In this document: positions 1 to 64,000 of the stretch, piece by piece
Layout of the letters: every line of letters begins with the position of its first letter
Position numbering within the stretch: position 1 is the first letter of the stretch
Assembly: GCF_963855985.1 (NCBI RefSeq)
Contig: NC_087109.1
Location: forward strand, 3,058,001-3,122,000
DNA: 64,000 nucleotides
Direction: 5' to 3'
Origin: Ostrinia nubilalis
Lineage: Eukaryota; Arthropoda; Insecta; Lepidoptera; Crambidae
Notes under the pieces: generated by a model
The model's database searches: none
Seen by the model: only the letters and a program-made list of their open reading frames with translations
Told to the model about the DNA's origin: nothing
Program-made: the position numbers and the translations under genes

Positions 1-102
1 TTAGCTCCATCAATCAATGCCTGAACTGTATCTACAATAAATGCTCAGAGTAGTCGCAGGGGTTGACGTGTCACAGTGTTCGACTTGTCACAGGGTCACA
101 AA

Positions 103-139
103 TACAAGTTGTCGGAGGCGAACCCTCCGACAACTTGTA
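103..139. repeat. Perfect 16-bp inverted repeat with 5-nt loop
   Basis: The arms 103-118 and 124-139 are exact reverse complements (TACAAGTTGTCGGAGG and its complement), separated by CGAAC. It sits in the same GTTGTC-rich sequence as the minisatellite. A run of 16 G follows at 291-306. Confidence 0.7.
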
Positions 140-572
140 CTAGTGGTCGTAGGGTTAAGCAGTCGTAGGGTCCAGCCACTAGCGGCGTAAGGGGGGGGCG
201 GTCCGCCCCGGGTGCCACTCATCAGGGGGTGACAAAAGTCACGCAGATTAGTACTCACTGGCGCTAGTATAACGAGGATATGCCATGATTGGGGGGGGGG
301 GGGGGGTGTTGCGATTAGTATCATATAGCTCATTCGAACTAACACCTTTCATTCATTCAATCGGTAACCCAAAAGAGGGGGTGCACCAGACCATTTTGGG
401 GTGTCTTACCTCCCCACTATATGTATACCCAACTTACTTACATTAAGGACTTATGACGGGGGATGCTGTGCTGTGCTATGCCCCGGGTGCCAACCCATGC
501 TACGCCGCCACTGTCCAGCAGTCGTGAAACCATTATTTTGAAGTAAGTTAAAAGTGTTGAGTGTTCAAAAAA

Positions 573-655
573 ATCAAGTTGTCGCAGGGTTTGAGTTGTA
601 GCAGGGGTCGAGTTGTCACAGGGGTCGAATTGTCCCGGGGTCAAGCTGTCGTGCC
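573..655. repeat. Degenerate 17-bp minisatellite
   Basis: About five head-to-tail copies of a roughly 17-bp unit are visible, core GAGTTGTCACAGGGGTC with substitutions in each copy. Related single units (GACTTGTCACAGGGTC, AGTCGTAGGGT) lie upstream between about 40 and 175. No coding potential is seen. Confidence 0.6.
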
Positions 656-774
656 CTTTGAAGTTGGTCAAAAGTGATTTTGTATGTATTTTTTCAGGGT
701 TGCTTATGAATTTTTATTTTTGATATAACTTTTCTGAGACATGTCACACTTGAGCTGTCATATAATAAAATTAT

Positions 775-2059
775 AGTATTCAATTCAATTTATTCATTTA
801 AAGATAACAATGATCCACATGGTTAGTAAATGGGTGCCTTATACAACTATGTTAGTAATTTACTTATTATAACATACCACTAATTATCCAACCCGTTCGG
901 TAAGAAGTAGCCGAAGGAAATGTCGGATAATAGGAGAGTCGTACCTCTCCGCCACGGTCTTCAGGATACTGTTGGGGCTCGCCCGTATCCTACTGAGCAA
1001 CGAGGCAGTCTTCTTGCATAGGACAGCAAAGAAGCCGTCAGTATGCGACTGAGCAAACATTTCCGAAGCACTGCAGAAGCGAGGCAAGCCCAACAGCACC
1101 CTGAAACCGTTGTTATATTGGACCCGAAGGACGCCAAGCGATTTCTGCGAGTACGTGGTCCATAGGTTTCCCGTGATAGACTCTGACAGTATGCTTTAAA
1201 CAGAGTGATCTTGACATGGTCATTACATCGGGCAAACCTGCGAGCCAACATATTACACCTTACTGCCAGCGCCCTTCGTTCCCTCTCGATATCAACATGA
1301 TCTTTAAGGTCATCAGTAACGTAGTGTCCGAGATATTTAAATTTAGTGACTCTGTTTAACTTTACCCCATTCAGCAAGAGGTCGGGTACCACGTTTGGAC
1401 ATTTACTGGCGGCCTTAAATACCATGTATTCGCTCTTCTTCACATTATACAAATAAGCCATGGCATTTAGCATACGCTTCACACACACCCACCATCTTTC
1501 TGAGAGCCCTCATTGTTGGCGCCAGCAGTACCATATCATCAGCGTAGCTTATGTTGTTGATACAAACACCATCTACCCAGCATCCGATACGCATACTGCT
1601 AAGGGCAACAATGAGGTCATTTACGTATAGGTTGAAAAGCCTGGGAGACGTCAGCCCACCCTGTCTCACCCCGCACTGCAACCCATACTCCTCAGAAAAA
1701 ACGTTAGCCCATCTTACGCTGTTAATCTGGTTAGCATACTAATAATGGAATATTTGTGATACTTCTGACGGGACGCCCTGCCTCCTCATCTTATCCCAAA
1801 GGATGTCATAAGACACAAGATCGAACGCCTTGGAGAGGTCGAGGAAGCATGCGTAAATGGAAGTCCCCTGATCCGTGTAGTACCTGACAGTGTGCTTAAG
1901 ACTAAGGATGGCGCTCTCGGTCGACAGTCCAGGCTTAAACCCGAATTGAGCATTATGTGATTTTAAATATTTATCTAGTAGAGAGTCAAGCACACTGTCA
2001 AGGACCTTTGCCGTGATTGTAGCTAGAGAGATCGGTCGGGTATTAGCATGGTCTATCAT
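775..2059 (-). mobile_element. 5'-truncated, broken LINE (non-LTR reverse transcriptase)
   Basis: On the minus strand a reverse transcriptase can be followed from 2059 downwards. It has FGFKPGLSTESAI, then the catalytic block CFLDLSKAFD, then QCGVRQGGLTSPRLFN and the active-site motif YADD (near 1545). A C-terminal part with FKYLGHYVTDD follows. One in-frame TAG at 1739-1741 interrupts an otherwise continuous frame. At about 1445-1490 the frame shifts. No endonuclease domain is present, so the 5' half is missing. The clade was not resolved from motifs alone. The copy is dead. Confidence 0.8.
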
Positions 2060-3040
2060 ACAAGGTAGGTAATTAGGTATTAAAGTGCTACAGTTCTGGG
2101 GACGTTTTGTCCCATTGTTCTTTAAGCTTTGTTTTTAAATGAGAAGGTTTTTTATTAGTTTACGAAAAGACGTTTTTTTTATTCATTTCTTGTATGTTGA
2201 CTATTGTGTAAGTCTAAGTAAGAGTACCTAGGCATATTTTTCAATCAAAATCCTCATTGGTGTAAATATATATTTTTTCTGATTCTGAATAATATTAGGA
2301 ACGTAAAAAAAATTTAACTAATGTCCGTATTGTTCCAAATTCAATAAATTCATTAAAATATTGAATACATTTATTTTTATTTCCAACCCATTCTTTAATA
2401 GGTACGTGCTTAGCTAGGAAAATAACATAGATAAAATTGGTGTTTAGCTAAACAATTATATTTAAATTTTAGTTTTTGAGTAATTTTAATTTAATGTATT
2501 ACTATAAAATATATTTCGTCATCACCATTAACATAAGATCATTACCATTTTAATAAAATCATTACCATTAGGAAAACGTCATTACCATTTTGTGAAAAAA
2601 TATTTGGACGCTTGTTACTTCTAAAATCACGATTGAATCTAAGGGCCTCACACTGATCTAAAAAGCTTATTGCTTAACCTTTCAGTTTAAGCTAGTTTGC
2701 ACGCATCCCTGTTAAGTTTTTCAAAAAACGTAAAATAAATCCCGCGGAATAAAATCGGCGGATCTACCCGCCGGCAACGTCGCATCTCTCTCCATAGTAA
2801 CGGGCGGCATTGCGTTGAGCGTAAATAGTGCTAGCGACGCGTGTGTCCAAATATTACCAATTTTGGGATGAAATTTTGAGTAGCTTTATTTAACTTTTTT
2901 TTTTGCATAAATAGGATCAGTATCAATAACTCATTACCCAGATTTTTTTTTTCCGGTGATAAAAATGTAGTGGTGTATATTATGTATTTCCTTGAGTAGT
3001 AATGCGATTACTACCGAAATACCATAATCGTTATGAAGAA
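2060..3040. other. AT-rich sequence, no gene seen
   Basis: No supported coding sequence. At 2520-2600 a short string of degenerate ATCATTACCATT units occurs. At about 2750-2850 there is a short GC-rich island (CCGCCGGCAACG). Neither could be assigned to a known element. Confidence 0.4.
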
Positions 3041-3084
3041 CCTCGATGCGATTGAGGTCATATATGACCTCAATCGCATCGAGG
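3041..3084. repeat. 44-bp perfect palindrome
   Basis: The stretch reads identically on both strands, with no spacer (centre CATATATG, ends CCTCGATGCG and CGCATCGAGG). It would form a 22-bp cruciform stem. It is probably the core of a small foldback element, but the flanks show only weak further symmetry. Confidence 0.8.
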
Positions 3085-3089
3085 TAATA

Positions 3090-5220
3090 GTGATAGTTAT
3101 AACTATTACCTAGAGTAGTGATTCGAAATATCAAAAGAATCGGATGATTCAACACAGGAGGAAATATCAGTCTGTTAAACCAGCAAAACCGGATATAGAG
3201 GTTACATAGGTAAATAGTTTTAACTTCAGACACGGAAAAGTTATCCCGTTAGCCAATAATATTTTGGAAGGCTTAGGTCAGCCTAAAAAGTAAAACTGAG
3301 GTGTACGCACTCCAATTTGGAGATGAGATAATATTCTGAACGCTTGGGCGAATCTTGGCTAATTGACTGAGGGACGAGTCAATCCAGAAGTTGACTAAAA
3401 ATACTTGCACATGTTGTCACGTGTCTCTTACGCAAATAAATCAAAACGGGGGGCTTATCCCTCAAGGTAACTGCTCGAGGAAGCGCAGAAATAGTAATAA
3501 AAAAGAAAAATACACAAAATGATAAAATGTATTTATTTAAAACTTTTATACAAGTCCATAAATTAAATTAAAATTACAATAGGAATAAGGACTTTAATCT
3601 AAATCAAGAAGACGTTATTTAAATGTTCAATTATTATTTTCGAATATTTGCCTCTGTGTGGGGTAACCGGTTCACGCATTTCTTTTCCTCAACACCATTC
3701 GGTTACTGTATGTGTGTGCGCGTGCGCAAACATCACCAACACCCTACAGTAGTAGTGCAACTATCGCAATTTTTTGAGCAGCAGCTTTATTGAACGGTGG
3801 CATGATAAACACCAAAATTATTAAGATTATATATCAGATATTTAATAGCAGTAATCCTACCTTTAGGTTTTGAGTGCCAAAACACATCAGCAGTTTCAGT
3901 TTCGGTCATCCTTATGAACAGCAGCGACGACCAGCGATTGCTACAGCAATTTCGTCCAAAACAAACAATAGCGAATTATTTCCGCTTTCTACGCTTTATT
4001 CTGGTCTCGTGATAAGGTTTAATTTAAACCAGTATACCAGCTTCATTCCATAGTTACAAAACAGAAGCTTATGCCAACAACTTATAAACATTTTCACTTT
4101 GGTCTACCTAAGAACTGCAATGTTTTTTCAATACATAGTTATACATATTATACATAAATATTTGATTTGTATATCAAATCCAGTTTAACTGAGAAGAGTA
4201 ATTCTACGATAATCGTAAACCATTTACGTTCATATCTTTTACTCGAGTAAAGAATTTAGTTCAGTCGCCTAAATTAATGACTTTATGTAAAGAGTCTTAT
4301 CCCACAAGCAAGATACCTACTTAAGATACCCATTACTTAATATACCTATCATCATCATCTTTTTACTTTTAGCAAAGTTAACAAAAAACTGGTAAATTGC
4401 CATAAATATTATCGACATAACAACGAATCCAAACGTTAACAATACCTAATAAACTATCATTCTATAGGAATGACGAATCGAATATTTATTCCTAAATATG
4501 TAGTGTGGGAAATGGCCCCAACTTCACGTTAGTACATTATCTCGTGACTTGGTGTGTCGGCTCTCGGTTGTGGTTTCTTTCTATCGCAAAAAATGATAAG
4601 CAATAAAAACAGTTAATCGGCTACAGACAGCTGTGCGATGTATGAATATTTCTGCTACCGTAAGGTTACCTTTGTAACATCTTCAAGCTTACTGAAATAA
4701 AAGATTTGAGTGTTATTTTTTGGTGGGTCTCACACAACACAATTGGTTTGACAAACAATAAGACAAAACAAGGAAATATATTATTTTTTGAAGTACTATT
4801 TACTTACTTAGTAAAAGTAAGGTAATAAATAAATTAATTTATTTATTCTATTGGTTTACCAAGAACATACGTTCTTGTGTAAGTGTAAGTAAGTAAGAGC
4901 ATAAGCTCTATTAAAACACTAAGTATAACATCTATAACGTACACAGTCAATTAGAGGTAAACTCTGCATGCAATGAAGTGTTAATTTCAGAAAAATGACA
5001 TCAAAGTACAATTTTAGATAACGCTCTCTGCTCTAAGCGTATACTTATATACGATACATGAAATCGGTCTTGACATGATGTATTAATATTGCTTATTTTA
5101 ACTATTTTTTTATTAAGACCGCGTTTAAAAGTAAATAAATAATTCAATTTGTGCTACTGACAGATAAACTCAGTAAATATACAAAGGAAAAGTGGTAATA
5201 TATCAAAGTCTATATATTTT
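3090..5220. other. Intergenic, no gene or element recognised
   Basis: AT-rich sequence without supported coding potential. A short palindromic run of TAAATTAATTTA type occurs near 4830-4850. I see no splice-linked exons of the receptor family here. Confidence 0.4.
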
Positions 5221-5225
5221 ATTTT

Positions 5226-5345
5226 TCATGTTTATTGCACCGCCTTAGTCTCTCTACTAGACCTGTGGTTGACTGGCAGAGAATGCCACTTGGCATTAAG
5301 TCCGCCACTGTACAGTTTTATGTGCAAAAATATAAATAAATAAAT
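5226..5345 (+). mobile_element. LINE 3' end fragment
   Basis: The sequence has the compact 3' UTR seen at the ends of many lepidopteran non-LTR retrotransposons (GGTTGACTGGCAGAGAATGCC, then GGCATTAAGTCCGCC). It finishes in an (AAATA)n tail. No reverse transcriptase is attached. The assignment rests on recollection of this repeat, not on a search. Confidence 0.5.
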
Positions 5346-6430
5346 GTTATCCTATCTTATATACACACACACTTATCTGCAAAAACGTTTAATAAAACGT
5401 TTCATTACCTGAACGTAGTTAGAATAAGCCACCTCTTTTGTGTGCCGACGTTCTGTCGGACTGAGCACGCTGACTGGCGATACTCACGGATTGCGCGCAA
5501 ATTTTTGCGAAGTACCCACTTATTTAGTTAATCTTTAATTTTATATTCTGTTCATATAAAGTTATCGTTCTCAGTTTGGTTATTATGTTTCCAATCCAAA
5601 GCTAGTGTTACTAAAAATTATGCTTCTCTCACGTTAGTGAATTGTTTTAATTCTTGGGGAAATAAAAATCTTAAACTAGATATAAATTCAATTATCATAG
5701 CTCAATATACAAAATCTGACCCCAGAAAACAGTTATTGTGTAAACTTAAAAGCGAAGGCAAAATTTCAAACAACAGCTACATTTTATTTGAAGCAGAAAA
5801 TTACCATCAGAATACTATTAAGTATTTATTACATAAAAAAGAAGTAGTAAAAATATTAATTCGCAGAAGAATGGGACACCTGGCCTATTATATTTACCGG
5901 TGATTTTACTAATACTTTAGCACCCGGGCGATCTCAGTTGCACTTTAAAGTATTGTTTTCAATATCAGAGTTATTATTCCAGCAAATACAATTATTTCTT
6001 ACAAGTTTACAGAAATAACAAGTTATATTCGTACCCTTACTAATACTAAAAAACTAATCTCAAACTACGAAGAAATTTTACCACAATGCAAGAACCTCTA
6101 GGATAGATTAAACATATTTGAATATTTTTTCATTACGTGAGAGTTATATTGATATATACCTAAAATTATATTCCGCATAAAGTGTCCGTCATGCAACAAC
6201 TAATCGTTGAAAAGTTATCATAGAATCGATTAAAAGAAAAGCAGCAGGCTAATCTAGAAAATTACCTTGAATTATATTCTTAAATTTTGAAGCAAGACCT
6301 TCTGCTTCGCATTTTGATAATACTTTACTTAACGATAATACCTATTATGTATAAATATTCTTTATAAAGGTCTAATTTATTTAAATAACGTATTTATCAT
6401 AGTTTTGATTTCACTAAAGCTCTCTAAACA
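5346..6430. other. Unassigned intergenic sequence with one orphan ORF
   Basis: An open frame of 88 codons on the plus strand (5637-5903) has no recognisable domain. It is rich in lysine, asparagine and isoleucine, as expected of chance ORFs in AT-rich DNA. I see nothing else in this stretch and do not call it a gene. Confidence 0.35.
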
Positions 6431-6433
6431 TCT

Positions 6434-6850
6434 ACCTGGTAAATATGAAAATCTCGAGGATGCAGCGACGAAGTATAATTTATGGTTAAACAAACTTACC
6501 TTAAGTGAAGTTTGACCGTAATTATACGAGTCGCTGCATCCGAAGAGATTTTCATTCCCGCCCTACCCCTAAGTTTACACTTAACTCACCCTTACTTAAC
6601 TTTAGCGAAATCATACTCTGAAATGAATGACGACTCGACGGTTGGAGGGGTGTGACGTAAGCGTGCCCCACTACCGCCGGATATCGAGTCATAACAAGTA
6701 CTTTTTTGTATTGTATGCTCTAAAATGTTCGATGCCTAGTACAATGAGAAGTGGACTACCTGGTAAATATGAAAATCTCTTCGGATGCAGCGACTCGTAT
6801 AATTACGGTCAAACTTCACTTAAGGTAAGTTTGTTTAACCATAAATAATA
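6434..6850. mobile_element. Foldback element with 78-bp perfect arms
   Basis: Arms 6478-6555 and 6769-6846 are perfect reverse complements (ends ATTTATGG... and ...CCATAAAT). They enclose about 210 bp. A third, direct and partly diverged copy of the arm start (CTACCTGGTAAATATGAAAA) lies at about 6432-6470. No transposase. It is a MITE of unresolved superfamily. Confidence 0.7.
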
Positions 6851-6930
6851 TTAGTAAATTATCCAATATGCCACATCTGAAGCTTTTAATGGAACTTTCG
6901 AGTTGGTACCCACTTACATGTATTTAAATA

Positions 6931-7279
6931 CTAGCGACCGCCCGCGACTTCGTACGCGTGGATCCCGTTTTACCCCCTTCATCTATCTTACGCGGTTTAG
7001 ATTTTTTCATACAAATGTTTTTTCCCGCTAACTCCCGTTCCCGTGGGAATTTTGCAATATCCTGTTGTAACTATGCTTTAAGTTTACTAAGGTACCTGCA
7101 TGCCAAATTTCAAGCGTCTAACTTAAGCGGTTTAGATGTTTCATACAAAGGGATTTTCCCGCTAATTCCCGTTCCCGTGGGAATTCCTAAGTATCCTATA
7201 ACCTGCCTAAAAGTATGAAGAATAATTGTACCAAGTTTCGTTAAAATCTGTCGAGTAGTTTTTGTTTCTATAAGGAACA

Positions 7280-7311
<32 letters not shown>

Positions 7312-7432
7312 AAAATTTTACTGATTGCATTTTTGGCATCAGTATCGATCACTAATCACCCCCTGATAGTTATTTTGAAAATATATTTCATGTACAGAAT
7401 TGACCTCTCTACAGATTTATTATAAGTATAGA
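6931..7432 (-). mobile_element. Helitron-like element, family 1 (about 0.5 kb)
   Basis: Read on the minus strand the element ends in a GC-rich hairpin followed by CTAG at 6931-6934, the canonical Helitron 3' terminus. It contains a (CAGA/GTCT)n tract near 7270-7310. Related copies lie at 11138-12715 and 25241-25738, and a stub at 17923-17963. The 5' end is less certain. No Rep/helicase gene, so it is non-autonomous. It is flanked by about 72-bp direct repeats (6858-6929 and 7437-7507). Confidence 0.75.
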
Positions 7433-7651
7433 ATAGATTATCCAATATGCCACATCTGAAGCTTTAAATGGAACTTTCGAGTTGGTACCTATTTATATTT
7501 AAATATTATCTAAGCACTACCTTCAACAACTACAATCTGTCCCATTTCATAGTCGCAAAAGCAAATAAGTCTTTCTGCATGGAACTGGCCTTACACCAAT
7601 TATGGGGTGATTCAGATTCCGCCACGCAAGCACATTAAAGAGGTTGAGAGT

Positions 7652-7686
7652 GGGTATCCTTCTTTTGAAGAAAAAGAAGGATACCC
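7652..7686. repeat. 15-bp inverted repeat (hairpin)
   Basis: GGGTATCCTTCTTTT at 7652-7666 and its exact complement at 7672-7686 are separated by 5 nt. It lies just downstream of the last exon of receptor gene A, where a hairpin could affect 3' end formation. That role is conjecture. Confidence 0.6.
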
Positions 7687-7772
7687 AAGAATTTGTATCG
7701 AACATAACCTATAACAAAGTTCAACTAACGGCTAAAAATAAAAGGACATAACGTAAAGATAAATATAATTTA

Positions 7773-9680
7773 TTATTTAACTAAAGCAAACTGCAACAAT
7801 ACTATGGTATACGTAGCGATTAGTGACAAAAGTTTCCGAGGGGTAGTAGCATCAAAAGTGAACAAGTTACAAGGCGCCATCTTCAAAGTAATTTTGGATA
7901 AACGGATGATATTTTTGTGCATTCGCTTTTCTTGTACTGAAAATAAAGAAGAATTTATATTATTGACATTATGTTCGTTCGTTTCAGCCAAATTACCTCT
8001 ACTGCTGGACAAAGGCCTCCCCCAAGGCTTGATTGATTGTCATTGTGACTCAAGGATTTTGTGTGCTGCAGTGTGTTATAGTCATCATGATCAGCTGGTC
8101 ATTACATCTCCATATCAGGAACATGACTCTCTAATTTACCAGAAACAAATGGCCAAGATTGGGGAGGTCTGATGTTCGTAATTTCTGCCTTATGCTTCAA
8201 CCACACCAACGCATGCAGGTCGCCATCGCCGCGCGATCATAGAAAAATGACAGGTAGCGCGGACTGTCATGAGTCGCGCGACCTGTCATTGGCCTTTGAT
8301 CGCGCCGGCGATGGCAATCTGCACGCGTTGGTGTGGTTGAAGCTTTATTTCTTTTAGCTTAATGTGCTATTGTCCGTATATTGTCTCACCTGAACACTGC
8401 TTGCGTGCCACCTGCATCAAACTATTGACCATCACTTCGTTCAGAACATCATAAAGTCTTTGTAACTGAATGCACAATATTGTGTCCATTATAAAATTCT
8501 TCATTATCCATACAATGGTAGATAAGGAACTGAATATAACTAATTCCTGGGGGAATAAAAAAGATAATGTAAAACGTCATTATTTGGAAAAAAAAATCGC
8601 AAAATAGACTACGTATACTTTCTAAATGCTAAACTTTTAAACAAGAAGAACCGTAGCATATCAGGTTAAAAATATTTATTCAATTTAGACCACAAGTGGC
8701 CCTTATGAACGTCAAAATATAGTAAGTAAATAAATAATTTTGATCTAGATATACACAAAAAATACTTACGGGGCTCACGACAGTTCGTTTCATAATGGAG
8801 ATAAGGGCTTGATTGTAATAAATACCGCTCATAAAGGTTCCAACGCAGTGATATAAAACCTAAAATTCAAATAAAATAAATTACATGGTTCGGTAATTTT
8901 ACAGATATTTCAATATTATTAAATTTTATCAATTTTTACCATCAACTGAAACACTTTTTTTGAAATATTATAAGCCTCTAAGACATGAGCGTAAAGTGCC
9001 AGTTTATTATTCCAATGGTAACATTTTTCTTGGTAATTTAACGATGTCGTATTAGCCCTAAAGTGTTTCACGTCACTCAGCCACTGTTTCCATGCAATTC
9101 TTAAAGCCACGATGATTTGGGTAGTATAAATGACATTGTTATCAAATGTAATTAAACTCAACATAAATATAATCATTGGTATCTGTCCTCCGAAGAGATA
9201 TAGGTACGCAAAAGCATTGGTCAAGTAGATGGAAATACAGACGATGACGTAGGCCCAACTGCACTTGATGACAATGTTGCTTTCCACCAACATTTTATAC
9301 TTATACATGTCTCTAAATTTCAAGACAAGGTTAATATTGTCATCTCTATTAGCGATACATACGTATAGGTTTATTGTAACCCCAATACTGTAGAAAAACA
9401 AGTCAAACATTTTGATTATATTTGCCAATGATGCGACTATTCCATGTTCGTTTATTTCTAAGCGATTGAATAATAAAACAACAAACACGAGCATACTTGT
9501 AATGCATATTATTAAAGATGATAAGCTTTTGTGAGTTATAAAGTTATCGCGAATGGTGTACTTTGTAAAGAGGAAAACAGACTGCAGAAAATTCAAAGGT
9601 CTGAAGAATTTCTTAGTTTCTTCATCAACAGTATTGAAAAGTAAATATTCACTTTTACCAATATCTAACTTGCGAGACAT
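7773..9680 (-). CDS. Gustatory receptor A (7tm_7 family), intact, 4 exons
   Basis: Insect chemosensory ion-channel subunit of the gustatory receptor family, acting in sensory neuron membranes. The ligand cannot be predicted. Exons on the minus strand are 9680-8940, 8859-8770, 8546-8390 and 7936-7773 (741, 90, 157 and 164 nt, phases 0-0-1), giving 383 residues, normal for the family. The start ATG at 9680 opens MSRKLDIGKSEYL, shared with B and C. Hydrophobic segments lie near residues 53-72, 86-110, 139-163, 167-193, 250-268, 280-300 and 362-380. The last exon carries the diagnostic T-Y-T-I-V-L-L-Q-F. Splice sites are canonical (ATG/GTAAAA, TTTTAG/GTT, CCC/GTAAGT, TCAG/GTGAG). Intron 3 holds a palindromic MITE. 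No lesion seen. Confidence 0.9.
7975..8035 (-). mobile_element. RTE-type LINE 3' tail fragment
   Basis: A short 3'-terminal remnant with the common minus-strand signature GTTTCAGCC...GGACAAAGGCCTCCCCCAAG, next to a TTCG repeat. It lies in intron 3 of receptor gene A. An equivalent remnant is at 12011-12078. Confidence 0.55.
8194..8343. mobile_element. 150-bp palindromic MITE in intron 3 of receptor A
   Basis: Ends GCTTCAACCACACCAACGC and its complement fold together. A second hairpin (ATGACAGGT / ACCTGTCAT) forms the centre, so almost the whole element is one imperfect hairpin. GC content is far above the flanks. Confidence 0.7.
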
Positions 9681-9719
9681 TGTGTTTTGGTTATTATTGT
9701 AACTTTTCTGGCTTCAAAG

Positions 9720-11130
9720 ATAACTAAAACTAGTCCATATAATTAATTAATTGTACTTCTAAAAATTGGTCCTGAAATTAATCAAATTATTTATTGTCTT
9801 AAGGCCAAGCTATTCAAATTAACGAAATGTAAAAATAGATTGTGCTTTTTATATCAAGAACAAATTACAACAAGAAAAATGACCATTTTAAAAAGGAAAT
9901 TAGAGTTGCCATTTCGTAGCTCTGGACCAGGGTTGGACTCTACGGGAGAGACGGAAAATGTGATCTGATTGTAGAAAAAAAAAACAATTTAGACCCCTGT
10001 AGGAATCAATAGCTTGGGCTGTTAATTAATTCTTAAGCCCTCATAACTTTATTCTCGCTCTACATCCTAGAGAATTGGGCATGGCTGAAAACCAGTGTTG
10101 CAAGGATCTCTCCTTACAACGTAGACTGAGCCAAGTCCAATTGCCTTCGGTGTACTTCATATTATTATACCTAGTTGTAAGTCTAACTACCTGTACCTGT
10201 CTAATGGTTCGAAGGCAATAAATACATTTTTTATTTTATTTATTTATTTAATCAATAGGAACAGATATGGAAGACCACCAGATCCTTATTGGTGGAACAT
10301 TACACCAGTTAGGAATCGGCTCATTTCTTCTACAAATTGGAAGACTATCGGTCGACTAAACGTCTGTAGTTTGCGGGGAGTCTAACGTTAATAAAATCTG
10401 ACGACGATATGAAAATCGCTTCTTTTAAAAAAATTGTTAGACAAACTTATGGTACGTGCTGGTCATGTGGTATGTGCATAGTTGTCCTTTAGTAAAAAAA
10501 AATATTTGTTATTCCTTAATTTACTTCTTAACTGTGTTAGAAATTTTCTATTTAGCTTGCCCTTAAGAAATTAATAAAGCGTTGTAATACATTGTGATTA
10601 ATGGTTCACAATTAGGTTTCCTAATATTGTTAATAGTAGTGCCACCAACGTAATTTAATTTCGTTTCTCAAATTAACTTAATTTTTTCCACTCAGCCTTT
10701 GTGAACTTTTGGTTAGAGAATTCGACTTTTTTAGGGTTCTGTTAGTCCTGACAAGTATATTAAGTCCTTTTTTAAAAGTAACTAATAATTATGCGTCACA
10801 TTTCAAAACTCATCAAACTTTTCTATGGAAATGAATTAATATAATTGGTCAATACAATTGACATAATATTAAACTTGTCTAAACTCAGCTACCTCCAGTG
10901 CTAATTTTGGGACACCCTGTATAGATTATAATGAATGAATAGAAGTGTTTTAAAAAAGGTCTACTGTAAAATTATGAAATATATAATGACGATGATGGTG
11001 CTACTAACGAAAATTATGCTGATGGTCTTTAAGACATTATTGAATTAAAAGGGAAAGAATGGAAATTTCTTAAACTGTCAACTATACCTATAATATTAGG
11101 TGCACTAGACTTTAGCAATCTTCAATACAT
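9720..11130. other. Intergenic with LINE 3' UTR remnant
   Basis: Between about 10030 and 10260 the plus strand carries a LINE-like 3' UTR (GGATCTCTCCTTACAACG ... CCTGTCTAATGGTTCGAAGG, AATAAATA tail). The remainder is AT-rich with no recognisable gene. A mariner-like terminus (GGGACACCCTGTATA) stands alone near 10908. Confidence 0.4.
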
Positions 11131-11828
11131 ATTAGTAAACTAGCGGCCGCCCGCGACTTCGTACGCGTGGATCCCGTTTTACCCCCTTCATCTATCTTAC
11201 GCGGTTTAGATTTTTTCATACAAATGTTTTTTCCCGCTATCTCCCGTTTCCGTGGGAATTTTGCAATATCCTGTTGTAACTAAGCTTTAAGTTTACAAAG
11301 GTACATACATACCAAATTTCAAGCGTCTATCTTAAGCGATTTAGATTTTTCATACAAAAGGATTATCCCGCTAATTCCTGTTCCCGTGGGAATTCCTAAG
11401 TATACTTTAACCTGCCCAGGAGTATGAAGAATAATTGTACCAAGTTTCGTTAAAATCCGTTGAGTAGTTTTTGTTTCTATAAGGAACATAAGCCTTGATC
11501 ACACGTACTGAGTAATCGGGCGAGACAATGCTCTCGGCCGAGTACTCGGTGCGTATGAACATAGCGCCGAGTGATCGGCCGAGTGCTCGGCCGAGAAAAG
11601 CGACGAGACAGTAGCTCGACTCCCGTTCAACTTACTAGGCCGAGTATCCACCCTCCCGCTGCCCCGCACCAGGCCTGGCTCACTCCGCGCGGTACATCCG
11701 ATAATTACCTACAGCGAAGCGCCCCGCCGGCGGGTATTATATCAGTCGAGTGTCACGCGCGCGCCCGTCAGGACGCTGGCGTGCGTTGTAGTATGATTAT
11801 AATTCTATGATCGAAGTATTATTTAAAA

Positions 11829-11942
11829 ATGGACATAAAAAGAAAGATATATTGTGCGGCGTTCGGGTGTTTAAATTCGAAAAGAAATCTACCGGTTTTA
11901 TCTTTTTTTTTCGCTTCCCAAAGATGCTGAAAGGTATGTTGG
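11829..11942 (+). pseudogene. Broken THAP-type zinc-finger fragment
   Basis: The plus-strand frame from ATG 11829 reads CAAFGCLNSKRN, the C-x4-C and G-C-x-N pattern of a THAP domain N-terminus. The expected SLPKDAERY block follows in another frame after a run of T, so one frameshift separates them. A possible splice donor AG/GTATGT follows. THAP domains are found at the N-terminus of several transposases, which fits its place inside a transposon. It is not functional as it stands. Confidence 0.5.
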
Positions 11943-12010
11943 CCATGTAGGTAATCAATAATTCTTAGGATAGTATAGGAACCTAACCTACCATGACGAC
12001 TACTGCTCAG

Positions 12011-12078
12011 AATTCGTTCGTTCGTTTCAGCCAAATGACGTCCACTGCTGGAAAAAGGCCTCTCCCAAGGTTTTCCAT
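12011..12078 (-). mobile_element. RTE-type LINE 3' tail fragment
   Basis: Terminal remnant carrying TTCGTTCGTTTCAGCC then GACGTCCACTGCTGGA and AAGGCCTCTCCCAAGG on the plus strand, the complement of an RTE 3' end with its CGAA-repeat tail. It lies inside the 11491-12571 element. Confidence 0.55.
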
Positions 12079-12868
12079 AATGAATGCATACTTACCTACA
12101 TACGTACCTCATTACAAATAAGTAGATTAATTATTTTTTCACTAGACAGCAACCCTAACAGCGTAAGAAGAGTTCAGAGGCACGCGATAGAAAGAGACAA
12201 AACTTGTAGGTGAATAAAATTGTAGGTACGTAGTGCTGTGCGAGCTGAATTCCACTGTATCGCGTCGTAACAAGACTCGCATTTATTTAAATCGTTTTGC
12301 GGAGTAATCCTTCTGTACCTGTACTATTACTTATTCTGTGCCCGCACTGTCTCGCTCGGCAGGTCTGAACGTGCACTGTCTCGCCACTCGCCACTCGGCC
12401 AAATGATTGACGTCACGTCCACAGATTAGAGATAAAGAAAAGTCTCAATAGAACTGAACTGACTGTGCTAATTTCAGAACACGTGTGAACAGCTACTCGT
12501 TTACATCATTGTCTCGACCAAGTAAACATTTTACTGTCTCGCCCGTTTACTCGGTACGTGTGATCAAGGCTATACAGACGGACAGACAGACAGACAAAAA
12601 TTTTACTGATTGCATTTTTGGCATCAGTATCGATCACTAATCACCCCCTGATAGTTATTTTGAAAATAAATTTCATGTATGACCTCTCTTATTATCTCTT
12701 ATTATAAGTATATAGCTCTAGCTCTAGACTTTAGCAATATTCAATCTTAGTAAATAATAAGGCAGACTAATATTGACAAAGGATAAAGCCTTCCGTAATT
12801 TCAGCGATCCTATCTTTGATCGGAAATCGATGTTGATATAAAGTCTAAGTCAACGTATTTATTTGCTA

Positions 12869-13080
12869 CTAGCTTTTGCCCGCGGCTTCACCCGCGTGAA
12901 ATTTCGTTTGTCACAGGTCGTCATAAATTATAGCCTATAAGTTATTCTGGGTTATAAAGAATAATACTGTAAAGTTTCATCAAAATCAGGTCAGTAGTTT
13001 TTGCGTGAAAGAGTAACAAGCATCATATTTATTTATTTTATCCAGACATCCAAACTTTCGCATTTATAATATTTGTAGGA
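12869..13080 (-). mobile_element. Lep1-type Helitron (212 bp)
   Basis: On the minus strand it starts TCCTACAAATATTATAAATG and ends with a GC-rich hairpin plus CTAG. The host bases are A and T, with no target duplication, as expected for Helitron insertion between A and T. Related copies are at 26603-26699, 42862-42911, 43275-43371 and 53798-53991. Confidence 0.85.
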
Positions 13081-13299
13081 TCACCGAGACAATATTGTCT
13101 TTATTGTAGTGGATTTCCATCAAATGGGAAAAATAAACAAAAGTATTTATTACTTTTGCCTAGTCAAGACTATTAAGTAAATATACTTTCTTATCTAACT
13201 GTAATATCAAATATTATTATGCCGAACCTAACGACTTATTCCCAAGGAAACATTCCGTTTTTTGCAGGATCCCATTTAGTTACACGTGTTTAAAATAAA

Positions 13300-13650
13300 C
13301 ATTCATAAGAACATCCCAAGCATAGCCCTCTCCATAGCACGCTGTGCAACTTTGAGCTTCTGTATAAGGCCTATAGTGAGAGGCCACGTTTCCGAGCCAT
13401 AAGTTATCACTGGTAACACACATTGACTTTCGTCTTCGGGCACAGTACGCAGAACTGACGGCCAATGGGCAGCAAGGTTCTGGAATGGAGGCCGCGCATC
13501 GGAAAACGCAGCACTGCAAGGTGGAGCGACGACATCGTAAAGGTAGCAGGGAAGCGCTGGACGCAGGCCGCTACCAATCGATCAACGTGGAAAGCATTGG
13601 GGGAGCCCTATGTTCAGCAGTGGACGTCCTATGGCTGAAATGATGATGAT
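13300..13650. mobile_element. RTE-type LINE fragment, two halves in opposite orientation
   Basis: The stretch 13438-13650 is a plus-strand C-terminal tail of an RTE endonuclease-reverse transcriptase (frame with WRPRIGKRST, DDIVKVAGKRWTQAA, PYVQQWTSYG). The stretch 13300-13437 is minus-strand sequence from the region just upstream in the same element. The inverted join is typical of twin-primed LINE insertion. Confidence 0.7.
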
Positions 13651-13756
13651 GAAGAACATCCCGTTTACAGCAAAAACCGATCCGTTGGAATTTGTTCTTC
13701 AAATTTCGCACACACTCATAATAATGTGTGTTTACATGACAGTCCCAAAAGTGGAT

Positions 13757-15055
13757 CGCCATGAGGCGTCTTTCCGTTCTATACATGGCCAGAACGCACC
13801 CATAGGAAACTGCTCGTGTATATTTTGGAGTGTCTCTTTGTAAGTCGGTCACTACAAACTATACACGAATTTTGCGTACTGATCGTGTATAGTTTGTATC
13901 GTGGATGGATTCCGTCTTCGCTCCAAACTATACTACACCACTTACAGTTGACTAGAGTGTGTTTAGTTTATTAATTTTGATTTAATAAAATATGGAATTA
14001 TATTTAAAATTATTACATTTATTAGATATTATGCTCGTGCTTTGTCCTCGAGATTAGAAATAAGAACTACCTATGTAGATCACGTACGGTGATGCCATTT
14101 TTAAATTCATTAATTTTTACATAAAATATTATTATTTTACTGAATCTACATATTATTATAATAAATCGAGATTTATAACACTAATGTAAGTGGTTTTTGA
14201 AATGAAATTGATTAGGTAGATTTCAAATTAAATAACAATTATTTATTAGTGAGAGTGAATGAAGAAAGTTAAACGTGCATTATTAACTAAAATTGTCGAC
14301 CGTTCGGTGTAGTGGTTCGAAACGGATAACTGTTCCGGAGGTAGCGGGTTCGATTCCCGCACAGTACAAACATTAATTTGTGTGCATGAACATATTTTGA
14401 TATTTGTTTGTATTGGACTGGGTGTCTTCTATGTATAATAAGTATGTATTTACAAAAAAAGTATTTAAGTATGTTTATATCCGTTATCTAGTACCCATAG
14501 TACAATGGGACTAGAAGCGCAGTGTAAAATGTCCAGGGATATTCATTTTTATTTATAAGCTTTTATCTCAAGAACAAAAATCATTTTCACATACATAATT
14601 CTTAATTTCAGAGTTATTCAGCCCCAAAACAAATATCTTTTCTATGGCAGAATATGAAACACTAAAAAGCTCTTTATCAAAACAATGGCACGTGTCGAAA
14701 TTGATTCAATGTTTAAAGTAGACACGCAGTTATGAATTAATATGTAATAGAAAGAGAGGTAAATAAGTCAAAATGACGAGCATGTAACTAAGTACTCGCG
14801 TATACATTGTAATCGCGAACTTATTACAATACATACATGATTAGTCCGTATGCGTACTGACGATGTATATAAGATTGGAGTAAGATAATTGACCTAAGTC
14901 ACTACAAAGTATACGCGAGCAGTACGCAGCGTATGCGTACTGGTCGTGTATAGTTTGGAGGAGCTTAGTAAAAAAAGTCACATCCAAACTATACTCGATT
15001 AGTTTCACACCCTTGCGTTCTGGCTATGTATAGAATGGAAAGACGCCGCCATGAG
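13757..15055. mobile_element. Inverted repeat pair about 1 kb apart
   Basis: The segment 13757-13898 (ATGAGGCGTCTTTCCGTTC ... TATACACGA) recurs in reverse complement, with divergence, at 14905-15055. The pair may be the long terminal repeats of one 1.3-kb element or two independent MITE copies. Each arm also has its own small inverted repeat (ACAAACTATACACGA and complement). Confidence 0.5.
14298..14556 (+). mobile_element. tRNA-derived SINE
   Basis: The head has RNA polymerase III-type boxes: an A-box-like GTGTAGTGGTTCGAAACGG and a good B box GGTTCGATTCC near 14349. A body typical of a lepidopteran SINE follows (GTATTGGACTGGGTGTCTTC, CTAGTACCCATAGTACAA). Confidence 0.75.
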
Positions 15056-15130
15056 GGCCTATTGAACTATTCCTTACCTTTGAATACCTTGGAGTTGGTA
15101 CCAATGTTTAATGTTTAAATATTAGCTATA

Positions 15131-15335
15131 GTCTGGTCTGTGAGCACGTAGAATTTTGTCCAATGACCGGAAGCTACCCATCCTTATCGCTCGCGCGTAA
15201 TTATGATGCTGTCGCGCTCGCACACTTAGTGCGGGCACCCGTCGCACAGTCGCGACAGCAATATAATTACGCGCGAGCGATAAGGATGGGTAGCTTGGGG
15301 TCATTGGACAAAATTCTACGCGCTCACAGACCGGG
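15131..15335. mobile_element. Palindromic MITE family P, full copy
   Basis: About 95-bp arms starting CTGGTCTGTGAGCACGTAGA fold onto their complement, with a short centre. The arms contain TCCTTATCGCTCGCGCG and the ATTGGACAAAATTCT motif. Other copies or fragments are at 27731-27880, 44320-44461, 58085-58133 and 61302-61371. Confidence 0.8.
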
Positions 15336-15384
15336 CTTGAAACACTATGAGAAGCCCCATTTGAGGCCTGCAGAAGCAAAGTAA

Positions 15385-15527
15385 CGCCCGTATTCACAAA
15401 CGATGCTTACGTGAAGCAGCAAATCAAACGTACAGCGTTGAATAGAGCTCTGTGATTGGTTCATGTGTCACCCTGTGCGTCCCACGCGCACTGTGAGACC
15501 TCACAGTAATGTTTGTGAATACGGGCG
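15385..15527. mobile_element. MITE with CGCCCGTATTCACAAAC ends
   Basis: Terminal inverted repeats CGCCCGTATTCACAAAC are flanked by TAA on both sides, a 3-bp duplication as in PIF/Harbinger-type MITEs. Copies of the same family lie in intron 2 of receptors E (40938-41083) and F (about 47939-48048). Confidence 0.75.
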
Positions 15528-15681
15528 TAAGTCTCTTTGCATGGCACCTGACCTGGCCTCCATCATCCAAACCCAGTAGAGAAGCGAAGAGTTTGTCGCC
15601 TTTTTTGGTGATGTGATTATACATGACCCATAAGACCAAGCAACAGCCGAAAATAAAAGAACATTCTGAATATATAAACAT

Positions 15682-17516
15682 TTATTTAAGCAGAGCAAAC
15701 TGCAACAAAACTATGGTATACGTAGCGATCAGCGACAAAAGTCTCCGAGGCGTGGTAGCATCAATAGCGAACAAGTTGCAAGGCGCCATTTTTAATGTAG
15801 TTTTAGATAAACGAATTATATTTTTGTGCATTCGCTTTTCTTGCTCTGGAATTAAAAAAGAAATTAAACTATTGAAATTATGACTCTAGGATTTCTCATA
15901 GTGCTGTGTTATGTCATCATCATCGTCGGTCATTAAAACTCCACAGCAGGAACATGACTCTACAATTACCAGAGGAAAATGTAGGATTTGGCCTGCACCC
16001 TCCACACTGGAAATGATCTAGTGTAGTCTAGTATCCGCCTATCTTTTTTCTTAAACGTGCTATCGGCCAGTCAAGTTATCAGCCTAGAGTTGTCTTTTGC
16101 TTGCGATAAATCGATGAACAGTGCCATCATTGAACATTTCTATCAGTCAATTTGGAGTTCTGGGAACGAGCTAGACCGCTGGGTATTTTGTCATACCTGA
16201 ACACTGCGTGTGTGCCATCTTCATCAAACTATTCATCGTCACTTCGTTCAAAACATTATAAAGTCTTTGCAACTGAACGCACAATATTGTGTCCATGAGA
16301 AAATTCTTCGAGATCCATACAATAGTAGTTATGAAACCGTATAAAGCATATACCTGGGGAAATAAAAAAGAAAATATGACGTAATCCTCAGATTTATCAA
16401 AAGAAATATTAAACCTTTTCAAATGCTATTCTACATTATTTACTAAAGAAGAAGAAGACCTGTCGATAATTACTACAGTAAACGGGTTCTCTAATGGAGA
16501 CCACGTCTTGCCAGATGAAGAGAAAGATGAACCTGCTCGATGGATCGACGACATTCACAACATAAAGAAGAACTAATGATCTGCCATAGACGAAACAAAA
16601 AAAGACTTACGGGGTTCCGTCCGGAAGTCATAATCTCAATAAGCCCTTGAATGTAATATAAACCGCTTGTAAAGGTCTCAACGAAGTGATATAAAACCTT
16701 AAATTCAAATAAAATTAATTAGTATAACACGGATCGGTAACTTTACCATAATTTAAAAAAATAATGAGCAAATTTTACCATCAACTGAAACACTTTTTTC
16801 GAAATATCGTAAGCCTCCAAAACATGAACATAATGTGCCAGTTTATTATTCCAAAGGTAACATTTTTCTTGGTCATCTAACAAAACTATGTTAGTCCTGA
16901 AGTATTTGACGTCACTAAGCCACTGTTTAAACGCAATTCTTAAAGCCCAAATAATTTGGATAGTGTAAATGACATTGTTATCAAATGTCATTAAACACAA
17001 GCTATAAATGATCATTCTTATCGATACTTCGAATAGGTAGAAATGCACAATAGCATTGCTTACGTAGAAGGAAATACAGAAGATGACGAAAGACCAACTG
17101 CACTTGAGGATAACATTACTATTGATAAGCATTTTATACTTATACATGTCTCTAAATTTCAAAACAAGGTTAATATTGTCATGTCGGTAAGCAATACAAG
17201 CGTATAAGTTTATTAATAACCCAGTACTGTAAATAATAGATTCAGATATATTGACTACACTCACTGATAAGGCTATACCAGGGTCGTTTACTTTTATGCG
17301 ATAGATTAACATTATAACAAAAGCAAAAATACTTGCAATACATAATGTTATGAAGGTTAAACTTTTGTGAGTTATAAAGTTGTCACGAATGGTGTACTTT
17401 GAAAAGAAGAAGATAGTCTGGAGCAAATCCAAAGGTCTGAAGAATTTCTTTGCTTCTTCATCAACAGTATTGAATAGTAAATATTCACTTTTACCAATAT
17501 CTAACTTGTGAGACAT
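15682..17516 (-). CDS. Gustatory receptor B (7tm_7 family), intact, 4 exons
   Basis: Closest paralogue of A and C. Exons on the minus strand are 17516-16779, 16697-16611, 16353-16197 and 15845-15682 (738, 87, 157 and 164 nt, phases 0-0-1), giving 381 residues. The start opens MSHKLDIGKSEYL. The shared block SKYTIRDNFITHKS precedes the first membrane segment. Exon 2 begins VLYHFVETF, one codon shorter than in A. The last exon has T-Y-T-I-V-L-L-Q-F and ends in LLK plus a TAA stop. Splice sites are canonical. Intron 2 shares about 100 bp of diverged sequence with the same intron of C (16500-16605 against 22150-22260), so these introns descend from one ancestor. No disabling change seen. Confidence 0.9.
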
Positions 17517-17529
17517 CGTCTTTTGGTTA

Positions 17530-17963
17530 TTAGAAGAACTTTTCTGGCTTTTCTTTTCTTTAAGTTAAGTGTAAAGGCACTCCTAAAAATTGGTCCTGAA
17601 TTAATTCATCAAATTATTTAGTGTCTTAAGGGCAAGCTATTCAAATACCTTTCTGCTTGAATGCAATTTCTTCAATTACTTCATTACAATACTATCAGCC
17701 ATAGGACGTCGACTTCAATTACTTACCTTTTAAAAATAGAAATCGGGGTTGAATATTGTGATAAAGGCCAGGATGACCATCATAACTTTCATCACAATCA
17801 CAATAACCCTAAATACAGAAATTATGAGAGAGTTGGAACAAAATACAGCAAAATACACACATTAATATTAAATACATTATTATAAATATACATATTATTG
17901 TAAACACACAACAAAAGTAAATAAAACGAGATCCACGCGTACGAAGTCGCGGGCGGCCGCTAG
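17530..17963. other. Intergenic between receptors B and C, with Helitron stub
   Basis: Upstream flank of B with no other gene. At 17923-17963 only the 3' terminal 40 bp of a family-1 Helitron remain (GCGGGCGGCCGCTAG, then T). The rest is simple AT-rich sequence. Confidence 0.5.
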
Positions 17964-18661
17964 TATCAATTATTTTTCAAATTAATATTGTGTTTGGCTT
18001 GGCCTTAAGAAAATAATGTAATACCATAAGAATCGTAATACATTTTCATGATTAATAGTTCACAGCTATGTTTCTTGTATTGTCAATAGTGGTTTGTTTA
18101 ATAGTACAAAAACTTAATTATAGGCAATATAATTTCGTTTCTCAAACTTTTTTTTCCACTGACTCCTATTTTTTGGTAATTTACCCATAAGTACGTAACC
18201 ATAATGGTCAAGTAACAGTCGAAAATAAAGGAAAATTCTAAAGACATAAACATTTATTATAAAAGAGCAAACTGCAACAAAACTATGGAATACGTTGCGA
18301 TCAGTGACAAAAGTCTTCGAGGAGTAGTAGCATCAAAAATAAGCATGTTGCAAGGCTCCATCTTTAGAGTAATTTTGGATAAATGGATGATATTTTTGTG
18401 CGTTCGCTTTTCTTGCTCTGAAATCAAAGAAAATAATTAATTATTACAATATTAACATTTCAGATAGTAATGCACTCTGTTAAGTCATCATCATCCATAG
18501 CAGGAACATGACTCTCCAATATGTCTCCGTGGGAACAAACCCTTAATAGTTAAATACTTGAACGTTCTTCATATTTGGTAATTAATAAGTGAAATAGCCG
18601 ACTTTTGTGCATATTTTTTTTTCTCATCTTTACGAGTGTTATAATAATGAAGTGGATAACT

Positions 18662-19330
18662 CTCTAATATCGTTCGTTCGTTCGTTCGTTTCAACCGAAA
18701 ACAAACTGGACAAAGGCCTCCCCCAAGGATTTCCACAAAGACCGGTCCTGCGCTGCACGCATACAGGCACCCCCCGCGACCCTCACCAGATCGTCGGTCC
18801 ACCTAGTGGGAGGCCTGCCCACGCTACTTCTTACGGCTCGTGGTCACCACTCAAGAACTTTCCTGCCCCAGCGGCCATCAGCTCTACGAGCTATGTGCCC
18901 CGCCTACTGCCACTTGATTTTAGCGATTCTGTGGGCTATGTCAGTCACTCTGGTTCTCCTACGGATCTCCTCATTTCTGATTCGATCACGCATGGAAAAT
19001 GCCCGTGTTGTACCCACTCTTCTGAAGGTTGGAGACACTACACTCGAAGTTGTTGACAATTTTATGTATACCTGGGACAAACAGTCCAGTTAGGTAGGTT
19101 CAACTTCGAGAAAGAGGTCAATCGTCGAATCCAACTCGGCCGGGCAGCGTTCGGGAAGCTTCGGGATATTCTCTCGTCCGAAATACTGCAGTGTCTCAAG
19201 ACAAAAGTCTTTGACCAGTGTGGATCTGAGACGTGGTCGCTTACTACGGGCCTCATAAGAAGGCTCAAAGTCACCCAAAGGGCGATGTAGCGTGCTATGC
19301 TCGGAGTTTCACTGCGTTATCGAATCTCTC
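18662..19330. mobile_element. RTE-type LINE fragment with inverted 5' part
   Basis: The stretch 18662-18995 is the minus-strand 3' portion, with a CGTT-repeat tail at 18671-18690. The stretch 18996-19330 is plus-strand sequence from further upstream in the same type of element (frames with LEVVDNFMYTWDKQ, then KEVNRRIQLG-like sequence). The inversion join fits twin priming. Frames are broken. Lies in intron 3 of receptor C. Confidence 0.7.
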
Positions 19331-19451
19331 TAATATACCAGAGACAAATGGAGGATTTGACCTACACTTTTATTACTATCACTGACGGGACTGATGTTGA
19401 TTATGTTGGTGACCATGACAAGTTTAAAACAATACACTTTTTTTCACGATA

Positions 19452-20234
19452 GATAGAACATGTTAAATCAAAACTATCCAAATTTACTTACGCTCTTTAT
19501 GAAATAGCTCACAGTACACACATAGAAGCAGCATTAGCAGCCTAATACGCCTACGCCTATTCTCAATTAAAATATGGAATTATACTCTGGGGAAACAGTA
19601 CAGATTTCATTGATCTCTTTATCATGCAAAAAAAATGCATCAGAATAATAGCTCAAATAGACAATACGCAATCATGTAAACCCTACTTCATTAAATACAA
19701 CCTACTTACCTTACCATCGATATATGTATATTTATGATACATGTATATTTACTTATAAGAATATTAATAATTTTACAAAAATCAAGGACACGCATAATAG
19801 AAATACCAGGCATAAGGATAAACTTTACTTACCTCAATCAACAATAAAAATGTTAAATACCAGCCCCTACTACATGTCAGTGAAACTATACAACAAACTT
19901 CCTGAACACATAAAAACCGAACCTAACATTAAACGCTTTTCTAAAGCTCTTTTAATACCTAAATGTTTCTACTCAATTAACGAATATCTAACAACTGACC
20001 ACCGAAAATGTCTCTAGATACTTTAATTTGTAATCTGCTTGTTTTGTTATTTTTTAGCATCGAAGTATGCAATTATGTTACATCTCATTTATGTATAATG
20101 TATATAGCCACCTACTCTGTTGCAATACCTCCTAGGTCACTCAGTCTTAAGCCCATGTGTATGTAATTTCCACCATTACAATAATTGTCACTTAGTACGC
20201 AATAAAGATTTGAATTTGAATTTGAATTTGAATT
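19452..20234 (+). mobile_element. LINE 3' end with (TTTGAA)n tail
   Basis: The plus strand encodes the C-terminal end of a non-LTR reverse transcriptase: YGIILWGNSTDFID, then KKCIRIIAQIDNTQSCKPYF, then NTRHKDKLYLPQSTIKM, and SVKLYNKLPEHIKTEPNIKR up to a stop at 20015-20017. A TAA-type break and frame changes lie near 19735. The AATAAAG signal and a TTTGAA repeat tail end it at about 20234. Jockey or CR1-like. It is 5'-truncated. Confidence 0.8.
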
Positions 20235-20465
20235 ATTCATAATAATGTTCTTAATGGTACTTTGTCTTACCTGAACACTGATTGCATGCTACCTGCATCA
20301 AACTATCCACCGTCACTTCATTCAGAACATTATAGAGTCTTTGCAACTGAATGCACAGTATAGTGTCCAAAAAAAAATTCTTCATTATCCATATAATTGT
20401 AGCTAGAAAACTGAATATAGCCCATTCCTGGGGAAATGAAATAGAACATTTTTATAAAACTTTTT

Positions 20466-20657
20466 TTAGGATTATTAGTAATTTGTTGTAACACAAATTA
20501 CTAATAGTCCCGTTAGCCCCTCGTACTAAGCTAAAAAATATGCTTGTATCACGAGTGAGCTCACCACAATAGTCGAGCGGTGGCGAGGACCGAACCGGCG
20601 TTCCCTACATTACGAGTCGGCCGGTCCGACCCCTTCACCGTTCGGCTATCGTGGCTT
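20466..20657 (-). mobile_element. tRNA-derived SINE, minus strand
   Basis: Reading from 20657 down, the head starts GCCACGATAGCCGAACGG (A box) and has B box GGTTCGGTCC near 20590. The tail forms a hairpin (ATTAGTAATTTGT and complement, 20470-20505). It lies in intron 2 of receptor C, between exon 3 and a foldback element. Confidence 0.7.
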
Positions 20658-20665
20658 TTTATTAT

Positions 20666-21831
20666 ACAGTGTGAGTCACGTTAAAGTGTACATATGAAAA
20701 TAGATGAAACTAGACCTATTTTTATCGACAAAAAAGAGGTCAAAATTTATTTGAGATTTTTTTTTTAATTTTATAGAATTTTTTTTCTTCCAATTACTTA
20801 TTGTAAACAAAACGTAATAACTTTTAAACTAAGCGGCATATCCTGATAAAATAAAAACAGTAATAATGCTAAATAACAGGCGATACTAAAAAAATACATA
20901 AAATACACAAAAAATGCCAACAAATAATAAAAAATGATACTTTTTGAAAAAAATCTGCTTTTAAATTCGTGTTTTTTTGGTTATTTGGTAAATTTCTCCA
21001 AAAAATGCCCTTATAACAGGTGGTTTTTATTACTTTGTATTATTCGGCTGAACCATTTAAGAACCTAGTAAGGGACACTTTTTCAGATTTTCGTTTTTTG
21101 TCATAAATCACCTTAGAATTAAGGTCTCCACAGGATGTGAAGACAGAAATCGCTCTATTACACTTAACACCGGAGAAACGCGTTGCTAAAAACCTAGTAA
21201 GTGCAATTCAAATCTGCAAAAACCATTATCAAAACCTAGCAAGTTACAATGACCATTTAAAACCTAGTAAGTGCATGGACTTACTAGGTTTCAAAATGGT
21301 CAATGTGATTTACTATAGGTAAAATGCTACTGCAATTGAAATATTATTTCGAGTTCTGTTGGCTGACACTCGATAACCATATCAAAATCTGGGGACTACA
21401 TGAGTACTGATTCATATTCGATTTTTATTTTGATTTTTACGAGGCACTTTTGTCAAAAAAATAATTTTTAGTGTTAGTAAAGAGCATAAAACTTGCAATT
21501 TTTAACTAAATATATTATTTTATTCCATAAAGTATACTTTAGTAACTAATCTTTAATATAAACATCGGAAGTTATCCAAATCTTTAAGCATCTTAGCAGG
21601 GCAAATGAAAATGCGTTTTTTCGCTCTCCTGTAAAATTTGCTCCGCTGCACTTACTAGGTTCTTAAATGGTTCAGCCGTATTCTCTATCGTACTATCTTT
21701 GTAAAACCAAAAATCGCATGTCTCTATCCCTATCACAACGTTTGCTATGAGAAGAGAGTCTCTTTTTTGTCGACAAAAATAGGTCTAGTTTCATCTATTT
21801 TCATATGTACACTTTAAAGTGACTCACACTG
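20666..21831. mobile_element. 1.17-kb TA-flanked inverted-repeat element
   Basis: Terminal inverted repeats of about 72 bp begin CAGTGTGAGTCACG and are flanked by TA on both sides, as in Tc1/mariner-type MITEs. A second nested inverted repeat (CGGCTGAACCATTTAAGAAC, about 21042-21072 and 21650-21680) encloses a core. The core has repeated AACCTAGTAAGTGCA motifs in both orientations. No transposase found. The 61-codon frame 21137-21322 runs through the motif copies and is not considered a gene. Confidence 0.75.
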
Positions 21832-22349
21832 TATAAGGATAAAGCAAAATTGATATTTATCTCACAGAATAACAACAAGATTATTGTACATGACAGTCAT
21901 AGTTTATCATCATCATTCAACCTACAGCGAACGCCTCTCAAGGAACGTTACTTGATCTTCCCTTTTGTATTGAGCTGCTGCCCTCTTGACATTGTGGATC
22001 CATCGAGTAGGGGTTTTTAGAATTACAACAACTTTTCTTATGCTATTTTAAGTATTGAAGAACAAACTTGTCCTTTACTTTGAAAATAATTATCTTATTA
22101 TCCTAGTGACTATCGAAGAGCCGTCGGTAATATGAAATATAGGGATTATCAAATGAAGGCCACGTCTCGGCAAACAAAGCGTAGATATGGGCCTGCTCGA
22201 TAGACAGATGACTGACATAATGATAAGTTAATGACCTGCTACAAAAACAACAAAGACTTACGGGGCTCAAGACGATTCGATTCACAATCTCGATAAGACC
22301 TTGAACGTAATACATACTGCTTAAAAAAGTCCCAATGCAGTGATAGAAA

Positions 22350-22766
22350 GGGTCCGTGGCCGAGTCCCCCAGTTTTCGACGCACCCGTGGTCGACGCCCC
22401 CGGTCACTTAAATTCGATTTGAAGTAATTTTAAATCAAATGTACAGTCAGGCACAAAAATGTTTATAAACGAATAAATATTTATTAGGCCAGTAGAATTA
22501 AACACAAAAATGAATCTAATGAAATGAAAATAATTCCTACAAAAGTTTTTTGTTTCTTACTACTGCTGGTTTTGGGTTAAAATTTTGCTCCCAGATTGCA
22601 TAAATAGCGTTAAACATGCATAGTTTAGTATAATAATTAGCTTGTGAAACTTTTTTCGTTGACTGTACTTAGTGCAAAAGCCGAAAAAAATATGATATTA
22701 AATTTATTTAAATCGGGGGCGTCCACCACGGGTGCGTCAAATACTGGGGGACTCGGCCACGGACCC
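22350..22766. mobile_element. 417-bp MITE inserted in receptor C exon 2
   Basis: Terminal inverted repeats of about 53 bp start GGGTCCGTGGCCGAGTCCCC, and the two ends differ at three positions. The exon sequence GATAGAAA is duplicated exactly at 22342-22349 and 22767-22774 (8 bp). An 8-bp duplication points to hAT, P or Merlin-type transposition. The terminus is not a classical hAT CAG end, so the superfamily is left open. Confidence 0.9.
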
Positions 22767-23759
22767 GATAGAAAACCTAAAATTCAAATAAAATCAGTAG
22801 GTACTCGTATAACATGGTTCGGTAACTTCGCCATTTAAAAAAAAAATATGAAGCTATTTTTACCGGCAACTGAAACACTTTTTTCAAAATATCGTAAGCC
22901 TCAAAAACATGAGCATAATGTGTCAGTTTATTATCATACAGGTAAAATTCTTGATCATCTAACAAAGCTGTATTAGCTCTTAAGTGTTTGACGTCACTTA
23001 GCCATTGTTTCAACGCAATCCTCAAAGCCCCGATGATTTGGGTAGTGTAAATGACATTGGTATCAAATAATATTACACACAACATAAATACAACCGTTTT
23101 TGTCGGTCCAAAGAAGTACAGGAACGCATAAGTATTGGTTAAGAAGACGAAAATACAGAAGATGATATAATACCAACTGCACTTGACGATAATTTTACTA
23201 TTGATCAACATTTTATACTTAAACATGTCTCTAAATTTCATGACAAGGTTAATATTGTCGTGCTTATAAGCGATAAATGCGTATAGGTTTATTAATAACC
23301 CGATACTGTAGTATAAAAAGTCAAATATTTGGATTACATTTGCAACTGATACGACTAAACCATGGTCGCTTACTTCTATGCGACTGAAAAATATTAGAGT
23401 AAATACGAAAACACATATAAAACATGTTGTTAAAGAGGTTAAACTTTTGTGAGTAATAAAGTTATCGCGAATGGTGTACTTTGAAAAGAAGAAAAGAGAC
23501 TGGAGTAAATTTAAAGGTCTGAAGAATTTCTTAGTTTCTTCGTCAACAGTATTGAAAAGTAAATATTCACTTTTACCAATATCTAACTTGCGAGACATTG
23601 TATTGTGGTTACGATAAGAACTTTTCTGGCTAAAAATATTAGTAAAATAAATAATATTAAATAAATATTGATTTGATTGATTTATTGATGATATTGATTC
23701 TAATAAATTCAACAAATTGATTCTCGTCTTAAGGTCAAGCTATCCAAAATAGGCAACGA

Positions 23760-24190
23760 CGACCATTGTGACTTTCATCACAATGACAATAATCTTAAAT
23801 ATAGAAATGATGAGAGAGCTGGACTCTTGGAAACCCGAAAATGTAACCTGGTTGTCCAAAAATTAATTTAGTGTAGAGCCCTGTCATAAAGAATGATATC
23901 AGGCTTATGTGTTAGTTAAGATTTTTTTTTTATTGATAAATACATGGAAAAATGTGTCATCATACATTAGTCTCATGACACAGCTAGGTACGAGTAGGTA
24001 CGATTATAGTTTCACTTATTTCAAAAATACTTGTTGTTATTAATTTGACTACTTAACGCTGCAGAAATTCTGCTCAGCTTGCCCTTAAGAAAAAAATTAA
24101 TACAACGAACCATTGTAAATTGTAATACATTTTCATGATTAATGTTAATAGTATAGTAGTATTACTTATTTAAGTGATACTACTATCTAT
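23760..24190. other. Upstream flank of receptor C
   Basis: AT-rich sequence containing stretches similar to the upstream flanks of A and B (for example GAGAGCTGGACTC near 23812, compared with 9926 and 17826). No gene, no clear promoter motif. Confidence 0.4.
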
Positions 24191-24191
24191 A

Positions 24192-25238
24192 CAGTGTGTC
24201 CGGGCATGTAGTGATCAAACTTTAAAGGCGTAATCTATGAACAATTTTATCGATGAAAATACTTCAAATTTGGGGCTTGACCCATTTCTCGAAAAATTAC
24301 ATCGATTTAAGTTTTTAATTTTTAGTTTACACCTCTTCTTTAAAAAACAAGTGAAAGCGTGGGTAGCTTAACATTAATAGGCAAATGTTTTATATCATGC
24401 GATAGCCAATAAAATTATCTATTAGTAAAAGAAGAAAAGAGACACAAATTTCATACATTTTATGGGAGTAAGAATGGATTGAATTAGAAAAATACATTAC
24501 TTTTTTCACTTCTTTTTCAGTTATTTTCCAACACAAGAAAAACCGGGTCGTCAAGGTATGTTTTATTTGCATTGTATTATTAGTATTTGAGCTATTCTAC
24601 AAAACGAATGTAAATTTATTAGTCTACGTCTATTAGTTTCGACGTAATTGTTGAACAAAGATACCCCTTCCCAGCGGTTTCCATAGCGCACGCGACATGC
24701 GAAAATGCACTGCCTTAAAGAAGCACACAACCTATTCCGATTACTATGGAAACCGCTGGGAAGGGGTATCTTTGTTCAACAATTACGTCGAAACTAATAG
24801 ACGCAGACTAATAAATTTACATTCGTTTTGTAGAATAGCTCAAATACTAAAAATACAATGCAAATAAAACATACCTTAACGACCTGGTTTTCCTTGTGTT
24901 GGAAAATAACTGAAAAAGAAGTGAAAAAAGTAATGTATTTTTCTAATTCAATCCATTCTTACTCCTATAAAATGTATGAAACTTGTGTCTGCTTTCTTCT
25001 TCAACTAATAGATAATTTTATTGGCTATCGCATGATATAAAATATTTGCCTATTAATGTTAAGCTACCCACGCTTTCACTAGTTTTTTAAAGAAGAGGTG
25101 TAAACTAAAAATTAAAAACTTAAATCGATGTAATTTTTCGAGAAATGGGTCAGGCCCCAAATTTGAAGTATTTTTATCGATAAAATTGTCCCTAGATTTT
25201 GCCCTTAAAGTTTGATCACTACAAGCCCGGACACACTG
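24192..25238. mobile_element. Foldback element with 495-bp arms
   Basis: Arms 24192-24685 and 24744-25238 are about 90% or more complementary along their length and are separated by 58 bp. Ends read CAGTGTGTCCGGGC and complement, flanked by TA, as in Tc1/mariner-like elements. The two 60-codon frames inside (24390-24572, 24858-25040) are mirror images of one another produced by the symmetry, not genes. Confidence 0.85.
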
Positions 25239-25240
25239 TA

Positions 25241-25355
25241 TACTCATAATAAATCTGTAGAGAGGTCAATTCTGTACATGAAATATATTTTCAAAATAAC
25301 TATCAGGGGGTGATTAGTGATCGATACTGATGCCAAAAATGCAATCAGTAAAATT

Positions 25356-25388
<33 letters not shown>

Positions 25389-25738
25389 ATGTTCCTTATA
25401 GAAACAAAAACTACTCGACGGATTTTAACGAAACTTGGTACAATTATTCTTCATACTCCTGGGCAGGTTATAGGATACTTAGGAATTCCCACAGGAACAG
25501 GAATTACCGGGAAAATCCTTTTGTATGAAAAATCTAAACCGCTTAAGTTAGACGCTTGAAATTTGGCAAGCAGGTACCTTAGCAAACTTAAAGCTTAGTT
25601 ACAACAGGATATTGCGAAATTCCAACGGGAACGGGAGTTAGCGGGAAAAAACATTTGTATGAAAAAATCTAAACCGCGTAAGATAGATGAAGGTGGTAAA
25701 ACGGGATCCACGCGTACGAAGTCGCGGGCGGCCGCTAG
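25241..25738 (+). mobile_element. Helitron-like element, family 1
   Basis: Plus-strand copy matching 6931-7432. It contains (GTCT)n near 25362-25386 and ends with the hairpin GCGGGCGGCCG then CTAG at 25735-25738, followed by host T. It abuts the foldback element on its left. Non-autonomous. Confidence 0.75.
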
Positions 25739-25739
25739 T

Positions 25740-26261
25740 TTTTAATATTAATTTCGAATCTAAAGTAATCTCATTTTTTTCCACTGAGCCTTCGTAATCC
25801 ATTGGTTGGAGAATTGAACTCTCAGATCATAGAAGGGAATAGATGTGAAACGGGGGCGTGGCGCGTGTCTCCGCGATATGCCCAGAAACGAACATCGGCC
25901 GCGTAGCTAGGTTAGTCGCGAATGGTCGCGATTCAGTCGTACTAAGGAAATGTTCTCCGATATTTTGGATAATGCGTCGTTACGTGCAATAAAACAAGTG
26001 AAACGAAGAACTACAGGAACAATGGAGTCATTTACTACATGTAAGTAGTTATTGCAAATCCATTGGTATTTTGCTTATAAATAAAAAAAACTAAACATTT
26101 TTACGAACGAATTCAGTGCCGTAACAGTTACTGCGATATCGAAGTCAGTGGTGATAAAAATTCTAACACACTTGTACATTGACGATTTAGTTAGCAACCA
26201 CTTTATGTCATGCTCAACTACTGCGCAATTTAAATTATAAATAAATGACTAAATAATTTAA
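25740..26261. other. Intergenic, no gene seen
   Basis: Sequence between the Helitron and the left edge of duplication unit 1. A GC-rich patch lies near 25850-25930. No supported ORF or element. Confidence 0.35.
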
Positions 26262-26602
26262 TTTACACGTGTTTTCATGCGATGGCCGAATATTGATATG
26301 CGTCACTATAAGATGCTGTTAATTATTACGTAACAACTTAATGCTTCGAGTACGGAGATTCCAGACACAATTGATTTTCAATTGTTGTGGACCACGATCG
26401 TGGTCTTAGGGACTGGACGTATTAAGACAGAAAGTCGCTTAAGTAGAGACTGAATAAATTAATAACCGACTTGGTATTACATGGATCTCACAACTTTTTA
26501 CCGTAGAACAACTGAGTTGCGAGACTTGGTTTTTTTGACAAGTATTGTTTTTGATGGGACTAATGTTACGTAAGCAACCCGTCCGTCAAGTTGCAAATCC
26601 TA

Positions 26603-26699
26603 TCCTACTAAATATTATATGCGAAAGTTTGTGTGGATGTCTGGATATTTGTTACTCTTTCACGCAAAAACTACTGGTGAAGCCGCGGGCAAAAGCTAG
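26603..26699 (+). mobile_element. Short Lep1-type Helitron (97 bp), unit 1 copy
   Basis: Starts TCCTACTAAATATTATATGC after host A and ends GGGCAAAAGCTAG before host T. Most of the body is deleted. The same insertion stands at 43275-43371 in unit 2, so it predates the duplication. Confidence 0.85.
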
Positions 26700-26836
26700 T
26701 GATTTTATATTTTGAGCTAAATTTTATACTGATGGTTGAATTTACCCAGATTAACTGTATACTAATATGAAGATGTTACTATAATACACATAAAAGGATA
26801 ATAAAATAAAAAAAATAAAGATCATAAGTACATATT

Positions 26837-29154
26837 TTAATTAATCAAATTAGCGATAGCAAACTGTAGTAACACGACAGCATACGTAGTGATGAGTGAA
26901 AGAAAAGTCAGAGGCATTCTGGCATCCAAAGAGAACATATTAAATATTTTCATTTTTGAAGTAATTCTGATTAGATTGATGACATTGTTGTGAAATTCCT
27001 TCTCTTTTGCTGAAAAGAAAATAAAATCGTTGAACAGTCAGTTGGTCATAATTGATTTTTTATTATAACTTGTAAATGGACTTAACTTAATAAATTACTA
27101 AACTAAACTAGCCCATCTTTCATTGTCTACCTTACCTTAACACCGATCTAAAACACTGAAGATTTTTTTAATTTAAAAACTACGGGGATATTGTTCTATG
27201 AGTAAGTTGACCTACTGATCTTTATTGATTTTGTTATAGGTACTGTTACTAACCTGAACATTGACCACGTATCATCCCTATCAAACTGTTAACCTTCGCC
27301 TCATTCAGAACAATATAAAATCTTTGTAACTGTACACACAATATTGTTATTATGAGAAAATTCCTGAATATCCATAAAGCGGTGAATAAAGTGCTGAAGG
27401 GAGTCACCCGCTGGAAAAAAAATGCTTGTATTAGAATGAGATTGGAGAGTCCAAACCAGGGATGTTATGGATATCCGTAACCATAACCAAAACTTTCGGA
27501 TATCCGAAATAAAAAAAATATATCCGAAACCATAACCGATTCAAAAGTTTCGGATAGTTTCGGATGTAGACAATTTAATTAGATTTCTGTATAGCATTAT
27601 ATTTAAGGGCATAACAGCCTGATTTACCTTTTTTTTTGAAGGGACGCGCGCTGGTAGCTTGAGAAGCTTTTCTAGCTTCACCGGGCAGAGTGGCGAGTAC
27701 AGATACCTTTAGGTATAAATGCCATTTATAGCCCGGTCTGTGAGCACGTAGAATTTTGTCCAATGACTACCAATGACCCCAAACTACCCATCCTTATCGC
27801 TCGCGCGTAATTATATTGCTGTCGCGATTGTGCGACGGGCACCCGCAGTGAGTGTGCGAGCGCGACAGCAACATTATTACGTTTAATTTTTTATTTTTTT
27901 ATTACTTTTTATTCTATGTAAAGTGTGCGGCCATGAATGAACCATGTTGGACAACTATTGGAACTTGCATTCTAAAGCACAGATTTCCGTAACCGTAACT
28001 AAACTACATATCCATAACATCCCTAGTCCAAACACCACAATAAATAAACAATTAAATTAGTAACTTACTACTGTGGAGAATTTCAGAATATCTATAGCAC
28101 CTTGTATATAAAAGAGAGAGTGAATAAAACTCTCTATGTAGTAGACAAAAATCTGGAAAATGCATAAAAATACAATTTTACAGATATAATTATGTTGGCA
28201 GTTGCCTTTATTCTAAATCTAAAAGAAAAGGAAAAGTACCACCAATCTATAGTATCATTACCGAATGAAGGAATGATAGAATAGAAAGAATAAAATAGAA
28301 TAGAAAAATATTTATTTGACTCAATAATATTGATATCATTATAGTACCTACTGATAGTGTCCGCTTATGTTTGATGAAAAATGTTGTAATGAATTCTATA
28401 TTATAAACTTATCTATACAAATTCTTACCATCAACTGAAATACTCTTTTTGAAGTATCATACACTTCTAAAATTTGACTAAGAGATGCCAATTTATGCTT
28501 CGAAAAAAGATCTCTATCTTGATCATTTGCAGTACTTTTGAAATCTAAAATCCATTGGTCTAATGCAATTTTGAGAAGTGAGATTATTTGAGTGATATAA
28601 ATGATATTGGTATCAAATACGATAAGAATTACCATAGTACATACTGTTGTTGTCAAACTTTTTCCATATAAAATAATGTATATGACAACATTAAATAAGT
28701 ACATAGAGGCAATGAGAAATATGTATATCCAACTATACCTTAAGACAACTTTGCCGTGAATCAAAATTTGGGAATTGTAAAATTTTTGGAACGTCAAGAC
28801 GAGTCTAATATTGTCTTGCCTAAACTTCATGCAAGCGTAAAAGTTTAGAATTAAGCCAGAAGTGTAGAATACAAAATTGAAAACGTCAATGATGTAGAAG
28901 AACGAGATTATTTTTGAGTAATTGTCCAATAAGATGTGAAGGTAAATAACAATGCTGGTTGCAGTGATACACAAGACACATAATATTGTGGAATATAAAC
29001 TTTTGGGGGTGATAAAGTTGTCGCGAATGGTGTACTTTGAAAAGAAATGAATGGACTGCAGCAAATCCAAAGGCCTGAAGAACGCCTTTGTATCTTCGTT
29101 GACAATATTGTAAATTAAATATTCACTTTGTCCAATGTCTATCCTGCGAGACAT
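26837..29154 (-). CDS. Gustatory receptor D (7tm_7 family), intact, 4 exons
   Basis: Same family and architecture as A-C but a separate lineage. Exons on the minus strand are 29154-28429, 28152-28069, 27410-27254 and 27009-26837 (726, 84, 157 and 173 nt, phases 0-0-1), giving 379 residues. I chose ATG 29154 (MSRRIDIGQSEYL), which aligns with the starts of A-C. An upstream in-frame ATG at 29172 would add six residues. The end reads T-Y-A-V-V-L-L-Q-F followed by AIANLIN and stop. Splice sites are canonical. Intron 2 contains a hAT-like element, intron 3 none. The start faces receptor E 974 bp away (divergent pair). D and D' differ at only about four of 242 residues in exon 1. Confidence 0.9.
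27457..28025. mobile_element. hAT-like element in intron 2 of receptor D
   Basis: Termini CAGGGATGTTATGGATATCC and ...CATAACATCCCTA are flanked by an exact 8-bp duplication, GTCCAAAC (27449-27456 and 28026-28033), typical of hAT. GGATATCCG motifs recur near the left end. A partial family-P palindromic MITE (27731-27880) is nested inside. The orthologous insertion is at 44126-44609. Confidence 0.85.
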
Positions 29155-29172
29155 GTTCGAGTCAAGTGTCAA

Positions 29173-30127
29173 AATAATTGATCAAAGGACATTTTTAATT
29201 TGTTAATGTCGCTGACTGAAAATAAAAGCTAGTGGTGAGCCTCGGTGGTTCCTTGTAATCGTAGATTTTCTATCGATAGTAAAAGCTAAATCAATAAAAA
29301 GCCCCTGACTATTGTAGGAATAAAGGTATCAGTTTGTAGCCGACTAGGCCGCAGCAGCAGACGACATGTCGCCGCGACACGTCACTTTCTATGTATTTCT
29401 GTGAAATATTTTTAGGCGACGTGTCTATAATAAAAACACAGAATGTACTTTTTTAAGTTGCCTGAAGACACTGAGAGGTAAATAAGTGGTTAATATTATT
29501 CATGCTTAATCATGTATTTTCTCCGCCATTTTCTGCAGTTTGGCACCTCACGTCACACATCATTTTACCGAAGTCAGCCATAAAATATGGCTTCGGCGCA
29601 GTACCGATCACTGACGTTTGTTAACAAAATGGTGCTTGACTCTTAAGACAAGCTAAATTACACCATATTGTTAATGACATTGAGCATACATTTTTTTAAA
29701 TACCTTCGAAGTAAACCTTCTGCACGTAGTACTTATTATTATTCTGTGATAATACTAAAAGCTACTCATTTCGATGAAATGTTTTCGTATTGTGAATCAA
29801 GAAAGCCATCACGGTAAAAAATGCTAGTGCCTCATTATTTAGAAGTGCGCAATTAAATAAATGAAGGTTTTATTTATTGTGAACATTAATGTAATGAATG
29901 GAATTCTGCACTTATCGGCTCGATCGGTGTTATTTTCTTTGAGTGTGTCACAACGTATGTTGTTTGAAACTTTTTTGTTCACATTATTTAACTCAAAAAA
30001 TAAAACAACAAAAGTTTAAAGGGGCTTTTGAAACAACTATTTTCTAAAAGACTGTGCACCAGGACGTTAAGGATAGAAACAAGATTTAATTTTGGACTAA
30101 AGATATAAAGGATCTACGTAAATCCTG
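29173..30127. promoter_or_regulatory. Divergent intergenic region between receptors D and E
   Basis: The 955 bp separating two head-to-head receptor start codons must hold the upstream control sequences of both if they use simple 5' promoters. It includes a GC-rich segment with repeated GACATGTCGCC / GACACGTC / GCGACGTGTC elements (29360-29430) and the conserved block CTTCGGCGCAGTACCGATCA. No TATA box or experimentally known site can be assigned. The matching region of unit 2 is 45757-46718, and part of it also occurs inverted at 49386-49708. Confidence 0.4.
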
Positions 30128-30681
30128 ATGAATACTTGCAAAGTGATATTTCTGAAATCTCGTGCAAAACATTCCAATAACTACCTGGATAAAGATGTGC
30201 AACAATTCTTACTGCCTTTGCGCATACCATTCATTATCACGTTCCAATCAAAATATTGGATTCACGACAACTTCATCACACGTCATAGTTACATTTACAA
30301 TATCATTGCCTTTTTCCTCGAAGTAGCGTTTTTAATTTTAAAGTATTACATCCCGCCGTCTGATCAACTTTACGGTGTTGATGCTTTTGATTTAATTCTT
30401 ATATTCGATATGATTGATTTTATTACTTTAATTTTCACTTCGATGTTATCTTTCGTTGATAACTTATTAAAATTCTCCTTCAATATACAACTTGTGGTTA
30501 AAATACAGGCTGTAAGGCGGTCTTTTATATACTGCAATCATAGTATTAGAAAACTTACAATACTCAATTGGCTTATTCTTAGTTTCCATACATTATTTTT
30601 CGCTGTCAGTGAGTTATGTTTCGTGGGTAAAGAATATGACGTAAAATATTTAATTCTGGATACTGTATCTATATTTTACGA

Positions 30682-33112
30682 CTAGCGGCCGCCCGCGACT
30701 TCGTACGCGTGGACCTCGTTTTACTCCATTAGGGGTGGAGTTTCGTAAAATCCGCTCTTAGCATCTATAGCGCATACATTTTAAATTTCAACTCTCTTAC
30801 TTTAAACACATAGGACTTTCATAATATAAACTTCCAACCCTCCTTTTATCTCCTTAGCCCCCGTAGTTGATTTATAATGATACATTTTCAGTATATGTAC
30901 CACCACCACCACCACCATTTCAGCCATAGGACGTCCACTGCTGAACATAGGCCTCCCCCAATGCTTTCCATGTTGATCGATTGGAAGCGGCCTGCGTCCA
31001 GCGCTTCCCTGCTACCTTTACGATGTCGTCGGTCCACCTTGTAGGTGGAAGTCCCACGCTACGTTTTCCGGTACGCGGCCTCCATTCCAGAACCATTCTG
31101 CCCCATCGGCCATCAGTTCTGCGTACTATGTGCCCTGCCCATTGCCACTTCAGCTTGCTAATCCGTCGGGCTATGTCAGCGACTTTGGTTCGTTTACGGA
31201 TCTCCTCATTTCTGATTCGATCTCGCAAAGAAACACCAAGCATAGCCCTCTCCATAGCACGCTGTGCAACTGAGCTTCTGTATAAGGATAAGGCCTATAG
31301 TGAGAGGCCACGTTTCCGAGCCATAAGTTATCACTGGTAACACACATTGGTTATACACTCTAGTCTTCAGGCATTGAGGTATTTTGGACGAAAAGATGTT
31401 GCATAGTTTCCCGAACGCTGCCCAGCCGAGTTGGATTCGACGATTGACCTCCTTCTCGAAATTGGACCTACCTAGCTGGATCGTTTGTCCAAGGTAGACA
31501 TACCTACTTGTCGACAATCTCGAGAATTGAGCTCCCAACTGAAACTGGGTAGGGCGCAACATGGACATTCGACATAAGCTTCATTTAGTCCATGTTCATC
31601 CTCAGGCCTACCTGTTGGGAAAATCGATTAAGGTCTTCGAGCATTGTGCCAAGATCTTCCAACGATTCTGCCATGACCACAATATCGTCGGCAAACCGAT
31701 GTGTACACAATACCACAGTGTACCGAACAGTATATGTACACCTCCACAATATCTAGAGATCATAGTGAGCATACATTATAACTTTCAAGTCTCTTACTTT
31801 AAAAACCGAGGACTGCAATACAAACTTCTAACCCCCTTTTTAACTCCCATAAGGGTTGAATTTTGCAAAATTTCGTCTTAGTGACTACCTACGTTCTAAA
31901 AGGAGGTGTATACTTACAGCGACAATTTAGTGTCCTTTGAATTAATTCTGTGCCTTTGATCACCCACGGATACGATGTCCTGGGTGAGCCAAGTGGACTC
32001 TAGTTAAATTATTATTTTAATGTCCTTTGATCATCTACAAACAAAATATCACACCTCCTCTGAATAGTCACATGTCCAATTGTTGTACTACATATTTTGT
32101 TTTGTAACATTTTTGATATTTTCTAAAAACCGCAATAAACAAATTGGACATGTATGTGACAATTCAGAGGTATGATTTATTTATAGGTGATCAAAGAACA
32201 CTAAAAAATAATTTAACTGGAGTCCACTTTGATCATCTTGGTGATCAAAGCCAGGTGGAATAGACCATTAACCCCTGAGAACTCTTTTGAGACTTGTAGT
32301 TTCTGAGACTTCGTGATGAGTGAGTGAGTCACTTACTCATTCAATGACCTTTCTTTCTACTAAAATTATACGTACCTATAGTAATTATCATTAAAATCAA
32401 ATAAGTAAGTACCTACCAACCTAAGTAATTAAAATAAAGACCCTACCAAAAAAATAACAAATTACATACAGAAAATAAAAACGAAGTAATTCTTATCCTA
32501 TTTAACTACAATCGCCCACGCGCCCATCCCATTTGTCCGCCACTGAACCGTACCCTAATATTCATCTCGGTAGATGGCGGCACATAGTAAGAATTTGCAA
32601 GGAAGTTTGTAAAAAGTCACTAATTAACACTTTGATTTGCTCGTTTAAACACAGTGAATGATTCAAATAGGTACATACAGTGAATGGTTCAATTACATAA
32701 AATATCTTTATTTATTAAATTTACAATATTATTTACGAACAGCGTTATTCATGTAATATTTAGTTACTAATTTACTAATGATGTCGATAGATGGCGTTTG
32801 ACAGCTTTGCCTTCATGAATATTTACGTACCTCAAAAATTTTTGTCAGGCGCAAGAAGATTTTAACCAATTACGATAGATGGCGCTTTTCCACGTCTTAT
32901 GAAAATCCCAAATATTTTACGGGACCCTATTTTTTTCCAAAATAAAATTTAGCCTATGTTACTCGTGAGTTATGTAGCTTTCGAATGGTGAAAGAATTTT
33001 TAAAATCGGTCCAGTAGTTTTTGAGCCTATCCATTACAACTAAACAAACAAACAAACAAACAAACAAACAAACAAACAAACAAAGTTTTCCTCTTTATAA
33101 TATTAGTGTAGA
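30682..33112 (-). mobile_element. 2.4-kb non-autonomous Helitron in receptor E exon 1
   Basis: On the minus strand it begins TCTACACTAATATTATAAAG and ends with the GC-rich hairpin then CTAG. It is inserted between A and T with no duplication. Removing it restores exactly the exon sequence seen in F (TTTACGATTTTACAATT). It contains a (CAAA)n tract at 33041-33084 and a nested RTE fragment at 30901-31727. No Rep/helicase domain is encoded. Confidence 0.9.
30901..31727 (-). mobile_element. RTE-type LINE fragment nested in the Helitron
   Basis: Minus-strand sequence of an endonuclease-reverse transcriptase of RTE type. It runs from the F-A-D-D active-site block (near 31695) through a YVYLGQTIQLG block to the C-terminal ISKLKWQWAGHIVRRTDGRW, RWTDDIVKVAGKRW and AYVQQWTSYG. 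Frames are shifted between about 31210 and 31570. A 12-bp duplication, CAGTATATGTAC, flanks it (30889-30900, 31728-31739). 5'-truncated. Confidence 0.8.
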
Positions 33113-33324
33113 TTTTACAATTATCTATGAGTTCAGAATATTGGCGTTATTAAGAAACACTTTAAATCTGTGGGTAGAGGAGTCAAAAGCGTGCAAATTA
33201 CTGGAAACCATTGATGAAGGTGACGTCATTGTGTATTCAAGTGACTGGGATGAAATGTATAAAGCTTATTGTTGCTTGGCTGATGCAATATTTGCTTACA
33301 AAAAAGTAATGTCTATTCCGGTGA

Positions 33325-33640
33325 GTTTATTCTCAGACAGAGCACAAGGAAGAAATAAAATCGCTGACATAGCCCAACGAATTAGCAAGCTGAAGTGGCA
33401 ATGGACAGGGCACATAGTACGCAGAACTGACGGCCGATGGGGCGACTAGGTTCAGGAATGGAAGCACGTAATGGCAAGCGCAGTGTGGGACGTCCACCCA
33501 CAAAGTGGTTCTTATAAAATTGCAGGAAGGCGCAGGATGCAGGCCTAGAGGCCTGTTGGTAGACCAACTGGACAGGAAAATACTGGGGGAGGTCTTTCAG
33601 CAATGGACGTTTTAATTGGCTGAAAGAATGGTGGTGATGA
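33325..33640 (+). mobile_element. RTE-type LINE tail in intron 1 of receptor E
   Basis: Starts right after the exon 1 donor, with IADIAQRISKLKWQWTGHIV coding sequence, then degenerates. It ends in a GGTGATGAT repeat where the LTR retrotransposon landed. The same fragment is in F (about 47500-47790), so it predates the duplication. Confidence 0.7.
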
Positions 33641-33641
33641 T

Positions 33642-34231
33642 TGTCGTAATTTAACTACTTCCGGCATCAAATACTAATGTGTAATGTACATAAGTATGTC
33701 TATAAATCACTAATTAAATGTATTTTTAGTTTATTCATGATCATTATAATTAATATTGTATTTAGTTCATTCAAAGTAACGTTGTGTCATAATTTTACTA
33801 CTTCCGCTATCAAATACAAATATTTAATGTGTATAAATAGTACCATAAATCATTAATTAAATTTATATCAGTCTATCCATAATTATTATAATTAATATTA
33901 TTATAGTATAGTATTTAGTTAATATTAAGTAGTGTTGCTGACTTCCCATTGGCCAAGGCGGGAACATCTTGGTCAATGCGACGTCCGCCGCATTGCGGTA
34001 GGGGAAGTTTCGTTATGGGTAACGGTGTCGAGGAGCGCAGTCTTGCTGCAGAATCGAAACCGTTAACATTATCCTAACCACTGTGTCGGATATCTTGTTA
34101 CCTACTTATTATTGCAATAATTACTGTGCCTAAGTTATAAGAAGAAGTTACAATAAAACAAGAGTGAAGTATTTTCGTGTTCGTATTTCAACAACCCGCT
34201 GTCCTTCTGAATTTATGATAGCTATATCATA
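33642..34231 (+). repeat. 5' LTR
   Basis: Begins TGTCGTAATTTAACTACTTC. It has a TATA box (TATAAATA, 33832-33839) and an AATAAA signal (34152-34157), consistent with a U3-R-U5 layout. It contains a GC-rich hairpin-prone part (CGACGTCCGCCGCATTGCGG). Confidence 0.85.
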
Positions 34232-34940
34232 TCTCAGAAGTGGGATCTGAAAAAAACGCCTGCAAAACGAAGTGTAAGTACCAACATTTTTTTTTTGTCT
34301 TTTCTATCCTGATTATTTCATATTTTACAAAAAGGAGTTTTGATGAACTGTTGTAAGACCGTGATAATGCAAGTTACTTGATGTACTGGTAGATTTTTTT
34401 TTTATATTCGTGCATACCACCACAATTGGTATTGAAAATTAACACGAAGAAAATTTTGTTTTCTTCTTTCCTTTCTATTATTTTTATACAAGTGTTATAC
34501 ACAAATAATGTATATGTACCTACCCAATGAGTATAATAACCAAAATATCACTGGGTTACAATGGTTTCAAGGCTTCCAATATTTTACATTCCTAATGAGT
34601 CTAGACATTTAATTAAGCTATCTGATTTAATTAAGCTATCGCATAATTACATGCTGCATGTCTAGTGATAGTAACTATAAGTATTCGGAGTGAAATATTA
34701 CGTAGGTACGCAGAGTTAATATTAAAACAATTTGTTTTAGTGTTTACTAGAATATGATAATTTCGATTATTTCTAATGTACCCTAGTGTTTTAAGTCGTT
34801 ACACATAAACATAACATAACGTTTTCTGCCCATAATATTGAGTGGTCCAATCGACTTTGCATTTTCAATACGAAGCATAGCTACGTACGTAGTAAGGATG
34901 AATACGGTATTAATATAATATTTCTGTTCCGAGGTGAACC
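34232..34940 (+). other. Retrotransposon leader between 5' LTR and gag
   Basis: About 700 bp of AT-rich untranslated leader. The sequence just after the LTR (CTCAGAAGTGGGATCTG) is the expected place for the tRNA primer-binding site. I could not match it to a specific tRNA. Confidence 0.5.
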
Positions 34941-37900
34941 ATGGGCAAGGATAAAGCCCACCGACGTCGTCGGTCCAAGTCTCGGAAGACGAGGGAACCC
35001 TGCCACCATGCAGCGGTTTCTGATGAAGACCGGAGCCGCAGCCAGTCCAGAGGTCGCTCTCCAACCCGGTCCCCGTTCATCCGGCGTTCAAGACGGAGGA
35101 GGTCGCGCTCGAGGTGCTCACGGCGCTCAAGATCTACTTCAAGGCGGCCAGATTCACGTGAGCATATCAGATTTAATAATTCCAAGGATAGAAGGTTATC
35201 ACCTAAATCAAGATCAAGGTCGAGGTCTAGACTAAACGTGCCGCAATCGCCTGTATCTAATGTAGCTAATACGAATAATAGCAATGATGTCCAGAATATG
35301 TTTTTTCAGAAATTTCTTGATGTAATGAGTAATTTAAAAACTAGTAGCGACAGTGACAAGTTCCCGGTCTTAAATGTTGTACCCGAATTTGACCCTTTAA
35401 ATAAGGAACAGACTGTAGATGCATGGATTCATAAGGTAGATGAATGCGCTCAAATATACGGATGGAGTGATAGGCAGATAGTTCATTACGCGATGTCTAA
35501 GCTTCAGGGTATAGCAAAAACGTGGTATCAGGGGTTACCTTCTCTACTTCATTCGTGGTCCGAATGGAAAATAAAGCTGCGTGAATCTTTCCCAACGAGG
35601 GAAAATTACGCAGAATTATTATCGGAAATGCTAGCCAAACGTGTTCGTTACGGAGAATCTTTGGATCTATATTACTATTCAAAAATGAACCTCTTGAATC
35701 GTTGCGAAATCACAGGTAGACGCGCAGTAGACTGCTTGTTAGCTGGTATTGATGATCGGAATGTACGGGTAGGCGGACAAAGTGCCGAGTTTAATGAACC
35801 TGAACAAGTTCTCAAGTTTTTGAAATCCATTAAGGTAGGACATGATAGAACCAATAACGACGTCGCGAGGAATAGGGACAGGGAAAAACGGAATAATAAC
35901 CCAACTCATTCTAATGATAGAACTGCTAATATCTATCTAAAGTCCAATAATAATAATTTACTATGCTATAACTGCAATGAGAAGGGTCATCCATTTTTCC
36001 GCTGCCCAAAGCCCAGGCTACAATGCACAAATTGCAAACTATTAGGTCACTTAGTCGCGGACTGCCCTAAATCGAAAAATAGTATTGCCACAGACGATAA
36101 GAGTAAAAGCGTGTTAAATGTTGATTACGGGGTCAATACTAGCCTTAAATATAAGATGCCTGCCAAAATCAATAATCAGTTGTTGCATTGTTTAGTTGAT
36201 TTAGGTAGCGAAGGTACTTTGATACGAGTTAGCGAAGCCAAACGGCTACAATTGAAATGGCAGGAAGTAAGTGGCCCATTGCTAAAAGGTATTGCTGATG
36301 CTGCATGCCTCCCTATTGGTTCGTTATATGCAACTGTTGAGATACAGGGGATTACCGAACATAATGTAAACATTCTTGTAGTCGATGACCATATCATACC
36401 ATGTCCCCTCTTATTAGGTCACACGTTTACAGAACGCCCTACCATTAAAATCATAAAAACGGGCACAGATGTGATATTCCAAAAATCTGACCTTTATAGA
36501 ACCGTAAAATGCACACTTGTTAGCTCTAGTGATGTTTTTTTGGGGTCTCACGAAATTAAATCAGTACCAGTAAAAAGTCCAAATGGATATACCGGTACTA
36601 TTTACGTTCATGGTAGTCTAAGGTACGTTCCAAATAGAGAACATTACCTATTACCTGGTGAATACCGGTTAAAAGATGGCGTAGGAAGCGTCCTGATTCA
36701 AAACTTGGGTAATAGTGAATTTAGGTTCAAGTCTGGCGAATTAGTTACAAGAAGTTATTCTATAAACGCCATTAATATTAATTACTTAGATTCTTGCCAG
36801 GATGATTTTGATACTAGTATTAAAAGTGGCGATACATTGACTCAAGGTCAAGAAGCTAAGCTAAAAAAGTTGCTCAACGACTACAAGAACTGTTTTTCGT
36901 CTGGGTTAAAGGATTTGGGATTTACTACAGCCACTGAAATGACTATAGAGTTAACGGACACGGAACCAGTAGTATATCGTCCGTATCGACTACCGTATAA
37001 CGAACGTCAGCAGGTTAAGGATATGGTTCAAGATATGTTAGACTGCGACATCATTAGAGAGTCTAGTTCTCCTTATGCTAGCCCAATAGTATTAGTTAAC
37101 AAGAAATCGGGAGAAAAGAGGCTATGCGTAGACTACCGTGCACTAAATCGAAAAACAAAACGTGAACATTACCCCCTGCCAAGAATTGAGGATCAACTCG
37201 ATAGACTCTCTGGTAGTAAGCTATACATTACACTCGATTTAGCGTCAGGGTACTATCAGATACCTATTGCGGAACAGTCTCGTGAAAAAACTGCGTTCGT
37301 GACCCCGGACGGTCAGTATGAATACAAAAGGATGCCTTTTGGGCTTGTTAACGCACCTTCTGTATTTCAACGTACAATGAATAAAATAGTCCAAAACTCA
37401 CCTGTTCGTGCGTACACAATTGTATATATGGATGATATCCTTATCCCGGCTAGCTCGTTCGAGGAAGGTTTGTTTCGTCTAGAGGAAGTTTTAAAACTAC
37501 TTATGCAAAATGGATTAACGCTCAAACTGGCGAAATGCAACTTCTTCTTTGACGAGATCGATTATTTGGGTTATGAAGTAAGTGCAAATGGAGTAAGACC
37601 TGGTACAACAAAAACTAAAGCGATATCTGACTTCGCTCCACCAACAAACGTTCATGAGGTAAGACGATTTTTAGGGCTCGCCAGCTTCTTTAGAAGGTTT
37701 GTCAGAGGATTCGCGGCTATCGCACAACCATTGACGTCCCTTCTAAAGAAAGATGCTTCGTGGCGCTGGGGCAGTGACGAGTTGGACGCCTTCAATAAAT
37801 TAAAACAGGTACTTGTAGATAGACCAGTGCTAGCGATCTATAATCCAGAATCTGAAACTCAACTTCACACGGATGCGAGCAAGATCGGCGTTGCAGGAAT

Positions 37901-39299
37901 TCTAATGCAGAAAGACTCTACAGGTATGATACGCCCAGTTGCATATTATAGTAGACAAACTACCCCTGATGAGCAAAAATTACATTCGTACGAGCTAGAA
38001 ACCCTGGCCGTCATATCATCCCTAAGCAAGTTTAGAGTCTACCTATTAGGTATTAGGTTTAAGATCATTACAGACTGCAACGCACTTCGTACAACGCTCA
38101 CTAAACGCGACCTCATACCAAGGATAGCTCGTTGGTGGTTACAGTTTCTTGAATATGATTGCGATATAGAGTATAGATCAGGTGAAAGGATGGCACATGT
38201 AGATGCGTTGAGTAGGTGTCCGGTAGATGAACAGGATTCTATGCATTTGTTAGATATACTCGCGATTGATACTGATGATTGGTTAACCACTTATCAGCAA
38301 TCCGATGATGACATAAAGCGCATTGCTGATATACTTAACGACCCAAAGACTAGGGAAACTACTGAAATTTTCAAAAATTACAAATTGGTTAATGGTCGTG
38401 TTTATCGCATTCTTGATGATTCGAGTATACGCTGGTTAGTTCCTCGGGGAGCAAGGTGGCAACTGTTAAAAGTTAACCACGATGATATAGGTCACTTTGG
38501 CTATGATAAGACGTTAGGGCGTATAAAGGCAAATTACTGGTTTCCCAAAATGAGACGATTCATTAAGAAGTATGTGGCTGCATGTGTGGAATGCGCCCAT
38601 CACAAATTACCAAGTGGAAAGAAAGCTGGTGAACTGCATCCTATCCCAAAAGTAGATATTCCTTTTGACACAATTCATGCGGACCACTTGGGGCCATTCA
38701 TTAAAACCAAAAGGGGAAACTCTTATATATTAGTAATTGTTGATGCATTCACAAAATTTATAAATTTATCAGCTGTTCGAAACACAAAATCTGCTACAAG
38801 TATTAAGGTATTTCGTGAGCATTTTAGTTATTTTGGCACGCCAAATCGTCTTATCACTGACCAGGGGACCAGCTTTACTAGTGGTGCTTTCAAGAGTTTT
38901 GTTAAATCTACGGGGATAAAGCACGTGCTCAATGCCGTTGCAACGCCAAGAGCAAATGGTCAGGTAGAGCGGTACAACCGTACTATTTTGGCTGCTCTTG
39001 GTGCTATGAATCATGATAAACCAAATGGTATATGGGATGAGCATTTGCCCGATATTCAGTTGGGCATAAATACGACTATTCATTCAACAACAAAAAAGAC
39101 TCCAACCGAGCTATTATTCGGGAGAACGGTTACGAACCCAACTCAGGGAAAATTCAATGAAATTATTTCTGAAACTGCTCCCACTACTCAATCGTCACTG
39201 TCAGAAATAAGAGCGGAAGCTTGCGACTTAATAGAAAAACAGCAGGGCAAAGATAAGGAATCGTTCGATGCACATAGAAAAAAAAGGCGTAGAGTTTAA
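34941..39299 (+). CDS. Ty3/gypsy gag-pol polyprotein (retrotransposon)
   Basis: A single 1452-codon frame. Residues about 8-95 are arginine/serine-rich. Gag follows, with two CCHC zinc knuckles near residues 341-354 and 362-375. An aspartic protease (D-L-G-S-E, in place of the common D-T/S-G-A/S, near 419) comes next. Reverse transcriptase has the Y-M-D-D box near 829, then RNase H. Integrase has an HHCC finger (about 1180-1220) and the D, D, E catalytic residues near 1248, 1306 and 1341. It stops at 39297-39299. The likely integrase tail continues in the +1 frame (39268-39576), separated by one extra base in an A run. There is no env gene. The near-intact frame agrees with the almost identical LTRs. 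Confidence 0.9.
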   Translation: MGKDKAHRRRRSKSRKTREPCHHAAVSDEDRSRSQSRGRSPTRSPFIRRSRRRRSRSRCSRRSRSTSRRPDSREHIRFNNSKDRRLSPKSRSRSRSRLNVPQSPVSNVANTNNSNDVQNMFFQKFLDVMSNLKTSSDSDKFPVLNVVPEFDPLNKEQTVDAWIHKVDECAQIYGWSDRQIVHYAMSKLQGIAKTWYQGLPSLLHSWSEWKIKLRESFPTRENYAELLSEMLAKRVRYGESLDLYYYSKMNLLNRCEITGRRAVDCLLAGIDDRNVRVGGQSAEFNEPEQVLKFLKSIKVGHDRTNNDVARNRDREKRNNNPTHSNDRTANIYLKSNNNNLLCYNCNEKGHPFFRCPKPRLQCTNCKLLGHLVADCPKSKNSIATDDKSKSVLNVDYGVNTSLKYKMPAKINNQLLHCLVDLGSEGTLIRVSEAKRLQLKWQEVSGPLLKGIADAACLPIGSLYATVEIQGITEHNVNILVVDDHIIPCPLLLGHTFTERPTIKIIKTGTDVIFQKSDLYRTVKCTLVSSSDVFLGSHEIKSVPVKSPNGYTGTIYVHGSLRYVPNREHYLLPGEYRLKDGVGSVLIQNLGNSEFRFKSGELVTRSYSINAININYLDSCQDDFDTSIKSGDTLTQGQEAKLKKLLNDYKNCFSSGLKDLGFTTATEMTIELTDTEPVVYRPYRLPYNERQQVKDMVQDMLDCDIIRESSSPYASPIVLVNKKSGEKRLCVDYRALNRKTKREHYPLPRIEDQLDRLSGSKLYITLDLASGYYQIPIAEQSREKTAFVTPDGQYEYKRMPFGLVNAPSVFQRTMNKIVQNSPVRAYTIVYMDDILIPASSFEEGLFRLEEVLKLLMQNGLTLKLAKCNFFFDEIDYLGYEVSANGVRPGTTKTKAISDFAPPTNVHEVRRFLGLASFFRRFVRGFAAIAQPLTSLLKKDASWRWGSDELDAFNKLKQVLVDRPVLAIYNPESETQLHTDASKIGVAGILMQKDSTGMIRPVAYYSRQTTPDEQKLHSYELETLAVISSLSKFRVYLLGIRFKIITDCNALRTTLTKRDLIPRIARWWLQFLEYDCDIEYRSGERMAHVDALSRCPVDEQDSMHLLDILAIDTDDWLTTYQQSDDDIKRIADILNDPKTRETTEIFKNYKLVNGRVYRILDDSSIRWLVPRGARWQLLKVNHDDIGHFGYDKTLGRIKANYWFPKMRRFIKKYVAACVECAHHKLPSGKKAGELHPIPKVDIPFDTIHADHLGPFIKTKRGNSYILVIVDAFTKFINLSAVRNTKSATSIKVFREHFSYFGTPNRLITDQGTSFTSGAFKSFVKSTGIKHVLNAVATPRANGQVERYNRTILAALGAMNHDKPNGIWDEHLPDIQLGINTTIHSTTKKTPTELLFGRTVTNPTQGKFNEIISETAPTTQSSLSEIRAEACDLIEKQQGKDKESFDAHRKKRRRV

Positions 39300-39576
39300 A
39301 GTAGGTGACCTAGTTAGGATCATACGTGCGACAACTGGAATCGAGGGACAGTCTAAGAAACTTGAACCTAAATGTAGAGGTCCATACCGTATCAAGAAAA
39401 TACTTCCGAATGACCGATACGTAGTAGAAGACACCCCGATCACACGAAAGGGTAAACGATACGAGGCTATCATCGCGGTAGATAAAATATTTCCCTGGCT
39501 TTCCATCACACAGTCTGTTTCTTCTGATGAGATGTCATCTGATAATGAGAGTCGTAATGAGTCTGATACTTCTTGA
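39268..39576 (+). pseudogene. Integrase C-terminal segment, frame-shifted from pol
   Basis: A 102-codon frame reading VGDLVRI then GPYRIKKIL and RYVVEDTPI, the chromatin-binding-like tail usual in Ty3/gypsy integrases. It overlaps the end of the main frame by 32 nt. The shift sits in an eight-A run, so it is either a recent one-base slip or, less likely, a programmed frameshift. Confidence 0.7.
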
Positions 39577-39653
39577 ATACCTATATTTTTAGGCTTGTTA
39601 CTGTCACTACTAATTAGGCATCCACAACAATTAAGGGTCAAAATTAAGTTTGT

Positions 39654-39896
39654 TGTGCTGGTTAAGGTCATGAACCGGCACAGCAGTCATTATTGCCGGT
39701 AACGGTCAACGTCATGGACCGGGCAACTAACTTAAACACTCTAGTTAAGGTCATGAACTAGATGATCGATAAGCACCCTAGTTAAGGTCATGAACTAGAT
39801 GGTCATTATGTAAGGTTATGATTATGAATGAATGTATATATTATGTCTAAGGATGTGAGGATGAAATATCTGCACTCTAGTTAAGGTTATGAACTA
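39654..39896 (+). ncRNA. Array of hairpins with common loop AAGGTCATG
   Basis: In the 3' untranslated part of the retrotransposon, stems of 5-10 bp enclose the same 9-nt loop AAGGTCATG (AAGGTTATG in one). These are at 39654-39682, 39740-39762, 39778-39798 and 39878-39896. A bulged relative is at 39693-39726. Stem sequences differ between copies, but pairing is kept (CTAGTT/AACTAG in some, TGTGCTGGTT/AACCGGCACA in another). A role in RNA packaging, export or priming is conjecture. Confidence 0.5.
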
Positions 39897-40193
39897 AATA
39901 TTCGTTAAGTAAGGTCATGATTATGAATGTATATAATTGTCTAAGGATGTATAATAACTTGTATAATATGAAATGTAAGTTTGTATGGACATCATTCGGT
40001 AACTAAATCTATGGCTTAATGTACTGGCGTAGGTATTTAGGGAGTATAGAGTATGTATTTAGGAGGGAAAATGAGCATTATTCTAAAATCATTATAGAAT
40101 ACATTATGTAATAAACCTAGTATACATCTAAATGTAATCCAATTTCATGTTTTAAATTAACGAGAGGACTCGTTTAAAGATGGATGGCCGAGT

Positions 40194-40783
40194 TGTCGTA
40201 ATTTAACTACTTCCGGCATCAAATACTAATGTGTAATGTACATAAGTATGTCTATAAATCACTAATTAAATGTATTTTTAGTTTATTCATGATCATTATA
40301 ATTAATATTGTATTTAGTTCATTCAAAGTAACGTTGTGTCATAATTTTACTACTTCCGCTATCAAATACAAATATTTAATGTGTATAAATAGTACCATAA
40401 ATCATTAATTAAATTTATATCAGTCTATCCATAATTATTATAATTAATATTATTATAGTATAGTATTTAGTTAATATTAAGTAGTGTTGCTGACTTCCCA
40501 TTGGCCAAGGCGGGAACATCTTGGTCAATGCGACGTCCGCCGCATTGCGGTAGGGGAAGTTTCGTTATGGGTAACGGTGTCGAGGAGCGCAGTCTTGCTG
40601 CAGAATCGAAACCGTTAACATTATCCTAACCACTGTGTCGGATATCTTGTTACCTACTTATTATTGCAATAATTACTGTGCCTAAGTTATAAGAAGAAGT
40701 TACAATAAAACAAGAGTGAAGTATTTTCGTGTTCGTATTTCAACAACCCGCTGTCCTTCTGAGTTTATGATAGCTATATCATA
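40194..40783 (+). repeat. 3' LTR
   Basis: Matches the 5' LTR at all but one position. It is followed directly by the GAT-rich intron sequence of receptor E and then exon 2 at 40840. Confidence 0.85.
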
Positions 40784-40937
40784 TGATGATGATGAAGATG
40801 TTATACTGCTGTTTACTAATAATATTGTTTTCTTTTCAGATCGTGATTTATATATTTTTTTCCTTCATGCAGACATTACAACTCTTTAAAGTCGCACTTA
40901 TTTTTGCTGATAATAGAGAAACATATCTAGTAAGTAA

Positions 40938-41083
40938 TGCCCGTATTCACAAACATTACCATGAGGTCTCACAGTGCGCGTGGACATACTGGGTGTCACA
41001 TGTACCACTCACAGAGCTCTATTAAACGCTGTGCGTTCTATTTGCTGATTCACTTAAGCAAGCATCGTTTGTGAATACGGGCG
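40938..41083. mobile_element. MITE in intron 2 of receptor E
   Basis: Terminal repeats GCCCGTATTCACAAAC and complement, flanked by TAA/TAG. It begins eight bases after the exon 2 donor. Same family as 15385-15527, and shared with receptor F. Confidence 0.7.
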
Positions 41084-41439
41084 TAGGTGACAACAATATT
41101 ATTGAGATGGTTGGTTTCTGATTGAATAGATTTCTTAACAAATTATTTGTCTTTTTTCAGGTGGAATCAATTTCCTTTGTTTTATGGTCTTTTAAATATC
41201 TGATTTGTATAGGATTTTTGGGACTCGAGAGTGAGAAATTCAACATACTAATCACTGAGATTAAGGAGATGTGTTTGGGTGTTATTAGTAATAGCACTTG
41301 TTCAGGTTTGATTAATTTATTATTTTAAGTTTATTTAATTACTTACATTTTGTTTTGAGTATGTCTGATTGTTCAATCACAAGGAACAGAGAACATGGTT
41401 TAGTCATTATTCGAGTCAATTTGGAGCCAGTAATTATCC

Positions 41440-41610
41440 GGTACCTAACCATTTACGCAGCCAACGCAGCGTGGGACGTCCACCCACAAGGTGGACCGAC
41501 GACATCGTAAAGGTAGCAGGAAGGTGCTGGACGCAGGCCGCTACCAAACGATCAACATGGAAATCATTGGGGGAGGCCTATGTTCAGCAGTGGACGTCCT
41601 ATGGCTGAAA
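41440..41610 (+). mobile_element. RTE-type LINE tail in intron 3 of receptor E
   Basis: C-terminal RTE coding sequence (QRSVGRPPTRWTDDIVKVAG, then AYVQQWTSYG) lies between exons 3 and 4. The same insertion stands in F at 48421-48590. Confidence 0.75.
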
Positions 41611-42078
41611 TGATTAAAGTCTGGATGCAAGTGGCCAGGGACAGAAGTCGGTGGAATGTTGAAGAGGAGGCCTATGTTCGAAGGCGAACCCTAAAGGCTG
41701 ATATAGATTGATAGATAAATTGATTCAGTGCCCTGGAAAGGACTTACTAATTAAGAATTTGAATTTTACAGAACACCAAAGGAAGCTGTGCAAGAACATC
41801 GTCAGGAAGATGAGGACCTCCTTCACGAAGTTCTCAGCATACACCATGTTTGATGTGGGACCTGGCCTATTCCTTACCTATTGCTACCTTCTGGCCACTT
41901 ACATGATTGTGGTGTTGCAATTCCATGTTCTATAGTATTATGTTCTGTAATACATCTACCTTTTCAAATTATTAGTGTTTGTTTCATTCCAAAGCATTTT
42001 AGGACTTTTTATGAAATAACCTTAATAATGTCATCAAATAGTGTGTCCATCAATTTTTTTTATAAAAAGCGAAAGGTC

Positions 42079-42584
42079 TGACTGACTCACTCACCCATCA
42101 CGAAATCTCAGAAACTACAAGTGCTAGGAGTCTCAAATTTTGCATGGGGGTTCCTTTTAGAACGTAGGTGATCACTAAGAAGGGATTTTACGAAACTCCA
42201 CCCCTAAGGGGGTAAAACGGGACCCACGCGTACAAAGTGTGATAACGTTCTTACGAATGGTACAACAATACAGGTAAATTGTGCGACGTTTGGTTCGTGA
42301 AAAGGTGAACACTAGAATATTATCATAGAGCGGCTCGTTGTTCTGTTACAAGTTTTTTTTTTATCCACAACGAGGAATCTCTTGGCCTGTATCTCACCTG
42401 ATGGTAAGTGATGATCAGGCCGAAGATAGAAGCGAGCTTCACCCGGAAATTGGCTATTTGCATGCCAGTTGTGGTGATTTGTTATTTTACAACGTAGGTG
42501 CTCACTAAGACGGGATTTTCCAAAATTCAACCACTAAGGGGTTAAAACGGCGTCCACGCGTACGAAGTTACGGGCGGCCGCTAG
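42079..42584 (+). mobile_element. Helitron at the junction of the two duplication units
   Basis: Plus-strand Helitron sequence (GAAATCTCAGAAACTACAAG ... AAAACGGGACCCACGCGTAC). It ends in the GC-rich hairpin and CTAG at 42581-42584. It is interrupted by about 250 bp containing another dispersed repeat (GGCCTGTATCTCACCTGATG, near 42384-42405). The end of duplication unit 1 (42152) lies inside it. Confidence 0.65.
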
Positions 42585-42861
42585 TATCATAATAATAATA
42601 TAATCTATTTGAGTGCCTAATGAATGAAAAATCTACGATAATAAATTATTTGTGCTGCTAAAAAAATACACATCATCATAACTGCGCAAACTTTCTTAGT
42701 TATATTGTTGTATTTACTCTGATTATACTTACGCTATCAAAGACTGTTGCATGTCAGAAGAAAAAAGTAGAGAAACAGCTAAGGAACGGTGATTTTGTTC
42801 TAATCTACTTACTAATTTCTGTTTTTATTGATTTTTGACTCATTTCAGTTTTTATTGATTA

Positions 42862-42911
42862 CTAGCTTTTGCCCGCGACTTCACCCGCGTGAAATTTAGT
42901 TTGTTCTGGGT
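42862..42911 (-). mobile_element. Truncated Lep1-type Helitron at the left edge of unit 2
   Basis: Plus-strand CTAGCTTTTGCCCGCGACTT, then normal Lep1 sequence, up to TTCTGGGTTA. There it switches abruptly to duplicated-unit sequence. The break marks the left duplication boundary. Confidence 0.7.
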
Positions 42912-43274
42912 TACACGTGTTTTCATGCGATGGCCGAGTCTCAATATATTTATATAAAACGTTGTGTAAAAATAAGATGCTGTTAATTATTACGTAACAA
43001 CTTAATGCTTCGAGTACGGAGATTTCCAGATACAATTGATTTTCAATTGTTATGGACCACGATCGTGTTCTTAGGGACTGGACGTATTAAGACAGAAAGT
43101 CGCTTAAGTAGAGACTGAATAAATTAATAACCGACTTGGTATTACATGGATCTCACAACTTTTTACCGTAGAACAACTGAGTTGCGACTTGCGAGACTTG
43201 GTTTTTTTGACAAGTATTGTTTTTGATGGGACTAATGTTACGTAAGCAACCCGTCCGTCAAGTTGCAAATCCTA

Positions 43275-43371
43275 TCCTACTAAATATTATATGCGAAAGT
43301 TTGTGTGGATGTCTGGATATTTGTTACTCTTTCACGCAAAAACTACTGGTGAAGCCGCGGGCAAAAGCTAG
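43275..43371 (+). mobile_element. Short Lep1-type Helitron (97 bp), unit 2 copy
   Basis: Same 97-bp insertion and same flanks as 26603-26699, from TCCTACTAAATATTATATGC to GCTAG. Confidence 0.85.
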
Positions 43372-43506
43372 TGATTTTATATTTTGAGCTAAATTTTATA
43401 CTGATGGTTGAATTTACCCAGATTAACTGTATACTATATGAAGATGTTACTATAATACACATAAAAGGAAAATAAAATAAAAAAATAAAGATCATAAGTA
43501 CATATT

Positions 43507-45738
43507 TTAATTAATCAAATTAGCGATAGCAAACTGTAGTAAAACGACAGCATACGTAGTGATGAGTGAAAGAAAAGTCAGAGGCATTCTGGCATCCAAA
43601 GAGAACATATTAAATATTTTCATTTTTGAAGTAATTCTGATTAGATTGATGACATTGTTGTGAAATTCCTTCTCTTTTGCTGAAAAGAAAATAAAATCGT
43701 TGAACAGTCAGTTGGTCATAATTGATTTTTTATTATAACTAGTAAATGGACTTAACTTAATAAATTACTAAACTAAACTAGCCCATCTTTCATTGTCTAC
43801 CTACCTTAACACCGATCTAAAACACTGAAGATTTTTTTAATTTAAAAACTACGGGGATATTGTTCTATGAGTAAGTTGACCTACTGATCTTTATTGATTT
43901 TGTTATAGGTACTGTTACTAACCTGAACACTGACCACGTGTCATCCCCATCAAACTATTAACCTTCGCCTCATTCAGAACAATATAAAATCTTTGTAACT
44001 GTACACACAATATTGCTAGTATGAGAAAATTCCTGAATATCCATAAAGCGGTGAATAAAAAGCTGAAGGGAGTCACCCGCTGGAAAAAAAATGCTTGTAT
44101 TAGAATGAGATTGGAGAGTCCAAACCAGGGATGTTATGGATATCCGTAACCATAACCGAAACTTTCTGATATCCGAAATAAAAAAAAAATATCCGAAACC
44201 GTAACCGATTCACAATTTTCGGATAGTTTCGGATGTAGACAATTTAATTAGATTTCTCTATAGCATTATATAATTTAAGGGCATAACAGCCTGAATTACC
44301 TTTATAAATGCCATTTATAGCCCGGTCTGTGAGCACGTAGAATTTTGTCCAATGACCCCAAACTACCCATCCTTATCGCTCGCGCGTAATTATATTGCTA
44401 TCGCGACTGTGCGACGGGCGCCCGCAGTGAGTGTGCGAGCGCGACAGCAACATAATTACGTATAAATTTTAATTTTTTTATTACTTTTGATTCGATGTAA
44501 AGTGTGCGGCCATGAATGAACCATGTTGGACAACTATTGCAACTTGCATTCTAAAGCACAGATTTTCGTAACAGTAACTAAACTACATAAAATATTTATA
44601 ACATCCCTAGTCCAAACACCACAATAAATAAACAATTAAATTAGTAACTTACTACTGTGGAGAATTTCAGAATATCTATAGCACCTTGTATATAAAAGAG
44701 AGAGTGAATAAAACTCTCTATGTAGTAGACAAAAATCTGGAAAATACATAAAAATACAATTTTACAGATATAATTATGTTGGCAGTTGCCTTTATTCTAA
44801 ATCTAGAAGAAAAGGAAAAGTACCACCAATCTACAGTATCATTACCGAATGAAGGAATGATAGAATAGAAAGAATAAAACAGAATAGAAAAATATTTATT
44901 TGACTCAATAATATTGATATCATTATAGTACCTACTGATAGTGTCCGCTTATGTTTGATGAAAAATGTTGTAATGAATTCTATATTATAAACTTATCTAT
45001 ACAAATTCTTACCATCAACTGAAATACTTTTTTTGAAGTATCATACACTTCTAAAATTTGACTAAGAGATGCCAATTTATGCTTCGAAAAAAGATCTCTA
45101 TCTTGATCATTTGCAGTACTTTTGAAATCTAAAATCCATTGGTCTAATGCAATTTTGAGAAGTGAGATTATTTGAGTGATATAAATGATATTGGTATCAA
45201 ATACGATAAGAATTACCATAGTATATACTGTTGTTGTCAAATTTTTTCCATATAAAATAATGTATATGACAACATTAAATAAGTACATAGAGGCAATGAG
45301 AAATATGTATATCCAACTATATCTTATGACAACTTTACCGTGAATCAAAATTTGGGAATTGTAAAATTTTTGGAACGTCAAGACGAGTCTAATATTGTCT
45401 TGCCTAAACTTCATGCAAGCGTAAAAGTTTAGAATTAAGCCAGAAGTGTAGAATACAAAATTGAAAACGTCAATGATGTAGAAGAACGAGATTATTTTTG
45501 AGTAGTTGTCCAATAAGATGTGAAGGTAAATAACAATGCTGGTTGCAGTGATACACAAGACACATAATATTGTGGAATATAAACTTTTGGGGGTGATAAA
45601 GTTGTCGCGAATGGTGTACTTTGAAAAGAAATGAATGGACTGCAGCAAATCCAAAGGCCTGAAGAACGCCTTTGTATCTTCGTTGACAATATTGTAAATT
45701 AAATATTCACTTTGTCCAATGTCTATCCTGCGAGACAT
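43507..45738 (-). CDS. Gustatory receptor D' (7tm_7 family), intact, 4 exons
   Basis: Duplicate of receptor D. Exons on the minus strand are 45738-45013, 44736-44653, 44079-43923 and 43679-43507 (726, 84, 157 and 173 nt, phases 0-0-1), giving 379 residues. The start and the alternative upstream ATG (45756) are as in D. Amino-acid differences from D are few: I for L before RYSW, N for S and Y for C around LTTTV, and K for R before VFQLM. A few more lie in exon 3. The end T-Y-A-V-V-L-L-Q-F is conserved. Splice sites are all canonical. It faces F across 980 bp, as D faces E. Confidence 0.9.
44126..44609. mobile_element. hAT-like element in intron 2 of receptor D'
   Basis: Same insertion as 27457-28025, with the same GTCCAAAC 8-bp duplication (44118-44125, 44610-44617). 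It is shorter by about 85 bp next to the nested family-P MITE (44320-44461). Confidence 0.8.
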
Positions 45739-45756
45739 GTTCGAGTCAAGTGTCAA

Positions 45757-46718
45757 AATAATTGATCAAATGACATTTTTAATTTGTTAATGTCGCTGAC
45801 TGAAAATAAAAGCTAGTGGTGAGCCTCGGTGGTTCCTTATAATCGTAGATTTTCTATCGATAGTAAAGGCTAAATCAATAAAAAGCCCCTGCCTATTGTA
45901 GGAATAAAGGTATCAGTTTGTAGCCGACTAGGCCGCAGCAGCAGACGACATGTCGCCGGGACACGTCACTTTCTATGTATTTCTGTGAAATATTTTCAGG
46001 CGACGTGTCTATAATAAAAACACAGAATGTACTTTTTTAAGTTGCCTGAAGACACTGAGAGGTAAATAAGTGGTTAATGTTATTCATGCTTAATCATGTA
46101 TTTACTCCGCCATTTTCTGCAGTTTGGCACCTCACGTCACACATCATTTTACCGAAGTCAGCCCTATGGCTTCGGCGCAGTACCGATCACTGACGTTTGT
46201 CAACAAAATGGTGCTTGACCCTTGAGACAAGCTAAATTACACCATATTGTGAATGACATTGAGCATACATTTTTTTAAATACCTTCGAAGTAAACCTTCT
46301 GCACGTAGTACTTATTATTATTCTGTGATAATACTAAAAGCTACTCATTTCGATGAAATGTTTTCGTATTGTGAATCAAGAAAGCCATCACGTGCCATCA
46401 CTATAAAAAATGCTAGTGCCTCATTATTTAGAAGTACGCATTTAAATAAATGAAGGTTTTATTTATTGTGAACATTAATGTAATTAATGGAATTTTGTAT
46501 ACTTATGGGATCGATCGGTGTTATTTTCTTTGAGTGTGTCACAACGTATGTTGTTTGAAACTTTTTTGGTCACATTATTTAACTCAAAAAATAAAACAAC
46601 AAAAGTTTAAAGGGGCTTTTAAAACAACTATTTTCTAAAAGACTGTGCACCAGTACGTTAAGGATAGAAACAAGATTTAATTTTGGACTAAAGATTTAAA
46701 GAATCTACGTAAATCCTG
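45757..46718. promoter_or_regulatory. Divergent intergenic region between receptors D' and F
   Basis: Counterpart of 29173-30127 with small differences, for example GTCGCCGGGACACGTC for GTCGCCGCGACACGTC. No core promoter motif could be fixed. Confidence 0.4.
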
Positions 46719-47938
46719 ATGAATACTTGCAAAGTGATATTTCTGAATTCTCGTGCAAAATATTCCAATAACTACCTGGATAAAGATGTGCAACAATTCT
46801 TACTGCCTCTGCGCATACCATTCATTATCACGTTCCAATCAAAATATTGGATTCACGACAACTTCATCACACGTCATAGGTAGTTACATTTACATTATCA
46901 TTGCCTTTTTCCTCGAAGTAGGGTTTTTAATTTTAAAGTGTTACATCCCGCCGTCTGATCAACTTTACGGTGTTGATGCTTTTGATTTAATTCTTATATT
47001 CGATATGATTGATTTTATTACTTTAATTTTCACTTCGATGTTATCTTTCGTTGATAACTTATTAAACTTCTCCTTCAATATACAACTTGTGGTTAAAATA
47101 CAGGCTGTAAGGCGGTCTTTTATATACTGCAATCATAGTATTAGAAAACTTACAATACTCAATTGGCTTATTCTTAGTTTCTATACATTATTATTCGCTG
47201 TCTGTGAGTTATGTTTCGTGGATAAAGAATTTGACGTACGATATTTATTTCTGGATACTGTATCTATATTTTACGATTTTACAATTATCTATGAGTTCAG
47301 AATATTGGCGTTATTAAGAAACACTTTAAATCTGTGGGTAGAGGAGTCAAAATCGTGCAAATTACTGGAAACCATTGATGAAGGTGACGTCATTGGGTAT
47401 TCAAGTGACTGGGATGAAATGTATAAAGCTTATTGTTGCTTGGCTGATGCAATATTTGCTTACAAAAAAGTAATATCTATTCCGGTAAGTTTATTGTCAG
47501 AGCACAAGGAAGAAATAAAATCGCTGACATAGCCCAACGAATTAGCAAGCTGAAGTGGCAATGGACAGGGCACATAGTACGCAGAACTGACGGCCGATGG
47601 GGCGACTAGGTTCAGGAATGGCAAGCGCAGTGTGGGACGTCCACCCACAAAGTGGTCCTTATAAAATTGCCGGAAGGCGCAGGATGCAGGCCTCTACCAA
47701 CTGGACAGGAAAATACTGGGGGAGGTCTTTCAGCAATGGATGTTTTAATTGGCTGAAAGAATGGTGGTGATGATGATGATGATGATGATGATGAAGAAGA
47801 TCTTATACTGCTGTTTACTAATAATATTGTTTTCTTTTCAGATCCTGATTTATATATTTTATTCCTAAGTGCAGACATTAGAACTCTTTAAAGTCGCACT
47901 TATTTTTGCTGATAATCAAGAAACATATCTAGTAAGTA

Positions 47939-48048
47939 ATGCACGTATTCATTCACAAACATTACCATGAGGTCTCACAGAGCTCTATTAAACGCTGTGC
48001 ATTCTATTTGCTGATTCACTTAAGCAAGCATCATTTGTGAATACGGGC
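47939..48048. mobile_element. MITE in intron 2 of receptor F
   Basis: Shortened copy of the CGCCCGTATTCACAAAC-ended MITE, with a 4-bp internal repeat (ATTC) in its left end. Orthologous to 40938-41083. Confidence 0.65.
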
Positions 48049-48420
48049 GTAGGTGACAACAATATTGAGATGGTTGGTTTCTGATTGAATAGATTTCTTA
48101 ACAAATTATTTTTCTTTTTTCAGGTGGAATCAATTTCCTTTGTTTTATGGTCGTTTAAATATCTGATTTGTATAGGATTTTTGGGATACGAGTGTGAGAA
48201 ATTCAACATACTAATCACTGAGATTAAGGAGATGTGTTTGGGTGTTATCAGTAATAGCACTTGTTCAGGTTTGATTAATTTATTATTTTAGGTTTATTTA
48301 ATTACTTTCAATTTGTTTTGAGTATGTCTGATTGTTCAATCACAAGGAACAGAGAACATGGTTTAGTCATTATTCGAGTCCATTTGGAGCCAGTAATTAT
48401 CCGGTACCTAACCATTATTT

Positions 48421-48590
48421 ACGCAGCCAACGCAGCGTGGGACGTCCACCCACAAGGTGGACCGACGACATCGTAAAGGTAGCAGGAAGGTGCTGGACGC
48501 AGGCCGCTACCAAACGATCAACATGGAAATCATTGGGGGAGGCCTATGTTCAGCAGTGGATCCTATGGCTGAAATTATTAAAGTCTGGAT
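48421..48590 (+). mobile_element. RTE-type LINE tail in intron 3 of receptor F
   Basis: Same RTE C-terminal remnant as in E (41440-41610), with a few differences near the end. Confidence 0.7.
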
Positions 48591-49195
48591 GCAAGTGGCC
48601 AGGGACAAAAGTCGGTGGAGTGTTGAAGAGGAGGCCTATGTTCGAAGGCGAACCCCCTAAAGGCTGATATTAGATAGATAGATTGATTCAGTGCCCTGGA
48701 AAGGACTTACTATTAAGAATTTGAATTTTACAGAACACCAAAGGAAGCTGTGCAAGAACATCGTCAGGAAGATGAGGACCTCCTTCACGAAGTTCTCAGC
48801 ATACACCATGTTTGATGTGGGACCTGGCCTATTTCTTACCTATTGCTACCTTCTGGCCACTTACATGATTGTGGTGTTGCAATTCCATGTTCTATAGTAT
48901 TATGTTCTGGGAGCACAAGTAAACCATAGTTAATAAATCTACCTTTTCAAATCATTAGTGTTTGTTTAATTCCGAAGTATTTTAGGACTTTTTATGAAAT
49001 AAAATTAATAATATCATCAAATAGTGTGTCCATCAATTTTTTTTATAGCAAGCGAAAGGTCTAACTGACTCACTCACTCATCACGAAATCTCAGAAACTA
49101 CAAGTGCTAGGAGTCTCAAATTTTGCATGGAGGTTATGTTATTATGATGATGATGATGGCGATGATGATAATGATGATGTCAATGATGTTGTAAT

Positions 49196-49385
49196 AGGTG
49201 CCCAAAAATCCCGAGGTCCCGGGTTCGATTCCACCAGGGGCAACATTTTCCACTCGAATTGGTTGGGCTTTTTCTAAATCCACCCGGCCAGCTGCCACTA
49301 TCTATCTAAATCTGCTTATCTTATTCTTATTCTCATCTTATTTTAAAAATCCCCTACAGACTTTTAGTCGGCTGATAGTAGCACA
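49196..49385 (+). mobile_element. tRNA-like SINE fragment
   Basis: A B-box-like GGTTCGATTCC (49221-49231) follows CCGAGGTCCC. The body then reads ATCCACCCGGCCAGCTGCC and CAGACTTTTAGTCGGCTG. The A box is lost. It is preceded by a GAT-rich repeat (49141-49195). Confidence 0.5.
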
Positions 49386-49708
49386 GAATAATAATAAGTA
49401 CTACGTACAGAAGTTTTACTTCGCGAAGGTATTTAAAAAAAATGTATGCTCAATGTCATTAACAATATGGTGTAATTTAGCCTGTCTCAAGAGTCAAGCA
49501 CCATTTTGTTGACAAACGTCAGTGATCGGCACTGCGCCGAAGCTATAGGGCTGACTTCGGTAAAATGATGTGACGTGAGGTGCCAAACTGCGGAAAATGG
49601 CGGAGGAAATACATGATTTAGCATGAATTATCATGAATAATATTAACTACTTATTTACCTCTCAGTGTCTTGAGGCAACTTAAAAAAGTACATTCTGTGT
49701 TTTAATTA
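49386..49708 (-). repeat. Third, inverted copy of the D/E intergenic segment
   Basis: Reverse complement of about 46010-46318 (and 29443-29750), with scattered differences. Shared blocks include AGTACTACGTACAGAAG, CACTGCGCCGAAG and AAGTACATTCTGTGTTTT. It may be a rearranged fragment of the duplicated unit, or all three may be copies of one unrecognised repeat. Confidence 0.6.
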
Positions 49709-51155
49709 TTATTTAGGCAGTTAAATACTGCACAGTATTTAGTACACAATTTTCTTTATTTTCTTCCATCATACACAAGAATACGCGTGCTTGAGTCAAT
49801 GTTCGCTCGTATGTGAGGCCTTGTCGAATAGTATCATGTAGGTGGGCCATCGTGCATGTTTTGTTTTCGATGTAAACTCGCGGAGATGAACTCAGGCCTG
49901 ATAGTAGCCAGTTTTCAATTTTTATAAGGAATCGGCTGATACCAATTAGAGGTGGGCGCCGATATAAAATTGGTCGGCGGCGGCGCGCCGACTTTTTGAC
50001 CTCGGCGGCGGCGGCGTCGGCGGCGTGACCTTGTTTGACCTTTGTTCATTAGGTTTTTTTTTTTAAATTTGCATTTTTAGTATCTGACGTCAAGACTAAT
50101 CAGGTGATTTGCAGTTGGTTGGGGTTTGAGCCACTAGAGCAGTGGTTTACCTTAGTAAATTAGCTCTCTTGATCATAGATACTTTGATATTTGGATAGCG
50201 GGTTTGGCTGAGATCAGGTTCTCGTGTATTTCCTAAAACATGTATTTTTGAGCTCTTTGGAGGCACATAGTTAATGTTGGATTAGCTGACTGTCGGTGGA
50301 ATATTATATTCAGTTTTGTTTTATTTATATTGATGGTCTTTCCATATCATCCTACGGTCCAGGATTTTAATGCAGGTTGATTGCAGCAATGTGTCGAGGT
50401 CTAGATTGGCCGGAGGATAAGTTTCACGTCTTAAATGATAATATGGTGAGACTTCGGGGCTTAATTACATGCGCCACTTGGTCAACCAAGCAGCTGACTT
50501 TGCAACAGTGTAGTCACTTTAAGATCACAGTTACATTTGAGGAAGGCCGCAGCTTTCTGGTGTCTGGGCTACTTTACTAGTAGAAGTTATAGAGTATCGG
50601 ACCAAGTTCAGACTCCTGGGGTACTCTAGCTCTGCAGCTAAAAAGAGTAGATTTTGTCACCGAGTTTGATTTAAAACTGTCTGTCACTGAGATAAGAATC
50701 CATCTGCAGATAGTAGAAGTGTGCTAGAAGGTACTTTTTAATTTCATAGAGTAGTCCTTTAAGATAAACCCAGCTGAAGCCGCAGCGAAAGCAGACGTAC
50801 AGGATTCTTTCTTTTCCAAACATTGTACTGATTATGGTTGGTATGGTTTCTGCCAAAATTTATGTTCGGGTATACTATATTACATTGGTCATACTTAGGC
50901 AAGGGAATAAACGAGCAAGAATGATCCTTTTCCATAATTTTAACAATACAAATGTCAGATTAATTGAGCGATAAGAGGATTCGTTAGGCGACTTGCCAGC
51001 CTTATGGATCATTTCCAAAGTTAAGAGACTTGCTAGATTCTCACTCAGTGTGGTCATCGTCAAGACCATGGACTTCATGGTGATCAGATCAAATGCAAGT
51101 GCTTTACGAGGGTCCATTTTGGCTATTTCTTTAGCTTAGCCATCTCTCTTAGCGT

Positions 51156-51395
51156 TAGTTCTTTCGTTTCAGCCGAAAGACGTCCTGCGCCGCTCGCATC
51201 CAGGCACTTCCTGCGACCTTCCCCAAATCGTCGGTCCACCTAGTGGGAGGCCTGCCCACGCTACGTCTTCCGGCTCGTGGTCGCCACTCAAGAACTTTAC
51301 TACCGCAGCGGCCATCAGCTCTACGAGATATGTGCCCCGCCCACTGCCACTTGATTTTAGCGATTCTGTGGGCTATGTCAGTCACTTTGTCCTCC
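51156..51395 (-). mobile_element. RTE-type LINE C-terminal fragment
   Basis: The minus-strand frame carries MTDIAHRIAKIKWQWAGHIS, then RRSVGRPPTRWTDDLGKVAG. It ends towards TTTCGTTTCAGCC on the plus strand. Nested in the 2.8-kb hAT-like element. Confidence 0.75.
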
Positions 51396-51929
51396 TGCGT
51401 CTTTCGTCCTCAATTAGCGTAGTAGGGATCAATCTTCTACTTTGAACTTGAGGAGGGTAAGCGGAAACATGGCGGTCAACTCCTCAGATAGTCAAGTACA
51501 AAGATGTCCAGAAGCAGCATATGAAAAGATACTAAATGAGCCCTCTCAAATCACAATGGGAAGGTTTGGCAGCACAGCACCTAGAATGGTGGGAGATTGT
51601 GTTGTGTAGAGGCGAGTCCGCGAATTCAACGAGCAGCGCACAACTGAATTCGACGCAAAACGCGATGATGTAAATCCCGTCCATCTGCCGCCATTCACTA
51701 TAATTATGTTGGCGGCGGGTAATTACTCTCAATGTGCGAGGAGTTTGCCGCGAAGATCGGCTATGTAAGCCATCTTCGGGCGCACCAGCGCCGCTAAGAC
51801 AGCTAAATCGAAGTGGTCACCATGACCGAAATCGGTCGGATGAATCATCATCATCAGTAGGAATCAAAGGCAGGCATTGTTGCAAGTCTCAGATCAAGTC
51901 CAATGCTTGATCTTCTTTTTTTGATTGAA

Positions 51930-52560
51930 TTATTGAATGTGCGGAAGCTAACCTGCGAAAAAATTATGCCAACCACATAATTTACATTAACTCAGACAGT
52001 AAGGCCGCGCTGATGGCCTTAAACTCCAACTTAATCACCTCAAAGTTGGTAGAAAACTGCATGAGTCGACTGAATACCCTAGGAAAACGTAACAGAGTAA
52101 CGCTGAGATGGGTTCCAGTTCACGCGGGAATTGTGGACAATGAAAATGGCAACGAACTGGCCAGAGCGGGAGCGGAGGGAACACAATATGGTCCAGAACC
52201 CTTTTGTGGCATTCCCAAAAGTCTCACTCGAATGACCTTGGAGAACATTTATTTCAACAAATCCTTTAAGGCATGGTCAGACACGCCAGGATTAACTTAT
52301 TCCAAAGCTCTCATAAAAGCCTATGACCGAAAATGCTCTAAGCAGATCATAGGACTGAGTAGGATCTTTGTTGCGCAAGCGGAGCTGACACCTGGGCAAA
52401 CACATCCTAAGCCCACAAGATGTAAAACATATCGCCCCCCAAAAGATACTGCAATTCCTAATGGACGCAGGACTCGGAGGCGAACTGTAAGGAAAATAGC
52501 GGCGATCACAATAGATCGGTCCGGTCGCAGTGATACTAGGACTTTATTGAACTAGAATAC
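51930..52560 (+). mobile_element. LINE fragment with RNase H domain
   Basis: The frame reads IYINSDSKAALMAL, then VTLRWVPVHAGIVDNENGNE and LARAGAE, the catalytic D and the W-V-P-x-H-x-G-I block of RNase H in LINEs of the I/R1/Jockey groups. The rest downstream lacks recognisable motifs and stops at 52555. No reverse transcriptase is attached. Confidence 0.7.
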
Positions 52561-52756
52561 CCGCTCAACTCAATAAAAAAATAGTTCTTCTGCGTTCGAA
52601 ACACAAATTAGTACAGTAAGGAGAGAAAAAAAATTCAAATAGTTTGTACAGTATCAGTATCGGCGCGCCGACAGCTGGTCGTCGGCGGCGGCGGCGTGAA
52701 AAAATTCGCGGCGGCGGCGGCGCGCCGGCGTGGCGCCCACCTCTAATACCAATATA

Positions 52757-53027
52757 CAGGGTGTTAGGTAAATGGGTATATGAGCCGATACTAGCCCATG
52801 TTAACAATAAATGCATATAAATGGTATGGTAAAGTCAGTTTGATATAATAATTTGATTTTTTTAAATGTTCATACAAAATAAAATTTATAACTTCAGATT
52901 TGCATGAAAATTAAAATAATTAAAATGATGATAAATATCAATTTTCTGACTTCACCATAATATGTATATGCATATTATATTAACATAGGCTAGTGTCGGC
53001 TCATATACCAATTTACCTAACAGCCTG
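52757..53027. mobile_element. MITE, TA-flanked, CAGGGTGTTAGGTAAATGGG ends (copy 1)
   Basis: About 95-bp terminal inverted repeats, starting CAGGGTGTTAGGTAAATGGG and containing GAGCCGA(T/C)ACTAGCCCATG, are flanked by TA. Nearly the whole element folds back. It starts three bases beyond the target duplication of the hAT-like element. Copy 2 is at 53264-53527. Confidence 0.8.
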
Positions 53028-53263
53028 TAGAGAGATGCCAACTAATGCGCTGAGTTCGAAACTCAGTGTCGCAAGAAATTCACACACACAAAGTAATCAG
53101 AATATGTGCTCATTATCAGTACTCAACGTTCGAATAATCTTTAGTACTACTCAAGCAATGTAACATGTTTATAATATGACGTCGCTGCTGTCATCATTGC
53201 TGTCACGAGGAATGTCTTCTGTTTTTGGGCGTATCGCTGCGACACCACTCACACATTTTACTA

Positions 53264-53527
53264 CAGGGTGTTAGGTAAATGGGTATATGAGCCGACACTA
53301 GCCCATGTTAACATGGTCATATAAATGGTATGGTGAAGTCAGAAAATTGATATCTTCATTTTAATTATTTTATTTTTCATACAAATCGGATTTAATCAAA
53401 TTTATTTTGTATGAAAATTAAAAAAAATAAAATGATGATATCAAATTTCTGACTTCACCATACCATTTATATGCCCATGTTAACATGGGCTAGTGTCGGC
53501 TCATATACCCATTTACCTAACACCCTG
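53264..53527. mobile_element. MITE, same family (copy 2)
   Basis: Ends CAGGGTGTTAGGTAAATGGG and complement, TA on both sides. It is better preserved than copy 1. The 236 bp between the two copies show no gene. Confidence 0.85.
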
Positions 53528-53797
53528 TATAGTTTCTGTGATCTGTGGCTGTACCAAATCAGTGTAATGACGGCACTTACTTACATGATCATTTTAATCT
53601 ACCGGGTGACTAAATTCCCATAAAATTAAGTATGTATTTACAAAATTGAATGACTTGACTCAACATTTTCTGATACCATAGAAAAGAAAAAACCAGAAGA
53701 AAAGGTAAAAACTATAAATGTAATTTAATATAATTAGTTTTCCTGCTTTACTATTTATCGCGAAATTAATGTCATGAAAAGGAAACTATTCAATTAA

Positions 53798-53991
53798 CTA
53801 GCGGCCGCCCGCGACTTCACCCGCGTGCAATTTATTTTATCACAGATCGTCATAAATTATAGCCTATAAGTTATTCTGGGTTATAAACAATAATACTGTA
53901 AAGTTTCATCAAAATCCATTCAGTAGTTTTTGCGTGAAAGAGTAACAAATATCCATCCAGACATCCAAACTTTCGCATTTATAATATTAGA
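53798..53991 (-). mobile_element. Lep1-type Helitron (about 194 bp)
   Basis: Plus-strand CTAGCGGCCGCCCGCGACTT through TTCGCATTTATAATATTAGA, the reverse of a Helitron from TC to CTAG. Body similar to 12869-13080. Confidence 0.8.
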
Positions 53992-54164
53992 AGTAAGAAG
54001 TCGTAGAAATAAGCTTTTCTCAGGACCGTTTATTACAGCCACTTCCATTAAACGAAGCACGTCATTAGAAGGTTCTGTTGTATTTCGTCAAAATACATCT
54101 AAGAAGCTCTTACTCGCTAAGTACTTCATAAGCATTCATTAAATTTGGATTTACTAAAAACGGA

Positions 54165-54560
54165 AAATTGGAAGCTGGCTCTCTCCTTGCACAAAGGTTT
54201 AGTATTGCTATCCTAGCCTTGTTGAAGCGTCGTTCCAGGAACTTGACCACCGCCGTAGCTTCTCTAACGGTTTTCTACAGGCTACACGTCGGAGAAAGTG
54301 CGAAGGAATTATACGACCTAATACCACCAGCGGGGAACCAGACGCAGGTTAGCGTACCATCCCTACATTGTCGACATTCCACCAGCTTGCATTAAGCGTT
54401 TCGATGACTGGAACTTTTCAAGGCGAGAGTGAATAGGCACTCACAGGGCAATATGTACCATCTTAGACTTCATCTCTACTCACATAACACCAGGGGGGAT
54501 TGCAAATCCTGCCTTGTCAAAAAAAAAATACAGCCAGCGTCCTCGCCTCTTAGCCTCGTG
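54165..54560 (+). mobile_element. LINE C-terminal and 3' fragment
   Basis: The plus-strand frame has LLKRRSRNLTTAVASLTVFY, then GESAKELYDLIPPAG, resembling the end of LINE reverse transcriptases common in Lepidoptera. Frames break after 54395. GGGATTGCAAATCCTGCCTT lies close to the 3' end, then an A run. Confidence 0.55.
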
Positions 54561-55198
54561 GACATGCTTTTATTTCTGAGTTAATAAGTTTTAATTTTCT
54601 TTTTTTCTTTTTGAGTTAAGTTTGCGTTTGTTGAAAAATGTCTGTTTACTTTAAAGTAAACAAAATGTAAAAGTCTTACTGATTTGATTTTGATTATTGA
54701 CTTTTGTCCCTTTAAATATGTGAAATCGGGTATCCCTAATCTATATGTAGTGGGTGCAGCCCAAATTATCCATTTACCTCTGGTAAATTAGAGAGGGTTG
54801 TACTCCTGCAGTGGAGTCAAAATAACTTGATGATGATGATGATGATGATTGACAATTTCTTTTTGCTGGACATAGGCACGACCGGTCAGTTAATAACATA
54901 AAGGCCTATTCAAACCTGAGCGATATTCGCTGCCGCTGTGGGTAGAGGTACATACCGCGCGGGTTTCGCTCAGGTATACGATGATAAATAAAATTAATAT
55001 TGTGATATTGTACCTATCACTATATTGCTTTCAAGTAGTAAGTTGGTGAAAATAAATAAATAAACAATTATTGTAATACATACATTTAAAGTGCTTTTAC
55101 TGACACCATAACGAGTACTAGAAATTCCATGGAAATTAAAATAACTTAGTGATTGTAAAACTTATTTCGTCATCAAAGATCGGTGTTTTCTAGAACAA
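54560..55198. other. Intergenic, short repeat pieces only
   Basis: A piece of the dispersed CTCTGGTAAATTAGAGAG repeat with a GATGAT tail occurs at 54740-54850. Nothing else recognised. Confidence 0.4.
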
Positions 55199-56612
55199 AA
55201 AAACCGGCCAAGTGCGAGTCGGACTCGCACACCAAGGGTTCCGCCGTACAAACGTAGTGGTTTACAATTTATGACGTATTAAATCAAATTACTTACTAGA
55301 TATCGTAGTAGTCTTTAAGTTTTGATTCCGTTGCGAGTAGTGGCGAATTTAAAAATATGCGGTATGATTATAGGTACATAGGTACCTACCTCAGCGTTTT
55401 GAATTTTTGAGTTGATTTAGAATTTTTCACAGTTTAGAGGAAATCAGATTTAAGAAGTGTTTGATATTAATTTCAACTTTAATATCTTTACGCGTTCATG
55501 TGAAAAAGGGTAGGTAGTAAGTTTATAATTATTAAAAAAATATTTTATGTCATGTAAGCAAAAACAATATTTTAATATATTATGTAACTTCAAATTTATC
55601 ATTTTGTCAATTTTTCCTTTATCTGTACCTACTATTATAACGTTGCTTCGTGCCGAATTTCAAGATTCTGAGTTGACGGGAATTACCTTGTAGGTTTTAA
55701 TTCCCTAGCGTGTGACGGAAATTCGTCTAAGGTGTATTGTATTCGCATAAACTGCTGTATCTTTTGATCGCATTAACTTAGAAGTTTGATTTTTTCACTG
55801 CTTAAAGGGACAATAGACCTACTAGGTATTTGGTATAAATTTCAATTTGATACCTTTGTTCGTTCGTGAGAAATAAGGTAGTAAGTTTCATTTTATTAAA
55901 ATATTTTTATTATATTATACAGGGCGTCCCGTAATGTAATGTCAAGCCGGAACTGGGTGTTGAGGCAAGTTATGCTGGTTATCAGAAAAATATAAAAAAA
56001 ATCTATGTGGCATTTTGTCAAAATAATAGGCATTTAAAAAAAACAAAAAATTCTACTCCCGGTGACGGTCTTTTTACTCGTGTTGCCACAAATCTTCACA
56101 TCTTTACATTTTTTTTTGTTATGTAACTAACCCTCAATAATGCTTCTCTAAATTGTTATCAAAATTACAAAACCAGCTGCTCCGGCTTGAATGAAAAAAA
56201 TACATAATTCCCAAAAAAAATTTCAAAATAAAATTTTTGCCTAGTTTAAACTGACTGTACTGAAAAAAAATTGTACTACGCGAGTGTGGCAAGTGACGTC
56301 ATAATTTGGCGCATTTAGTAAGGATTCCAAAGTGGTATAACACTTGGTAAATTCTTCTCTTGGTAATTCTCTAGTGTCGAAAATTTGTTGAAAATATCGA
56401 CATAATCGGCTGCATCTTTTGATTGGCTTGGCTTAGAAGTTTGATAATTTCACAGCTTAAAGGGACAATAGACCTGAGTATTTCATGTGAATTTCAGCTT
56501 GATACGTTCACGCGTTCTTGAGATAAAGGGTCTTGACAGACAGACAGACGGACAACAAAGTGATCCTATAAGGGTTCCGTTTTTTCCTTTTGAGGTACGG
56601 AACCCTAAAAAG
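55199..56612 (+). mobile_element. Long interspersed repeat with GGGTTCCG ends
   Basis: Begins ACCGGCCAAGTGCGAGTCGG and ends with GACAGACAGACAGACGG, then GAGGTACGGAACCCTAAAAA, the two ends of a dispersed lepidopteran repeat. An internal module of about 110 bp is present twice (55775-55890 and 56400-56525, around AGCTTAAAGGGACAATAGAC). A mariner-like terminus (ACAGGGCGTCCCG, 55919) suggests a further insertion. No protein domain. Confidence 0.55.
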
Positions 56613-56967
56613 CAAATAGGTACTACCATCACATTTATGACGATTATTATGAATAATATATATGTGATAAGCAATTACTCTTAGGTCATTAGACAATAAC
56701 TAAGTGGCTTTTTAGTAACTATTTTATTGTAATTCTATTTTTTTTATTTATTTTTATCTTCTTGTTCTTGGTACAAAGCCACATCGATAAGATCTCAGAG
56801 AGAGATACATAAAAGTTGTTTCAAGAACCTGTTCTGTGTGACATTTCTTCTTTACTAATTTGGACTCTTATATTTTAAAAAGAATTCTGAGTATTTTTTC
56901 ATCATTTTTCTTTAGTGATACCAGCTTAACTTTAACCTTAAAAGTAGGTTTTACGTCTTTGAATTCA

Positions 56968-59900
56968 ATGATCTCACCGAAAGTGTTATTTCAAAACTTT
57001 CCACGCCCAAAATACTCCAGTAACTACCTGGACAAAGATGTCCAAGCGTTTCTACTGCCCTTTCGCATCCCTTTCATCTTCACTTTCCAATCTAAGTATT
57101 GGATCAGTAACAACTTCATCAATCCCCACAGGATCTTCTACAAATTCACCTCTCTTTCGTACTGTTTACTTATCTTTATTAGCAAATTTTTCTATCAATA
57201 TGATTATGAACACCATTTCTCGATTACCTTCAATTATTTGGATACCCTATTATTGGCATCAAGTCTGATTTTCTTATTTATTGGTAACGTCTTACACTCT
57301 AGATTAGAAATTAAATATATTACCAACATCCAAGCTGTACGGCGTTATTTGTACTGCAAAAGAAAATTGACTTATTTTGTGTTTATCAATTGGATTTATT
57401 TGCTAGCTGAGTTAATTTATATCTTCTATCTTGAGTATTCTTTATTGCCCAGTGACTTCGAATACATCACGTTAATATACGACGTCATATCGATATATTT
57501 CGATATTGCAATCGTGTATGAGTTTAGAAAAATTACGTTATTACGCGAGCATCTTAATTTATGGGTGGAAGAGTCGAAATTGTACAAGCTGCTGGAAAAA
57601 GTTGAATTGGAAGATGTGAATGCAGTGTCAGCTGATTGGGAGGAAATGTACAAAGCATACTGTTTGTTGGCCGAAGCAGTGTGTGCTTACAAAAAAGTGT
57701 TGCCTATTCCCGTAAGTTTCAATTTCTATTTGTATTGCTCTATCTATTTCTAGGTTCCTTATTATTCTGGATTATGATCATCTAATCAATAACCTTCTGC
57801 CAAGCCCTTTTAAAGCAATCTATACACCAAACCCGTCGACTTGTCGACATGAATCATGGTGATAGTCATGTTGTCAAAGTCCTAGAAAGTACAAGTCGAT
57901 GACATGATTATAAAATAATATGTAGATCTTGTCATCCACGAAGACGCGCCCCACCAATTTTTGGACCCGAGCAATCCGAGCGTCATTATTGTACTCATGG
58001 ATTAGCGGATTCAAACATTAGCGGAAGAATAGTGGAGCGCGTCTTCGTGGATAAAACGATCTTATATCTATAGTATAGTCGCTAGGGGTCATTGGACAAA
58101 ATTCTACGTGCTCATCGACCAGACTTTACACAAATATTATAAAGAGGAAATATTTGATTGATTGTTTCTATTCTCTCAGGCTCCAAAAGAACTGGACTGA
58201 TTTGAAAAAAATCGACATTATTTCTGTCTGATGAACATAGGAGTACAAAGTTTTCCGGAACAGCTAGTTTTGAAATAAAGCCGCCGACACCAAGACGCCG
58301 GGCTGTCGAATGTGTACTTCAAAAGGATAACTTTGTTGTCTGTCTGTCAAGTTCTGATGAAGGAATAAAGTTGTTATGATTTTTAACTACTTGAAGTAAC
58401 TAGTAATCTCTTAAGGCTATTGGGTCGAAGTTAATCGAATATTAAGTACCTAGTAACAATTTATCTAAAAAAATATTATTGAAGATTTTAAACAAGTCAG
58501 TCAATTCCATTTCAGATTTTGGTGTACTCAGTTTTCGGTTTCTTCGACATATTATTGCAGTTCAAGACTGCCATTTTGCTTGCAGAAAATAATTTGTCTT
58601 CACACTACGTAAGTATCAAATTATTACACCACTATTAATAATTGCCAAATAATTCTCTGAAAGTGTGAGTACATCAATAACGTCGTCACTAGCGAGTGCG
58701 TTATAAAAATATAATGAACATTTTAATTCTTGAAAGTTTCCGCTAGGGGCTGTAGTGTACAATCAGCTGAGAAGTGCCCAAATACCTATATCTTGCTCTA
58801 CCATCACTTCGGAACAACATATGAAAGAAAGAAAGAAAGAAAGAAATAAATATTCATTACAATGTAAGTGATGTTACTTAGATAACAAAGAAAGTATACG
58901 GAAAAAAGACGGAAATAGCACATAAATATTACAAGGAAATAAAAAGTGAACTGAGCAGTGCCACCATGTTGCAACAGCGATGCCCATCGCAATGGGACTC
59001 CATTCAGCATATGCCGTGACCCACGGTGGGGAAGGCCACGACGCTGGTTTTCAGTCGGCCCCATGCCATGACATATCGACTGGAGCTGAGAAGAAGTGCT
59101 GGAAGAGAAGAAACTCAGTCAGATTTTAGTCATTAAATCGTCAATTGACTGAAAATAGGCCTCCCCAATGATTTCCAGCTGCTTCCTACAACCTTCATAG
59201 GACAAAAATCATCATCATCATCACTTCAGCCACAGGACGTCCACTGCTGAACATAGACCTCCCCCAATAATTCCACGTCACCCGGTTGGTAACTGCCTGC
59301 ATCCAGCGCCTTCCTGCTACCTTTATGAGGTCGTCGGGCTACCTTTTGGGTGAACGTTTCAGTCCCGTAATTCACACATATGAAGCTCTCTTTTATTTCC
59401 TGCTACTGTACCTAGCTCGCACTTATTACGTGAAATGTAAGTTATAAATTACTGTAATGGAGAGAAATATTATTGTCTTGTAACTATCTGTTCATATAAT
59501 TGTTACTTTTGGGCACTCGTTGTCTTTTTTCTTAGTTACTATTTTTGTTTAGAAGTGAATTTGTAATGACTGTTTTTGTGCCAATTATATAGAAAAAAAA
59601 AGAGGCTGACAAAGGTGACTGGGTTTCTTCCGCCACTTCTTGTCAGCACCAGCCCACATGTTGTCCCGAAGTGGTGGTAGGGTCAGCTATATTTGGGACG
59701 TGTATAAGAGTCCTGGAAAGGGGCTATGTACAGAATAAACTATGTCTATTTCATATATTTCAGCCGGACGTTTGTTTTATCGTCACATGGATAGCAAAGT
59801 ATGTGATGCTAATTTCTATATTGGGACTAGAATGTGAAAGATTTAATATTGCAATCAGTGAAGTCAATGATGAATGCCTGATGGTGCTAAAAAGACCACT

Positions 59901-61279
59901 TGCAGGTTTGTTTTTATGTTATAAAAGATAATTCTAAAATGCACGGGCATCTATCATTTTGCTTTTCTTCTTTTACCATGTTAATTTCACATTTAATTTT
60001 GATACATTTGTGTATCTATTTGTTGTATCATGCCGTAGTAATGTTACATCAAAATCCTACCTAATGTTAGCTGTTTCATCCGTAATTTTCTCGTAATTCA
60101 TCAAAAACAACACTGTCTTTTTTATTATTCAGTACTTTTATATTTCAAAGTGCTATTTTCTTTCTGATTTTTTTATTATTCAGTAGGTACTCTATTATAC
60201 GAGATCAAATTACTTTACTTTTTGAAGATGAGTTATTTTTCAAATTAAGCGATTCAAAATCATTTAATATTCCAAATGTGCACTCTTTGGTTCTCAAATA
60301 AAAAGTTCAGTAATTGAATAAAGTGACGAATTCGTTATAACTATTTTCGGTCATAAAAATGTTGAACGGTTTGTTATTTCCAAAATTTTGCTTGAATCAA
60401 GAAGTAAGTAAACTCAAGACGTTATAAGACTGAATAACAAATGAGAAAATTTCACATTTTGTGCCACATCAAACTAAGCACTATAGCAGTTATAATAAGT
60501 GCTATATTGCCACAAAAAACGCGTAGTCTGTTGGACATACGAGTAATAGGATTTTTTTTTCTTTTCAATTAATTTACGAACAAAGGGACTTTTAGTGTCA
60601 GCTCGTCCTTCATATTGAAGGAAATCCATTATTTTAATGTTTTATTTAATGTGGCATTTAAGTAATTCAGTTCCAATGATCATCATTATCATTATCATCA
60701 TTATCATTATCATCATTATCATCATTATCATTATCATCATTATCATTATCATCATTATCATTATCAAGTCACACAGCTCGACCCTCTCTAATTTGCCAGA
60801 GGTAAAAGGGATTTGGTCTTCATTCCACACGCTGGCCAGATGGGTTGGGGAGGCCTGATGTTTGCATAATATACCTGATATTTGCACCTTTTACTACATC
60901 CATCCAACAGTGGGCTGTTTAACTTTCCCCGGGACAAACTTGGCCTTCACTGGTTGGGTTTTATTGGCGGTCAAGCTGTAGATCCTACACAGGAGTTGCA
61001 GCGGTGGGAACTAGAGGTGGGAATAATCCCGTACTAAATCCACTGCAATAATAGCTACAAATATTGAATAGTCTAGTAGGTTGAAGATTTTAAATGGACT
61101 TTTTTCTTTCAGAGCGACAAAAGCAACTATGCACGAACATCTTAAGGACAAACCACACCCTGCTCACAGGATTCTCAGCATATTCTATGTTCAACATCGA
61201 CGCTACCTTTATTCTGGCGTACGGGAATCTCCTCGCTACATACTTGATCATTATATTGCAATTTCATTTCATAAGCTAG
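56968..61279 (+). CDS. Gustatory receptor G (7tm_7 family), intact, 4 exons
   Basis: Diverged relative of E and F and the only intact plus-strand receptor in the window. Exons are 56968-57711, 58516-58608, 59764-59905 and 61113-61279 (744, 93, 142 and 167 nt, phases 0-0-1), giving 381 residues. I chose ATG 56968 (MISPKVLF) because it aligns with the E start. An in-frame ATG at 56860 would add 36 residues with no counterpart. Landmarks are SSNYLDKDVQAFLLPFRIPF, SKYWISNNFI, NLWVEESK and WEEMYKAYCLLAEA. The last exon is T-Y-L-I-I-I-L-Q-F-H-F-I-S. Splice sites are canonical (CCC/GTAAGT, TTTCAG/ATT, TAC/GTAAGT, GCAG/GTTTG, TTTCAG/AGC). Introns 2 and 3 hold RTE, MITE and microsatellite sequence. 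Confidence 0.9.
57939..58058. mobile_element. Small MITE in intron 1 of receptor G
   Basis: TCATCCACGAAGACGCGC and its near-complement GCGCGTCTTCGTGGAT enclose about 80 bp. A fragment of MITE family P (58085-58133) follows almost at once. Confidence 0.55.
59214..59365 (-). mobile_element. RTE-type LINE 3' fragment in intron 2 of receptor G
   Basis: Plus-strand TTCAGCCACAGGACGTCCAC, TGCTGAACATAGACCTCCCC and CCAGCGCCTTCCTGCTACC are the complement of the usual RTE C-terminal and 3' end. A short ATC repeat marks its tail. A GAAA microsatellite is at 58822-58848. Confidence 0.65.
60676..60766. repeat. 15-bp-period microsatellite (ATCATTATCATCATT)n
   Basis: Six or so units of a 15-bp composite of ATCATT and ATC in intron 3 of receptor G. 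It opens long isoleucine or methionine runs in translation, which are not genes. Confidence 0.9.
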
Positions 61280-61301
61280 GCCCAATAAAGTTTGGTTAAA
61301 T

Positions 61302-61371
61302 CCGGTCGCCGAGCAGATAAGGATGAGTAGCTTGGGGTCATTGGACGAAATTCTATCTGCTCGGTGACCGG
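61302..61371. mobile_element. Minimal family-P palindromic element
   Basis: A 70-bp foldback (CCGGTCGCCGAGCAGATA / TATCTGCTCGGTGACCGG stem) enclosing AGCTTGGGGTCATTGGAC. It starts 22 bp after the stop codon of receptor G, so it probably lies in its 3' UTR. Confidence 0.7.
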
Positions 61372-61379
61372 AATTTATT

Positions 61380-62465
61380 ACATTTTATATAGGTATAGAC
61401 AGCGTCAAATAGTTCATGATACCCAAAGTGGCCAAAGATTTGACAACACAACCTTATTCCAGGTGCTTTGGGTGTCACAAACTATTTAACGCTGTACTTG
61501 CATAATAAATCTGATGCACCCCGTTCTGTTGCCTCAATTTCTCTATTCAATAATTATTATTTTGAGAAGAGTTTGGTCATATCTAAATATTATTGGGAAA
61601 TGTAATGAAAAGCGATTTGTTTATTACTGAATGTTCCGCTTATAATATTTTTTGAATAAATTACTTTTTATTTCCACCATATTCTATTTCTTAGAAAAGA
61701 CTGGTAAAAATAAAAATTAACCACCCAATTTTTCTAAGAATTCATCTTCTCTGGAAGATTTTCTATTTATCTTTCTGATTGTTATCAGAAACAATTTGCT
61801 ATGTTGAAATTGTCAGTGACATTTGACATTTCCCTTATAATTTTCAATCCATGAAACAAACTCATTAATATTATGGAGCACTTAGCAGCCAAGTTTGTGG
61901 AATTCCACTGTAATCTTCACGAAAGTATTTTTTATTATAATTCTGTATCGAGCCACAGTCAAAAAAAGTAGTAAAACATCTTTATTGACTTACGCCCGTT
62001 TCCTTTGTTAAATCCTTATAGAAATCCGTCCGTCAACTATCAATTTCGTCAAGCTGTCAATTTAAACATTTAGAAAGTGTCAAAGTATTGAAAATTGTGG
62101 ATATTTAATCGAAAACAGAAATTTGACAGTTAAAAGACAGATATGGATTAGGCTTGATTATAGGGAACCGGCATTCGTAGAATTGAGAATGTTACTAGGT
62201 ATGCAAAATCACTTGAAACCTAATATGTTACAGTTAAGCTTTTACATTTACAAATACATTTGTTTTTATTTCATTCAAAAATACCCAGTAGTTATGATTT
62301 TATAGGCATTCAAAGTTCGCTTAAATATTGAGTCCCGCCGACGGTCACGTGACCCCGCGTGACGTACATTCACAGCGTCCGCTCACTAGAAAACGGATAT
62401 AAACATACTTAAATATATTTTTTTTTGTAAATACAAACTTATTAGGTATACATATTAACATCCAG
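61380..62465. other. Intergenic, downstream of receptor G
   Basis: AT-rich sequence with no supported gene. An inverted repeat of about 25 bp with imperfect arms (AGCGTCAAATAGTTCATGA / CACAAACTATTTAACGCTG) lies at 61400-61495, probably another small foldback element. Confidence 0.4.
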
Positions 62466-62735
62466 ACCCATCACAGAAATTAAAATTGAACCAAACCCAA
62501 ACTTGATGCGATTGTGTCGTTTTATTGCGAATTACCTTCCAGCTCCATCATTAGACCCCGATTACTGTATAGAATTAAAATACTCATCAATACAAAACGA
62601 ACGAGCCCAAACTCGATGCATTTAAGTCGTTTTATTATAGAGTTCCTATGGTCACCTTCCAGCTCCATCATCAGATCAGCTCCATGTCATCATAATATTG
62701 AATGGTCATCCAAATCACATGTAAACACACGAAAT
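62466..62735. repeat. Dispersed repeat, two tandem units of about 110 bp
   Basis: Two diverged copies of a unit running from CCCAAACTTGATGC, through GTCGTTTTATT and CCTTCCAGCTCCATCAT, are seen at 62495-62590 and 62607-62700. I recall this as an abundant lepidopteran repeat. Its class is not settled. Confidence 0.5.
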
Positions 62736-62754
62736 TTCCGATCTATCTCATAAG

Positions 62755-62945
62755 ATCCATTCACTAGATCCATTATGGATCTACTGAGATTTTATTTTCC
62801 AACTAGATCCACCGTGGATCTAATGTGAAGTTATTTATCATTTGATACACCATTACTCCTAGTCGCTACAAATGGATCTGATGAGAATATTTTTCTCATT
62901 AGATACAACTTTATGTAATGGATCTAGTGAGAAGAAATTTAAACT
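62755..62945. repeat. Cluster of TAGATCCA / TGGATCTA motifs
   Basis: At least eight copies of GGATCTA(A/C/G)TGAGA-like motif or its complement occur in about 190 bp. Two are head-to-head palindromes (TAGATCCATTATGGATCTA, TAGATCCACCGTGGATCTA). Confidence 0.55.
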
Positions 62946-62959
62946 ACATAAAAAATAGT

Positions 62960-63845
62960 TGCTCAACTTCATACGAATATTTGTAAAAAAAAATGTTATC
63001 TAACTTTTTCAATAACGTCACTCATTGAGGGTTCGGGGTTTAAATGTTATAATTATTATTCAAAAGATAGCATGATTTTAATTATATTTATTGCAATTCA
63101 TATAAAAACAAAACAAAAAATACAGGCTAACCAACGACTTTTTCTTTTTCAAGGCAGTTCTAAAAACAATGGATATTTTTGTAATTTATTATCGATAGGA
63201 TTCATTATGGCTGTGATTTCGATGTGAGAAAACGGAATTATTTTTTCTTTTTTTCTTCCCGAAAATTAAGGATGTATGGATAATTTTTGTATTATTATTT
63301 CCATAAACTTTGATTTTTTTCTAATTACTACATGTGATATATCATTGGAAAGAAGAGAAGCTAGAGATGTTTTTAAGAACATTGGCTATTCATTATTATA
63401 ACCATTTTTTTTTTAAATCGAATTCTAAGTTGATTTTTTTATCGTTGTTTTTATTTTTGTTTAACTTTGGCGGCTCGTAACTAGGTATCGAATCATTATC
63501 TGGATCTGATATTAATTTTATTTTACCAAAAATATATTCGATATCAATTCCAAATAAAAAAAAATTGGTTGAAAATACGCGAGAAAAAAAAATTAAGCAG
63601 TTTTTAGATCAAATTTCGGAAAAAAATAGTACAAGAACACCAATTAAAAAAAAGCTCACTTAGCTTAGGGTCAAATGGGCGAACTTGTATTCTAAAAATG
63701 TTACCTATACAACACTCACCTTCCACCAAACACCCTGTAATGCCCTGTATACACATACACTCGAAAAACATAACCCTCCTTTTGGCGCAGTCGGGTAAAA
63801 AGTACCGAATGACGGACATTTAATTACTACTTATCCTACTAATAC
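62960..63845. other. AT-rich, no gene or element recognised
   Basis: Long runs of A and T, with short ORFs only. Nothing supported. Confidence 0.4.
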
Positions 63846-63848
63846 TAT

Positions 63849-64000
63849 AAGAGTAGGCGCACACCGTTGATTTTTCGTCGGCCGATAGTTTAGTCGGGCT
63901 GTTGATCAGTTTGGGCATGTATGGGAGTGCGCACACTACGCCGATTCGATTTGGCCGATTCTTCATACAATTTGAAATCGGGCAACTATCGGCCAACTAA
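63849..64000. mobile_element. MITE-like end cut by the window edge
   Basis: GAGTAGGCGCACACCGTTGA with repeated short motifs (GGCCGATAG, CGGCCAACTA, GCGCACAC) resembles the end of a terminal-inverted-repeat element. The other end lies outside the window. Confidence 0.45.

Follow-up and report, generated by a model that had tools for sequence, protein, structure and literature searches.

A 6.2-kb piece of Ostrinia nubilalis DNA is duplicated in tandem, each unit holding two predicted gustatory-receptor genes with the sequence around them. The two units are real in this assembly, and the outcome there is two open genes of one type (D and D') and no gene of the other type (E and F) with an open normal frame. 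By "window" we mean the whole stretch of DNA analysed, 64,000 bases in length.

Extent, age and insertions of the two units

Aligned to each other, the two units are collinear, as the original prediction had it. They differ at 148 of 6139 aligned bases (2.4%), distributed over three blocks as 96 mismatches in 4318, 10 in 500 and 42 in 1321 bases. Identity of 97.6% over 6.1 kb with the order kept means that the duplication is not a chance similarity. Since cut elements are found at both edges of unit 2, this unit looks like the daughter copy, and unit 1 is likely the parental one.

26263 to 42152, no strand: unit 1, likely parental copy, with two insertions missing from unit 2
42911 to 49135, no strand: unit 2, likely daughter copy, with cut elements adjoining both edges

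The unit alignment also permits the dating proposed earlier: a corrected divergence of 2.45% corresponds to about 4.2 million generations at the Heliconius rate of 2.9e-9 per site per generation reported in PMC5854123. The duplication is fairly young, and its junction is still readable. Divergence is patchy along the unit, with a variance-to-mean ratio of 2.0 in noncoding sequence that none of 2000 permutations equalled.

Insertions fall into those common to both units and those found in one, a division made in the original prediction and borne out here. The common ones include a 97-bp Helitron (26603-26699 and 43275-43371, identical), the insert in intron 1 of D, flanked by an 8-bp repeat (at 27449 and 28026 in unit 1, at 44118 and 44610 in unit 2), and a repeat at 29427-29754 and 46011-46333; what had been called RTE tails and a MITE are repeated segments in the self-comparison of the window. 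Two elements are confined to unit 1, namely, a 2431-bp Helitron and a Ty3-type LTR retrotransposon, the LTRs of which are 99.83% identical over 592 bp. The Helitron has a 5' TC and a 3' CTRR end and sits between A and T with no duplication of the target, as judged against the empty pre-insertion site kept in gene F (47262-47291). In total, 3598 of the 64,000 bases (5.6%, 17 patches) are Helitron-like when searched with 14 hand-chosen seeds.

27449 to 28033, no strand: older insert in intron 1 of D, flanked by 8-bp GTCCAAAC; counterpart in unit 2 at 44118-44617
30682 to 33112, minus: 2431-bp Helitron in exon 1 of E, TC...CTAG, between A and T
33641 to 40784, plus: Ty3-type LTR retrotransposon in intron 1 of E, with one 1452-aa ORF (34941-39299)

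The patchy divergence of 2-3%, together with insertion differences that could be allelic, would also fit two divergent haplotypes of one locus that the assembler placed end to end. We consider such an artefact improbable. The overlap at the joint is 3 bp rather than a long one of the assembler type, the window contains no N, and no similarity of the junction to either flank was found, whereas collinear haplotypes should match.

The duplicated receptor genes

D and D' are both open over three exons and encode 351 aa each, with GT/AG introns in D. They differ by a dS of 0.028 and a dN of 0.012.

26837 to 29154, minus: predicted receptor gene D, exons 29154-28429, 27410-27254 and 27009-26837
43507 to 45738, minus: predicted receptor gene D', exons 45738-45013, 44079-43923 and 43679-43507
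30128 to 41935, plus: E, a receptor gene broken in its normal frame; exon 1 in two parts (30128-30681 and 33113-33320) with the Helitron between them, exon 2 41161-41305, exon 3 41772-41935
46719 to 48897, plus: receptor gene F, normal frame broken; exons 46719-47484, 48124-48268 and 48734-48897

Family membership was examined with a profile and a motif. Matches of D (E=8e-4) and D' (E=3.1e-4) to the Pfam family 7tm_7 (PF08395) are both under the curated cut-off. The scan of spliced proteins took in D, D', A, C and G; all five align to the C-terminal end of the profile, with 19.2, 20.6, 25.6, 15.9 and 17.4 bits, respectively, and none reaches the cut-off of 26.6. None of five exon-1 ORFs scanned alone matched 7tm_7. 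The last-helix motif TYhhhhhQF, defined for gustatory receptors in PMC9339325, reads TYAVVLLQF in D and D', TYMIVVLQF in E and F, TYTIVLLQF in A and B, TYSIVLLQF in C and TYLIIILQF in G. Protein searches for relatives of D yielded no hit at E<=0.001 among 131 candidates for residues 200-351 and 263 candidates for residues 1-200, and the two matches in PDB were at chance level (E 0.24).

The plus-strand partners are predicted receptor genes, as had been claimed, and the damage to each of them had been overlooked. In E, the Helitron in the first coding exon adds an immediate in-frame TAG. In exon 1 of F, a 4-bp insertion near 46878-46881 results in a frameshift and a stop. Splicing might rescue E, given that 29 in-frame GT/AG pairs in the range scanned would remove the Helitron; for one of these, among the matches listed, the AG is at the Helitron edge and the protein is shorter by 18 residues. 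With such splice pairs present, E lacks an intact normal frame but may not be silent. The Helitron and the LTR element of E and the 4-bp insertion of F are each confined to one unit, and these changes presumably postdate the duplication.

With E and F each broken in the normal frame, the intact new receptor pair initially proposed is not present, and the gain from duplication is at most one extra D. Both E-type copies have lost their frame, and the locus likely shows the usual birth and death of genes while it is under way.

Anatomy of the junction and origin of the daughter copy

The right end of unit 1 does lie in Helitron sequence, as predicted; however, the stretch 42079-42584 is a composite (H) rather than one element. 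Its first piece ends about 16 bp before its own 3' end, and some 240 bp of other sequence separate it from a second Helitron 3' end. Unit 2 likewise adjoins, on its left, a cut Helitron (h3), which runs to 42913 and not to 42911 as first given, because its last three bases, TTA, overlap the unit start. This element terminates in CTAG followed by T, resembles two h3-type copies and has lost its 5' end. The 10-mer TTCTGGGTTA occurs in the window only at 12945 and 53874, in h3-type Helitrons, and at 42904; the match at the joint comes from an exact 10-mer search, and MAFFT did not align it to its counterpart. At the other edge, the end of unit 2 falls within a copy of H that is cut there, whereas in unit 1 H continues beyond that point. 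A tRNA-like box seen by eye had suggested a SINE at about 49200-49300, and this candidate was dropped after Rfam (41900-50500) and ARAGORN (window) found none.

42079 to 42584, plus: H, a Helitron composite marking the right end of unit 1, with a piece at 42079-42238, then other sequence, then a second 3' end at 42485-42584
42585 to 42861, no strand: sequence between H and h3 without match elsewhere in the window (E up to 0.01) and with alignments to both flanks within shuffles
42862 to 42913, minus: 3' end of the cut Helitron h3, which by eye has lost about 34 bp internally; last three bases in common with the unit start
49062 to 49135, plus: the copy of H in unit 2, which breaks off at 49135

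Recombination between Helitron copies had been put forward as the cause of the duplication. Helitron sequence does flank the inner junction on both sides, the left flank contains a Helitron end at 25738, and the Helitron 3' ends in the window have a short common core. The two junction Helitrons are, however, opposite in orientation and their bodies are without similarity (best local scores of 13-18 versus shuffle means of 12.9-16.8); they are weakly alike in the 3'-terminal 23-30 or so bases only (15 of 23 identical; 83% over 30 bases with another h3-type copy, E 0.005). The left edge of unit 1 has no Helitron, the nearest one ending 524 bp away, and the sequence after that element (523 bp tested) showed no similarity to the junction. 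In the seed search for Helitrons, the element at 42862 had no counterpart at this edge, and alignments of the junction to both flanks scored within shuffles. Unequal crossing over would be expected to leave a hybrid element, and cut ones are present instead; in place of same-orientation homologous repeats at the unit ends, we find only the short 3' core in opposite orientation. We therefore regard crossing over between Helitron copies as very unlikely.

Transposition of a Helitron that carried the unit as captured cargo, by read-through beyond its 3' end, appears still more far-fetched. Such capture is documented in PMC4778049, and a Helitron 3' terminus (CTAG, then T) lies about 50 bp from the start of unit 2. 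Yet unit 1, as the presumed source, has no such 3' end next to its left edge. The 19-nt 5'-end motif (up to 4 mismatches), taken from the 2.4-kb Helitron and not from the type of h3 itself, is found at 10960, 25739, 33094 and 58125; only the last site lies to the right of unit 2, in the wrong orientation.

The joint itself has features of microhomology-mediated end joining, namely, TTA and no longer homology. Microhomology of at least 3 bp is present at 6.5% of 20,000 random joints in the window, so that TTA alone is weak support. The stretch that matches poorly between the units starts 27 bp inside the joint and covers 18 nt in unit 1 and 34 nt in unit 2. No template for it was traced: the longest match elsewhere is 10 nt, and the median for 100 random 34-mers is 11.

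For the origin of unit 2 we lean, at somewhat short of an even chance, towards error-prone repair in which the broken end of a Helitron received a copy of the unit, and not towards crossing over between Helitrons. The single-copy locus would then have had 42153-42913 as its native right flank, and the break would have occurred some 0.76 kb downstream of the unit, within h3. It would have been filled with the copied unit, starting at 26263 and stopping inside H, and the patch would have been joined to what is now the sequence from 49136 onwards. Interrupted elements at both edges of unit 2 are consistent with this course of events, and the poorly matching stretch fits error-prone copying. The weak likeness of the two junction Helitron 3' ends and the 34-nt patch without a traceable template speak against it. 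That the seed search detected no Helitron-like patch between 49136 and 53796 cuts both ways: it is counted in favour of this reading, but the remainder of h3 is not found there either, and some loss must be assumed.

An unlikely course is a tandem duplication by end joining of 26263 to a point inside h3, followed by a separate deletion to the right of unit 2. It uses the same TTA joint, needs one new joint only and explains the end at 49135 as the deletion, which would have taken out 42585-42861, h3 and the remainder of H. It requires two independent events, and no remnant of 42153-42910 is seen to the right of unit 2 (49134-50000 compared with the window), an absence that the deletion would also explain. 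Alignments of 42253-42480 and 42585-42861 to 49136-52000 scored within shuffles as well.

It is conceivable, though less likely than not, that new taste-receptor genes can be born by short-range templated repair, in which kilobases are copied from the adjacent pair into a Helitron break, with the Helitron being the wound and not the recombination partner.

Comparison with other receptor clusters

Gustatory-receptor clusters of Spodoptera, as described in PMC9339325, resemble this locus in their growth by tandem duplication and in transposons being the proposed cause. There, the clusters are linked to transposons, SINEs are enriched and unequal crossing over was proposed from enrichment statistics; here, by contrast, one junction is resolved to the single base and has the look of end joining at a Helitron. 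The Spodoptera clusters also hold pseudogenes and near-identical copies. In Heliconius, according to PMC3732137, recent duplicates similarly occur along with clade-specific pseudogenisation or loss, with the difference that the losses there concern intronless receptors and copy number is based on reads, whereas our case involves three-exon genes and a sequence-resolved junction. The Helitrons resemble lepidopteran non-autonomous ones, including Lep1, as characterised in PMC4038834 and PMC3789558, in the 5' TC, the 3' CTRR (here CTAG) and insertion between A and T; the label "Lep1-type" stems from the original prediction and is a putative one. None of the open-access paper titles listed names a Helitron junction of a gustatory-receptor duplication.

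In this fairly young duplication the junction is still legible, and it favours end joining at the end of a transposon, as opposed to the unequal crossing over suggested for moths in PMC9339325. One half of the duplicated pair has lost its frame in both copies and the other half is open twice.

A predicted gustatory-receptor pair present twice

Predicted insect gustatory-receptor (GR) genes are clustered in the window, with the paralogues A, B and C at the left, all minus-strand, and a plus-strand one, G, at the right. At the meeting point of the minus and plus arrays, D (minus) and E (plus) form a head-to-head pair, which occurs a second time as D′ and F. Since the Pfam 7tm_7 match is below the cut-off in all five spliced proteins scanned (A, C, D, D′ and G), the GR assignment comes mainly from the TYhhhhhQF motif and gene structure. 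In exon 1, G and E share about 35% identity across 185 residues.

Receptor genes, units and unit-specific insertions
7782-9680, minus: gene A, D-like, same three-exon layout, complete open frame, 353 aa
15691-17516, minus: gene B, D-like, same three-exon layout
18263-23598, minus: gene C, D-like, same three-exon layout, complete open frame, 350 aa
26263-42152: unit 1 (D and E), aligned with unit 2 in three blocks
30682-33112: Helitron of 2431 bp, unit 1 only
33641-40784: LTR retrotransposon, unit 1 only
42911-49135: unit 2 (D′ and F), aligned with unit 1 in three blocks
56968-61270, plus: gene G, E-like, three exons, 350 aa, open

The original prediction that the units are collinear copies is borne out by the three blocks, with 96/4318, 10/500 and 42/1321 mismatched bases (2.4% overall). 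Unit 1 is larger mainly through two insertions of its own, the Helitron and the LTR retrotransposon, both correctly predicted as absent from unit 2. The young LTR element, in intron 1 of E, contains an open gag-pol ORF of 1452 aa (34941-39299). In both units the D-E intergenic region carries a 330-bp repeat (29427-29754 and 46011-46333), an inverted copy of which (89-91%) lies at 49376-49709, some 240 bp beyond the right end of unit 2. Further right, a 280-bp segment (52753-53032 and 53261-53532) matches its neighbour both ways (81% direct, 85% inverted).

The junction and the origin of unit 2

The units are separated by a spacer of 758 bp.

Segments of the spacer
42153-42584, plus: remainder of composite Helitron H
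42585-42861: 277 bp without a match in the window
from 42862 on, minus: Helitron 3′ end (h3)

The first piece of H (42079-42584) ends about 16 bp before its 3′ end and is followed by about 240 bp of other sequence. H closes with a second Helitron 3′ end, the 84-bp segments being 84.5% identical, a layout expected of 3′-end read-through. Such read-through has been shown (PMC4778049), and features of Helitron ends have been described (PMC4038834, PMC3789558).

An exact search, on which this reading of the joint is based, finds the 10-mer TTCTGGGTTA at three places in the window: in related Helitrons at 12945 and 53874, and at 42904, right at the joint of h3 and unit 2. Its reverse complement is absent from the window. 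An alignment program did not give this placement of the 10-mer. The related Helitrons continue with TTATAAA and the unit starts with TTACACG; therefore the joint shares three bases and none longer. At the left edge of unit 1 the sequence is AATTTACACG. Beginning 27 bp inside the joint, 18 nt of unit 1 (26290-26307) stand opposite 34 poorly matching nt of unit 2 (42938-42971), a patch for which a template was sought and none found.

Both interrupted elements flank unit 2: h3 is cut at its start and H at its end (49135), and H in unit 1 extends beyond the latter cut. None of the Helitron-like patches of the window contacts the left edge of unit 1. Most simply read, unit 1 still has its native flanks and unit 2 is the inserted copy. 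A break in h3 would have been filled with sequence copied from unit 1, and the remainder of h3 lost, one event accounting for both cut elements. A tandem duplication followed by a later deletion requires two events; it would produce the same joint, and the present data fit either course. Alternatively, two haplotypes may have been placed end to end in the assembly, for which comparable divergence is expected; however, the overlap at the joint is just 3 bp, the window is without any N, and the junction resembles neither the left nor the right flank.

For crossing over, like-oriented related repeats are needed at each end of the unit, and a hybrid must lie between the two copies. The predicted recombination between Helitron copies is not supported: the junction Helitrons have opposite orientations and unlike bodies, and the left flank of unit 1 shows no homology to the junction. 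Their bodies give best local alignment scores of 13-18, within the shuffled range (means 12.9-16.8). The 3′ ends share a short core (15/23 bases), and 42555-42584 is 83% identical to a further h3-type copy (E 0.005); this common core is minor beside the orientation and flank results. The Helitron closest to unit 1 on the left ends at 25738, and the gap from there to unit 1 (523/524 bp tested) shows no similarity to the junction (scores 19-21, shuffle means about 22). Seventeen Helitron-like patches together make up 5.6% of the window, so contact with a Helitron is by itself no mechanism. GR clusters have been associated with SINEs, and unequal crossing over suggested (PMC9339325).

Age and fate of the copies

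At the Heliconius mutation rate of 2.9e-9 (PMC5854123), the divergence between the units (2.45% corrected) corresponds to about 4.2 million generations, a rough estimate because gene conversion or allelic sequence could yield the patchiness of the differences. The 592-bp LTRs carry one difference, placing the LTR element at about 0.3 million generations. Noncoding divergence has a variance/mean of 2.0 (equalled in 0/2000 permutations) and includes an identical run of 394 columns (1/2000); leaving out the unit's first 68 bases changes these counts to 1/2000 and 8/2000, respectively. Unit-1 positions 26463-27495, with 3 differences in 700 noncoding columns versus 105/3313 in the rest, are a possible gene conversion tract. 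Conversion between copies would explain the patchiness, as would allelic sequence.

D and D′ are three-exon genes with GT/AG splice sites; each has 351 aa in an open frame and carries the TYhhhhhQF motif. By NG86, dS is 0.028 (6 differences/216.7 sites) and dN 0.012 (10/836.3) for D and D′, and 0.026 (5.5/218.3) and 0.023 (19.5/846.7) for E and F; dN/dS is nominally closer to one for E/F, on small counts. GR copy-number variation and pseudogenisation have been reported (PMC3732137). The first coding exon of E is split by the 2431-bp Helitron, whose first bases supply an in-frame TAG, and F holds the empty site, exact over 30 bases. In F, the corresponding exon has an insertion of four bases 159 nt from its start, causing a frameshift and a stop, and E lacks this lesion. 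Since each lesion is confined to one copy, the ancestral E/F gene was probably intact, and E and F were probably lost independently.
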